From contig NC_134848.1 in NCBI RefSeq assembly GCF_965363235.1, positions 66,406,681 to 66,470,680 on the forward strand: 64,000 bases of DNA. Reading direction: 5' to 3'. The position numbers and the translations under genes are program-made. Each line of letters opens with the position of its first letter. Within the stretch, counting starts at the first letter, position 1. Origin of the DNA: Mytilus galloprovincialis. Its lineage: Eukaryota; Mollusca; Bivalvia; Mytilida; Mytilidae. The notes under the pieces were generated by a model. That model made no database searches and had not been told where the DNA came from. It saw only the letters and a list, made by a program, of their open reading frames with translations. Positions 1 to 64,000 of the stretch are shown piece by piece.

Positions 1-799
1 TTACTACAGTGATGATGTTTGAAGTTTTATATATAATGTATGTATTGGTAAATTCCAAATTTAAGAATGATGTATTGTATCATTTGGTAAATGATGTCCT
101 TCAAGTATTATGTTTGTTGACTTTACATGTATATTGTTTAAGATGACATTAAAATATAATACCCATTTAAACATGTTGTGTGAGTGTTTATACAATAAAT
201 ATATCGTGTACTTCTATATTTCAGTGCAAGCTAAATTAAATTATGGATGACTGGAATGAGGTAAAAATGGTACAGGTTATTGCTTTATGAGATATAATTA
301 CCAATGAGACATGTTTTTCATCACAGGGCTTGAATGCCAGTAATGATAGGCCATCATACACACAATTCATACCTATCAGCAATAAATGGCATGCTATGAC
401 ATTATGAGCTCTTATAAAAACCTCGGTATGACAAAATGTGAAACAACTCATGTCAGACAATTCACAAGTATAGTTAGAATTTGACGTATTAAATTAGATT
501 TTGTGGTATTATAATGAGCTGGTTCTTCATATAAACCGTTTAACACACAACCTAATATTTGTCCCCCGACCAGAATCTTGTCCAAAAAGGCTTTCTGTAA
601 CACAGGTGGAAGTAAATCAAACAATCATATTCAACAAAAAAACCCATTACAAAATGATTATACATAGTTTATATTGTTATACATAGATTATATTATTATC
701 ACATTGAACAATGAAAACACATTTGAAGGAGTATCCAAATGTTCAACATGAGAGTTAAAATAAAAACTTAAAAAATAAGAATGTGTCCAAAGTACACGG
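1..799. other. No gene recognised
   Basis: AT-rich sequence with only short chance reading frames. An acceptor-like site near 225 is followed by about eight open codons and a stop. That could be the last exon of a gene lying to the left, but nothing supports it further. Confidence 0.4.
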
Positions 800-1080
800 A
801 TGCCCCACTCGCACTATCATTTTCCATGTTTTATGGACTTTGAAATTGGGTAAATATCTAATTTGGCATTAAAATTAGAAAGATTATACTATAGGGAACA
901 TGTGTACTAAGTTTCAAGTTGATTGGACTTCAATTTCATCAAAAACTACCTTGACCAAAAACTTTAACCTGAAGCGGGACGAACGAACGAACGAACGAAC
1001 AGACGGACGGACGGACGAACGAACGAACGGAGCCACAGACCAGAAAACATAATGCCCCTCTACTATCGTAGGTGGGGCAT
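800..1080. mobile_element. MITE-like element with GCCCCAC ends
   Basis: The element begins ATGCCCCAC and ends GTGGGGCAT, a 9 bp inverted terminal repeat. The last 30 bp form their own hairpin (ATGCCCC near 1052 against GGGGCAT at 1074-1080). Just inside the right end, about 980-1030 is a microsatellite of ACGA and ACGG units. There is no coding capacity. A partial inverted copy lies at 6657-6845. No clear target-site duplication is visible, so the transposon superfamily is unknown. Confidence 0.6.
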
Positions 1081-3190
1081 AAAAAAACATCAACAGTAAA
1101 GTTGGAAAGGAAATTTATTTCTAATAATATGTTTTAAGTGATATTTCATTCATGAAAAAATGACAAAGCTACTGTATAAAAAATCTAAAATATTCTTGTA
1201 GAAACTGTTTTGGGCAGTGAAGCTAGGAAAAGTCACACACGTGAAGAACCTAATAGCAGAAGGTGCATCAGTGCATTATAAAAAAAGTTATTTTGTAAGT
1301 TACTCCGACATTTCTTTATTTAAAAAAAAGGAAACATTATCTGTTACCATTTAAAGTAATCACAAACATTTTTAAAACGAGACATGAAACGCATATTTAT
1401 GGATTTGTGCCATATTTTATTCAATATTATCATCAATCTTAGGAATTATGTTCCCCATTGCTGCATGGTTGGTTATTCTTTTGAAAGAAACAAGACAGTA
1501 CAAAAATACTTTAAAAATTGGCATTTTCTTGACTCTTCAATGTAAAAGATCAAACCCTGATTATTTCAAAGTGGCAATCGTATAACATTTAGCAGTGAAA
1601 TTGTCTTGCTTGCTCCGTATATCGTTGTCACGGCAATTTCAAATTCAATTATGTTTAATATTTACCAATAACTACCAAACCTTAAATCATTGAAAGTTAA
1701 GTGATTTTGAGATGACAATACATAAACTGCATTACCGCATAGTAAGCTATAAAAGTCCCCTAAATGACAAATAAGGAATAATTCTGAGAATAGTAATAGC
1801 CAAATGTATTTCAAAAAAATAAACGAAAAACAAATACGATATACATTAGAAAACGAAAACCACTGAAATACAGTCTCCTTACTTTGGACATACTCGTATA
1901 TAACGGAGTTAACCATGTTTACTCGCGTCATGCACATACTACAGGTTAAAATCTTGTTAATATATACAATGCAATTTCCCATAGGAACTCCATTTGCGGC
2001 TAAAACTGAGACACTTTTATTATGAAGTTTCTTCAAAAATTATATCCCAGAACGAAAAGATGCTATTCACTACTATTTTATAAAAAGGTCAAAATATTGG
2101 GCTGTGTGTCATATTTTTAACATTAATAAGTCCTGAAATTTTCAGATTTCAAACTGATACTAAAATTGTGTACTATCCCTACCTTCACTTTGAAATGCTT
2201 GAGACCTCCTTATATTGAACTTTTCGGCGTTTCTTTGTTTTATATACTGGTAACATTCCCAATCCTATTGCTATGAAATGAAACACAGAGATCGTATCTT
2301 GGAACCAGTACGTTAGCAAATCAACATATAAATGACTATTATGTATCAGCCCCATAAAAGACGTAGTCTTACAAAGTGCAACATACACGATCACTTTAAA
2401 CATAAGTATGGTTTTGTTTCGTTTGAAATACATTTCCTACGGTTATAAACCAAATTTTTAACCAACATACTTGTATTTATGGAAGAATTAGTTGTAAATG
2501 TAAATAACTGTGTGTTCACTAAATCCGTGACTCAATAATTTGCCAGTTATACATAGACATACAAAAGCAAACAGGACGAATCAGACACCAACAGAAACAA
2601 TAAGGTCCAAAGAAAGTAAATCAACGACATAAAACAAACACTTGTTCATTCTGTCGTTCATTTCGTGAAGTGGTTCGTGTGTAAAACTAAAAATATAAAT
2701 AAATCTAGAAATGGACAGTTATGGTTGTTGATAATAGATTTATTTAAGAAAAGTCCCTTTTGGTAAATTTTGACAGTACTTTTGACCATGTTTTGACTTT
2801 CAAAAGAAAATAAATACCATCAAGGTAAGTGTTTTCGAATTTAACAATACACTCAAATTTTGGTTTGTCTCTATTTGTTTTGCCGTTAACTGTAATAGCA
2901 GTTACCGACCAAGTTTTGTATTAAAGGGTCTTAGATGTGCCAATAGGGATATCTGCTGACAATGCAACTTATTGCCGAAACTCACATAATTGTTGCCTTG
3001 GATAACATGATGATTTTTTCATGATTTTTGGGGTTCTCGTTAATCGATACAGAACGACTCAACACATCTTTTGATTGAATGATACAATGGTTTATAAGTT
3101 TTTAAAGGTTTTTTAATATTCAAATATTCATTAATTCAGACATTTTTCAATATATGACAAGTTTTGCATACCCCCTCTCAAACAAAAAAA
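1081..3190. other. Intergenic, nothing recognised
   Basis: AT-rich DNA. The longest frames, near 1662-2036 and 2185-2433 on the minus strand, show no domain signature, no splice context and base composition like their surroundings. I see no repeat that I recognise. Confidence 0.4.
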
Positions 3191-3194
3191 CCCG

Positions 3195-3790
3195 GAAATT
3201 TCTTATTTAGTCTTTAAAAAATGCCCGAAATCATAATCCACAATGCCTTTTAACATAAAAATGGTAGCATACGCTATAAGTTTATTACTTTGGGATATTA
3301 TCAAAAATATTTTGTTAATATTGAACAAAAGGGTTAAACATGCTACACTGAGGATGTAGTAATCAGTATCCTTGAGTTTCTTATAGACAACATATTTGTT
3401 AAATTTGGAGGTAGACTTTTTCAACAAATTGTCGGCATTCCTGTGGAAACGAACTTTGCGCCTCTCCTTGTAGACCTCTTCTTATTTTCATAAGCATTGG
3501 AATTTCGTTAGACACTTGTCAAAAACCAGAAGATCAAAAAAGCAAAATTATTTGATTAATTTCAGATATATTGATGATGTTCTTTCCATTAACAATCCGA
3601 ACTTTTCTGAATGGAAACCATGGATATATTCCCAAGAACTAGAAATTAAAGACACGGCTTCCTCCGCCTCATTTTTCGACTTATACCTCGAATTTGACAT
3701 ACACAGTCATCTCAATACCAGAATCTATAACAAATGAGACGATTTTAATTTTAAAATCACCAATTTCCCCCACCTTAGTAGCAATATACC
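3195..3790 (+). mobile_element. Decayed reverse-transcriptase fragment, Penelope-like
   Basis: A plus-strand remnant of a reverse transcriptase. About 3425-3490 encodes a stretch resembling the GIPMGTNCAP-type motif, and 3516-3737 encodes FRYIDDVLS, the polymerase YIDD box, followed by an ELEIKDT segment. The end reads toward DDFNF. Related fragments lie at 9.0, 17.9, 22.0, 23.9, 29.3 and 53.5 kb. It is broken and old. Penelope-like is my best family guess from the motif spacing; another non-LTR class is possible. Confidence 0.55.
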
Positions 3791-4140
3791 AACGTTAGGC
3801 ACTCTGTCCGCTAAAGTAACGTCGTAATGTTACGATCTGCCGATCTGACACGTCATACAATATTTAGTTCTGTATTACCACTTGTTATCGCAATTGCAAA
3901 TAGAATTACTGGGTTGAGTTAGAAATAAATTAGATAGAAAAATAAATGAATATTTAAAAAATATTTGCATGGTATTATATTTATTGATATACAATAAATG
4001 AAATTTGCGTCCTGTCAAACAAAACGGTAATTTTTAGACGACGTTACATTTTTCGTTTATTTTATCGGAACAGACTTTATTTTATTACGCTGGCGCGTCA
4101 TCTATAAACAACGGATATTTATAGCAGAAGACTCATTGTG
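3791..4140 (+). promoter_or_regulatory. Possible promoter region of the secreted-protein gene
   Basis: Non-coding stretch before a signal-peptide-like start codon at 4141. TATAAA occurs at 4103-4108, and the start lies only 33 bases after it, so initiation from this box would leave a very short leader. The more GC-rich bases at 4089-4100 contain GCGCGTCA. This is inference from position; no start site can be shown. Confidence 0.25.
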
Positions 4141-4186
4141 ATGGAAAAGTTTCAGAGATTGTACTGTCTGATGCTCCTATCGTTCG
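4141..4186 (+). CDS. Exon 1: signal peptide of a small secreted protein
   Basis: ATG at 4141 opens MEKFQRLYCLMLLSF, with a short basic N-terminus followed by a hydrophobic core, as in a secretory signal peptide. The exon stops at TTCG|GTAGGT, a good donor, in phase 1. The exon starting at 4317 continues in exactly that phase. The start was chosen because it gives a signal peptide and lies downstream of a TATA-like box. This gene lies about 7.6 kb upstream of the first recognised ROCO exon and shares no domains with it. Confidence 0.45.
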
Positions 4187-4316
4187 GTAGGTAAATAAAG
4201 TAGCCCTGTACGTTTAAAATGTAAAAGGTTATCTTTCTCTCGAAAACGTACGTAAATAAATTGGAGCTTTGGAGAACACACTTTAGAACTTCGTTGAAAT
4301 TATCCCAAAATTTTAG

Positions 4317-4543
4317 CTGGATCTGGCTTTCTAATCATCATTTGCACAGCGCGAACCAGACAAACTATAGATGTTGATACTTTTTTCGGAATTAGTCGAC
4401 AACGTTGTGAAATACTTTGTAACGTTTCTTCCTTTGACGATTTGTGTAATTCCGTGAAAATGAAAGGCATTTTTGTTGCCCAAATTGTAAAGGTCTGTAA
4501 ACAACCATCGCAAAAAGTATGGCAGCCCGGCACCAAAAAAGCC
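4317..4543 (+). CDS. Exon 2: cysteine-containing extracellular domain
   Basis: After the acceptor TTTTAG at 4311-4316 the frame stays open for about 75 codons and joins in phase with the signal-peptide exon. It carries five cysteines, including a tight RCEILC and a later DLC and KVC, then VWQPGTKKA. The RC-x-x-x-C pattern faintly recalls the cysteine box of anosmin-1, but this is a weak resemblance from memory. Two donors are possible: GTGTAT after 4543 (phase 0) or the stronger GTATGT after 4545 (phase 2). The overlapping minus-strand frames look like shadows. Confidence 0.4.
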
Positions 4544-4731
4544 GTGTATGTTTTATATTTATTACTTTTGATTGTTAAAAGTAATAATAAACACTTACGC
4601 CAAATTAAAACAGCATACTCTATGTAACATCTGATTGAAACGGAGACCCGAGTTGTTTGTCAGACTGTCTATTTGTATCACGAGAAACTATAGTCAGTTT
4701 CTTTTTTTAACTTTCACTTTACTGTCTTTAG

Positions 4732-4782
4732 ACTCAGGGATGTGTGTTATATTTAGGCGAATCACCAGAGTTGAGGCAGTGA
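4732..4782 (+). CDS. Possible exon 3 of the secreted-protein gene
   Basis: The acceptor CTGTCTTTAG ends at 4731. Read in phase 0, as from the 4543 donor, it gives TQGCVLYLGESPELRQ and then a stop at 4780-4782, adding one cysteine. Read in phase 1 it gives a longer frame to 4895 without an obvious relation to exon 2. It may be a real short C-terminal exon or a chance acceptor. Confidence 0.2.
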   Translation, partial: TQGCVLYLGESPELRQ

Positions 4783-5402
4783 TGATCAGTGATTGTTGGA
4801 CCTCACACCACAACACTCTGCAGTTAAATATGCCACCTTCCTTTTGCTATATAATTCTGATAGAACTACCAACAAAAAATATAAAAAAAAAATGAACAAA
4901 TATTTTGAAGGTATTTGTTTTTTGCTTTAGGAAAACAGTATCATTAGACTCAGATTTAACACAGCTGTATTTTTTAATAAATTTGTTTTCATGAAGTGCT
5001 CTCCTTTTTGATAATATAAACAAGTATTTTTTGTTCTTATATTAGATGAATCGCTGAGATTAAAGAATACATATTTAAAAAACATGTGCACTTTTAAAAA
5101 GAGATCTAAAAAAAAAAACCACAAAATTAAAAAAAAATGACCAAATACACAAAGATACTGCTACAGACAAATAATACTTTATTTAATGTATAATGATACA
5201 TTAATGATTTATCAATAAGTCAGTAGATAATAGTAGTATGATAATTAGACACGAACAGCAATCCAACAAATATATAGCTCTCTGCAAGTAAAAGAAAGGC
5301 CAAGTTTTAATATGTTTTAACAAGAAAATTCGGACTTTTAGATTTTTTTGTTATTACATATGCTTTAAATCTTGAGATAAAATTATTATATTTTCTGTTT
5401 AG

Positions 5403-5449
5403 ATTTAATACCAGCCGCTGTAAAAAAAAACCCACACAAGATTGAAGAA
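5403..5449 (+). CDS. Candidate small internal exon
   Basis: A short open stretch between the acceptor CTGTTTAG and the donor GTAAGA. In phase 1 it reads LIPAAVKKNPHKIEE, a lysine-rich segment; the other two phases hit stops. It lies between the secreted-protein exons and the candidate terminal exon at 7683, but the phases do not connect directly to either, so at least one exon would be missing. Confidence 0.25.
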
Positions 5450-6656
5450 GTAAGAAAATATGACAGCTATTTGATTTTTCAATTATTTGTAAGTAATACT
5501 ATGCTTTATATAAACATTTTTGTCAATACATGTATCGAATATTTATTATATTAAAAGCAAGTCCCCGAGTGCAAAACACAGAACATTTAAAGGTGTCCAA
5601 ATTTTAATTATTCTGTCACATGTGTGATTTATGTCAATGGGTAATTGGTGTTTAACGCCACTTTCAGCATTATGTACTATTTCATAGTAGTTTTTTTTAT
5701 TGGTTGAGTTAGAAAATAATGCTTGTAGAGAACCAAGATCCAAGATAGTAAAACTGACAAGCTAAATTAATATTGTAGTCAAACTGAAAGGCTTAATGTG
5801 TGCTTTGAAATTCAAAACCTTTGTGTTGACAGGATAGTGATAGAGACGTTATTTACTTAAGACCATTCAGCCACTGAAACCAATTTCAATGAAACAGTAA
5901 CACAACAATATGGCATAGAAAAACATACAGTCTTTATCTACAGCACAAGTTAAAATAAAAATTGCGGAGTTTCCGTTTTCTTACTTTAGTTTGCCTCAAT
6001 CAAACGAATAGGTGCAAAATGCTTATTACCACAAAACACAGATCATGTTTAAAATTGGGTGGCGTCACTTTTACCATTCATGACTTATGTTCTTTTATAA
6101 ATGAAACAATTACTTAATCTGTTGGCTTGATTCTCTTCCTCTTGTTTGCTTCAACTAAGTTTTATGAAATTTATACACAATGCTTATAATTACAAAAGGG
6201 CCTTAATGAAATTAATCCTGCATCTGTATGCGGAAGTTGACTGGTGCATATTGTTACAGGCAGGGTATTTAAGGCCCCAAAACACATTCTCAATTTATTT
6301 AAACAATGTTCATTTTCAAGAATAGCCTAGTATAGAAAACCCTCCTGTCTGAAAAATGCCTTCAATATATTTTTTCAAATCAACTTTGAATTAATTTGAA
6401 CAATTTACTAAAGTGAAGAAAGTTTTCTATTTTCACAAATACAATGTATACTGATCCCCAATTTGAAAAAAAAAAACAAAACTAGTCTGAATACTCAGGT
6501 TTTTTCCTTTTTTTCCCCCATTTTTTAATTACAACAAGGTAGTGGTCTAAAATTAAAAAAAAATAATCTGACTAATCGTGTCAAAAAACTAAATATTTTT
6601 TTTGTGCTTTGAACGTACAATATTTTTGACTAAGAAAAAAAAAACCTAAAATTTAT
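5450..6656. other. Intron or intergenic, nothing recognised
   Basis: AT-rich DNA with several A and T runs. No exon with a convincing acceptor, open frame and donor, and no repeat I recognise. Confidence 0.35.
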
Positions 6657-6845
6657 ATGCCCCACTTACGATAGAAAAGGGTCTGTTTGTCTGCTTGTAA
6701 GATTGTCTGTCCCTTTTCAGTTTAAAGTTTTTGGTCAAGGTAGTTTTTGATGAAATTGAAGTCCAATCAATTTGAAATATAGTTTACATGTTCCTTATGA
6801 TAACTATGATCTTTCTAATTTTTATATGGTTATTGCCCGTCCTTT
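6657..6845. mobile_element. Partial inverted copy of the GCCCCAC MITE
   Basis: Reverse-complement relative of the element at 800-1080. It begins ATGCCCCACTTACGATAG and continues through the same AAAGTTTTTGGTCAAGG block, but the far terminus is lost after about 6845. Confidence 0.6.
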
Positions 6846-7249
6846 TTGTGACCTGTATATGAGAACACACACAATCATGCATATAAAAAAACTCATATAC
6901 TTTTTTGAAAGTCATTTGATACATATGAATTATTTCACTTGAGTATTTTATTTATTTTTGAATAAGAATGGAGAATTACCATGACCTAGTTAACTAGGCT
7001 CTACTGATATGATAGATATTCTGATGTCTAACTTGGAGATCTCGATTACGTTGGAAAATGTATCAGGTAGATGGTTATTCATACATATCATGAAACAAAT
7101 ATGTTATGGAGAAAACATTGAAATTAGTCATATGTTGTTGAAACAGCAACAGAACAACATGATCATATAATCAAAATTTAAAACAATTTGATGGTTATAT
7201 TTAAATAAATAACTTGAAATGGCCTAAACAATTACAAAGTAGATAAAAT

Positions 7250-7395
7250 ATAGAAAAGAAATGGGGAATGTGTCAAAGCGACAACAAACCGACCATAGAG
7301 CAGACAACATCCGAAGGACACCAATTGGTCTTCAATGTAGAGAGAAACTCCCACACCCGGAGGCATCCGTCACCTGTATTCATGTATGTTGTTGA
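7250..7395. repeat. Short interspersed repeat fragment
   Basis: The stretch with GTGTCAAAGCGACAACAA, CCGACCATAGAGCAGACAAC and CCCACACCCGGAGGCATCC is noticeably richer in GC than its surroundings. I recognise it as a kind of short repeat common in mussel DNA. There is only one copy in this window, so the boundaries are approximate. Confidence 0.35.
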
Positions 7396-7682
7396 ATTAT
7401 GCTGAAAGTATTTACTAGTTCATTTGACTGGAAAAAACTGATCAATATTTCCTGTTTTACATAACAGACTAGACAAATTGCAAGATAGCAAATATGGAAG
7501 AGTCAAAGTTGAAATAACATTAAATTTATGAAAACAGCTAACACCTACTCATATTTTTTTTAATCCAATTGATATTTGTTATTTTGATTTTAAAGTACCA
7601 GTAAGTTTTAGATATTTATATATAGAAACAGCACACATTAATTTCAACTATTTTATTTTTTGTATTTTGTGTTATTTTTCAG

Positions 7683-7720
7683 ATGTAGTAGTAGAAGAAA
7701 CAACAGTGAAAAAAGAATGA
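7683..7720 (+). CDS. Candidate terminal exon with poly(A) signals
   Basis: A pyrimidine-rich acceptor (TTATTTTTCAG) is followed, in phase 1, by VVVEETTVKKE and a TGA at 7718-7720. AATAAA occurs at 7734-7739 and again at 7758-7763, as expected of a 3' end. It probably ends a plus-strand gene, either the one starting at 4141 or one whose other exons I did not find. Confidence 0.35.
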
Positions 7721-7757
7721 GAGTCATCATTTTAATAAACATTTAACTTAAAATTGA

Positions 7758-7763
7758 AATAAA
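7758..7763 (+). terminator. Polyadenylation signal AATAAA
   Basis: Second of two AATAAA hexamers within 45 bases of the candidate stop codon at 7718-7720; the first is at 7734-7739. Supports a transcript end near 7780. Confidence 0.3.
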
Positions 7764-8131
7764 TCTAATTTTTCTTTATTATGTATTTCAAATATGAGCA
7801 TTGGGATAAACTTTAATGAGACAGCAAGCCAGCAGCACAATCAAAATAGCTATTTGGAGGTCTACGTTAACTGCATGCAAAAGTGAAATTTGTGGTTTTT
7901 CAATATAAACTAAATCGTAAGTTATCAACTATTTGAGGCTTTGGTGCAACTTGCACAGTTTCAGATTTATAGCTTCAGAACTTGGTCATGAAAGATTTAT
8001 TTATTCCACATTTAAGATGAATATATCAGTTTATCACATATTTGTTACGAATACGTTGGGTTTTGCATATGCAATAACCTCAAAATTGCCCGGGGCAAAA
8101 AAGAGCATATTGATATTGTGCCCTGATTCCA

Positions 8132-8148
8132 AATGACGTCACGTCATT
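8132..8148. promoter_or_regulatory. Palindromic CRE-like site
   Basis: AATGACGTCACGTCATT is symmetrical about its central base and contains TGACGTCA overlapping CACGTCA. This is the classic target of CREB/ATF bZIP proteins. No gene start lies close by, so function is unproven. Confidence 0.25.
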
Positions 8149-8264
8149 GCGTCCTTAACGACACTGTTGTGATACAAAATTTCAGATTTTACCTGTTATG
8201 TTTCATTAAATTGTAATAATTGAACTTTCTGTCTCAATTCTGCAGAATTTAAATATGTGATAAA

Positions 8265-8404
8265 TAGATTATAACATGTCTTTCCAATGTTGGCCCTGGT
8301 ATCATCCCTCGACCCATATCGGCCCTCGGCTAAAGCCTCGAGACCGATATGGGAGTCTCGGGATGATACCAGGGCCAATATGGAAAAGGCCATGTTATAA
8401 TCTA
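8265..8404. mobile_element. Foldback (palindromic) element
   Basis: A 140 bp near-perfect inverted repeat. The outer arms are TAGATTATAACATG and CATGTTATAATCTA, the inner arms include TTGGCCCTGGTATCATCC and its complement, and the turn is at about 8329-8336. The arms are markedly more GC-rich than the flanks. A fragment of a GATGTGGTATGA repeat abuts it on the right (8405-8460). Two opposed short frames across it are symmetry shadows. Confidence 0.75.
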
Positions 8405-9009
8405 TACATACAAAGAAGGAGATGTGGTATAATTGCCAATATGACAACTGATTTTATATGTTTTGAAATATCTCCTTTTCTTGTATCGTTATGTCTTTCG
8501 TCCACTTCATATTGATTTCCCTCTATGTAATTATATTGGATTCGATGGTGACTGAGTGATATTACATTATGCAAGTCATTTTTCTTTAATTTCTTGTATG
8601 TTTTGATTAAATAGTATTCTTTTAAAGAGTCATTGCATTTAAAATGATATTCATTGCTCCGAAGTATGAAATATTGTTATTTTCTGAACTTCAGTTTTTG
8701 CTGATATATGATGTTGGGCTACTGCCACAACCTTGTTCATGCTCTTTACTGCCCTGAAACAATCTAATAATTATTCAACAGTGATTCATTATATGTATTA
8801 GAAATTACTTAGGTATATAAAAAGGGCAATATGCCAATTATTTAGTCTTATTGCTATATGACCGAAAAGAGCAGATTCCTCCACAGAAGAAAATGCGCCA
8901 ATAGGGAGATAATGTCACAAAAAAACAAAAAAACTGCCGTACCGATGACAAGAAATAATGTCATTTTTATAAGTATGCTTCAAATTGATGTACACAAATA
9001 ATCATCATC

Positions 9010-9560
9010 TGTTAGATTAGTGAACGCTGCAGAGTCACTAGCTACGTCACCTGCATATTGGATATACATTTACCAACTTCATCGATATTCGAGAGCTTGC
9101 AACTCCCACTCAGACTTTGTTAAACGTCTCCAATGTCTGATCAAAAAGTTGATGAACCAGGGGTATATCAAAGAACATCTCGTCCTTTTTCTAAAGAAGT
9201 TCATCGGAAGATACAAAGACCTTGTAGAAGAATATTCGATATCAACTTCACACATAACACATGATGGTTTATGTATAGATTCTGCGTACTGACGTTTTTT
9301 CATCTTGATAACGTGTTATATTGTTCTTTTATCGGTCTATGTTTTATTATTAATATTACTTTTACTGTTTGGTCTGTTTTTTTGTTATATCCATTTGAGG
9401 TGGTGCGGTACTTACACATCCTGTCAATGTGTTGTTTGTATTATCTCTCATGTTTGCTGGTGTGGTTTGTGACGTTTTGAGTTTTTTTGGTACACATGAT
9501 GTGACTCTGTACTTTTAAAGATCCCGCCTTTATGTTAATTGATCTATTATACTGCCATAA
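9010..9560 (+). mobile_element. Decayed 3' part of a Penelope-like element
   Basis: The frame at 9020-9292 encodes RYSRACNSHSDFVKRLQC, KLMNQGYIKEHL and FIGRYKDLVEEYSIS. These match the region that follows YIDD in the related fragments of this window. The GT- and T-rich DNA after it, to about 9560, is the usual tail. The upstream polymerase part is absent here; it is an old fragment. Confidence 0.55.
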
Positions 9561-9964
9561 TGTTATTGTTCTATTATAGTTTTAAAAATACTTTGAACGA
9601 CAAAATTATTGTACTCGCGTACTGGTATTAACCATATGTGCATTCTTATAAATCTAAAGAACTTCGGGTTAATTTCAAATCTCGGTTTTATTTCCGAAAT
9701 TAGTTTTAACAAAAATTTTGAATATACTTTGAACGACAAAATTATTTTATATTGACGTTAACACTCTGACGCCAAACACTCGACTCTTAGCAATGAATAT
9801 GGTTGTTTTATATTTAATAGATGCTTTTTGTGCGTCTTTGTTATATATTTGTTTATTTTTTTCGAATTGAGATTGTGCCACAGTGATGACTGCTGTACCC
9901 TTGTTTTGACAATTTTACCTGTTATGTTTCTTTTGATAACGCATAGTTGTCAATATAATGAAAA

Positions 9965-10165
9965 ATGACTGTCATACAAATGAGAGGTTAAACGCTATAT
10001 AACCAGGTTAAATCCACCATTTTCCACAGTTGAAAATGCCGGTACCAAGTCAGGAATATGACAGTTTTTGTCTATTTGTTTGATGCGTTCTGGCATTTGA
10101 TTTTGCCATTTGATAAGGGACTTTCCGTTTCGAATTTTTTTCGGAGTTCAGTATTTTTGCAATTT
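9965..10165 (-). repeat. CATATTCCTGACTTGG-family repeat
   Basis: Minus-strand copy of a roughly 200 bp repeat recognised by CCAGGTTAAATCCACCA, CCAAGTCAGGAATATGAC and GGGACTTTCCGTTTCGAA. Other copies lie at 21035, 27785, 28415, 35910, 36015, 36590, 37180 and 44185. It has no coding capacity, and the family class is unknown to me. Confidence 0.6.
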
Positions 10166-10723
10166 TTCTTTTTTCCTTAGGATACCATATATTTATACAT
10201 TATAATTAATACTCACTGTACATGTACGTAATATGAACACATTGTTGACGTCCAACTGCGTCATTCTGATGCAATATATTATTCGTTTCTGAAATGAATT
10301 TTACGTACAGTCTACTTCAAAGGCTGTGATTTATTTTCTGTTTGTAATATTCGAATGGTTTGCCTAGAGAAACAACATTTAAATAGCGATGTGAATGTGT
10401 TGCATCGATTTATAATGTATGTGTGCTTGACATACAAAAATATAACTACTCAAAATGATTTTCATATACAATTAAAAACTTATTATATCAAAACTATTGC
10501 ATTCATCGCACGGATAAAACATATGAGGACGTAAAGGTTAACATATTTTTTTAAAGAAGAATTTAAAATAGAATGATGAAATTTCATCCAGATAAAAAAA
10601 ATTGTATATAGAATGTACACAATTTTATGAAGTTAATCAATATATATTTATATTTGCGTCTTATATTTGAAACTGTTGCTATTAGGATTTTTTTTTAGAA
10701 AATACCAGTAGGTGCGTGTATAT

Positions 10724-11385
10724 GTAAATAAAGGCAACAGTAGTATATCGCTGTTCAAAACTCATAAATCCATGGACAAAAAACCTAATCGAGGTACAAA
10801 CTAAAAATGAGTGAAACGCATTAAATATAGGAGGAGAACAACGACACAACATTAAAATGTAACACACACAGAAACGGACTAAGCATTATACAAAATTTAG
10901 ATAATTACCTTGACACGTCTTATAGTAATGTAAATTCACACTCAAAAATAAGAGAAAACAAACGACACAACGGAAACACAACGTTAAAATGTAACACACA
11001 CAGAAACGAACTATAATATAACAATGACCATATTCCTGACTTGGTACAGAAAAAAGTAAAATCACAAAAATACTGAACTTAGAGGAAAATCATTTCGGAA
11101 AGTCAATAATCACATGGCAAAATCAAAAAACAAAACGCATCAAAAATCAAGAATGGACAAGAACAGGACATTTTTAAAGGAAAGATGGTTGGTTGAACCT
11201 GGTTTTGTGGCATGCCAAACCTCCCTCTTTTATGGCTATGTGAAATATAAAATTTAAATGACAACACAACATTACAGGACTACAATATAAATAAATAGAA
11301 GAACATAATTGACAAAGAAACACACGAATAATAGCTAACAAAGGCAACAAGTTTAAAATTTTAATACGTCAGAATAGCATTTTCT
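10724..11385 (+). repeat. GGCAACAGTAGTAT-family repeat, long copy
   Basis: About 660 bp that matches 44536-45130 along its length, starting AAATAAAGGCAACAGTAGTA and passing through TCATAAATCCATGGACAAAA. It contains the CATATTCCTGACTTGG block of the shorter repeat near 11030. No intact reading frame. Probably a non-autonomous interspersed element. Confidence 0.6.
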
Positions 11386-11759
11386 CCACACATAGTTTTC
11401 ATTCTTAATCGGGTTAGTAAATTGCCAATATGAATCGCCACGTATGCGACTGAAAGGAGGACAACAAAAAGACTGAAAGGAGGACAAATTATCTGTAAAA
11501 ATAATTTTGTTAACGGCAAATTATAATGGGTCATGTTAAATGTGCAATAAAGAAACAACTCAGCATTTGGCAAAAATGTTAAGTGTTGATATATTATTGA
11601 ATCGCTAAAAAAGAAAAGTTTAAGCTCCTTCAATTAACCTATGATTGTTTTAATTTGGAATATGTGCCTTGTGGTTGTTTCTTAATATATTTACATAGCC
11701 CAATGGCTGCTTTATAAGTTGCTTAGGTTGTAATTTATAAAGTTTAATTTTAATTATAG

Positions 11760-11852
11760 AATGGAGTATCGCTTCTTCGTGTTGCCAAGGACAAAGCAAT
11801 CATTGAAATTTTAATTGAGAAAGGGATAAATGTTAACAGCTTAGATGTTAAT
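11760..11852 (+). CDS. ROCO exon 1 of those found: ankyrin repeat, type B
   Basis: 93 bases, phase 0 at both ends, acceptor ATTATAG and donor GTGAGT. Encodes 31 residues starting NGVSLLRVAKDK and including IIEILIEKGINVNSLDVN, an ankyrin repeat whose usual TPLH is changed to VSLL. Length and ending match exon 3, its duplicate. In the other pairs a type B exon follows a type A exon ending NAEN, so a further exon is expected upstream; none was found between 7.8 and 11.7 kb. Confidence 0.65.
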
Positions 11853-13190
11853 GTGAGTAAATGGTATCGTATCTAAACATTATTGTATGATTAAATAATC
11901 ATAATTAGAAGTATTCTCCTCTTTTTATTAAACATATTAAGACATATATAAGTGTGCTAAAGTGTGTATGTGTCTCTGTGTGGATATTATACCGTGTTAT
12001 CATGGGAGTTTTCTACTTATAGTGAAAAAAGGTCATCAAAATACTTTGTCATTGAATTATGGTGTTATGGAGGTGCAGATATTATGTAACTTACGATCGC
12101 TTTGAATTCGATTCTGAGCTTTGCTGCAATGAGAAATATTTATTGAATGACTGTCTCAGAGATGCATTTACCAAACCAGATAAAAGTTACCTACATATTT
12201 ACATATCTTCATGTCCCAATTGACCAGGAGCTTGTTATTAATTGTTTACTGTCTGATTTTGCTGTTAAAGCGGTTTTTTTAGTCTTATCTGTATTTTCTT
12301 GCTTAAATCTATTACAAATTTTGTTGGGACTGTTTGATACTTACTGTACAGCATGGATATGAAGATCTCATAGAAGTTTCCAACCATGAAATAAAACGTT
12401 TTTTAAGTTGTGATGAATTATTGTTTTAAGCCTAGTTCTCATATACGCTAAAGTGTACCAGTGGCGTTGACCACAAGAAAATCGTGAAAAAACGTTAACC
12501 AAATTTTGCTCCTAAAAGAGTTCATATGCACTTCAAGCCAGACGCAATTTACATGTGACAGACGGTCAAATCAACAGAACAGGTATTCAAAGTTTTAAAC
12601 TTACCTGTAAAATTGAACATACCAATCTTACCTTGTAAAATATATATCAGGGCTATGTGTTTTTTTTTGTATACTGGACATAATTCAATACATCGAAAAA
12701 AACAACGTTTCTTAGAAAATATAACTATTTTAAACGAAAATAATAACCTATAAAACAAAAATATTTGGTTCATAATCAAACTAAACAGACCGACAAATAA
12801 ATAACAATTATAATGATGCTCAAAATCTCTGCTACAAATAAGGTTTATGAGCCAGAAAAAAAATTACGTGTTTGCAATACTGACTTCTGGAAGCTTCCGT
12901 CTCATTTGATTAAAAATAGAAACGTAAGCACTGACTAAAAAATAGTTTCAGCTGTCAATGTTACTTGTATATCTGTATCACAAATCATTTACAAAAAAGG
13001 TAAAAAAATAAATAAACGAGAACACCGAATGCTAATCTCATTTAAAAAAAGGACTGTCCATAAAACTGACAAAAATAAAATAAATTAGAATAAAAAAAAA
13101 CCGAAACAATCATGTCATCAATAATGACAATACAAAAGAATGATAATAAGAACAACAATAATAATAATACCTATACTCATACTTGTGATA

Positions 13191-13192
13191 GT

Positions 13193-13229
<37 letters not shown>
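13191..13229. repeat. (TAA)n microsatellite
   Basis: About 13 trinucleotide units in the intron before exon 2, preceded by a less regular AAT/AAC-rich stretch from 13140. Confidence 0.85.
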
Positions 13230-13366
13230 TAGGGTTTATATTGCATGATTTTTCCCAAAAATTCATGCAATAACCCTTTTATTGTATAGCAATATAGTAT
13301 TTGAAGGTAAACATTGGTTTAAAGTAAGATTTTGTCGTTGATGACGTCATGACTTTTGAAGATTTA

Positions 13367-13380
13367 TTGCACTAGTGCAA
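13367..13380. promoter_or_regulatory. Perfect palindrome near a CRE-like site
   Basis: TTGCACTAGTGCAA is a perfect 14 bp palindrome. Twenty-five bases upstream is ATGACGTCAT (13341-13350), another palindrome with the CRE core. Both lie between two AAT microsatellites inside an intron, which suggests structure of an inserted repeat as much as regulation. Confidence 0.25.
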
Positions 13381-13441
13381 TATTATAACTTATCGTACGC
13401 TCACTTTAGTTACTTCTTGTGGGAAATATTATATTGGTATG

Positions 13442-13442
13442 C

Positions 13443-13479
<37 letters not shown>

Positions 13480-13492
13480 GTAATAATGATAA
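13442..13492. repeat. (AAT)n microsatellite next to exon 2
   Basis: About 15 units ending some 20 bases before the ankyrin exon at 13513. In translation it gives a run of isoleucine that is not part of the protein. Confidence 0.85.
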
Positions 13493-13512
13493 AACTTACT
13501 TATACTCTAAAG

Positions 13513-13608
13513 GGATCGACTCACCTTCACAATGCAATAAACGATGGAAATGATGAACTTACACATGTTTTGATCAAACACAAAGCTAATGTGAATGCCG
13601 AGAACAAG
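13513..13608 (+). CDS. ROCO exon 2: ankyrin repeat, type A, GC donor
   Basis: 96 bases, phase 0 at both ends. Encodes GSTHLHNAINDGNDELTHVL followed by IKHKANVNAENK, a full ankyrin repeat (xTxLHxA, then the ANVNA loop). The acceptor is CTCTAAAG. The donor is AG|GCAAGT, so the intron starts with GC instead of GT. The same unusual donor occurs after exon 4. Exon 3 continues with QGQTPLH. Confidence 0.8.
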
Positions 13609-13854
13609 GCAAGTACTTATTTAACATAGTTAAGAAAACAAGAACACTTCAGAAGCTACATGAAAATTCAACGACGCATGACAAAACTACAAAATAAAAA
13701 AGCACATAAATATAAACAAAAATATACTTTGAACCCCACATATTCTATTGGTGACTATGAGTTATTTATATCCTGCCAATAACATCGACACGATAATTAA
13801 GGAATAAATCGGTACACAATTTCTTGCTATTATGTAAATTTGTTTGTTTTTTAG

Positions 13855-13947
13855 CAAGGTCAAACACCACTACATATAGTAAATACAGCAGAAATTGCAA
13901 ATATTTTAATTCAGAACGGCGCCAATATGAACAGCTTAGATTTCAGT
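13855..13947 (+). CDS. ROCO exon 3: ankyrin repeat, type B
   Basis: 93 bases, phase 0, with a T-rich acceptor (TTTGTTTTTTAG) and donor GTGAGT. Reads QGQTPLHIVNTAEIANILIQ then NGANMNSLDFS, an ankyrin repeat with canonical TPLH. It shares the NSLD ending and length with exon 1, so exons 1-2 and 3-4 appear to be copies of one two-exon unit. Confidence 0.8.
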
Positions 13948-14109
13948 GTGAGTATATACAAACATTTGATAGTTGTTTGGTTGTATATATGATGTCGCGT
14001 GAATTTTGTTTGATAAATTGTTGGTAATTGAAATGTTGCGTGACAGCATTGCCTAACATTGTAAAGAATCAGGTCCTGTCCAAGATATTCAAGGAATTAC
14101 TGTAATATT

Positions 14110-14225
14110 GTTCTGTCTAAAAAGAAATTACACACAAAATGTGGTGTACACTGAAAAACCCGCGTAGCGTTTTTTTTTTAAAGTGTGCACCACATTTTTT
14201 ATGTTTTTTTAAATAGGCAGAAACA
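14110..14225. mobile_element. Small hairpin element
   Basis: Imperfect inverted repeat: TTCTGTCTA and AATGTGGTGTACACT on the left face AGTGTGCACCACATT and TAGGCAGAA on the right, around a turn containing CCCGCGTAGCG. It lies in the intron after exon 3 and has no coding capacity. Probably a MITE or foldback remnant. Confidence 0.5.
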
Positions 14226-16444
14226 ACATTAAAGTCATTTCTTATAATTTAATACTTCAATCCATTTTAAATCGGAGTAAATCATGAAAAAACGTTGGCT
14301 ACATCACGATCATGTGACAAAATTATGTCTATGAGCTGATAAACAAATCAACTTCAGCCAATCAGAAGACACGTTACATCCAAAATTAAATTAAAGAAAA
14401 GTATTAGGCAGTTGGATGAAAGGTCAAATGTGCAAATTCCCAATAATAGAAGAAACAAGATTATAAGAGCGTATTCAGACAATACCGACCACCAATAAAA
14501 CAATAAAAACAATCTAGCGATCACGAAAATGTCGAATATCATCAACTACAGTTCACTACTTACAATGTAAAGTAGACATATCTGTATTTATTCGTGGATG
14601 TTTTAAGTGCCTGTCGTACATCAACCATCATTCAAAAGCTGTGTTGAGTACTACTGTTGGCACATACATCAAGTCTGGTAGAACTTAATGGAAAGAATAA
14701 CACGAATAAAACAATTAACATTAATGTGACACCTGTTCAGAAGAAAATGCAATCTGTCAGTTGTAGAGTCAATTATGTTGTTCATCGGTTTGCTATTTTT
14801 GAAAGAAAATTTGTGTTTAATGTCATGCATATTTATAAGATAATTTTACTATCCCTGCCAAATCATATTTTGTGGTGTCAGTCACGATTTCGTGATATTT
14901 TACATCTCTAATATACCTATATGGAGGTGTTTCTTTCGGAACGATTGATATTTCGTTTGTAGAATCAACTCGGACGATACCAAGTTTAAATGAAATATGC
15001 TTCAAGGCTTAGCACATCGACCTGTGTAAGGTTTTCATTTTCCAGTGGTGAAAGATACAAACTAATGTTTACTTAAACATTTAATGTGTTTGTTAGTCTT
15101 CTCGTGTTGTTAACTCTATTAAACCAAGTGTTCCAAGTGGTGAAGTCATCCCTTCTGAAGTTTTACGGGCGCCATCGCCAATTAGCTGACTGTTTCGGAA
15201 TATAAATGTCCAAAGATGTATCATTTGTAATAACATGAGGAACACGACGGTTCAAACCTGTAGATCAGGATCTGCTTACCCTTCTGGAGTATTTTGGTGG
15301 GGTTCGTGTTGCTATGCTTTACGTTTCCTACGTTTTTGATACTAATGTTTGTCTATTGGCCTTTCTCAATTTTAGTCCTACCGTTGTCCGTTTATTTTCG
15401 ACACGTAAGTTTTAATGTCCCTCTGGTGTTTTTCGCCCTTCTTTGGTTGAGAATTATGGTTAAACATTTTAATTTTCCAACTTTGATAGGTAAAAGACAG
15501 CAACTATCCTCTCGTCCGTTTAGTTGTAATACCACCAAATTATGATACGTCACATCCGGTTGTATACGAAAATAGGTCGAAAAAAATATATCCTTGAGTT
15601 TGACAGTTGTAGGTAATTAATCCTACATTTTATTGCAGTAAAACATTAAATAAAGGGAGTAATTTGATTGGTTAACTGCCAGTGATGGTTCTTTATATTA
15701 AATGCAATGAAATGTTATGTGAAATTTTTCTATAGTACTGGACAGGACAAAACTTTACTCATGCCAAGTATTTCATTATTTGAAACAAAGATAAATTCTG
15801 CACATTTTTTTGAAAAGTGCAATTTAACAAAGACTAATAGGGGAAAGTCAATGGTGGTATTAAACCTTTATAAGACTGAATACCAAAGAAAGTGTCAAAG
15901 ACGAGCATGGTAAAGATATAAACAAATAATGAATTTAATAATACAAAATTAGTCTTAACACTTTACAACTCGCTTAGGGCGTATCAATACATGAAAGCAT
16001 CATAAAAGTGTTGTCAGTAAAAAGGATGTAATCCTGGACATTTTTGCATTAAACACCACTTGTCAAGACTGTCCGACTCCTGAAACCACTCAGCATTTTA
16101 TACGACAAGAAACGTATTAAAATATGTATTATATATTTTGTTAAGTAGAAGGACACGTTCATTTATCCGTAAAAAGCAATTCGCTTTACAAAATGAGGAT
16201 GAAACATGTATTGTTCACATAAAAAGAAGAATTCAAGAACTGTTAGAATATAATTGTTTGCAATAATTTTATCCTGTTGCAAATGTGGTTGCCTTATGCA
16301 ATTTGGAGATATCTGAAATTATGTGGCACTAAATGACTGACATTTGCTATATCTAAATTTTACTTGTAAGACATGAGACTTTTGATTACCTTATGCGATG
16401 AATTATTATAGTAAAGTACTATGTGTTTGCTCATCAATTTAAAG

Positions 16445-16540
16445 GGATGGACTCCCCTTCACAGTGCATCAAGAAATGGAAAAGCTGAAGTCATTAATGA
16501 GTTAATCAGGAACAAAGCCAACGTGAATGCAGAGAACCAG
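16445..16540 (+). CDS. ROCO exon 4: ankyrin repeat, type A, GC donor
   Basis: 96 bases, phase 0. Reads GWTPLHSASRNGKAEVINEL and then IRNKANVNAENQ, a canonical ankyrin repeat. The donor is CAG|GCAAGT, again a GC-AG intron. Together with exon 2 this suggests that the GC donor existed before the exon pair was duplicated. The next exon supplies the start of a capping repeat. Confidence 0.85.
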
Positions 16541-17849
16541 GCAAGTAATTGATAATATTGAGAATGCAGTGACACCAAAAGTTAGTATATGAATAAATTA
16601 CATTAAAAAGACTGAACATTAAAATTTGTAGGACAAAAGTACCAAAGTAATATGAAAAAAGTAACACAAAATTAGGAGTAATCAATGTATGTACTGCTTG
16701 TGCTTCGTTGACATATCTTATTGATCTGGCAATTCTGTATGCACATACACAATTTCCATATTCTTTTTTTTTGGATTAGCAACAGTATTACACATGCTGT
16801 TAATAATTACTCCTCTGACACAGCTATCTCAGTAAAGGTCCCTGTTGTATTAGTACCAGAGGTTCATGGATTCATTAGGCAGATAAACTGCATATTGTTT
16901 GTCTTTTACCGAATATTAATATAACATCAGTAGATAGATAATGCTATTATATTATAATAAAGTATTTATATAATTTGACGCTATTTTCGGAATTTCATAG
17001 TACATCCGAGATAGTCGATGATTTACAACCTTTAACCAGTTTCCACGTGTTTCCGGATAACGTTTTTTTTTAAATCAATATTGAAATAATAGCTTTTTCT
17101 ACATCATTATACAGGTAAGACAGTTATAATTAGAAAGATTCATAGTCATTCGGTAATCAAAATCAATTGTGCTGTGTTTTTGTAATAGATATGCATCGTA
17201 CCAGATTATAAAACTATTGCAGTGTCCAAAAATAGATAATAAATTAATTAATACACAAAGATAACATTGCTAACCATGCTAACAATTCATACAATTCACA
17301 TACACCTACATATATTTTTCCTAATATCCCTTTTATTTCTTATCTAACTTTTAGTTTTGTAGAATGAGCCTTTATAAGCTCAGTTTTAAAAACATAAAAC
17401 ACTTTAATGTTTTTTGTTCTAAGCTCTGACAGATAGTGTGTTTTGTGAATTGAAAAAAAATAATCACTGTTTGAAAAAAAAAATAATATCATAGTATACT
17501 TCATCATCTTCATCAGTTAGTTTGCAATCTGAGATTTATTTTAGTGTTAACATGTGTTTTCCAAGTTTAATTTTTCTAACAGTTTTAATATTTCTTTCCA
17601 AAATTGATCAAGAAATGGCATGTAATAGAAAAGTGTTCATTATCTTCGGTAATATTACAGTGATCATAGTCTGAGTTTGGGCATTTTTTCTATTGTTTTA
17701 ATAAAACTTTGTTTGAAAGAATAAAATGTAAGAGTTTCTCTCTGAACGTTTTTAATTTATTTTCTTTCAAATAATCATTAACACATTACACATATGATGT
17801 GCTGTGTGCACAAGGGTGTCTAATCCATTAAAGAACCCAGAGGCCGTGG

Positions 17850-17990
17850 ATGCTTTACAAGTTCGTTTGGATAGATTCGTTCAACATAATAACCATTTTT
17901 CTAATTATTTAGTGAGAGAACATCATTTTAAGTGGAATGGGAGGTAATACATACTGTTAACTTCCTTGATTCTTCCTGACGCAGTTCTGG
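17850..17990 (-). mobile_element. Fragment of a Penelope-like element
   Basis: The stretch with AGATTCGTTCAACATAAT and TTTAGTGAGAGAACATCAT matches, on the same strand, the YIDD-containing part of the larger fragment at 23.9-24.2 kb. A short, old remnant in an intron. Confidence 0.45.
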
Positions 17991-18950
17991 TATGAAGGCA
18001 GCCTCATATTAATAAAAGATAACATTTGTCTTTAAAAACTAATAAACAGCGATGAACATACATTGAATAGTTGTAATGATATTTATTAATAATTATAGGT
18101 GGACTTAACAAATTAGATTAAAAACAAATTTGAGATTCGGCAATTACTTACGGGAGTATGACTAAAGGCAGACACATACCATATGATAATATATGTATCT
18201 TTATATCTTCTTCCTCTTTCTTTTAAATCTTAATATGTATATTAAGTAAACTAACATCACAATATCACAGTAACGGAAAAGACAGAAGTTCAAAATACCG
18301 TTATGACAGATAACCGGAACACAAAATATAAAAAAACAACATTTACATCACATGAGAAATATTCGCAGTAATCTAATGCAAGGTTCTATAAAGGGGCTCG
18401 AGGGTATAAATCATTTTTTTTTAAATATAGGATTTCTCTATTATTTTTTATAAATAAACTTTATCATATACTTTATAGAAAAATAACATAAAAACAATGG
18501 GACCGCCGTTCATGCAAGCTTACAATTCTGCTATCGAATAACGCATGCATTTTTGCCAAGGTCCTTTTTTCTGTTGAACTAATAGTAGAAATAGAGGTAA
18601 TATCGAAATAAAAATAGAACTACATTACAGAAATCTCTTAAACTTTAAAATTGTGTTAGTACAGCTTAGTTGAAAAAAATAATAAAAAATTAGGTAACCG
18701 ATAATTAAAAAAAGCTATTTAAATTTTATTAAAAAAGATGGTATTTGCGCACCAAAGGGAGATAATTAGGATCTTTTTCAATGATAGAAACATTTTAGAA
18801 TTTATCTGGGACCAAAACGGATCGATTGTGTTGGTTGACCTTTGTACACTATCAGTAACTAACAACTAATATTGTATTAAATAAAATTTGTAATAAAAAA
18901 AAACACATTTAAATTTAGGCAGAAATATTTGTACATTCGAGCCTCCTTAT

Positions 18951-20193
18951 GGTAGCACAATACAAAAGGAACTAAATTTTTATCAAAATATCATTTTCAG
19001 CTGTTTTTGTTACTTCTTTTTATTCCAAAACCAAAAAAGAACACTAAATTTACATAACTTGCACTGTTAATGAGTTTTGATGATAACTAGTTTTATAGAC
19101 ACATACACGTGTCCCAACGATACAAGATTAGAACATGTGGGCAGTACTTTGTGTTTAATCAATATAATCATTCATAATCAATATAATCAGCTTTAAAGCC
19201 ACTGACCAGCAATTTTTTTAACAGTTAAGATGTGTATACTAAAATTTCTAAAGGAGAATGTTTAAATATGAATTCTTTTTAAAAGAAAATATCCTCTTTG
19301 CTTTTAAACACAGTTTTGTCATTGAATACAATTATAATTCTAGAAATCCCAATTAAAGATCCTCTAGACTGACTAACTGATAATTTTCTGTCCACATGCA
19401 TAACTTACTTTTTGTAATACAGAAAAAAAACTAGATATATTGTTTAATATTCTTAATGAATAACATGCATATTGAAAAAAAGTAAATGCAATGTACAACT
19501 AAGCTCCTGAGATCATTAATAGTTAAGGTTTTACCATGGTGGGAGGAAATTTTACCATATCAGCAGTATTCCCATGGTACATGTGTAAATTATATGGAAG
19601 TTAATGGGTGCAAGTAGTAAAATCCCTATTTACTCAATTGTGACACATTCATTTTTATCATAAAAATGTAGTTTTAAATGAATTTAGTTCCTAAATTGGT
19701 GTCCCTATATGCCTGATTTTCACATATTTGTTCCTTGACCAGTTATCTTCAAAAAGATTTCTCAGATTTCTAAAAACATATAAGAACACGTTTTATACCC
19801 AATTAAAATTGGTGATCTCTTATGAATTGAGGTTGGAAACTTCATTGAAGATTTATAAGAGAATGAAATACAATAGGAAAACTCTGAGACACAGTTTTGG
19901 AGGTCAAACTGTGTTATACAAGAATCTATACAATATTCTGCTATAATAAATTATGCTATGAATAACAAAGAAGAAAATTTCATTCAACCTGGTGACATTA
20001 CAATATAGCAAATAATTACATAATAATTAATGATGTCATTACTATGTCTTAATGACACAATCTCCATTTGAAAGATTAATCTTTTTCTTTCTTTTTTGTA
20101 CCTTATTTTATAAAATTTAAATCTCGATAAAATAAATTACATTAGTTTAAAGTTGTCTGATCGGGGGTGATCAAATCTTTTTATTGTGCTACC
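18951..20193. mobile_element. TTAA-type element with GGTAGCACAAT ends
   Basis: The left end GGTAGCACAATACAAAAG faces a right end whose complement is GGTAGCACAATAAAAAG. The right end is followed by TTAA (20194-20197); the left flank reads TTAT, probably a changed TTAA. A TTAA target with short inverted ends is typical of piggyBac-type elements. At 1.24 kb without a transposase frame it would be non-autonomous. It sits in the intron between exons 4 and 5 and ends 26 bases before exon 5. Confidence 0.55.
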
Positions 20194-20219
20194 TTAAGAC
20201 ATAATTATCGTATATACAG

Positions 20220-20285
20220 GAGAAGACACCACTAGATTTACTTGAAGATTACTTTAGTCAATGTTGGCCTGGACAAATTTCTAAG
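20220..20285 (+). CDS. ROCO exon 5: partial ankyrin repeat, cap-like
   Basis: 66 bases, phase 0, with acceptor ATATACAG and donor GTACTT. Reads EKTPLDLLEDYFSQCWPGQI then SK. KTPLDL is the first helix of an ankyrin repeat, but the second helix and loop are missing, as in a C-terminal cap. It follows NAENQ of exon 4 smoothly and closes the first array. The sequence then restarts with full repeats in exon 6. Confidence 0.65.
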
Positions 20286-20842
20286 GTACTTTGAAGTCAA
20301 TATAAATTGAATGATAATTTACATTCATGAAGATGTATTTAAACAGCTTTTGATGCATGTGACAATATTAACTGAGTGTAATAACACAACCTTCACCTAT
20401 GCTTTTTACCTAGATGGACCAACACGATGCGTTAATCCATGCACCAGTAAAGGCTATAACTAATTGATTTTCTCTTTTACAAGACTCCCTAAACTTATGC
20501 ACATCTTTCATCCTTTTATAAAAGACAAATAGTGTTTTTTTTCCGATAACAACTGCCATATTCCGGACTAAGTACAAATGATTTTTAGAAACATGGTTGA
20601 ATGAACGTGGTTGCATGGATAGTCGAACCTTCTGCTTATATCGAAATATTAAAGTACAACCAAAATGACACATTACGTGAAAGGAATATAGTACAAATAA
20701 ATGCAAGCTTAAGAACACTCGTGACAACAACATACATAAGTAAATAATATAATAGTAGACTTCGACATTTAAACCACAAAATAATAACGAACACTTAAAA
20801 TGTTCAGGTGTCTTGTTTAAAGTTAAAACATTTTCTTTGTAG

Positions 20843-20941
20843 GGTGATTCATCTTTACATTTAGTATCGATGAAAGGAAATATGACCCAAGTGACAGCGT
20901 TGGTTAGTTTAGGTGCAAATGTGTCAGCTAGAACTACTAAG
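20843..20941 (+). CDS. ROCO exon 6: ankyrin repeat
   Basis: 99 bases, one 33-residue repeat, phase 0. Reads GDSSLHLVSMKGNMTQVTAL then VSLGANVSARTTK. The usual T-P-L-H is S-S-L-H, and the LGANVSA loop is canonical. The acceptor is TTCTTTGTAG and the donor GTTAGA. First repeat of the second array, whose exons are all 99 bases and start GD or GE. Confidence 0.85.
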
Positions 20942-21034
20942 GTTAGAATTTACTTTAACTTTTAAGTTGTATTTGAAAGTGAATGTGTAATTCAAGTTGT
21001 CTTTAATTTGTTTACTGTTTTTAAAAATTTTAGT

Positions 21035-21240
21035 AAAATAACAAAATACTGAACTCCGATGAAAATTCAAGACGGGAAGTTCCTTATCAAATGTCTAAAT
21101 CAAAAGTTCAAACATATCGAACGAATGGACAACAACTGTCATATTCCTGACTTGTTACACAGGTATTTTCTTATGTAGAAAAACAGTGGATTTAACCTGG
21201 TTATAAAGCTAGCGAAACCTGTTACTTGTACAACAGTTGC
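21035..21240 (+). repeat. CATATTCCTGACTTGG-family repeat
   Basis: Plus-strand copy running from ATACTGAACTCCGATGAAAA through CATATTCCTGACTTGTTAC to AACCTGGTTATAAAGCTAGC, in the intron after exon 6. Confidence 0.6.
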
Positions 21241-21999
21241 ATACAATTTCTTTCTATTGAACAATACAAACAGACAGAATAGGTAGATATGTCAAACAGG
21301 GGCATAGAATTAAACATTGTGTTATTATCTTAATCACTATATGTATATAAAAGTAAACAAATATATAAACATACATATTTACCAAGGCACTATAGCACAA
21401 TGACGGGTTGTAGAAGTACAGAGACAATTCCTATATAACAAGGAAACACAAACAGACATATGTACGAATCATATTAGCAAACAAATGAAAGACTAGAACA
21501 ATCACACAATGACGGAATGTATCAGTACGACGCCATGTCAAATGGATACCCCCCAAAAAATTACTAACAGTAAAATTCATCATGTTCATAAAGATCAATA
21601 ACATATTATTGAAATGATAAAGAACGTCCGTATCCATAATTAATCCTTCAAGATTCTCTGGTATTATTTGTAAAGTTGATACGGAATATTTATCAACTAA
21701 GTTACGGTACCTTCAAATGAACTTTTGTAGAAAAAGGACGAGACGTTCTTTGACAAAAACCTAAAGATTTCACATGGGGAATGTTGGTAATGAGGGTTAA
21801 AAAATGTAAAGTGTTGATAGAACAAATAAGATCTGGATAAAAAATTATCAAGAGTTTTTACAACTTCTGTACTATTTACAATTTGACAGTCACAAAAATT
21901 AAAGCAGTCGTGATAACGCAACTTTTCCAATCACAATATATTGAAAATTGAAATTTAACGTTAATTTTTCTCCTTGATAATATTTATGTACGTTTCAGC

Positions 22000-23130
22000 A
22001 ACAAAGTTTATCGACAGGTTGTAGGTATCCCTATGGGCATTTATTAGGCCCATTTAATAGCAGAATTGTTTTTGTACTGTTATGAATCAGTTTATGACCA
22101 AAGTCAGTAAGGACCCGTCTAAATTGCATTTAATTGATAAATTCAAAAACACGGACCGTTATCTTGATGATACTTTTTCGTTAGATAATCAAGAATTTTC
22201 TCAATATACTGCTAAAATTTCCTCCCGAGGAACTTACCTTAGATAAATTAAATTTATACGGTAGTAACTGTCCTTTCCTAGCTTCAGATATTTCGGTTCC
22301 AAACGGGAAAAAGACGACATTTCGTTCCGTATTGTTAATTTTCCATTTTTAGATGGTTATGTTCCTTTAACACAATCTTATGGTATTTATATTTACAGCT
22401 CGTTCGCTATGCCCGTGTTCGTGGTGACGTTTTTGATTTTAACGAAAGTAATCTTTGTATTATTGGTAAATTTTTAAACCAGGGATTTCCTTATCACAAA
22501 TTACTTTAAACCTTTACTAAATTTGTTCATATATATAAACATTTGGTTGGGACGTTTGGTTGTACCTGTAGTAAACTTATTTCAAACGGGATTGCACATC
22601 TTCATTTTTTAAGGATATGTAGATAACCGTGCCCGGAAATTTAGAAACTGATAGATCCTTTAGATAAACTTATTCTTAAAGGTTACAAATTCAGCGCTGT
22701 AATAAGATCATTGAATATTGTTTTTATTGGAATAAATATCGATTTTGTTAACAGCAAATTAAAAGTTAACTAAATATTACTAGTATGTTATATACATGTA
22801 CACATTCACGAATCTACAATCTGTCGATACCTGTATCTTAGCATTGCACAAGGTCATGTTTTGTCTCTGCCTGTGTATGCCGTCTTTACACTAAATCCAT
22901 TGGATGTTGGATGCGTACGGATTGATCATTTAGTCTTAGATGCATGACTTTTTATAAGTTGTTAGTGGCTTTGAACTAGCTGTCAGTTAACTGCGAGTAC
23001 TCTCAGATCTGTACCTAGTGTCTTTTTGTTATTGGGATGTACGAGTTCCCGGCCACATCCACTTGTATTTTTGTCAATCTGATGAGTTAAGCCTTTTTCA
23101 ACTGATTTTCATAGTTCTTTCTTATGTTGT
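22000..23130 (+). mobile_element. Decayed Penelope-like element, 3' half
   Basis: Starts in the reverse-transcriptase region with VGIPMG, continues through a degraded YxDD-type box near 22160, and runs on into a long T-rich 3' tail that also occurs at 48960-49470. It faces a minus-strand relative at 23.9-24.4 kb across an inserted short repeat. The coding part is heavily broken; an old fossil. Confidence 0.5.
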
Positions 23131-23470
23131 TCAGTAATACCTCTATTCCAGGTAAGGGGAAGGTTGGGATCCCACTAACATGTTTAACCTTGCCACATTC
23201 CGTATGCACGTGCCTAACCCAGGTTAGGAGCCTGTAATTCAGTGGTTTGTGTTACATATTTGTTTTTCGTTCTTTTTTGGTACATAAATAAGGCCGTTAG
23301 TTTTTCTCGTTTGAATTGTGTTACATTATCATTTCGGGGCCTTTTAAAGCTGACTGTGTGGTATGGGCTTTGCTTATTGTTGAAGGCCGTACGGTTACCT
23401 ATAGTTTTTATAGTTGTTAATTTCTGTGTCATTTTTGGTCTCTTGTGGTCTTCTTTTATGTAACTTATAA
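23130..23470 (-). repeat. GATGTGGTATGA-family SINE-like repeat
   Basis: Minus-strand copy of a frequent repeat. It contains AGGTAAGGGGAAGGTTGGGATC, the TCAGTGGTTTGTGTTACAT block and the TTTTCTCGTTTGAATTG block. Its opposed 70-codon frames are products of the repeat and not genes. It lies between the two facing reverse-transcriptase remnants. Confidence 0.55.
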
Positions 23471-23889
23471 ATAGGTGTGTAAAAAAAACAACTCAGACGT
23501 ACAATAGTTTCAAACTTGGAAGAGTTTTACGCTTCCGATTAAACATCGTGTGTACTAACAGTTTGTCTTTTCTTCTATTATTTTTTAGTGTTATATTGGG
23601 AATAGATTTGATTGACTGCGGTGCACTCGATATGATTGAACCTTTTTCTTTAAAGTGAACCTGCCTTTTTTTCGAATCCATATCATAAGAAATAAGACAC
23701 CAGAAAAAAAAAGAAAGTAATAGGAGTTTACTACATTTTAAAATATCACAATAATTACGACATTATTTCTTCTCCTTGTGAGTAGCAATCCTCTATCAAG
23801 GAAATCATGATAGGAAATACAAGCCCGGGCATATCGTATCAATTAGGAGATATATACTTGTATACAGGCGCTGCTGGAATGTTGCCACA

Positions 23890-24430
23890 TAGAAATTGAA
23901 AGTTCACAATTGGGAAACTGAAATCATTTCTTTTGTCATAAAGTTTTGTTTTAACCGACCCTCATTGTCAATTTCTAGATGTAAGTCAAGATATGAGGCA
24001 GACTTAGCTGCATCTGTAGTATCCTTTATCTGTAGTTTGATGGGATAGATTCGTTCAATATAGTCACCAAATTTTGTATTATTTAGTGAGAGAACATCAT
24101 CTATATAGTGGATTGTAAAGTTGAAGGATTTTGCTAACTTCTTATCTTTCTTCAAGTTCCTCTATGAAGTCAGCCTCAAAATAAAAAAGAAACAAGTCGA
24201 AAAGAAGATGGGCACAATTGGTTTCCATTGAAATTCCGACAGTTTGTTGAAAAAACATGTCCTCCCAACGAAACAAATATGTTGTCAATAAAGAAATCAA
24301 GGATCTTGATAATGTCAGTTTCAGAGAATTTTTTGTTTGAATGAGAGTGATCCTTTACAAAGTAGGATTTATCCCTCCCCAAGAGATACTTGTCTTTAAT
24401 TTGTCCATTTTGAAACACCAACTACATGTG
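23890..24430 (-). mobile_element. Penelope-like reverse-transcriptase fragment
   Basis: The minus strand encodes, in order, a segment with FFIDNIFVSLGGHVF, then HYIDDVLSLNN with the polymerase YIDD box, then LQIKDTT and SASYLDLHLEID. This is the clearest reverse-transcriptase piece of this family in the window, and the reference by which I recognise the others. It is broken and truncated. The family assignment rests on motif order only. Confidence 0.6.
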
Positions 24431-24574
24431 AATATATAAATAGTCATAGGTCACACACAAAAAAAAACAAGATACACATACACTTAGTCTTCATGTAATT
24501 TAATCATTAACAATACATGTTCTTCACCTTCAACTAGACTGCATGTATGTCTATTGCTTAAAGAGGCCAACATG

Positions 24575-24745
24575 TAAGATCATTTAAATAAAAAGATTTG
24601 GAGTGATTGTCAATGAGACAACTCTCCACAAGAGACCAAATAACACATACATTTACAACTGTAGTCTACCGTTCTGCTGTCAACATTGAGCAAAGCCTAT
24701 ACCGCATAGTCAGCAATTAAAGGCTCCGAAATTTCAATATATGAT
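24575..24745 (+). repeat. GATGTGGTATGA-family SINE-like repeat, partial
   Basis: Contains AATGAGACAACTCTCCACAA and CATACCGCATAGTCAGC-like sequence, opposite in orientation to the copy at 23130. Confidence 0.5.
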
Positions 24746-25397
24746 TTGCATTATTTTTTATCCATAAAACATTGATAACATTCAGGTATTGATAATATGA
24801 ATGTGTATTGTTGAATTAACAACTTATGTAAAACCATTCGGCAATTATATTATTTACCAAATTAAAATAAGATTATCGTTGACTGTTCGAATATAATATG
24901 TAGGTACACAGTTCATAGGTTCATCTACATTTTAAACCATGGACAACATTAACAATAATGATTCAGTAACCAATCACATTTCAGCGCTACCACCAAATTA
25001 TTTGACAAAGCTATCATCACGATAGCGTCACATCAATACCATTCCATTTCGATAAAAAACGTGAATAGTGTCTACGAAACTAGCATTAATTATATTTGTT
25101 CTATTGGATTTTATTCGAATGCCGCAGCGCTTTGTTTATAAATTGATTTAATGATGCTTTCCATGGTAAAAGCAAATTTGAACAATGGTTTACTATTGCT
25201 GTTTTACATTTTGTTTGTGTCAGAATACGATGTATATTAATGTTTATATTGGTACATCAGAGACAAAACAAATGAAATCATCGTCTCATTGTTTTCAAAA
25301 CCACTCAAAACGCATGCTCATTTACACGTGTAATTTTTAAAAGATATTTCATTAGATTTAAAACAACACCAATTTTAATCGCAATATCACTTTATAG

Positions 25398-25496
25398 GGT
25401 GAAACACCTCTACACCAGGCAATCCGAAATAAAAACGGTTCCATGGTGAATTGTTTAATACATCTGGGAGCTGATGTTTCAGCTTCAAATACTGAG
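25398..25496 (+). CDS. ROCO exon 7: ankyrin repeat, module a
   Basis: 99 bases, phase 0. Reads GETPLHQAIRNKNGSMVNCL then IHLGADVSASNTE. The acceptor is TTTATAG and the donor GTGAGA. It is closely similar to exon 9, sharing GETPL-x-QAI, NK, MV and VSAS at protein level and both splice sites, so exons 7-8 and 9-10 look like copies of a two-exon module. Confidence 0.9.
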
Positions 25497-26680
25497 GTGA
25501 GATATTTTAAATTCACGTGAATTCAAATTGACATGTGATTTGACATATTTCTTATTTTGTAAGATATCCTTTATTAAGTTGTATATAAATAATATGATAA
25601 CAAAAACAATAGAAACTACTTTTAAAACTTGTTTACGTTCAAAGAAATATCCTAATACAACAAACAGATAACTCTTTGTTCACTGTTGACCCCATAAGGA
25701 CAAAGGAGGATGAATAAAATCCTTTGAGGAATCGGTCTGACCCCTATGGATTTCACTAACCCTCTTTTGATTTTTAGGGGGTCAGTAGGGAACCAAACAA
25801 TACATGTTGGTCTTCCAGGTAAAAGTAATATCCCTTTACACCTGTGACTATATAATTTTGCGAAATATGTAATTTACCAAGTGAAAAAAAAAAAAAACAA
25901 GGGACTGTTAATAATATTTACAAATTTCCAAGAAAACGCTAGCTTTTTATAACAATATGCAGCAGACACTTGAATTTTATAAACTAATTGACCCGACGGC
26001 ATGGATTATTCAAGAAACGGTTGCATCGACATGTGAATATAATCCTGCAATTATTGCATTATTGAAATGGAAATCCACACTTAAGCAAAATTATATAGAT
26101 ATACTGCGAAAATAGTTCGTGATATTTACCTTGAAACGAAAGGTAAAACGTTCTAAGAAATGTTCTGATAGGTAGAAAGGCCAAAAAAAAAGAAAGAAAA
26201 AGAACATATAACTTCGCATAGAAAACTTAAAAATGGGATTGATTTCAGGTACTGAAGGGTCCGTAGGAACCCTCGTGTCACTCATGTTAATACATATCTG
26301 GTGATAAGTCTTATTCGACAAATCACATCCAAGGACAAGACGACGCTAAAGTGGTTACGAAATTCATTAAAGTATAGGAATCTATTTCAAGAGTCATTCT
26401 ACTGAATTAAACTAATCTCCTGAGTATAAGAAGTGAATTAATAACATTTATTTAGTTTCATGAAATTAAGAGAAAAAATAGGAATATAAATATTTGAAAA
26501 AAAAGTGATAGTAACTCAAAACGGTAACTGAAAATGTTGTGGGAAATACGTTCTACTGATGTAAAAAAAAACAATACCGTATAACAGATGAACATGTATA
26601 AAAAAAACCAAAAACCAATAATGTTCCTTTCGCTAATTGATATAATGAAACATGATTGTAGCCATAAGTATTTTTTGTAG

Positions 26681-26779
26681 GGTGACACGCCTCTGCATCT
26701 ATGTGCACGATATGGTTACCTGGATATTTGTGAGAGTTTAATTGTGTTAGGTGCCAATATATTTGCTACCAATAGCAAG
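26681..26779 (+). CDS. ROCO exon 8: ankyrin repeat, module b
   Basis: 99 bases, phase 0. Reads GDTPLHLCARYGYLDICESL then IVLGANIFATNSK, with intact TPLH and LGAN elements. The acceptor is TTTTTTGTAG and the donor GTTTGG. It pairs with exon 10 (donor GTTTGA; shared YG, D, LI-x-LGA and ATN). Confidence 0.9.
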
Positions 26780-28949
26780 GTTTGGATACTTATTAAATTT
26801 CGTTGGAGAAGATTTACCGTACCTTTCAGTGTTCATATACAAAAAGCATTATAAAGATTTCAAGAAAATGTATAAAACAGAATAAGAGACCTGACGATTT
26901 ACTGTATGCAACTAATAAACGATATTAACAGAACACACCTGGAAAAGGCAACAACGAACATATGGCGACATGAACCTGTCAGTACCGACCTCGGTACTAA
27001 CTTTTTAGAAACGGTCATTAAGGCCAGACCTCAATTTCAAAATCTTGGTCATAAATATATCATTTTAGGTTGACAACAATAACGGCCAGACAGTCCGTGT
27101 TATAGAAAATATTAATTATTGAAAGGAAATATGTTGATGTTGTGTTAGGAAGGTGTTTGGCGTTGGCGTTAATAAATCTGGTTGTTGCTTTACAATATAA
27201 GTGGTAAAAATATGGAAGGCATGTTGAATTGATACAGTCGATGATAAAAATGAACATTTTGACAATCCTACAGCAAAAAGAAAAAAAAAACAGCATAAAG
27301 AAATAACAAAGAACAAAAGCGTTGAACAAGCAAAAACAACAAAAAACGGCAATACACATCCAAAGATACAGTAGTTCTTGTATTATTATTTGTTTTAGGG
27401 ATCAATCGATAGTTTGTAAAATTGCAATATCTATTTTAGAAGGAAAAATTTAAAGAAATCCACTGTGTTAATCAAATATTTTCAATATATTGCTTTATAC
27501 AAATCAAATTAAATATAGTTTTTGATATTTTTACGCACTTTGGTGTGATTGTTGTCACTTTGATACATTGCCCATTTCCTTTTTCAGAACAATTGGTAAC
27601 CTTTTTTATTTTTTCTTCATAAACCCATAACCTAGATCAATTGCAAAGATCTTGACCCTTAATAGACTCATCATAGATACATAAATAAAAGCAACATGAA
27701 AAAAAACCGAAATCTTGTTTGCAAACCGAAACAGAAACACTGAAGTGCAACAAAAAAAAAACGACAATGCAACAAACATAGAAACGACCTTACGATTACA
27801 ACTGTCATATTCCTGACTTGGTACACAATATGTTAAGAAAAAAGTGTGTCGAACCTGGTTTTGTGGCTAGCCAAACCTCGCGTTTTATGACATTGTCAAA
27901 TATACCGCAAAATATGACAACGTTGCATGACAAGAATAATGTACAAATAAATGCAAAAATATTAAGGACATATAAATACATAAATACATAAATAGATAAC
28001 ATAATAGTACATTTCCACATGTTACATTGTAACCACAGACATGTTTTACACTTTTGCAAGATAATAGGTTACATATATGATGAAGTAAAAAGACAGTGAT
28101 TAAAACATTTCATTTTCTATTTTTTTTTATTTCTCTCCTCATCTTGAAAGATAATAGGTAACGTGTAAAAATGATAAAAATCTAACTGACAGTATTAGGG
28201 ATATGCATGAAAAAGTACATGTCGAGAAAATATTATTATGATGCACTGTCTATGAGTGTGTTAGAAAATGATATTTCATTTCCTTAGGATAAAATATAAG
28301 CGGCATTGAATAGTTATCAATACTAAAGAATTACTATTCTCTTATAAACATTGGAAATTAAAAGTGTACAAGGCTCATATGATTTCCTGATAAATTATTC
28401 GTGCCCTTGAAATCTGATTCGACTGTCATACAAGTGTGAGGGTTAGCTAGCTATAAAACCAGGTTTAATCCACCATTGTATATTTACGAAAATATCTGCA
28501 CCAGGTCAGGAATATAAAAGTTGTTATACGTTCGTTAGATGAGATTGAGATTTAGAATTTTTCTCAGAGTTCAGTATTTTTGTGATTTGAATTTTTGTTA
28601 GTACAAGATTATTATGTCTTTTGTTTGAACTGTCAATACGCTTAATGAGCATGATATACCATTTATAATAATTATATGAACATTCAGTATTTCTCCTATA
28701 TAGAAACATCAAATGCTTATATATCACTGTTCTAGGGCGCCTTTTGGTATATTTTAGTATATGCTGGCGCTAATATTGAACTGTTTTAAACCAGTTTTTT
28801 CAGTTGCAAATTTACTTTAAACAAGGTTTAAATAAAACATCAAATTAAAAATAGTTTAAATAACATCATGAAATAAAGCGGTAAGAAGAAATGGAGGTTT
28901 TCTAAACTTGATGTCGATTTCCATTTTATTTAATACCTTGTTTTTATAG
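26780..28949. other. Intron with repeat fragments
   Basis: Holds two CATATTCCTGACTTGG-family copies, one plus-strand at about 27785-27905 and one minus-strand at about 28415-28590. The rest is AT-rich with no exon I can support. The overlapping minus-strand frames near 27060-27359 are T-rich chance frames. Confidence 0.5.
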
Positions 28950-29048
28950 GGTGAAACACCTCTATATCAAGCAATCTTAAAGAATAAAGATGCAATGGTG
29001 GAACGTTTGATCAATCTAGGAGCCAACGTATCAGCGTCAGATTCTGAG
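28950..29048 (+). CDS. ROCO exon 9: ankyrin repeat, module a copy
   Basis: 99 bases, phase 0. Reads GETPLYQAILKNKDAMVERL then INLGANVSASDSE. The H of TPLH is Y. The DNA around the acceptor (TTTTTATAG|GGTGAAACACCTCTA) is almost the same as at exon 7. The donor GTGAGA is shared too. Confidence 0.9.
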
Positions 29049-29289
29049 GTGAGATTTTTTAATCGAACTCGACAAACGTACTTGTTAGTTAATTACTTTC
29101 TTCATTAGCAATATGTCCTTCATAATCTATAAACCTCACTAGATGAATATTATGCACATGAATATTTTCTGGATTGACCATCCAAAGGAATACTCATGGC
29201 CTGTTTCTTGTCAGTTAAGTACACTTAAATCATCGACATAAAGCTATATTTGAAGTATAACAGTTGATCGCACTAAACATTGATACGCT

Positions 29290-30130
29290 TGTGAGTTGAA
29301 TCATTACTTCACTTTTCGCTAAAAAGATGATGTCCTCCCTCTACAAAATTGCAGGCTTGATGACTTTAATGAACACATCAATTCTGTCGAACTTGAAATA
29401 AAGGATACAACATAAACAGTTCAGGCTGCCTCATAACTTCACTAACATATTGAAGTAGACGGTGATGGTCGGATTGATAAAAAAAAAGATGATTTCAGCT
29501 TTTTAAATGTATAGGTTTTATTATGTCTATGTTCATGTAGGACCATAATTACTTATACCATGAGATAAGATATTCCAGAAGTAATATTTCTTAGCATTCT
29601 TTCGCTGGAGGAAAAGTGATGCTTTCAAGGAATTTACGGACACTATCACGAGTTGGCTGAACGTTACAAAAGATCTGCTTTAGAAATATCGACGGATTTG
29701 TCCCAATAGTTATTACCACAAACTCGTCCTTTTTCCTCCAATGGGACCTACCGAATTAAACTTAGTACGGAGTTTGTACTTGCACGAGCAACACGATGGG
29801 TACCACACGTGATGCAGAATCAACTGAACCCGTTCATGTTTCTTACGAATTTCCCCCACCCCACCCCCTAGATCAGGCTTATTTTATTTGACGTCAATGT
29901 TTGTTCAAGGTTTTTAGTAATATTCTGAAATTTTAACATCTCACAGCAGTATACTACTACTGCTTTATTTATTCAATCCTTTTTTTTTTTATTGATTTTG
30001 TATATACATTGTGTCATAGATCAAATTTATTCTTTCAGTGTATGTTCATTTGTGTTAATATGTCAGTTGATCGAGTTAACCCACTTCAATTGATATCTAA
30101 TAGTGTGTCTTTTTATGTTGTGATGTTACA
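29290..30130 (+). mobile_element. Decayed Penelope-like element
   Basis: Near 29320-29500 the plus strand retains traces of the segment after YIDD (a VELEIKDTT-like stretch and a DGRIDKK-DDF stretch), followed by a T-rich tail. Weaker match than the copies at 3.5 and 24 kb. Broken, old. Confidence 0.4.
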
Positions 30131-30149
30131 CGTACTATTGTTTCGGCTC

Positions 30150-30475
30150 AGGATGAATGTTGGTACCTATGATAACGTTTAAACCAGCTGTATTTGTTTG
30201 CAACTGTCCTAAGTCAGGAACCTGATGTTCAGTACTTGTCGTTTGTTGATGTGGTTTATAATTGTTTATTGTTTCTCGCTTTTATATAGATAGGACCTTT
30301 GGTTTAACACCAGAAATCTTGGGCCCTTTATAACTTGCTGTTCGGTGTGAACCAAGGCTTCGTGTTAATTGACAACCGTATGTTGACCTAAAATAATTTA
30401 CTTTAACAGACTGTGACTTGGATTGAGAGTTGTCTCATTTGCCCTCATACCACATCTTATCATATGTATTAATTT
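30150..30475 (-). repeat. GATGTGGTATGA-family repeat with GTTCGGTGTGA tail
   Basis: Runs from TAAGTCAGGAACCTGATGTT through AACTTGCTGTTCGGTGTGAA to TGAGAGTTGTCTCATTTG. The same block occurs at 55240-55420 and 56320-56585, and its right part at 41385-41455. Confidence 0.55.
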
Positions 30476-30616
30476 GTCTTTGTAGTGTTGTTTGTAAACT
30501 GTTGTTTATCTTTTTTTGTTTTTTGATTTTTAGTTTTTTTATCGTGGTATTTTCAGTTCAACATGTTAAATCTATATTATTACTGTTTCTGTCGTGTTGG
30601 TTTCTTTTGCGTTTTT

Positions 30617-31381
30617 AACTCACCTGGCCCAATAGGACCAAGTGAGCTTTTCTTTAAATTATCGCCCGTCGTCCGTCGTCTTCTTCACCCGTTGTCATCC
30701 ATCGTCTTCTTCACCCGTTGTCATCCATCGTCATCGTCATCTATCGTCGTCCGTTAGCCTTAAAAAAAATCTTTTCCTCTGCAACTGCTTGGCCAAATGA
30801 AACCAATTTTGGCCTAAATCATCCTTAGGGTATCAAGTTAAAAAAATAATCCAATGACCCTGCCCATCGATCCAGATGGCCACCATGGATACAAATAGAA
30901 CTTGGGGTTGGGTAGGGGGGTGGTTAAAATGCAGTAATTGGCTTATATCTCTGAAACTAAAGCATTTAGACCAAATCTGACAGCAAGTTAAAATGTCTGT
31001 CAGGTGAAAATCTATCAGTTCTGAATTTGCATTGTGTTGTTGCCCTTGTATTAGTAATTCTAAGGAAATTTTAAAGTTTTGTGTTATTATCTTGAACATA
31101 ATAATATAAAGAGATGAACTGTAAACAGCAAAATTGTTCAGCAAAGTCAGAGCTACACATAAGTATAAAAGTGGTTGCTCTTGAGTGCGTTTCTTTTATC
31201 CTCTTTGGTGTTTTTAGCAAATAGAAGTTAGAAAGAATCTTAACAGGTTAAATAATAAGCAGTAGAAGATCATCTAAACTAATTTTTGTCATGAATTCTA
31301 TTTTTGTCTGCAATGTGTGAAAGTGTCCGTCGTTATACACGTAGACCAATGTGAGCGACATAGGTTCTTCAGAGCCTCTAG
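30617..31381 (+). mobile_element. TAGCTCACCTGG element, copy A
   Basis: Starts CTCACCTGGCCCAATAGGAC and ends near GTGAGCGACATAGG and AGAGCCTCTA, the same two ends as copies B and C. Behind the first end lies a GTC- and ATC-rich simple tract (30660-30760). No transposase frame. The first 30 bases can form a hairpin. A non-autonomous element common in mussels; its class is not evident. Confidence 0.6.
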
Positions 31382-31538
31382 GAGTTTTAGGTCACGTTCA
31401 ACTATGTAGGTGTAAGCAAATGTAAGTTTTGAATAAACGCATGAATCATAATCATGCTGAGATTGTTATTAGAAGTATACAAATTAAATAATAGAGAGAC
31501 AATATGAAATAATAATCATACAAAGAAGCACGCCTTTT

Positions 31539-32724
31539 TAGCTCACCTGGCCCGAAGGGCCAAGTGAGCTTTTCCCATCACTTTGCGTCCGTCGTCCGTC
31601 GTCCGTCGTCGTCCGTCGTCGTCCGTCGTCGTCCGTTGTCGTTATTTTTTACAAAAATCTTCTCCTCTGAAACTACTGGGCCAAATTAAACCAAAGTTGG
31701 CCACAATCATCATTGGGGTATCTAGTTTCAAAAATGTGTGGCGTGACCCGGCCAACCAACCAAGATGGCCGCCATAGCTAAAAATAGAACATAGGGGTAA
31801 AATGCAGTTTTTGGCTTATAACTCAAAAACCAAAGCATTTAGAGCAAATCTGACATGAGTAAAATTGTTTATCAGGTTAAGAATTATCTGCCCTGAAATT
31901 TTCAGATGAATCGAACTACCCGTTGTTGGGTTGCTGCCCCTGAATTGATAATTTTAAGGAAATTTGGCTGTTTTCGGTTATTATCTTGGTTATTATTATA
32001 GATAGAGATAAACTTTAAACAGCAATAATGTTCAACAAAGTAAGATTTACAAATAAGTCAACGTGACCGAAATGGTCAGTTGACCCCTTTAGGAGTTATT
32101 GCCCTTTTTAGTCCATTTTTAACCATTTTTCGTAAATCTTAGTAAACTACTGGGCCAAATTAATCCAAACTTGGCCACAATCATCTTTGGGATATCTAGT
32201 TTAAAAAATGTGTCCGGTGACCCGTCCATCAAATCAAGATGGCCGCCACGGCTAAAAATAGAACATAGGGATAAATGCAGTTTTTGGCTTATAACTCAAA
32301 AACCAAAGCATTTAGAGCAAATCTGACAGGATTAAAATTATTTATCAGGTCAAGATCTATCTGCCCTGAAATTTTCAGATGAATCAGACAATCCGTTGTT
32401 GGGTTGCTGCCCCTGAATAGGTATTTTAAGGAAATTTTGCTGTTTTTGGTCAATTGACCCCCTAAGGAGTTATTGTCCTTTTCGTGTCAATTAGTAACAA
32501 TTTTCATAAAATTTGTAAATTTTTATTAACATTTTCCACTGAAACTACTAGGCCAAGTTCATTATAGATAGAGATAATTGTAAGCAGCAAGACTGTTTAG
32601 TAAAGTAAGATGTACAAACACATCACCATCACCAAAACACAATTTTGTCATGAATCCATCTGCTTCCTTTGTTTAATATTCACATAGACCAAGGTGAGCG
32701 ACACAGGTTCTTTAGAGCCTCTAG
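31539..32724 (+). mobile_element. TAGCTCACCTGG element, copy B
   Basis: The most complete copy: TAGCTCACCTGGCCCGAAGG with a terminal hairpin (GCTCACCTGGCCC against GGGCCAAGTGAGC), a (TCGTCCG)-like tract at 31585-31640, two internal blocks that repeat each other from about 31690 and 32150 (ending in a shared AAAACCAAAGCATTTAGAGC), and an end at AGAGCCTCTAG. It stops only 58 bases before exon 10. Confidence 0.65.
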
Positions 32725-32782
32725 TTTAAAGATCCATTGGTGGCATTAGGCTGTCATTTGAGTCCAAAGTTTATTTCTTCAG

Positions 32783-32881
32783 GGTGACACGGCTCTGCAT
32801 AAAAGTGCCAGCTATGGTAACATTGACATGGTGGAGAGATTAATTGGGTTAGGTGCCGATGTTTCAGCTACAAATAAAAAG
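32783..32881 (+). CDS. ROCO exon 10: ankyrin repeat, module b copy
   Basis: 99 bases, phase 0. Reads GDTALHKSASYGNIDMVERL then IGLGADVSATNKK. The acceptor is TTTCTTCAG and the donor GTTTGA. It lies directly behind element copy B, so the intron 9 acceptor region has survived an insertion close by. Confidence 0.9.
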
Positions 32882-33310
32882 GTTTGAAAACAGAAATTCA
32901 TTTAAGAAGTTAAAGTTCAATTTAGTTGTTATATTTCAAAACTTATTTTCAACAAATGCATTACCAAGGAAGAAAAAAAAATATATATAATTCTGAGTAA
33001 GGGGCCTCACTATTTACTATAAGTATCTTCTCAGTTGAATTAATCGTACATATATACAGAGAAAAACATTATCGACCAACAATGATTTGAAGTCGTTGAT
33101 TAATGCCGAAAGCTTAATCGTTTCAGTTGTATCAATTTGTTATTCTCAATCCTGATTTGTGTTTTGCTGTTCACAATATTCCAGAAATTTTGATTATGAG
33201 CTCTCAAAGACAAATGAATGCAACTTATTTAACTATTTTATTTTGTAAAGACCGTCTTATTTAAAAGAAATTACATACGAGAATTAATGTATTTACGTAT
33301 TATATTCTAG

Positions 33311-33409
33311 GGTGACACACCTATACATCAATCCGCTAGAAATGGTCAACTAAATACCGTTGGACTTTTAAAACTTCTTGGTGCCAATGTATTAGCTACA
33401 AATAACGAG
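33311..33409 (+). CDS. ROCO exon 11: ankyrin repeat
   Basis: 99 bases, phase 0. Reads GDTPIHQSARNGQLNTVGLL then KLLGANVLATNNE. TPIH replaces TPLH. The acceptor is TATTCTAG and the donor GTTAGA, the latter shared with exon 6. Intron 10 is only 429 bases, the shortest between the ankyrin exons of array 2. Confidence 0.9.
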
Positions 33410-33529
33410 GTTAGATGTTTAGAATACAATAAACGTCCATTAGATATATGTGCTTCTATTTTACTTTACTGTATTTTCGAACAAAAAAGAGATATGTTTC
33501 ACGCCATACGCGTTCAGCAATACATTTTA

Positions 33530-34270
33530 GCTTTTCTGGGCCCGAATTGGCTTCATTACAGATTATTTTAACACTTGGCGTCCGTTGTCGTCGTAAACTA
33601 TTTCAAGAATCTTCTTATCAGAAACTGCTGGGCTAAATACTTTCAAACGTTAACTGAATTTTCCTTAGTGTACGTCGTTTTAAAAACTGTATCCGAAAAA
33701 TTTATCCATCAAACATGGCCACCGGGGCTAAACATAGAACATAGGGGTCATATACAGGTTAGTCTTGTATGATTTTAATTTTAGTTCATTTATATATTTC
33801 GGTGTTCAGTAAGACATCGATAACCACTGAACTAGCAGCACACATTTTTGTTTAGGAGCCAGATGAGGCAAGCCTCCGATTGCGGAATTTTCGCGCTGTG
33901 TTAAAGACCCATTGGTGGCATTCGGCTTTTTTCTGCTCTTTGGTCGGATTGTTGTCTTTATAAAATAAAAATATTTCCATTCTTAATTTTATATAGCTTT
34001 TATCTTAAAAAATTAAACACATTACACATATTGAATAACACGTGTTTAATATGACAAGATCTGTAGAAATTATATATTTTTTTAGGAAATTGATTACATT
34101 GAATAATATTGAAGATAGAGATTAGCTGTTTACAGTAAAAACATTATCAGCAATGTAATAACTACAAACAGTTTATATGTCCAAAATTGTCAACCCCTTA
34201 ATAAGTTATTACCCTTTAAAGACAATTGTACACAAGTTATTCATTATATTCGCTTACATTTAAAAATCTT
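33530..34270. repeat. Fragments of the TAGCTCACCTGG element
   Basis: Parts at 33535-33770 (with CTGGGCCCGAATTGGCTT and ATGGCCACCGGGGCTAAA) and 34080-34250 (with GATAGAGATTAGCTGTTTAC) match interior stretches of copy B. They are degraded, separated by unrelated sequence, and fill most of the intron before exon 12. Confidence 0.45.
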
Positions 34271-34336
34271 CTTTTTTGAAAATATTTAGGAAGAGAACTC
34301 TTCTAAGATCTATAAATTATCTTTTTTTTCATACAG

Positions 34337-34432
34337 GGTAAGACACCGAAAGACGTAGCTGGAGAAGCAATGATGGCAAAAACAAAGCTGTCTACAGTAG
34401 ACAGATACCACAGTTTGTTGAAATATCTACAG
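34337..34432 (+). CDS. ROCO exon 12: C-terminal ankyrin cap
   Basis: 96 bases, phase 0. Reads GKTPKDVAGEAMMAKTKLST then VDRYHSLLKYLQ. KTPKDVA starts like an ankyrin helix, but the rest lacks the LGAN loop and ends in a polar helix, as capping repeats do. The acceptor is TCATACAG and the donor GTATAA. It closes array 2 in the way exon 5 closes array 1. Confidence 0.8.
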
Positions 34433-37400
34433 GTATAAATCATAAATAGTTCTCTACTAAGAACAACGACAAATGTTTTCTGTTCTAAATAAAGAGTGTT
34501 TGGAATATTTGACCATAGCTATAATAAATGAACAAAGATTTCAGACTTTTGTTATCGAGATAGCAACCAAACCTACACCGAATAGATAATCATTTGGATT
34601 CTTATTTTTAAAACGGGAGGCTCCTGGAATTGTATGTTGTCTGTTATCTTGAATAGGAAAACAAGCCAAACATCAAAACAGCCATGGTCTGTATTTATAC
34701 AATACTGCTTTACAGCAGAAAATGCCTTATTTCAGGTAAAATTTTCTAAGTCATTTTTTTTTTAAAATTAAATATACAAATAACAGGTTCGGCAATTGGT
34801 GCAGTTCCTTCACCGGAATATGTGACTTACTTAAATAATTTCTGCTTTTCAACATAAAGAAAGACAAGGTATTCTATAATGGCAGATATAGGGACGAAGG
34901 ATTCATAATATAAGCTGGAACATCAGATTAAGTAATTGATTTTGTTCGTCTAGCAAATACTTATAACCCCTTATGAAAGTTAACCTATGATATATCAACC
35001 ATAAAATGTCTTTCGTATATGTTGATGTAATTAATGGTCATAGATTTACTACACATGGCATTCTTTACCCTGCAATACATTTAAAGATACCAATTCTTAT
35101 CTGTATTTGCACAGAAATAGCTGTCACTCACAGCATGTATTTAGAGGATTTATTAACGGTGAAGTCATACGGCAAATTAGAAACATTAACGACCGGGTTC
35201 ATGGTTCCTTTATCTGGAATCCACTAATATCGGTTGTATCTATATATTATTATGCATCATAGAATTACCATCCCAAGCTTTTTATTCACATTAGATACGC
35301 AAAATTTTTCAGACCAGGCGGTGTTATGCAACCCATTTCAGTTTAAAAGATTCAACTAATTTTGAGAGCTCTAAAAAGTTTTACTGAATGACAAACACAT
35401 TGTTTACTGATCACAATTGAAATACATACATCGGTACAGGCAATAACAGTTAGGAAGATAGCTTTTATATTTGAACATGCAAAATAAGGATTATGCTGTA
35501 TGCATTGCACACATTTTGACGAATCATAACTTCATTATATCGAACAGCAAACCAGGGGACTCAACTTTTTGTTACTTAATCTTCGTTAAATTCCGTACAA
35601 ACAGAGGAACATTGACGGATCATATGTTCTTACAATAAATTATCCACTAAATTGACAAAACAAATGGTTCGCAGTGAAAGAAAATCTTTAAAAATACGTA
35701 GAAACTGTTTATTCGCGTATTAACCATATGTGGATTCTGAAAAAAAAACACAAACTCTAAACCTTCTGGATCATTTGAAATCTCGATCTTTCTCTAAAAT
35801 TATTTATATCACAACATTAGTTATTCAACCCTGCATACCACTATTCCGATGTGAAATGGAAATGTTGTCTTAAGGAAATAATATACAAAGCTTTTACGCT
35901 TGGTAGCATAAAGAGTAAAATCACAAAAATGCTCAACTCCGAGGAAAATTTAAAACGGAGAGTCCTTAATCGACACGCTATATGTTGTCAATACAACGAC
36001 ATTTTATGCGACTTTCATAGTAGTGTGAGTTTTAGATAGCTGTAAAACCAGGTTTAAACCACCATGTCATGCGTCAGAAAATGCCTGAACCACGTCATGA
36101 ATATGTATTTAAGCTTTTGATTTTGCATTTGATTAGAGACTTTCGGTTTCGAATAATTCTCGGAGTTGAGTATGTTTGTGTTTTTTAATTTGTATTGCTT
36201 TGTGATAACATAGTGCATAGTTTGTTAATAGTAAAACATGACACACAGACGAACAAGTGATCAATATGTATGAGTTTTTTGTATATGATTTACAACATAT
36301 TTGCTAAATTTTTTCAACCATTTAAAGGCACAAACTTTTTCTTAATTTCATAGAGTCGGAGTTCCCTCAAACATTTATAAATAAATTATTTATCAACAGA
36401 GACCTTGTTAATACATATTCCGTATCAACTTCACAAGTGAAATATGATAGTTTTAAGAATATAAAGTCTATATATAAATTTGTTTATTCAGGTTACAACA
36501 CAATGTTGACTGCTGTATCCCAATTTTTGATATTTTCGCCATTGCTTACACATCAAAATAACGTAATTATATGCGACTCTAATACAATTAAGAGGTTTAG
36601 ATAGATATAAACCCAGGTTTAATTAATCTTTTTCGACATGAGGAAATACATGGGGAAATACCTGTTTAAGTCCTGAATTTGTCAGGTGTTTTCTATTCGT
36701 TTGATGTGCTTGAGCTTTTGTATTATGTGATGAAGAACTTTCGATTTTTTTCAACATTTTTACCATTTTTTTCAAAAAATGCCCTGTATCAAGTCAGGAA
36801 AATGGCCATTATACACTATATACTATACATTATAGTTCGTTTCTGTGTGTGTTATATTTCGGTGTTGTGTCTCTGTTGTGTCGTAGTTCTCTTATATTTG
36901 ATATGTTTCGCTCAGTTTTAGTTTGTAACCCGGTTTGTTTTTGTCTCTATCGATTTATTAATTTTGAACAGCGGTACACTACTGTTGCCTTTTTTTACGT
37001 GTTCCTAGTGATAAAATCATTTGGTCTGTTTTCAGTGGGATGTTGACTAACTTTAATTGAAAAACTACTTTTAATACGTATTCACACTTTCGACCTGTAT
37101 ACACATTGTATTTGATAATTTTAATAGAAATCATTTTTGTTCTTCAATGAAAGGTCATCCATTGTTGATAAAAGACATAAAGTAAAATCACAAAAATACT
37201 GAATTCCGAGAAAAGTTCAAAAAGGAAAGACCCTTATCAAATAGCACAATCAAAAGCTCAAACAGATAAAACGAATGAATTATAACTGTCATATTCCTGA
37301 CTTGCTGCAGGCAACACTCCATTGGAAGGAACAGAAAAACGTGATATATTTGCAAACTGTTAGTTTTTCATATTCCAAACGTCCTTCTGTCGGATTCAAT

Positions 37401-37522
37401 TATTTGCAGAGTATTTTTTTATCATTTTTATCATTTTTGCCATCTGTTTGTTTTTTGTTTATTTATGTACATCAATTCATTGAAACTCATGTTCTCTAAC
37501 GGTCGTTATTGTCTGTGTTTAG
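34433..37522. other. Intron with several repeat copies
   Basis: A long intron. CATATTCCTGACTTGG-family copies lie at about 35910-35975 (+), 36015-36185 (-), 36590-36690 (-) and 37180-37305 (+). A minus-strand GGCAACAGTAGTAT-family copy lies at about 36820-37005. T-rich frames in these copies are not genes. Nothing is recognised at 34440-35900. Confidence 0.5.
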
Positions 37523-37640
37523 AAAGAAATGGACTCAATGGATAACACAAAGAAACAATTACATGTTACTGATACCAAGAAAAGGAATGGTAGTAAACAG
37601 TCAAACTCTAATAACTCAGCACAGGCATGTGTCAGTAAAG
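37523..37640 (+). CDS. ROCO exon 13: charged linker
   Basis: 118 bases, starts in phase 0 and ends in phase 1. Encodes about 39 residues rich in K, N, S, Q and T (KEMDSMDNTKKQLHVTDTKK, then a KQSNSNNSAQ stretch), which looks disordered. Acceptor GTGTTTAG, donor GTAAGC. It links the ankyrin cap to the Roc-proximal exon and fits in phase on both sides. Confidence 0.65.
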
Positions 37641-38111
37641 GTAAGCGTTCGGTGTGTTGTCAGTTTCACATGAAAAGCTGACCGAATTGGCTCATGTGCT
37701 GAATACTCAGTAGTCAAACCAAAGATAACAGACATATCCGCCTTTCCGAATCAGTTATAGCTCTAAAAGGATGTGTTAGTTGTTTAAGTTCGTTTTGTAT
37801 GTTTTAGCATGCTTTCGTTGGTTTCGAATGGTTGCATACAGCACATTTTTCTATTTCAAAGAAACAAAAATACATCGTGCTATATTATCACTTTCAATGC
37901 AAAATATTTTGATTTGTACTATTATGAAGAATCTTGTAATTTTTGCTCGCAAATTTGTGAAATGTTATAACTAAAATGACACATGCATGTCAGCCAAAGT
38001 TCAAAACCAAAGCTCGCTTTTATTTCATAAAAACATGAGACAAATCAAAATAAGCATGATTTGTGACATAGGTGTCATATGTGTTGTTCTGTAGAACTGG
38101 TAATCGTTTAA

Positions 38112-38658
38112 GGTAGATACATGGTATACCGCCATCTTGGATTGTACAATCACAGTAAAAAATCGGTCTAGTTATTTGCCTAAAACTGCAGAGACAGATT
38201 TGCAATTTAAAGGTTATACTGTTTAATAATATAAAGAAAACTTGGTAATTTTTTGTACAATTCAAAATATTAAAACAAATATCATTTTTTTTTTTTAGAA
38301 TCATTTTTGGGCCATTTAAGGGAAGATAACTCTTTTAGTGAAAAAAATTTTACTTGTAGCAAGAAAACAATTTCGGTGACACAATTTTTTTTTTTATTTT
38401 CTTATAATATATTACAAAAACTATCTTTTCACAATTTATTTCAAAATTCTATTTCATAGATTTTTTTTATGCACACAAATGTGTTTTTCCATGAACAATC
38501 TAACCAAATTTAGGCAATTTTGAACGACATATAGCCTGAAAAATAGCACGGTGACCCATACTTTTTATTATATATTTTTGAAAAGAGCATAGTAAAATCT
38601 TCATTTTGGCTAAGTATTAGAAAATTCTGTCTCAAAAAATATTTACTTATGATCTACC
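38112..38658. mobile_element. TTAA-flanked MITE with GGTAGAT ends
   Basis: A perfect TTAA lies on both sides (38108-38111 and 38659-38662). The left end is GGTAGATACATGG; the complement of the right end is GGTAGATCATAAG. At 547 bp, without coding capacity, it fits a piggyBac-type MITE. It sits in the intron between exons 13 and 14. The 94-codon minus-strand frame overlapping its left part is not a gene. Confidence 0.7.
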
Positions 38659-39295
38659 TTAAATGATTAATTTAAAACATAAAACTATATGCATGACAAT
38701 ATCAATAGGATTGTGCCACTGATACAGTATGTAACACATTTTGGATGTTGTCAGAATATTACGCATGTTGACTGTATTTCTGTCACGTCGTGTGTTCACT
38801 TTAGCGACATATTCTGACATTGCAATATAAGCCGGAGGTTTTGTTAGCCATACCACCTAATTGAACCCACCAACAGATTCTTAAAATGTTCTGTACCTAG
38901 TTTTTTGATGCAGCTCAGTGTTTCTGATGTTCCCTTATTTTTCTCTTAAACTTAAAGTGGTTTATTTTACGACTTGGATATTTTCCCTTTCTATTGGTTT
39001 ATGACTTGTTGCATTAAGGTTAAAATGTACTATATTTTTTTTCAATTTGAGAAGTATTTACTTTAACATTTAAACGTGTTGATTATAAAAGAATGAAATA
39101 AGCTGTGGGGTATACATTATTGTAAAAATATATATTGTTTTCCAACCATTATCAAATATGCATCGAAAGTGTTGGAGAATTCTGAAAAATGCTAATCACA
39201 AGTGCTATAAATATGTATTGTAAGATTTTAACAATTATAAAAGGTATACCAAAGATGAACAATTCTGACATTATGAATATACTTTTGTTTTTTAG

Positions 39296-39394
39296 AAAAA
39301 GATTGTCAACTGCCGTGGTTGGTCGATGCTGACGACTTCCAACGTATGCTTTCACATGGAGAATATCGGTCTTACGAAAACCGTTTGAGTCTGG
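39296..39394 (+). CDS. ROCO exon 14: segment leading into the P-loop
   Basis: 99 bases, phase 1 at both ends. Reads EKDCQLPWLVDADDFQRMLS, then HGEYRSYENRLSLG. The acceptor is TGTTTTTTAG. The donor G|GTAGTA was chosen over the in-frame stop about 60 bases further on, because this joint gives a glycine and then GPCRAGKST, completing the P-loop. The acidic-aromatic helix followed by a short strand is what precedes the P-loop in Roc domains. Confidence 0.75.
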
Positions 39395-40566
39395 GTAGTA
39401 AATCTATAAACGACATGGAATATGGAAACAAAAAGATATATGTAGATATCAGTTTATAACAATTAAGGAGATGTGGTATGCGTGTCAATGAGGCAACTAT
39501 CCTAAAAAATTCAAGTGTAGTAAATGTTCGCAATTATAGGCAATCATACCACCTTTAAAAGTGAGAAATACCCTTGCATTATAGTCGGCTTTAAAAGGTC
39601 CCGACAGAACAGATATGAAACAATGTAATTACGAAAACTTATTAAAAAAAATACAAATAATGAAGTAATATTGGATATAATTTAATTCACAAATTTAAAA
39701 CCGTCAAATTCAGAAATAAAATATAGTATTTGTAGATCAAGATCAAGGCGAATTCTTAAAAATGCTATTAAACCAGCTTGATGACTTGTACGAGGAATAA
39801 CAACTTTACAAATTGATTTGTCTGCTCCAAAATATACATATACATATATTGCCAATGATGATCAGTTGTAATTGGCAATTGACGACACACAATATGACCT
39901 CAGGCGATTCTGCCATAGTTACTATTGATTTAGTTAAGATTATGTCACTGATTTTATTTTAAAGAATTCCCTTTGAATGTTTGATATAGGTCTGCACAAA
40001 CTATATTTTTTTTTCTAAACTTGACAGTTTAGATTTGTGTATTTAAGCTTATCAAATATTAATATATAATTTCAACTTTTTATATGATTTCAATTACAAG
40101 TTATACAATCTAAAACATGAATATATATCAAATAAATACACATTTGTTCGACTGCTGCGACATAGATTTACTAACAAAGGAAAATATATACCATGTTTTG
40201 CCGCTCTAATACTATCGCTTTTCACTGTTTAGCAAAGGAACGACAGGGTAAGGCATCATATTTACTAATGCCATATTTATCCACATGGCTATCATATTTT
40301 GATTATGCATATCAAATAAATATAACGTTTTGCCGCAATTCATATAGAATCAGATACTACGAACATGTATGTATTTTGCTATACATAACATTAATAGTAC
40401 CAATGGAGGTATACTAGAACACATTTCGACATTTAATGTTTCTTCCGCGTTGATCATGTCCAAAATATTTGAAATTATGAAACCTTATACAACATCGAAG
40501 AGCACTTAAAACCTGAATGCATATTTATTTTTTATAATCATTATTTATTATCCTGTTGATTGTTAG

Positions 40567-40719
40567 GTGGCCCATGTAGAGCAGGAAAGAGTACCTTAGC
40601 AAGTGTGCTTATTGGTGAAAAAATTCCGCAAAAGTGGATTTCAACAGATGGACTGGTAATATTTTTTGGAAGGAATGGTATTGATATTGAAAACGAGAAA
40701 ATGGTCCCCCTCAAAAAGG
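40567..40719 (+). CDS. ROCO exon 15: Roc domain, P-loop and switch I
   Basis: 153 bases, phase 1 at both ends. Encodes GPCRAGKSTLASVLIGEKIP, a Walker A/P-loop (G-x-x-x-x-G-K-S-T) that binds nucleotide phosphates, then WISTDGLVIFFGRNGIDIE. STDG is the usual position of switch I in Roc domains. The donor is G|GTACGT. All P-loop residues are intact, so GTP binding is likely. Confidence 0.9.
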
Positions 40720-42084
40720 GTACGTTTAAAATAGTGTAAAACGAATAAATTTGTCTCATTTTAATTCCAATTGATACACTAGTTTGCTATTGATATAATT
40801 AATGTAACATTATCCTTTTTGACTCAAATTTAATATGTGATTAATAACATACCCAGATGAATATGCAGATTGCAACACTCTAAAAAAACAATTTACAATG
40901 CATGGAGTGTCTTTGATATCATTTTGATTGTATGCTAGAGTAGAAGCCATCTACTTTACGATCAAGTTAACTTCCTAGAACGCTGATAGTGACAAGACTC
41001 GATACATGTATATACATAAACCTAAATAAAATGCACAGACAGACACGCAAATCGTATAGTGGTAATTTTTAGGTTAGTTACAATTCATATCATTGAAATA
41101 AAAACAAACGTGAATCATTGTTCACCTAAATAAGAATGATTTTGTGTGCGCAGAAGAAATACACGAAATGAATTATCCCCGTTGATCTGTAGTTTTTTCC
41201 CCGATATTGACATTCATATCTTTTTGTTAATAACTGAACATGATTTACACATGCGTATTCGAAGGTCGGATAAAATTGTGTTCAAATAAGTTATATTATT
41301 GGCTTGCAAATCAATAACAAATTATCGATGTTTTTAATTTATTTTATCGAAATTGAATTAAACAGACTTCTAATGGTTTACTTTTTTTTAAATTGTAATT
41401 TGGATGGAGAGTTGTCACATTGGCACTCACACCACATCTTCCTATATCTATTCTAAAAACGAAAAATTATTTCAAAATTCCGATGTTTTAAATTTGGAAA
41501 ACAACGGTCAAACTAGTACTTAATGCTTCGTGAAGAAATTTTAAAATAAGTTTGTTTTTTAACTTCATGAACTTATAAAATTAGAACATGAACTACGGAA
41601 TGAGACTTTTATATACTAGAATGAGGAAAATTATTTTGTAATAGAGGCAATAAAATTGAGAAAAAAGAGCAAAACATTTAAAAGAAGCAAATAGATATTC
41701 GTCCATTTCAGTGTTAATTTGACAATTTAAATTTCATGAAATTTCAGAGCAAGAAATGCACGTATTATGCTTGTAATAATGAACGTATTTTCTGGTAATA
41801 CAACTGTTCAACTATGTCGGTTTGTATATGTCCCTCACTTTCAATATGAGTATATTTGAGTTTCTGTTTACGGTAAATTCAAAAACGGGTTTGGGAGAAT
41901 GCTTATTTTACCTATTTTAAAGTGTCGTTTATACTTGTATTTATAAACTTCTTTTTACATGTTATAGGCTTGAAAATTGATGCATAATTACGCTGAATTT
42001 ACGTTTAACTTAATGTATCTGTTTAAGGTCAGCTGACGTTAGTGTTTATTAAAGTTCCACACAACTGTCTTTTTACTTATACAG

Positions 42085-42609
42085 GTGAACGTGGTCATGG
42101 AGTAATTGCAAAAATTCTTCGAGGTGCACCAGATGTTCGCAAAACATCTGGAATGGTAACACAAGGGCAAACATCCAGTTTAAGTAAGCAAATTCATGCC
42201 AGTTCAACAGATACAACAGACGGTGCTTCTCAAGCTAAAACTCTTCAGAGATGTAAGGACACTATCAACATTTCAAAACACGAGTTGGGGCATGATAAAT
42301 TGTTATCCGTAGCGAAACCTGACCAGAAAAATTTAAGTACTGACATTTTAAACGAACGCACATCCACGGCACCAACAGAAATCCAAACCTTAGAATTCCA
42401 GAAGCTGCAACTTCAAACAGATATTTTAGAGGAAGTGCGAAATCGGCAATATAAAATACAAATAGCACCTTCTGACCTGATTGACTTTGGTGGCCAGAAA
42501 TCATATGACATGACCCATCAACTCTTCATACAGCATACCGGGTCTTTTCTTCTGATGTTTGACGGAAGATATGGTTTACATGAGGAGATAGATGGAGTTA
42601 CCGCTAAAG
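42085..42609 (+). CDS. ROCO exon 16: Roc insertion and DFGGQ switch II
   Basis: 525 bases, phase 1 at both ends, about 175 residues. The first 100 or so are rich in S, T, Q and K (for example QGQTSSLSKQIHASSTDTTD) and look disordered. Then come a conserved strand YKIQIAPSDLIDFGGQ with the G3 motif D-x-G-G-Q, and HQLFIQHTGSFLLMFDGR, the next beta strand. Acceptor CTTATACAG, donor G|GTTAGT. The frame is open upstream of the acceptor by chance. Confidence 0.9.
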
Positions 42610-43822
42610 GTTAGTATCATGTTAACCTTAAATATCATTATGCATAATCACCAAAACGATGATTCATTTAGTCTTTTTATCACATATTTATTGTTTAAAA
42701 CTATATTTCCATTGCCTGATTAAATTTTAGATTGTGTGAAATAGTTCGACATCTCCAATGCACTCAAAAGGTCAACAAAAAGCGTGCGAAACAAGCATTG
42801 TCAAATACTTTTGGGGAAAGCTTGAACACAGGACACAGGCCCCTTTAAACATAAACAAACTAATAGTTGAGACATATCATTACGAAGATTGAAATAAAGC
42901 CTACCATTCTAATTGTTAATGATAAACGTATATGTATTTTGTGCCAACTGAAAGATATATTCAGTATTTTAAAGGCACCGTAATTAACAAATTTATTGAA
43001 AGATATGTAAGATAATTGATAAAATAAATAACACTAAACGAGCAATCTAACTGAATGCACAGAGAAACCAAGCAAATCGGATACTTTAGATAAAAATTGT
43101 TTAGAAGGTCAAATTTGCATTTATATTTTGAAACAAATACCGCATGTAGATCATATGAAAAAAAAAGATATTAAAAAATCCGGCAATCTTTCATGAACGA
43201 CAAGGCAACACTCAGGACTTTACTACAAGACTTGAAATTAATGTTGGTTACAACAGAAGGAATCATGTAGAGTTGACCGAATCACTTGTATTTGACCTTC
43301 AATGTTTATTTTAGTCAAACCGTACGAACGTCTTCGACCCACGGTAAAATTATGTTCAATATTTGAAATACAAGGTTATTTATAATGTGATTTTTTTTAC
43401 AAAGGCCGACGAGAATCGAACGAATATACAATTGAAATTTAAAGGCAGATGTACAATAGAAAATATCTACCAAATTAAGTTGGTAACTGCAAATGTTTTC
43501 CTTTAATATATTGTGTTTTACGTTTTAATTTTATTTGTTTTGATAATAAATCACGAAATAAATAATAGTTTAAGAAGTTTGCATCACTTCTGAAATTTAA
43601 TGATTACATATAATAACTGAATATACCAGACATTGTCTCATAAAATCATTGTAATATTTATTCAATATCCACCTCTTATCCAATTTACGTTTCAAAATTA
43701 TGTATTTACCATACATAATAATTAAGTAACGTTAAGTTACAATAAAATGTATGGAAACTTCTATAAATATATTGATTTGACAGTTATCGATAGTAGTAAT
43801 CAAAAATTTTGTTGTGCTTCAG
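42610..43822. other. Intron, nothing recognised
   Basis: AT-rich intron without a recognised repeat. The last 76 bases are open in the frame of the next exon (MYGNFYKYIDL and so on), but the phase match and the Roc reading favour the acceptor at 43821-43822. Confidence 0.5.
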
Positions 43823-43926
43823 ACGTACTTAAACACTGGGTTGATTCTGTTTTGGCATATATTGAAGATACAGCAGACATTATGCCAATGATTATGTTTG
43901 CTGCAACACACAGGGACCAGTGTGAG
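43823..43926 (+). CDS. ROCO exon 17: Roc domain, THRD motif
   Basis: 104 bases, starts in phase 1 and ends in phase 0. Reads DVLKHWVDSVLAYIEDTADI, then MPMIMFAATHRDQCE. HWVDSV is the helix after switch II, MPMIMFAATH is a buried strand, and THRD stands where the guanine-specificity NKxD motif lies in Roc domains. Acceptor GTGCTTCAG, donor GTAAAT. It joins exon 18 as DQCE-SNAAEL. Confidence 0.85.
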
Positions 43927-44154
43927 GTAAATAAACATCTTAGAGCAATTTCACAACCATATACATGTAGCTCAATCAATTACAAAATTATAATCGCGAA
44001 TATTATACATGTTCTATACCTATCTACAGTTTTAAGTAATTTTAGTGTAGAATTCTAACGTTATTTTCAGTCTGTCTTTGGATATTAAAATGTTTGCATT
44101 TCGTGTTTTGCTGAGTCTTTAATGATTTAACTTATCATAATACAAATAAGAAGC

Positions 44155-44535
44155 TGTGGTATGATTGGATATAAGAAAGTTCATACGAAGTAGATGTAAA
44201 AGGCAAAATCGCCAAAAAACAGATCTCCGAGGAAATTCAAAACTAAAAGTCCTTAATCCAATTACAAAAACCAAGAAATCGTCAACAAGAAATCATTGGC
44301 ACCTGTGATGCCTTCGACAATGAGAAATACATCCATATTGTCAGCTATAAAATGCCCAATCATAAAACATATGAAAATTCGATTTAGAAAAATAACAACC
44401 TAATTGATAAGTAAGAACTAATAAAAACAGCACCAGGTCATCCACGGGTTTTCAACACATTGCGAAAATCCTGTATTCGGAGGTATCGTTAACGAGTGTC
44501 GTATCACTACTCAGTTGAGAAGCAAAGAAGTAATT
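44155..44535. repeat. Degraded short-repeat fragments
   Basis: Includes traces of the GATGTGGTATGA family (AGAAGCTGTGGTATGATTGG; CAATGAGAAATACATCCA) and of the CATATTCCTGACTTGG family (AAAACAGATCTCCGAGGAAA). They precede a longer repeat copy. Confidence 0.4.
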
Positions 44536-45236
44536 ATAAATAAAGGCAACAGTAGTATACCGCTGTTCAAAACTCATAAATCCATGGACAAAAAACAAAA
44601 TCGGGATAACAAACTAAAACCGAGGGAAACGCATTAAATATAAGAGGAGAACAACGACATAACACTAAAATGTAACACATATAGACAAAATCCCACGAGA
44701 ATAACAAATATAACATATATATATAACATCAAAACCAAATACATGAATTTGGGATAGACAAGTACCGTGACACGTCTTATCGCAATGTGAATTTACACTC
44801 AAAAATAAGAGAAAACAAACGACACAACGTTATAATGTAATACACACAGAAACGAACTATAATATAACAATGACCATATTCCTGACTTGGTACAGGGCAT
44901 TTTTAAAGGAAAAAATGGTGGGTTGAACCTGGTTTTGTGGCATGCCAAACCTCGCACTTTTATGGCCATGTGAAATATAACATCAAAATGACAACACAGG
45001 ACTACAATATAAATAAATTGGAGAACACAATAGACAAAGAATCACACGAACAACAGCCAACAAAAGGCAACAAGTTCAAAATATTAATACGCCAGAAGTG
45101 TATTTTGTCCACACAAGACCTATGCGTGACGCACAGATACAAAAGTTTGAAAGCCGAAACGAGTACAAAGTTGAACAGCATCGAGGACCAAAAGATCAAA
45201 AAGGTTGTGCCAAAAACGGCAAGGGTTTTCCGTTAA
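44536..45236 (+). repeat. GGCAACAGTAGTAT-family repeat, second long copy
   Basis: Matches 10724-11385 from AAATAAAGGCAACAGTAGTA to about 45125. The 99-codon frame at 44937-45236 lies mostly inside it; it is not supported as a gene, because the corresponding part of the other copy is not open. Confidence 0.6.
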
Positions 45237-45454
45237 GTTACCAGAAAATCCCTATAATTTAGAGTAATTTATACTTTTGCAAACAGTAAATTTAATAAAA
45301 TGAATATTCAAAAGATGTACATGATAAAGCTGAAGTATTAACTAATTACAGGAAACAACTGAAATACATTAATATAACCAGACATTTGAAACACAAAAGT
45401 AGACACATCCGAATACGTTTAAACCTCTACGCCAAGTGACGTCCTATTTGAAAC

Positions 45455-45547
45455 TGAAAAATGACGAAAAAATGACGTCATTAGAATTAGTAAAACAGAG
45501 CATCAAAAAATGAAAAATGACGAAAAAATGACGTCATTAGAATTAGG
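45455..45547. promoter_or_regulatory. Two direct repeats each with a CRE-like TGACGTCA
   Basis: The phrase GAAAAATGACGAAAAAATG followed by ACGTCATTAGAATTAG occurs twice, about 56 bases apart. TGACGTCA is at 45473-45480 and 45529-45536, and a near match TGACGTCC lies at 45437. TGACGTCA is the CREB/ATF target. It lies in the intron just before the COR exon; enhancer function is conjecture. Confidence 0.35.
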
Positions 45548-45990
45548 ATTAATTTAAGATTATATATTTGAACTAAGTACTGATATTGCATTTAATAACA
45601 ACAATAAAAACGTTGCAATAAACATTAATGAATAATACAATACAAAACAGTGAATACTTTATAACTTTTTTCTTGCAACTCTCTCATCCAATACATTTTA
45701 TAACACATAGTATCATCGGTTTTCTTTCGATGTTGTTTGGTTATTGATATGTGTTTGGTGGTATTTGCATCAATGTCAAAATGTTTAACTGTTGAACACT
45801 GTCGTATAATGATGTGGTAGAAAACGACAACAAAATATAACATTGTGAATCTACCAATTGCAAAAGCTTTTCAGATATGATATTCACAAACATGTTTTAC
45901 ATAATCGTACATCATTAAGGAACTTTGGAAATTATCAGGAAGTCAATAAATATAACGATATTCATTATTTCTGCTATTTACTTCTTTTAG

Positions 45991-47219
45991 AGTAATGCCG
46001 CAGAATTGAAGAAACATTTCATCAAAGATATAAATGAAATTTTCTACAAGCACGAGAAGAAACATCACATTTATCTAGAAACAGTATATTTCATCAACGG
46101 ATTAGATAAAAATGACGCCGAAATTCGACGCTTGACAAATCAAGTGGTTCAGTTTGCAATGAAACAGTTATCCTGGGGTCAGCGGCGACCTATGCAATGG
46201 GTCCCATTAGAGCTTCAAATTGCCAACATGAGAATGAAGCATGTGCATATAATAACAAAGGAGGACCTTCATAGCGTTAACAAGTTAAATAATGACCTTG
46301 CCTTGAACGAAAGTCAGTTAAACGACTTTCTTTTAGTTCAACATTCTCTTGGTAAGCTGATGTATTACAATTTGTCAGGGTTAGACAAATTTATCGTCAT
46401 TCATCCTCCTACTATGGTTAATATATTGAGGTCATTTGTAACAGATGAAAAATTCTTTCCAGTAGATCATAGACTTAAATCAAAAAAATGAAGGAATCTG
46501 GACAAATCTGCAAAACAAACCTTTTAAAGCTTTGGCAACAATCCCATGTGCATACATACATGCCCGATGATGTCACCAAAGAATTTGTAACAAAGCTTCT
46601 AATACATTTAGACATTCTCATAATACCAAAGGCTTTCACACATACTAATGATGTATACCTGGTACCATGCATGATCAAGGCTATACGACCATCGGATTTC
46701 AATTCGATCGACAGACAAGGAGAACAAACGATATATCTAAGGTATTCATTAGCCCGTCATTCTATTCCTACTGCACTGGCTTACAAAATAATTGGAGCAT
46801 CACTCAACCTGTGGCCTCTGAAAAATGACAGCAAACCATGTCTGTATCAGAAGGCTGCAATTTTTACCGTTAGTGAAGATAATGAACTCAGAATATGGTT
46901 AGAGGATAATCGAGTTATGGTTTGTATGACACACAAAAAATCGTTACATTTATCACCGGATGTTGCAGCCAGTGTTCAAGAATGCCTCACTAAAAATCTG
47001 GAGTCCTGTCTATTATTTCATTATAACAGCTTCGGTAAAAGAACGAAATCAATATTTCTGTCAGAATTATACACTTTAGAAGTAGGCATTCAATGCGGCA
47101 ATAACATTTGCTATATATCGTCACCAAAAGTAATGAAAAAGGACAGTTTTCAATGTAACCATGGTAACAGGGGAACGAAGCATGATACACGATACTTAAA
47201 GTACTGGTTTTTCGACAGG
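45991..47219 (+). CDS. ROCO exon 18: COR domain with apparent frameshift
   Basis: A 1,229-base exon, far longer than the rest, with acceptor CTTCTTTTAG and donor G|GTAAGA. The first part (to 46491) ends the Roc domain and begins COR: WVPLELQIANMRMKHVHI, FLLVQHSLGKLMYYN, FIVIHPPTMVNILRSFVTD. The second part lies in the next frame from about 46483: LLKLWQQSHVHTYMPDD, LLIHLDILIIPKAF, VYLVPCMIKA, then FQCNHGNRGTKHDTRYLKYW at the end. Both parts read as one COR domain, but they meet at a run of seven A (46482-46488); eight would keep one frame. Exon length is one short of a multiple of three, which fits a single lost base. It could be an assembly error, an allele or real decay. Confidence 0.85.
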
Positions 47220-47673
47220 GTAAGATTATATATCATGATTGTACTGATCTTGACGCATTGCCACTGATCTAAACTACATATATACACATCGTATGAAGTG
47301 ATGGAGCTTACACTTTAAATATTATATATACAGATGTTAATTATATTTTATCAATAGTGCATACAACATCAATTATTATCGTTTGCTACACAAAAAAGGG
47401 GGATGCTTTTGAATGCGCTTCACTTCAGGAGTTTATAATTGCCTTTAGTAGTATTAATTCCTAGTAAGTGTTGGTTTATGTTTAAATAAATCTTCAGAAT
47501 TACAGTTGCTACATAATTGAAGTTGTTTTAAGAAAATTTACCCTAAATTGTAAAAAACAAATCCTAATGTTCAGTGTAAGCGTGATTGATTAGGATTTTA
47601 CATAAGTATTAAAATGATGAATGATCATCATGATCATCATGATATAATTGTATCTAAAGTCCATATTTATGAG
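47220..47673. other. Intron, nothing recognised
   Basis: AT-rich. Just before exon 19 a short tract repeats ATCATG (47622-47642), which in translation gives His-Asp runs. It lies upstream of the likeliest acceptors, so it is probably not coding. Confidence 0.4.
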
Positions 47674-47778
47674 GATAAGCCATACTGTAAACCAACTTAT
47701 TTTCGCGTGCGAGAGTTTCGAGAACTTGTCATAAATCAATCTGAATTAAATAAATATGGACCATTAACTAAAACTGAG
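47674..47778 (+). CDS. ROCO exon 19: post-COR linker, start uncertain
   Basis: The frame reads DKPYCKPTYFRVREFRELVI, then NQSELNKYGPLTKTE, and ends at a GTAAAC donor in phase 0, which fits exon 20. The end is better supported than the start. Two acceptors preserve the phase of exon 18: TTTATGAG before 47674 and GATAAG before 47680, neither with a good pyrimidine tract. A third, AAAG at 47657-47660, would need a different end for exon 18. Confidence 0.5.
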
Positions 47779-48385
47779 GTAAACACATTAACTTGAAGAG
47801 GAAACAACTTTTAACAAAAAAAAAAAAATAATAATGCCGACACACATTCAAACGGACTAAATGTTTTTCATTATTAACCAAAACGTTTTTTTACAATTGA
47901 AATGTCAGAGCTTTTCACTGACGTCATAGCCGACGATAATTCTGGTACTATCAGTACATCAATAATAAGACCCATCAACTGGTAATAGATAAAAGGCAAC
48001 ACCTTATGAATTTTCTTGATATTTCTTTAATAATTCTTTTTATTGAATTCGTGTTATCACGAAGAAGTTAGTTTTTCATTTGGTAATTTTAATAACGTTT
48101 TGGTAACATCTGCTTTTCCTCTTTCTTTTGATTTTTCATCAGATTTCAATTTCTTTGGCATCTACATGATCAATTAATTCCACAGATCCATACAGTCATG
48201 AAAGTAGAAACACATGTTTATACAAGAATACAGTTATAAACATAATACATTAACCTTAATAATTTAGATTGTTTTTAAACTTTGATATTACTTTTCATTT
48301 CATTATTTGTTCCAAATTTTGCTATAATTACTAACATGTTATTTGATTAAGAATTACGATGACACTTTAGTTTATACAATTGCAG

Positions 48386-48416
48386 TCACAAGAGAAGTGC
48401 AGAAGTGGGTGTCAAG
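48386..48416 (+). CDS. ROCO exon 20: 31-base microexon before Death domain 1
   Basis: Bounded by CAATTGCAG and GTATAT. Starts in phase 0 and ends in phase 1, exactly what exons 19 and 21 require. Encodes SQEKCRSGCQ plus the first base of a glycine codon, a short Cys-containing linker. Its position and phases parallel the 28-base exon 22 before Death domain 2. Confidence 0.6.
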
Positions 48417-48429
48417 GTATATATTTATA

Positions 48430-49475
48430 GAAATAAACATATGTGGATTAACCGCAAATGAGACAACTCTCTATCTAAGTTACAACAAATGGAAGTGTTA
48501 AACGACATTGACTACATGTAGCTATACAGCCCTTGCACGGTCCAAGTTACTATATACTATGTAAAAGTAAATACTGAAACCTTTGGCGTTTAAAAATCTT
48601 AGTTAATACGTGCCGCTATGTTCGCCCTTTATTGATATTATACAAAAACTACTCCAACAGCTTTGTAACTCATACAAAATATCAGGCTTATAATTGTTTA
48701 AACAATACGTGCGTCATCTAATGAATGCATATCACCACAGTGCCATACGAATAAAGCATTGCAAAAAAAAAAATAGATTTAAAAAAAAAAACATACAGGA
48801 TAAAGATAACAAATATAACACAGATTAAGTAAAACGAAAACGATATCACAATCAGAGTAAAAGAAAACAATATGCTATTGAACATATATTTAGTCATTAA
48901 AAACTTGAAACTAGATATATTGGATTTAAAATGCGTACACTATAGTCTTCGATACATGTTTTTAAATACACTTAGTTGTTATTGGCCTTGAACTCGCTGT
49001 CAGTAACAGCCATTACTCTCCGAACATTACCTTGTGTCTTTTCTGTGTTATGAATTTATGATTGAGCTCAAACCCCCTGTTTGTGTTTTTAAAAGACGTG
49101 TGTTTGCATTAAATCACCAGAAAGTGAACCCTCTCCAATTTTTTAACTGATTTTTAAGTTTGTTCCGATGCAAGTCAATGGAAGGGTTCATTTTTGTGTT
49201 TGTAGATCGTCATGTTGTAAATTATGCCTTTGGTTTTGTTTTATGAATGGTTTTATATTGTGCATAACGGGGACGTTTATAGCTATATATATGATTTTGG
49301 GTTTTACTTATTTTTGACTGTATTATGGTTGCCTAACGTGTCTTACATCAACATCATTTAAACTTTAATGGATAGTTTTCTTATTGACAATCGAAACACA
49401 TTCCTTTATGATAATCAATTGGATAAGTTTTGCATTGTCCAATTACAAGTCATTGTTTGTCATTTTTAGTCTTTT
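48430..49475 (+). repeat. Intronic repeat fragments
   Basis: A GATGTGGTATGA-family fragment lies at about 48440-48500 (GCAAATGAGACAACTCTC). From about 48960 the sequence follows the T-rich 3' tail seen at 22950-23160 (GGCCTTGAACTCGCTGTCAG and CTTGTGTCTTTTCTGTG), so it is a tail of a Penelope-like element without its coding part. Confidence 0.4.
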
Positions 49476-49560
49476 TGTATGTAGATAACACCAAACCATT
49501 TATCTTCACTTGTTCTTTAAATTTCGTAATTGATAAATGATAAATAAGTATAATTTAAAG

Positions 49561-49838
49561 GTCTATCCATGGATGAATTGAAAACAGAGCCAAGTGATAA
49601 GCATCTGGTTAGATTGGTTAGCCAGATGGGAATTTCGTCATTTAAAGATTTTTTCATTCACTTGGGAATGGAGGGAAGGGAATGGGAGAATACTATTGAT
49701 ATGTATGAAGGTCACAGCGCATACGGGAAAATGGCGATGGCTCTACACAAATGGAAGCTTTCTGGATCAAAATCTACCTTCAAAGACCTTGCCGAAGCCT
49801 TGACGAAAGTGAACCTCGATAAACACATCATATGTCAG
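49561..49838 (+). CDS. ROCO exon 21: Death domain 1
   Basis: 278 bases, starts in phase 1 after TTTAAAG and ends in phase 0 at GTATAA. Reads EPSDKHLVRLVSQMGISSFK, then FFIHLGMEGREWENTIDMY, then MALHKWKLS, STFKDLAEAL and VNLDKHIICQ. This is a Death-domain pattern: P-x-x-x-L-x-x-L, a Gly after helix 2, the tryptophan of the HKW helix and the final AL-x-x-V-x-L. Death domains bind other Death domains in apoptosis and Toll/NF-kB signalling. The ATG at 49569 is internal. Confidence 0.85.
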
Positions 49839-50608
49839 GTATAACTATTGAGTGATGTATTACGCTAAATATATTTGTAGGAAAATTTATCGACAACAAA
49901 ATATGCTGTTGTGATGACCAGAATTATCTCATTTTCAAAATTTTCAAATTACAAACGTAAGTGCGAATGATAGTGAAAGTCACTGAATGTTTTAATAGCT
50001 TTTTTTTTCTCACTGTGAGGAATATAATAGTTTATTAACATTAAATATTTTATGTGCAATATGTGCAATCTTCTCTCATTTTGATACCACAGTAATCACA
50101 AAAAAACACACACACAACAAAACTAAAGAAATAAGAAGAAAACAAAGTATAAATCATCTAATAAAAAACCGTCTCCATTGTTCTGTTTTCTCTCATCAGG
50201 GAAGATATATTGTGGTAAACTTCCATAGTAAAATATTGATATATCAGGTAATTGACAAATATGCAAAGGCACCCTGGACCATTCAAATTATCAGCACGAT
50301 ACATGTGTATACGTTTCATCTGGAATATATATGATTATACATACACAATGCAGGACGTGTCTCCAACATGCCACACATGTACAAGCAGGGTTAAAGGACC
50401 CATTGAAAGATATATTGAACATTGTTTTGATAAATTATCGACTATGTATATACAGTGTATGGTGTCAGACCTGTAAGATAATAAGTTATTCAATAAAGCA
50501 TGTCTGTCATCAAGTTATCACATATTTAAACTACTGCTATTTGGATAGCGAGACAAAACCGCCTGCACTGTGTCAATTGCTTTAGAACACCCGGCAACCT
50601 AGACTTAA

Positions 50609-50949
50609 GGATGTTCGCTTGTCATGTTTTGGAATGTTTGTAAGATTTTCGAAATTCTCTGGTTTTATCCATTTGAATGCCTTAAAAATTTTGCCCAATT
50701 ACCCCCATTTTTCTTTTTATAAATCTTTCACATGTATAATGCCAAGCTATTAATTGATTTTTGATACTTGTCAATGATTAAGCTATGAAAAGTCAAGAGA
50801 GAACATTTTCCAGCCAAAATTTTGAAGGATAATAACAAGCACATTGACCTCTATATTTTATTGCTCTTTTGCTTCCTTTATTTATCACTTATCAATATTT
50901 ACTAGCATTTTGAAAAGCTTATTATTTTGAAAGTGAGAAGCGAACTCCT
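50609..50949. mobile_element. TTAA-flanked MITE with GGATGTTCGCTT ends
   Basis: The left end GGATGTTCGCTT follows TTAA (50605-50608). The complement of the right end is AGGAGTTCGCTT, beside TTAA (50950-50953). About 340 bp, not coding, a piggyBac-type MITE by its target site. It lies in the intron between exons 21 and 22. I recognise the left sequence as common in mussel genomes. Confidence 0.65.
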
Positions 50950-51632
50950 TTAATCATTAAATCAGCTTTCGGAGGCATAGTATTTACTTTCCTCGTCAGT
51001 AGAATCTAGAGTTTTACAAAGTACATGATACATGTATTTTGCTACTGCCGTGATATCTTCAAAATACCCTAATCCCATAGCTGCATTTGAATTTCCAAAA
51101 AATTTAATGACGCTTGTGGCGAAAAAGATTCGTCGAGGTCCACATGGTCCAATCTATGGAAACTTCTGACTGGCCAATAGTTCAATGCTGGTAATTTGAA
51201 AAAAGTCAATATATTGTGTACTAAGTATAATAGAAAATGATAGCTGATATATAGTAAAATAGGTAATTTTATTTCCCCGACTACTATAACTCAGTATATA
51301 ATTGTATGAACGTAATAAAAACAGAAAAATATCAATACAGGTAAATAGATTTTTGATTTACCAAAACATTTAATTTATGAAAATTATATATTAAATGTAT
51401 CCGCTACAAGACGTGGCGACCAATAAATTTACATTATGTAGTCAGTCAGATTGAAATACAGAGCTGTTAAACACGCATACCTTTGAACGATCTGCAACGT
51501 TTCTTGTTTATAGTTGAAAGAATATTTAGGATCCTTTTGTTAATTGTTAATTATGGGTAGAGTAGTTGTTGTCGCATTGAAAATATAACTAACGTCCCTT
51601 CTTTCGCTATAATTAATTTTCTTTTTTATTAG

Positions 51633-51660
51633 GTCTTAAGAGAGAAATCAAAGCCAGTTG
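51633..51660 (+). CDS. ROCO exon 22: 28-base microexon
   Basis: Lies between the acceptor TTATTAG and the strong donor GTAAGT. Starts in phase 0 and ends in phase 1, joining exon 21 (IICQ) to exon 23 as VLREKSKPV. It completes the last helix of Death domain 1 and the short spacer to the next. Confidence 0.7.
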
Positions 51661-51740
51661 GTAAGTTATATAACTTAGGATTACAATGTAAGTGTTGAAT
51701 GTAAAACTTTCCGAATATTCACAAAGAAAATCTAATTGTT

Positions 51741-52410
51741 TAGCTCACCTTGCACAATGGGCCAAGTATGCTTTTCTCATCACTTGGTGTCCGTCGTTCG
51801 TCGTTGTTCGTCGGCGTCCTTCGTCAGTTAATTTTTACAAAAGTCTTCTTCTCTGAAACTACTAAGCCGAACTTAACCAAACCTGGACACAATCATCACT
51901 AGGATATTTAGTTGAAAAGCATTTAGAGCAAATCTGACATGGGGTTAAATTGTTAATCAGGTTGAAATATGTCTGCCCTGAAATTGTCAGATGAATCAAA
52001 CAATCCGTTTTCTTGGGTTTCTACCCCTGAATTGATTTTTGGTTATTACATGTATCTTCAATATTATTTTATAAAGAGATAAACTATATAAACAGCAAAA
52101 AATTTCAGTAAAGTAAGACCTACAAATAAGTCAAAATGACAAAAATAATCAATTAACCCCTTGAGAAGTTATTGTCCTTTACAGTCAATTTTTAACAATT
52201 TTCATAAATTTTATAAATCTTACAAAATATTTTCCTCTGAAACTACTTGTCCAAGTTTATTATAGATAGAGATAATTGTAAGCAGCAATAATGTTTAGTG
52301 AAGTAAGATCTACAAAAGCATCACCATCACAAAAACACAATTTTGTCATGAATCCATGTGTGTCCTTTGTTTAATATGCACATAGACCGTGGTGAGCGAT
52401 ACAGGCTTAT
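51741..52410 (+). mobile_element. TAGCTCACCTGG element, copy C
   Basis: Starts TAGCTCACCTTGCACAATGG, with a short GTC-rich tract at 51790-51825, and ends near GGTGAGCGATACAGG. Shorter than copy B (about 670 bp), with internal deletions. In the intron before exon 23. Confidence 0.6.
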
Positions 52411-52952
52411 TAGAAACCAATCATGCATACGTTCTAGATAACTTGAGAATGTATATGCGAATCGAAAATACCTACATGTATAACTAATTATGAACAATTT
52501 CCCGTGATGAATACGAAAAGAAAATCAGACAAAAAAAAAATGACGAACAAAACAAATCAGTACACAACTAAAATCACGAGAAATAAGTCATTATGCGGTC
52601 TGAAGTTAACTAAAACTGGTCAAATGAATATGCTATCCGATTTGCTTTACTTCAAGCTAACTGTTTACTATGCGCAAATTGTAGCAGATGCTTTATTCGT
52701 TTACTTTAAAACATTTTGCCTGGAAACGGTTTGTTTAATTTTCTGAAAAGATTTGTTGTAATGAATCAATACAAATTAACAATTAATTACAATTGAGCAA
52801 AAAGAATAACACTAGAAACGTTATAGAAATCGGAAGGGTAAGAAGTGCAAAAGCAATAAGGGCCACGTACTGTGTCAATGCAGAGGCATTACGATTATAA
52901 ATTACTATGTTAATTCATTTCTTTTATCTAATCTTTTTACATAAAAAAGCAG

Positions 52953-53164
52953 ACTACAATCACCAGGACACCCCGACTGATCAAGATTTAAAAGAATTGT
53001 CAAAGCAGATAGGGAATTGTCCGTTGCAATTAGGAATAGAGCTAGGATTAAGTTTCAGAGAAGTTGAGCAGAGTTTGTTCAGTTTTCCAAGAGATTTATC
53101 TGGTTTGGTAGAAGATATACTTATGACGTGGAAAAAAAAAGTCAAAGATCAAAACCATCCATAG
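52953..53164 (+). CDS. ROCO exon 23: Death domain 2 and stop
   Basis: Terminal exon, phase 1, TAG at 53162-53164. Reads DYNHQDTPTDQDLKELSKQI, then LQLGIELGLSFREVEQSL, then DLSGLVEDILMTWKKKV. The LGIELGLS, EVE and ILMTW elements are those of a Death domain, ending soon after helix 5, so the sixth helix is very short. The acceptor is ambiguous: AAAAAAGCAG offers AG at 52948-52949 and 52951-52952, both in phase, differing by one alanine. The preceding ATG at 52907 is intronic. Confidence 0.8.
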
Positions 53165-53390
53165 TTTGGTGATGGCACTTGAACGAGTAAATGCAGGTGG
53201 ACTCAAATACAAATTTACATGTACAAAGTATAAAAACTAAGATATTGTCGACATCTATTTATGTAATTTAACACTTTTTTTATGTTGGCAGGTTTAAGAT
53301 AGATAATTCACAATTTTCTTTTTTATCATTAAACAGTTTATCATGTTGTTTAAATTAACTTAGCTATATCAAACATATAAACATATATAA

Positions 53391-53396
53391 AATAAA
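53391..53396 (+). terminator. Polyadenylation signal of the ROCO gene
   Basis: AATAAA 227 bases after the stop codon, in AT-rich 3' sequence. The first hexamer seen downstream; a likely 3' end of the transcript lies just after it. Confidence 0.45.
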
Positions 53397-53469
53397 TGAT
53401 AGTCAGAAGTATACTTACAAATCGACAAATAACATTTATTTAGTTTTTATTCTATAAGATTTATGATAA

Positions 53470-53610
53470 GTTGTCTGATATCAAATGACAAACAGGACGA
53501 TTTCAACTTCCGAATTATCAATTTCTCATTTCTCAGCAATAACCAACCCGCTGCTGCATCGTATGGTGTTACCTATCTCAGTTGATACATTATGCTCGTG
53601 CATATTCGCA
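53470..53610 (+). mobile_element. Penelope-like fragment
   Basis: Retains traces of the DKRDDFNF-type and following IINF segments found after YIDD in this family (AACAGGACGATTTCAACTTC near 53490). Short, broken, just downstream of the ROCO gene. Confidence 0.4.
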
Positions 53611-53954
53611 CTTTTTCAATTTTTGGGGTTTTATTCCAGTCTTCGAACAAGAACTCAAAAATGCTGTGATCTGTTTTCCTTAAACTTTGATGGAATGCTT
53701 ATTTTTTGACGTAAGCTCCCTTCAGATTTTTCAAATTTCAGATTTTATGTTTCCGAGTTTTGTGATTTTATTCATAAAAAAGTGGACATTTGTTGAAGTT
53801 TTCAGACAATATCCTATTTTTTTTTTAATTTAAGAAAGAAGTTACAATGATAAAAAAAAAATGTATTTTAATAGCCATTTATGTAATGTTTTTAATTATC
53901 CGATTTCAAGTACAACAAATGCCAAATCAAGCATGTTCGATGGCTATATATATA

Positions 53955-54110
53955 TAAAAAAGAAGATGTGGTGTGATTGCCAATGAGATAACTCTCCACA
54001 AGAGACCAAACTGACACAGAAATTAACAACGATACGTCACCAAACGACAATTACTGAGTTACAGGCTCCTGACTTGGGACATGCACATACATACAGAATA
54101 TAGTTTTATA
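53955..54110 (+). repeat. GATGTGGTATGA-family SINE-like repeat
   Basis: Has GAAGATGTGGTGTGATTGCC, AACTCTCCACAAGAGACCAA and TTACAGGCTCCTGACTTGGG in order; one of the better copies. The nearby minus-strand frame at 54051-54251 is not supported. Confidence 0.6.
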
Positions 54111-55240
54111 TGATTCCATACTGTGTATTTCTTGAAAGAAAATGATGTCGCTTTGAAATTTGTTCAACCAAAGTAACATGCAGTTGCGTTTAAAATCGTT
54201 TCCAAAGCCATTTACATTAATAGAAGTTAAATTGATACAATAATTAGCCATTTAATTTTGGCTTTACAGTCTTATTAATTTCATATGTGATACACCTAAT
54301 GTATTTGAACATTATATAACTAAGTAGAAAAAAATTACAGAAAAACATATCAAATATACAAAACAATACAAAAAGAGAAAATTATCTCTGTTCGGTCTGC
54401 CTGACCTAAACCATATAATTAATGTTAATGTTTGTAATGTTCATTGTTCATTCTTAATAAAACAAATGTAACTTTCCTTCATTAATAACAACAACATACT
54501 ATAGGTAAACCATGTAACTTTCATTCATACACAACAACATTACAATTTACAACCTTTACTATAGATGACCCCATTACCTTACATTATTATAGAGCTAATC
54601 AGTCCTAAGCTGTTTAAAAAGGTAAAACTTGTTGACCTGTCAAATTTATTGTGTGTGTTAACAAACGATTTTTACGGTTCAGGTATAGGACACACAATGG
54701 TGCCTCCTTGATTTTAAGGATTCATCTACAATTACTGAGTATGCAATTTAATAAAATGATTATGAGTTATCTGTGTCATAGTGGTTCATGATTACATACT
54801 ATCAATTTGAAACAGGTTTTTATGTAAAAAGCTTTGAGTTCATGTCTACTACAACACATCCTGAAAACAGAAAGTACTATTTCTTTATTAATATCTAGTT
54901 ATATGTTTTGAAGAGTTCATGAACATCCGGAAGGTAGTTCTGCCCCTCAAGAGTCAACAATATATAAAAGTGCTCGTCATATTTAATATTTACATGTTCT
55001 TAATGCCTACGAGTAACGCTTTTGATAATGATAGAATGAAGGAAACGAGTGGAAAGTCTTACGATCCCTTATTGGGTATGTGGAAGGACTGAAGACGCAT
55101 TGCAGAGCAATACGTCTAGTTACTTATGCACCCTTGATTAATTTTAATATTTTAAATTATTTTTTTAGAGATTTGTGTAGTTTTCTTTAAAAAAGTTAAG
55201 CGTTTTTGTAATGATTGCAATGCTTATGTTTACTTATTTC
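54111..55240. other. Intergenic, nothing recognised
   Basis: AT-rich DNA with no exon, repeat or domain I can identify. Minus-strand 54120-54250 reads NVNGFGNDFKR and WLNKFQSDIIFFQEIH, which recalls the start of a LINE endonuclease, but it is too short to assign. Confidence 0.35.
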
Positions 55241-55420
55241 AACAATTCTATAAATGGTTTTACACTAGTCATTTGTCGGGGCTTTCTAGCTTGCTATTCG
55301 GTGTGAGTCAAGGCTCCGTGTTGTAGACCGTTCCTTGACCTATAATGGTTTATTTTTATAAATTGTGACTTGGCTAGATAGTTGTCTTATTGGTACTCAT
55401 ACCACATCTTATTATTACTA
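55240..55420 (-). repeat. GATGTGGTATGA-family repeat, tail type
   Basis: Contains TAGCTTGCTATTCGGTGTGA, AGTCAAGGCTCCGTGTTG and TACTCATACCACATCTT, like the blocks at 30150 and 56320. Confidence 0.55.
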
Positions 55421-56235
55421 TTTGATACAGTAAAAGATGGCCTTCAAAAAAGTGTGATGCAGTGTATTCAACCAGCAGTGGCTAACATATGTTTACTCTT
55501 AAAAAATTACGAAGATCTACTTCGAAATGTTTCATTCGTTTAATTTTCTACGTTTGAGTTCATGCGATTCATTTGCTTTGTCTTTTCCCAATCGATTATC
55601 GTTCCTTGTTTCCATAGATGCCTGGTAAAAACCCCAAAATTGACTCCTTTTAAACATGTTTAGAGAGCTATCTCCGTCACCCACAGTGCACCTCTTAATA
55701 TTTATCATCAATAAATGTTATAAAGCACATAGCAGTTGAAGCAACATTGGGAATTAGTTACATAATGTATACAACTTAATCATTGGACTTAAAGGAGCTG
55801 CATATCAGAGAATTCTCATACAAGCTACAGTAATGTTTAAACTGACGATACAAGGTGTGGAACTATAACATTTTGTATAATCATTCATTTTGTGGAACTA
55901 TAACATTTTTCATAATCTTCATGTTCTTAGGAGAAAAAGAAAAACTACAGTCTACAAGGACGATATAAAAGACTTAAGACAGAGCAACACGAATCCTACC
56001 AATAACTAGGGTAGATATCAGGTGCTCCGGAAGATTAAGCAGATCCTGCTCTGAAAGTTCTTTGATAAATCTTATTCGTTGGTTTCTCAACCGAGGACAA
56101 ATGGACGGCATTGCATGCGGTTAGGATAACTCGGTTAAATCTATTTACTGAATATCTGTGATATATATTCAATAATGACAAACCAAGCCTGGTTGCAATC
56201 TAAACACTTTCGAAGAAATAACATCAATATCTTGA

Positions 56236-56275
56236 GGCTCTCAAGAGCCTATGTCGCTCACCTGACTCTACTTGG
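56236..56275 (-). repeat. Terminal fragment of a TAGCTCACCTGG element
   Basis: AGGCTCTCAAGAGCCTATGT followed by CGCTCACCTG is the reverse complement of the right end of copies A and B. Only the end is present; unrelated repeat sequence follows. Confidence 0.45.
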
Positions 56276-56319
56276 GGTTTTGAAATTATATAAAATGAAA
56301 AGAAAAAATCGAAACAGAT

Positions 56320-56585
56320 ACTTAACATAGGACCTGTCCTGAGTCAAGAATCAGATGTACAGTAGTTGTCGTTTGTTTATGTAATTTATATGTGTTTCTC
56401 GTTTTTTTTATATAGATTAGACCGTTGGTTTTCAAGTTTGAATGATTTTACACTAGTAATTTTTGGGCCATTTATAGCTTGTTGTTCGGTGTGAGCCAAG
56501 GCTCCATGTTGAAGGCCGTACTTTTATTAACTTGTTATCTGGATGGAGAGTTGTCTCATTGGCACTCATCTTCCTATATCTACTT
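56320..56585 (-). repeat. GATGTGGTATGA-family repeat with GTTCGGTGTGA tail
   Basis: Runs from CCTGTCCTGAGTCAAGAATC through TAGCTTGTTGTTCGGTGTGA to GAGAGTTGTCTCATTGGCAC. Same layout as 30150-30475. Confidence 0.55.
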
Positions 56586-56617
56586 AAGTTATGATTTGGT
56601 TTGATTTAATAATAGAT

Positions 56618-57190
56618 CCTGGTAGCCATCTTACAGTAAATCAGAAACGAAGTAGAACACTTGTTCAGCACCTCATAAGGAACATTTATGATATGTTTAG
56701 TTTCATTTCAAGCAGTGGATCTCTAAAAAGAAGACCTTTGTATGTATTTCCTATAGGAATCTACGTTAAACTAAGTTCCTCCTGGCAGTCATCTTGGAGA
56801 ATGGATCGGCTACAAAGTATCAATACATCGTCAGCACATCATAAGGGGAATTCATGCTATGTTTGGTTTCATTCTATTCAATGAATATCTAGCAGAAGAC
56901 ATGTGTATGTATTTCTCATAGAGTCCTTTCTTAAACAAAGTCCGCCTCCGCTGGCGGCAATCTTGGATGATGGGCCGGCTACAAAGTAACAACACTTGGT
57001 AAGCACCTCGTAAGGAATATTCATGCTTTGTTTGGTTTCATTCCATTCAGTGGTTCTTTAAAGAAGATATTTGTATGTATTTCCCATAGGCACGGTCCTA
57101 TGTTAAACAAAGTTCCCCGCTGTCGGCCATCTTCGACATATTGCACCGTTCAAGATGGCGCCCATGAAGGTTTGTGTTTTTATGCATTTA
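56618..57190. repeat. Tandem array of about 168 bp units
   Basis: Unit starts at about 56618, 56781, 56950 and 57118 are marked by a CTGG-x-x-GGCCATCTT-like phrase. Each full unit then passes through GCTACAAAGTA-like, CACCTCATAAGGAA-like and TTTGTATGTATTTCCCATAG-like blocks. There are three full units and a partial fourth. The plus-strand frames at 56591-56884 and 57028-57249 lie in this array and are repeat-derived. Confidence 0.65.
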
Positions 57191-57412
57191 GAGATATTCT
57201 TTACGTCTTTTCTATTTCATCGATGTTACTACTAATTAATTTGAATTGACATATTCAAAAAAGCAGAACTTTAACTGTAAATATTGCAGTTTAAATTAGG
57301 AGTTTTAAAATTGACGACCGAGTGAGTAGTAATTAGCCAATGTTTACATATAGATGTACACATAAAGTGAACTTTCATGATCGCAGACATAGTTTAAATC
57401 GCCACATATAAT

Positions 57413-58379
57413 ATGTCACAACTACAACAACAAATAACCAGCTTTATTTCAACCGCTAAAGTCGATAAACTGTCAGCCAAAAAACACAAATAATGCTGAG
57501 GAATCAGCATTTACAGAGAAAAATGGAGATAAAAAAAATATCATAAATCCAGCAAAACGTCTCCACCCTTTTCTTTTTAGTTCTTCGGATCATAGTATTT
57601 GTATTGAAAACAAACTTAATGAAATGAAGCAGTCCCTGAAAAATGTGCCGAAAAAATCTGACCTTACAGAGATAGTGACCGAGATATTTAAATCATTATC
57701 CAAAAACTTGAAAAAGCAAATTAAAAAAGAGATTATGTCTGAAGTCAAGTCAGAAGTCGAGATATTAAAAACCAATTATGATTCGAAAATATCTCACCTA
57801 CATGACAAATTAAACACTATTGAGTTTGAAAATGGGAATCTCCTCGAAAAAAATGCTAGTCTGCATTCTGATCTTAGGAAAATGAGGGAAGTCGTTGATG
57901 AAAACAACAAGAAAGCCACTGAAAGTGTTCGGCTTGGTAACTGGAATAAACAATACTCGCGTAAGAAAAATGTGAAAATATACCACTTACATGTACCAGA
58001 AAATCGAAATGAAGACCTACCACTTTCTCTTTTTAATGACCTAAAGAACCAAGTCAAATTAGACATCAACCCGTCAGAAGTTGTTGCAATGCATAGAATA
58101 CCAGGGAAAGAAGGGAGTCCAAGACCAGTTCTTATAAAAATTCTAAGAATGGATACCAAAATTTGACTTCTGCGTAAAAAGAAGGCTATAAACGAAGCAC
58201 TCAAAGTTCGAATTGGTGATGATATAACAAAACTCAACCAGGGTCTCCTAAATAGATTGTACCAACAGCATGATGACAATATTATCAGTTCGTGGTATTT
58301 TAATGGTCATGTATATGGATCAGACGAGGAAGGAACTAGACATCGGTTTGAAATATTTGACGACATAAACAAAAACTGA
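57413..58379 (+). mobile_element. LINE ORF1 (coiled-coil RNA-binding type), broken
   Basis: A start at 57413 (MSQLQQQITSFISTAK) is soon interrupted, then a 180-codon frame runs from 57624 (open from further upstream). It has a basic N-terminal part, a coiled coil (KKQIKKEIMSEVKSEVEIL and on to about codon 90), then KNVKIYHLHVPE and an MHRIPGKEGSPRPVLIKI stretch, as in L1-ORF1-like nucleic-acid-binding domains. A stop at 58164 cuts off a C-terminal part that continues to 58379 (GTRHRFEIFDDINKN). At least two interruptions. The overlapping minus-strand 161-codon frame is a shadow. Confidence 0.7.
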
Positions 58380-59440
58380 AAAAATAAAATGTGTGTATAA
58401 AATCACTTGAACATGCTTTTCATATTTGTTTGATATTGTCAAGTACCATATGTATTTTTATACAATTCCTGTTCATCTATAATTATTTTGTTGTCTACAA
58501 CACCAACTTGAACCTTGGGATGATATTTTTCTCTTTGTCTCTCATACCAATCAACTATTTTATTTTGTAACTATTTCCGGAAATTATACGTTTTCTACGT
58601 ATTTGGTTTAATTTTTAAAATACTCATATTTCCGGTTAGCTGTAAACATACAAATTTAATTATTTACTTCCAGAGTTAACTCCATTTTACACATGAGATT
58701 TACACTCAAGCAACTGGATTATGGTTGCAATAGTGAAGGATGTCACATACATCAATATCCTTCAATATACAGTATTACCATAATCTAAAACATACTTTAT
58801 CCTAATCATTTGACAAATTGTGTTTCTAACTTCTGTCTGCACTCGTAAATTGAAAATTAAGTCAAGCTTTTAAACTTCTGTCAAGCATATTCTATAGATA
58901 AGTCTAGTCAATTTTACTGCGCTTAATTCAATTTTTGTCTGACATCAGGCCAAGTGTAATCCTACTTTTGCTTATTTATTTTGCTTTTGTTTTGTTTTCT
59001 ACAATTCACATTATAATTACTGCCATACATCTTTGTAATTCAAAAACACAGATTATTGCATAAACACAGACCTTGCTAATTTTTTCAATATTATTACAGT
59101 ATCACAAGATAAGTGATATCTGATATCATCAACATCTGTTATTTATTAATGTTTCCCTTTTGTATATATGTTCTGTACATGTATGTTTTGTTTTGTACTT
59201 TATCTCGTCTATGTTTGAGTGTCCAGCTTATTAATGTATACGTCAGCTTTCGGTTTCAAAGATCTGTCCAAAGTGTACATCATGTGCTTATGTTTCACTA
59301 TATATTCATTATAAGTTTTGATAGTTTTGACTGATCAATGTTTTTAACATTAATCTGTAAATTTGTAAACTATACTATTATTCATAACATAGTCCTCTCT
59401 ATAATCATAAAAATGTTTTTATCCTCAGTAGTAAAATACA
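58380..59440. other. LINE inter-ORF region
   Basis: AT-rich sequence between ORF1 and the endonuclease part of ORF2, with a T-rich frame at 59113-59334 that I do not assign. It probably belongs to the same LINE. Confidence 0.4.
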
Positions 59441-59444
59441 GTTT

Positions 59445-61963
59445 TTATTACTTGTTGCTGGAATTGAGCAAAATCCAGGTCCAGATCAGAGTAACAAAAA
59501 GAATTTGAAAATAGTACACAATAATGTGTGTAGTTTACTTCCTAAGTTAAATCTCATTAACAATGAACTTCACGAGTATGACATTATTTGTATATCAGAA
59601 TCTCATCTTGACAAGTCAATTACTGATGACTAAAGTAAATTAAATGGGTTTCATAACCTATTAGGTTAGATAGAAATAGACATGGGGGAGGTGTGACCAT
59701 TTATATAAAAAATAGCTTACACTTGATTATACGGAATGACATATATGTAAGCAATCTTGAATTACTTTGGGTTGAAGTGAGGAATTGTAGTAATGACAAA
59801 TTTTTAGTTTGTGTTTTATACCGTCCTCAAAACTCAAATTCTAATATATGGGACTTATTTAGTGAGTCAGTAGATAAAGCACTTGATTGTAATTAGCCAA
59901 TTTTCCTTTGTGGTGATTTCAATTGTGATATGATGTCGAACTCAAGTAACTCTTTTAAAAAGTTACTTAACCGGTTAAACTTGGAAAATGCTGTTTGGGA
60001 GTCTACCAACTTTACAACCCAAACTGGAACTTGTATTGATTTATGACTAATCGCAAAAACTTAATTAAATCAGTTACTGTCCTTACACCGATATGCAGTT
60101 CTCATTCTCCTGTTTCAGTCGAAATTTCATTTAAAACTTTTAAACAACACTCGTTTAAAAGACAAATTCGAGATTTTAAGCGTGCAGATTATGAAGGTCT
60201 TAAAAACCAGTTGAATAATACTGACTGGGATGATGTTGTTTTTAATTCAAATAATATAAATGATGTTTATATGAACTTTGTCAAAACATTCGAAAGTACT
60301 GTCAATAGATATATACCTACCAAAACTATTACAGTTAGACCAAATGATAAACCATTTATGAACAACTTGATAAAAAACAAGATAAGACATCGTAATAGAA
60401 TTCACCACAAAGCGAAAACTTCAAATAATCCAGATCACTGGAAATTTTTTTGAGAAATTCGTAATGAAATTATCAGTTTAGTTAGAAAGGCAAAAGATGA
60501 TTATAAGTGCAAACTGACATCACAACTTATTGACAAAAATATTCATCCTGGTAAATGGTGGTGCATTGCCAAGTCTGTATCAAATTTACTAAAAACAGAG
60601 ATCCCCCCTTTTTTGGAACATGATGGCCAAATTTTTATTTATCCATTGGACAAATCAGAGATCATGAACAATCATTTTGCTGATAAAGCTAATATTGATA
60701 TAGAACCAGAAATTCCTGATAATAATGAGCCTCCTCCATGTCATTTAAACAAATTTGTCATCACTGAGAAAGAAATTTTAGACCAGTTAATAATTTTGAA
60801 TGTTAATAAACCAGCTGGACCTGATGGTATCAGTCCTAGAATTTTAAAAGAGGTTGCTAGCTTTATTTCTAACCCCTTAACTAAGTTATTTAATATGTCT
60901 CTATCAGTTAAACAGGTTCCACTGTTATGGAAAATTGCACATGTTAATCCTATTTTTAAAGGGTAAGGTAGTCCACATCCAGCTCTAAACTATCGTCCAA
61001 TATCTGTTACTAGTATTGTTTGTAAGATTATGAAAAAAGTTTTATTTAAACATTTGTATAATTATATGAGGAGTAATAACCTTTGTCAAAGTTTCAATCT
61101 GGATTCCAACCAGGTGATTCTACTGTTAATCAGTTAATCGTAATATATCATAAGATTATTAGTACTATGGATAGTGGTAGGGATGTAAGGTTTGTATTTT
61201 GTGATGTATCTAGAGCTTTCGATAAAGTTTGGCATAAAGGACTTTTATTTAAGCTAAACAATCTGGCTTAAATGATCAGCTCTTATCTTGGATAGAAAGT
61301 TATCTTTCGGATCGTCAACAAAAGGTAGTTTCAGAAGGCTTTTCGTCAACTCTAAGAAGTATACATGCAGGTGTCCCCCAGGGATCAGATTTGGGACCCT
61401 TTATGTTTCTTATTTATATAAATGATATAGTAAATAACATTGCTAATGATATTAGACTTTTTGCAGATGACACCTCTTTATTTGTCATAGTAGATGATGA
61501 TCATGCTGTAGCGGCTGCTTCTTTGACTGATGACTTGGATGTTATCTCAAATTGGGCAAAATCATGGTCTGTTCAATTTAATTCTAAGAAAACTAAAAAT
61601 ATTGTATTTAATAGAAGGGAAAGGGAGCATCCACCTGTATTTTTTGGGATAAATGGCGAAGAGGTTGAGAAAATAAATATTCACTGTCATTTTGGGATAA
61701 CATTTCAGTCACCAGCTTCATGGCACACGCATATTGATATTATTAATAAAAAAGCATGCTCTCGTCTTTCTGTGCTTCGTCAAGTTAAACACTTATTAGA
61801 TAGAAGTTCACTATACGTATTTATTATGCTTTTATTAGACCTATATAAGAATATGGTGATGTTATTTGGGGCAATTGCTCCCAGCTTCTTGAAAATATTC
61901 AGATAGAAGCTGCTAGAATTATTACAGGATTACGACGTAATTCCTCCAGACAAAAACTTTATA
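59445..61963 (+). mobile_element. LINE ORF2: endonuclease and reverse transcriptase, decayed
   Basis: Starts near GIEQNPGPDQ, then an apurinic-type endonuclease: NNVCSLLPKLN, YDIICISESHLDKS, LYRPQNSN and FLCGDFNCD (59910-59935). The reverse transcriptase follows: NKPAGPDGISPRILKE, FQSGFQPGDSTVNQL, VFCDVSRAFDKVWHKG, AGVPQGSDLGPFMFLIYIND and LFADDTSLF with the FADD catalytic box (61450-61490). The frame is split by several stops and shifts, so it is inactive. The Jockey/CR1/L2 group is my reading from the motifs. It ends at 61963 where an inverted copy begins; no 3' UTR is present. Confidence 0.85.
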
Positions 61964-64000
61964 AACATCACCATATTCTAATATAGGTCTAATAAAAGCA
62001 TTATAAATACGTATAGTGAACTTCTATCTAATAAGTGTTTAACTTGACGAAGCACAGAAAGACGAGAGCATGCTTTTTTATAAATAATATCAATATGCGT
62101 GTGCCATGAAGCTGATGACTGAAATGTTATCCAAAGATGACAGTGAATATTTATTTTCTCAACCTCTTCGCCATTTATCCCAAAAAATACAGGTGGATGC
62201 TCCCTTTCCCTTCTAGTAAATACAATATTTTTAGTTTTCTTAGAATTAAATTGAACAGCCCATGAGTTTGCCCAATCTGAGATAACATCCAAGTCATCAG
62301 TCAAAGAAGCAGCTGCTACAGCATGATCATCATCTACTATGACAAATAAAGAGGTGTCATCTGCAAAAAGTCTAATATCATTAGCAATGTCATTTACTAT
62401 ATCATTTATATAAATAAGAAACAGAAAGGGTCTCAAAACTGATCCCTGGGGGACACCTGCATGTATACTTCTTAGAGTTGACGAAAAGCCTTCTGAAACT
62501 ACCTTTTGTTGACGATCCGAAAGATAACTTTCTATCCAAGATAAGAGCTAGTCATTTAAGCCAGATAGTTTAAGTTTAAATAAAAGTCCTTTATGCCAAA
62601 CTTTATCAAAAGCTCTAGATACATCACAAAATACAAACCTTACATCCCTACCACTATCCAAATTACTAACAATTTTATGATATATTTCGATTAACTGATA
62701 AACAGTAGAATCGCCTGGTTGGAATCCGGATTGAAACTTTGACAAAAGGTTATTACTCCTCATATAATTATACAAATGTTTAAATAAAACGTTTTCTTTA
62801 ATATTACAAACAATACTAGTAACAGATATTGGACGATAGTTTAGAGCTGAATGTGGACTACCTTTCCCTTTAAAAATAGGATTAACATGTGCAATTTTCC
62901 ATAACAGTGGAACCTGTTTAACTGATAGAGACATATTAAATAACTTAGTTAATGGTTTAGAAATAAAGCTAGAAACCTCTTTTTAAATTTTAGGACTGAT
63001 ACCATCAGGTCCAGCTGGTTTATTAACATTCAAAATTTTTAACTGGTCTAAAATTTCTTTCTCAGTGAGGAAAAATTTGTTTAAATGACATGTAGGAGGC
63101 TCATTATTATCAGGGATTTCTGGTTCTATATCAATATTGGCTACATCAGCAAAATGATTGTTCAGGATCTATGATTTGTTCAATGGATGAATAAAAATTT
63201 GGCCATCATGTTCCAAAAAGGGGGGGGGGGTGATAATCTCTGTTTTTAGTAAAATTTGATACAGACTTGGCAATGCGCCACCATTTACCAGGAGGAATAT
63301 TTTTGTCAATAAGTTGTGATGTCAGTTTGCACTTATAATCATCTTTTGCCTTTCTAACTAAACTGATAATTTCATTACGAATTTCTCAAAATTTTTTCCA
63401 GTGATCTGGTATATTTGAAGTTTTCGCTTTGTGGTGAATTCTATTACGATGTCTTATCTTGTTTTTTATAAAGTTGTTCATAAATGGTTTATCATTTGGT
63501 CTAACTGTAATAGCTTTGGTAGGTATATATCTATTGACAGTACTTTCGAATGTTTTGACAAAGTTCATATAAACATCATTTATATTATTTGAATTAAAAA
63601 CAACATCATCCCAGTCAGTATTATTCAACTGGTTTTTAAGACCTTCATAATCTGCACCCTTAAAATCTCGAATTTGTCTTTTAAACGAGTGTTGTTTAAA
63701 AGTTTTAAATGAAATTTCGACTGAAACAGGAGAATGAGAACTGCATATCGGTGTGAGTACAGTAACCGATTTAATTAAGTTTTTGCCATTAGTCACACAT
63801 AAATCAATACAAGTTCCAGTTTGGGTTGTAAAGTTGGTAGACTCCCAAACAGCATTTTCCAAGTTTAACCGGTTAAGTAACTTTTTTAAAAGAGTTACTT
63901 TAGTTCGACATCATATCACAATTGAAATCACCACAAAGGAAAATTGGCAAATTACAATCAAGTGCTTTATCTACTGACTCACTTAATAAGTCCCATATAT
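61964..64000 (-). mobile_element. Inverted LINE ORF2 copy, continues past window
   Basis: Reverse complement of about 59843-61863, with a few differences per few hundred bases. Minus-strand frames cover the endonuclease end and RT start (63386-63862), the RT palm with VFCDVSRAFDKVWHKG (62548-62934) and LFADDTSLF (61978-62436). Also decayed. A run of ten G lies at about 63221-63230. With the left copy it makes a palindrome of over 4 kb around a 100 bp spacer (61864-61963). Confidence 0.85.

Follow-up and report, generated by a model that had tools for sequence, protein, structure and literature searches.

The window analyzed here is the whole 64,000-nt stretch of the Mytilus galloprovincialis genome. 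On its plus strand, to which all coordinates below refer, 13 ankyrin or ankyrin-cap exons, four Roc exons, one COR exon, and two Death-domain exons were found. The exon phases are compatible except between 34.4 and 39.3 kb, the exon borders having been chosen by the analyst, so that the phase chain is no independent test. The phase does not close between the exon ending at 34432 and the Roc beta-1 exon, and one exon within 34433–39295 is thus still missing. The candidate 37523-37640 fits this gap by phase but is only weakly similar to its counterpart in a paralog, and it is not claimed. The exon phases also require two microexons, with candidates at 48386-48416 and 51633-51660. The earlier note on this DNA had described a single gene at 11760..53164. 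The chaining of the exons by phase agrees with that description; the start at 11760 does not, since the gene extends back to at least 1202, where an in-phase N-cap ankyrin exon (1202-1294) is located. No start codon was found for the gene.

All 13 ankyrin or ankyrin-cap exons have phase 0-0, AG acceptors, and GT or GC donors. The first of them, the N-cap exon 1202..1294 (KLFWAVKLGKVTHVKNLIAEGASVHYKKSYF; borders tcttgtag and gtaagt), matches the ankyrin HMM at chance level (E 9.5) and is identified by reading, phase, and borders. It is followed by a short-type exon at 11760..11852, a type found also in the paralog at C11:79.15 Mb, by an exon with a GC donor (gcaagt) at 13513..13608, by a second short-type exon at 13855..13947, and by another exon with the GC donor gcaagt at 16445..16540. 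Array 1 ends with a capping ankyrin-like exon at 20220..20285 (EKTPLDLLEDYF), assigned from the reading of the sequence and phase. Array 2 includes six exons of 33 codons each, located at 20843..20941, 25398..25496, 26681..26779, 28950..29048, 32783..32881, and 33311..33409, the last two of which lie in a region common to all three tandem copies discussed below. It ends with the capping ankyrin-like exon 34337..34432 (GKTPKDVAGE...LLKYLQ). Two ankyrin arrays, as proposed earlier, are therefore present, each closed by a capping exon. The ankyrin HMM, which was seeded with the exons of the window itself, strongly matches 10 of the 13 exons, and no domain match at E<1e-3 was obtained in 20 shuffles of the window. 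Independent support comes from Pfam Ank, which recognizes tandem 33-residue repeats at E 2.1e-38 in the six array 2 exons joined by phase and not by transcript; single exons give weaker matches.

The Roc domain is encoded by four exons. The beta-1 exon (PWLVDADDFQRMLSHGEYRSYENRLSL) is located at 39296..39394, has phase 1-1, and shows 88% identity over 34 aa to the paralog L058; in the paralogs L067, L108, and L109, beta-1 and the P-loop are adjacent and in frame within one exon. The P-loop (GGPCRAGKS) and switch I are encoded at 40567..40719, an exon with at least 102 matches in the genome. The third exon (42085..42609) carries DFGGQ (G3) after a variable linker, and the fourth (43823..43926) is the G4 exon with FAATHRD. 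DFGGQ and THRD correspond to the DxGGQ and T/NKxD-type motifs of Roc GTPases. All three motifs, GGPCRAGKS, DFGGQ, and THRD, are intact in the window, as in ROCO family Roc domains, and DFGGQ is kept in all six fetched Roc exons. The Roc GTPase with an intact P-loop described in the earlier note is thus present, and it matches Pfam Roc at E 2e-5 (25.2 bits, below the 27-bit cut-off).

Directly C-terminal to Roc, as is typical of the ROCO family, a COR exon of 1229 nt was found at 45991..47219, with a frame break near 46482. The COR assignment holds to the extent of COR-A matches below the cut-off, with E 7e-4 in the window, where the frame is broken, and 2.5e-7 in the paralog L014. No COR-A match was obtained for the full COR exon of the neighboring copy or for the paralog L012, and the COR profile had no match among solved structures. 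Among the best 150 family COR loci, nine overlap the listed genome matches to COR-A that exceed the cut-off.

Downstream of COR, the two Death-domain exons are located at 49561..49838 (Death 1) and 52953..53164 (Death 2, with an early stop), each preceded by one of the candidate microexons. The microexon between COR and Death 1 (48386..48416, SQEKCRSGCQ, phase 0-1) loosely resembles a 40-nt exon of the paralog at C11:79.16 Mb, and its 26-nt counterpart at C11:82.19 Mb misfits the phase. For the microexon between Death 1 and Death 2 (51633..51660, VLREKSKPV, phase 0-1), a similar 28-nt exon was found in the paralog at C11:82.19 Mb.

By family profile, both C-terminal exons encode domains of the Death superfamily. 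The Death 1 profile (20 rows, none selected by Pfam) matched the solved Death domains of CRADD (E 6.9e-9), RIPK1 (4e-4), and FADD (0.01); the Death 2 profile (eight rows, none selected by Pfam) matched CRADD (3.5e-7), FADD (1e-5), RIPK1 (6e-4), and PIDD (9e-4). Profiles made from close relatives alone were weak, with RIPK1 at 0.53 as the best match for Death 1 and CRADD at 0.0021 for Death 2. The two profiles align to each other in hhalign with a probability of 97.2-98.2, the lower value being obtained with the Death 2 profile free of Pfam-selected rows. Pfam Death matches Death 1 in five of 20 members, at 0.0018 in the window, and Death 1 overlaps none of the 104 listed Pfam Death matches in the genome. 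For the window Death 2, as for two close relatives searched with it, Pfam gives no match at E 1. Pfam Death does match all five distant Death 2 members that had been picked independently of Pfam, with E values between 1.6e-6 and 0.0023; two of these matches exceed the cut-off. With partly Pfam-selected rows, 14 of 17 Death 2 regions match Pfam Death and the profile matches FADD/CRADD at about 5e-9; 15 of the 20 fetched Death 2 regions had been picked via Pfam Death, with 10 of the 15 entering alignment A4. The AlphaFold single-sequence model of Death 1 was poor (mean pLDDT 64.7), and fold searches with it matched no Death domain. Tandem Death domains, as claimed earlier, are hence found in both exons by family profile, the window Death 2 being cut short by its stop. 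More generally, the proposed profile searches returned Ank, Roc, COR-A, and Death, with Roc and COR-A below the cut-off and the window Death 2 unmatched in Pfam.

In the tree, a branch supported at 99/97 separates the Death 1 rows from the Death 2 rows. The median dN/dS is 0.20 for Death 1 (10 pairs) and 0.11 for Death 2 (21 pairs). Given the separate clades and the low dN/dS, the Death pair looks old and retained. The possibility that Death 2 is a spurious exon is ruled out by the profile match and by selection, as seen in the low dN/dS.

Related loci were found in many copies across the genome, some in tandem clusters and others dispersed, with the domain order conserved in the dispersed paralogs. 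Since the best 150 candidates were scored in each genome search, the following counts are lower bounds. Both Death exons lie downstream of COR on the same strand in 92 of the best 150 COR loci if Pfam matches are allowed for Death 2, and in 72 without them. A Roc match upstream together with both Death matches downstream was found in 66 of the best 150 loci, and in 46 of the top 50. All these groupings were made within 40-60 kb, a range in which proximity is no proof of a shared transcript; where genes are clustered in tandem, the exon assigned downstream could be part of the following gene. Chance clustering is ruled out by the flipped-strand controls, which gave 0/150 both for Roc, COR, and Death and for COR with both Death exons. 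Of the 104 listed Pfam Death matches in the genome, 46 have a family COR exon no more than 45 kb upstream. The COR exons have a median dN/dS of 0.149 over 45 pairs from 10 of 11 loci (L023 gave no match), a rough ratio since dS reaches at least 1 in 39 of these pairs. The genome search with the joined ankyrin repeats was dominated by unrelated ankyrin genes. No mention was found in the literature searched of the expanded ROCO-like sets that the earlier note calls known in bivalves; an expansion is seen in this genome.

The link from the ankyrin exons to Roc is suggested by phase, strand, and one divergent paralog at 79.16 Mb, in which two ankyrin exons, one of each type, lie upstream of the Roc exons on the same strand. 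No ankyrin exons were found ahead of Roc beta-1 in four other members (L067, L108, L109, and L110), over stretches of 6.9, 9.8, 9.7, and 3.6 kb, so that ankyrin repeats may occur in a single branch of the family. The 10 kb that precede the window (L065) also yielded none. Alternatively, two adjoining genes could be present: one with ankyrin repeats only, whose last exon is the one at 34.4 kb, and another encoding Roc-COR-Death-Death, which would begin within 34.4–39.3 kb. This arrangement would account for the open phase before beta-1 and for the four members without upstream ankyrin exons; moreover, the exon 34337..34432 reads through straight to a TAA, AATAAA occurs at 34488 and 34523, and the paralog L108 has an in-frame ATG within its beta-1 exon. 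However, a good donor (CAG/GTATAA) sits ahead of that stop, AATAAA is common by chance in DNA with 69% AT, and an AG acceptor-like sequence precedes beta-1 in all five paralogs examined, which points to a further exon upstream. Together with the paralog at 79.16 Mb, these features make two separate genes rather unlikely. The gene architecture Ank-Roc-COR-Death-Death is supported, as the earlier note had proposed, more by the family than by the window copy, which is frameshifted.

Two frame breaks were found in the window copy. Compared with both tandem neighbors, its COR exon lacks 7 bp (1229 vs. 1236 nt), a deletion that shifts the frame and leads to a stop; its Death 2 exon has a single additional A that is not present in the upstream neighbor and that causes the early stop. 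Both exons are open in the two neighbors, which lie about 115 kb away, one on each side. With these two breaks, the window copy probably makes no full protein. As the A tract at the COR break resembles a slippery heptamer, programmed -1 frameshifting was considered; it was rejected because in both neighbors the frame is open there and includes seven additional bases, which identifies the break as a deletion. There is a minor chance that the copy is a functional allele and that both breaks are assembly errors. The Death 2 break, a single base in an A tract, is a common type of consensus error, and the upstream neighbor is 99.0-99.8% identical to the window over the pieces compared; the COR break, in contrast, is a 7-bp deletion and not a one-base homopolymer slip. 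The triplet itself might represent unmerged haplotypes, that is, one gene with allelic variants, as the near identity of the upstream copy and the identity of one ankyrin region found in all three copies (100% upstream, 95% downstream) would allow. This explanation is unlikely, since the three copies are arranged in order along a single contig with similar spacing, identity in the downstream copy drops to 86-94% near Death 2, and an intron insert of ~1.06 kb is confined to the window copy. We consider it fairly probable that a lineage-expanded ROCO gene, encoding ankyrin repeats, Roc, COR, and two Death domains, has one of its copies at this locus, and that this copy is disrupted in the present assembly.

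DAPK1 carries ankyrin repeats ahead of Roc. In agreement with the earlier note, DAPK1 (ROCO group 3) is described as having Roc-COR followed by one C-terminal Death domain (PMC6337361), and the mussel family shares this order. The mussel family differs in having two Death domains instead of the single one of the DAPK1 group, no detected kinase, and a high copy number within one genome, both in tandem and dispersed. A scan for the kinase catalytic-loop motif on both strands of the window and the 10 kb upstream, within which the gene 5' end was not located, gave none, in line with the earlier claim of an architecture without a kinase; a kinase could lie further upstream. That the protein is a relative of DAPK1 without the kinase, acting in the cytoskeleton or in cell death generally instead of in immune sensing, as the common domain order might suggest (PMC6337361 for Roc-COR-Death), is distinctly improbable given the two Death domains, the many copies, partly in tandem clusters, and the absence of the motif from the scanned region.

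Several other ROCO proteins are comparable. The LRR-ROC-COR candidate immune receptors of brown algae, for which alternative splicing is reported, likewise form an expanded family with one repeat per exon and uniform phase; they differ in having LRR instead of ankyrin repeats, phase 2 instead of 0, and no Death domain in the description available (PMC11378527). The same report mentions placozoan ROCO proteins in which Roc-COR is joined to CARD or Death domains; at least 17 genes of mixed design are found there, and one design in the larger mussel family (PMC11378527). Sea anemone NG3 combines Roc/COR with a Death domain outside DAPK1, but it has a kinase, TIR, and one Death domain, with ankyrins unreported in the part available (PMC5094078). 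In Aplysia, TIR-ROCO proteins place Roc-COR within immune-type architectures of a mollusc, with TIR instead of two Death domains and a handful of genes in the portion of the report available (PMC9334734). The mussel architecture is a variant within the known ROCO proteins, with two Death domains, ankyrins, and the kinase undetected. No description of Ank-Roc-COR-Death-Death was found in the literature searched.

NLR and PIDD-type receptors combine a repeat sensor, a nucleotide switch or trigger, and a death-fold output. The mussel proteins resemble them by analogy in these parts, whereas their switch would be a ROCO GTPase instead of a NACHT ATPase or autoproteolysis. On this analogy, the product would most likely be an NLR-like, GTP-switched Death-domain scaffold, and we infer an immune role for the family. 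In intact members, the ankyrin array may bind a ligand or a host protein that it guards; GTP exchange, together with dimerization via COR, would then engage the two Death domains, which, being mutually distinct and each conserved, could seed assemblies with separate adaptors, as in the pairing of an NLR ATPase with a death-fold domain. With one repeat per phase-0 exon, a cassette-like change of repeat number would be possible, and the array length could be altered by exon gain, loss, or splicing at constant dual-Death output. Tentatively, and at somewhat less than even chances, the mussel lineage may thus have an NLR-like intracellular receptor system built on a ROCO GTPase switch, comprising at least 92 loci with two distinct, separately conserved Death domains, some of them ankyrin-fed, with variable array length and a fixed dual-Death output.

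If this is true, the family would explain much of the detectable Death-domain content of the genome (46 of the 104 listed Pfam Death matches). DEATH domains are among those enriched in dispensable mussel genes according to PMC7653742, which makes this family a candidate for variation in immunity from animal to animal. ROCO proteins in humans are known mainly via LRRK2 and DAPK1, and the route from GTP switch to output is debated (PMC6337361). A large natural family coupling a GTP switch to two Death domains, and in which no kinase was detected, would provide a simple readout, Death-domain assembly, together with many natural variants.

A consensus scan followed by an ankyrin HMM revealed ten clear ankyrin exons in the window (C11:66406681-66470680 of the 1.38 Gb genome), on the + strand throughout. 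The HMM was seeded with these same ten exons; independently, six joined exons of array 2 matched Pfam Ank with an E-value of 2.1e-38, in agreement with the ankyrin assignment of the earlier note. No HMM matches at domain E<1e-3 were found in any of 20 shuffles of the window. The exon chain runs from 13 ankyrin exons through four Roc exons and one COR exon to the Death 1 and Death 2 exons, with two candidate microexons in addition. All 13 ankyrin exons have phase 0-0, with the ankyrin identity of the N-cap and the two cap exons based on reading, phase, and borders only. The two microexons are required by the phases, and their peptides loosely resemble paralog exons; for the first, the counterpart in a second paralog is out of phase. 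GC donors in a gcaagt context close two ankyrin exons (ends 13608 and 16540). A single phase break was found, between 34432 and 39296, and one exon is therefore absent from the model. The gene reaches further back than the start at 11760 given in the earlier note: the most upstream exon of the chain, the N-cap at 1202, lies 10.5 kb further upstream, and the 5' end of the gene was not found. The window also contains two oppositely oriented RVT_1 retrotransposon copies (reverse transcriptase), at 61253-61903 (+ strand) and 61981-62982 (- strand).

Own-genome matches, counted as lower bounds with at most 150 candidates scored per exon query, numbered at least 150 for COR and for Roc, 129 for Death 1, 113 for Death 2, and 102 for the P-loop exon. 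Among the matches listed, an upstream Roc match and both downstream Death matches on the same strand were found at 66 of 150 COR loci, 46 of them within the top 50; the flipped-strand control gave this order at 0 of 150. Once Pfam Death matches are counted for Death 2, both Death exons are present at 92 of the 150 listed COR loci (47, 23, and 22 per successive fifty), again with 0 of 150 in the flipped-strand control. Among 104 listed genome Pfam Death matches, 46 have a family COR exon at most 45 kb upstream; overlap with Death 2 matches was seen for 20 and with Death 1 matches for none. Pfam COR-A was found at no fewer than 150 loci, nine of which overlap the family COR list (union at least 291 loci). 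Death exons follow in only two of the best 40 COR-A loci; many COR-A loci therefore seem to represent other ROCO genes.

In an unrooted Death tree including CRADD, RIPK1, and FADD, all Death 1 rows (20/20) and all Death 2 rows (17/17) fall on opposite sides (support 99/97). Because of this separation, the pairing seems to predate the spread of the family. The closest solved relatives of the two domains in the searches run were CRADD, FADD, RIPK1, and PIDD. Median dN/dS across 45 pairs from 10 COR loci was 0.149, with dS of at least 1 in 39 of the pairs; the 10 Death 1 pairs gave a median of 0.20 and the 21 Death 2 pairs one of 0.11.

The ankyrin array is likely joined to Roc-COR-Death-Death in one gene. 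Two ankyrin exons, one of them of the short type, precede the Roc beta-1 exon on its own strand in a divergent paralog (C11:79.16 Mb). An AG acceptor-like sequence precedes the beta-1 part in 5/5 paralogs, which points to a further exon upstream; three paralogous loci (L067, L108, and L109) carry the P-loop in the same exon as the beta-1 part, and in L108 an in-frame ATG is also present at the beta-1 part. No ankyrin exon was found upstream within 6.9 kb in L067, 9.8 kb in L108, 9.7 kb in L109, or 3.6 kb in a fourth locus, L110, and the link is perhaps confined to one branch of the family. The final ankyrin exon of the window reads through to TAA, with AATAAA 56 and 91 bases on (34432-34530), a possible end of an ankyrin-only transcript. 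L108 (G000:C8:82131400-82141399) also carries, at +3904, a 235-aa ORF that we take from its motifs to be HSPA12/HSP70-like, about 5.8 kb upstream of the paralog Roc exon on the same strand; it may be either a separate gene or an alternative N-terminus of the paralog.

Two further copies of the gene were found on the same contig, at -114.7 and +115.1 kb. Identity to the window is 99.0-99.8% for the compared pieces of the upstream copy; in the downstream copy it is 99.2-99.7% for COR pieces, 96.1% for Death 1, and 86-94% for Death 2. For one ankyrin region, identity is 100% to the upstream copy and 95% to the downstream copy. In both neighbours, open reading frames run through the exons for COR, Death 1, and Death 2. 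The window COR exon lacks 7 bp found in both, after which the frame hits a stop, and one extra A ends its Death 2 early. The window copy probably represents a pseudogene or null allele. The one-base change could be an assembly error; this is less likely for the 7-bp deletion. The intron at 44541-45603 holds about 1.06 kb extra in the window copy alone, absent from both neighbours.

A review assigns the Death domain to the DAPK1 group, where a kinase is also present (PMC6337361); placozoan ROCOs are reported to carry Death or CARD domains (PMC11378527), and an anemone protein to combine kinase, Death, TIR, and Roc/COR (PMC5094078). AP-GTPases that combine repeats with a variable set of C-terminal domains are described among prokaryotic conflict systems (PMC8195603). 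Neither a description of Ank-Roc-COR-Death-Death nor a large bivalve ROCO expansion, which the earlier note had treated as known, was met in the accessible parts of the literature surveyed, mostly outside subscription journals. Brown-algal ROCO candidate receptors have an own exon for each repeat (PMC11378527) and serve, with DAPK1, as the analogy here (PMC6337361, PMC11378527). By this analogy, in a scheme putative at each functional step, the ankyrin array would act as a sensor, the state of the Roc-COR switch would depend on GTP, and the output would be adaptor recruitment by the two Death domains.
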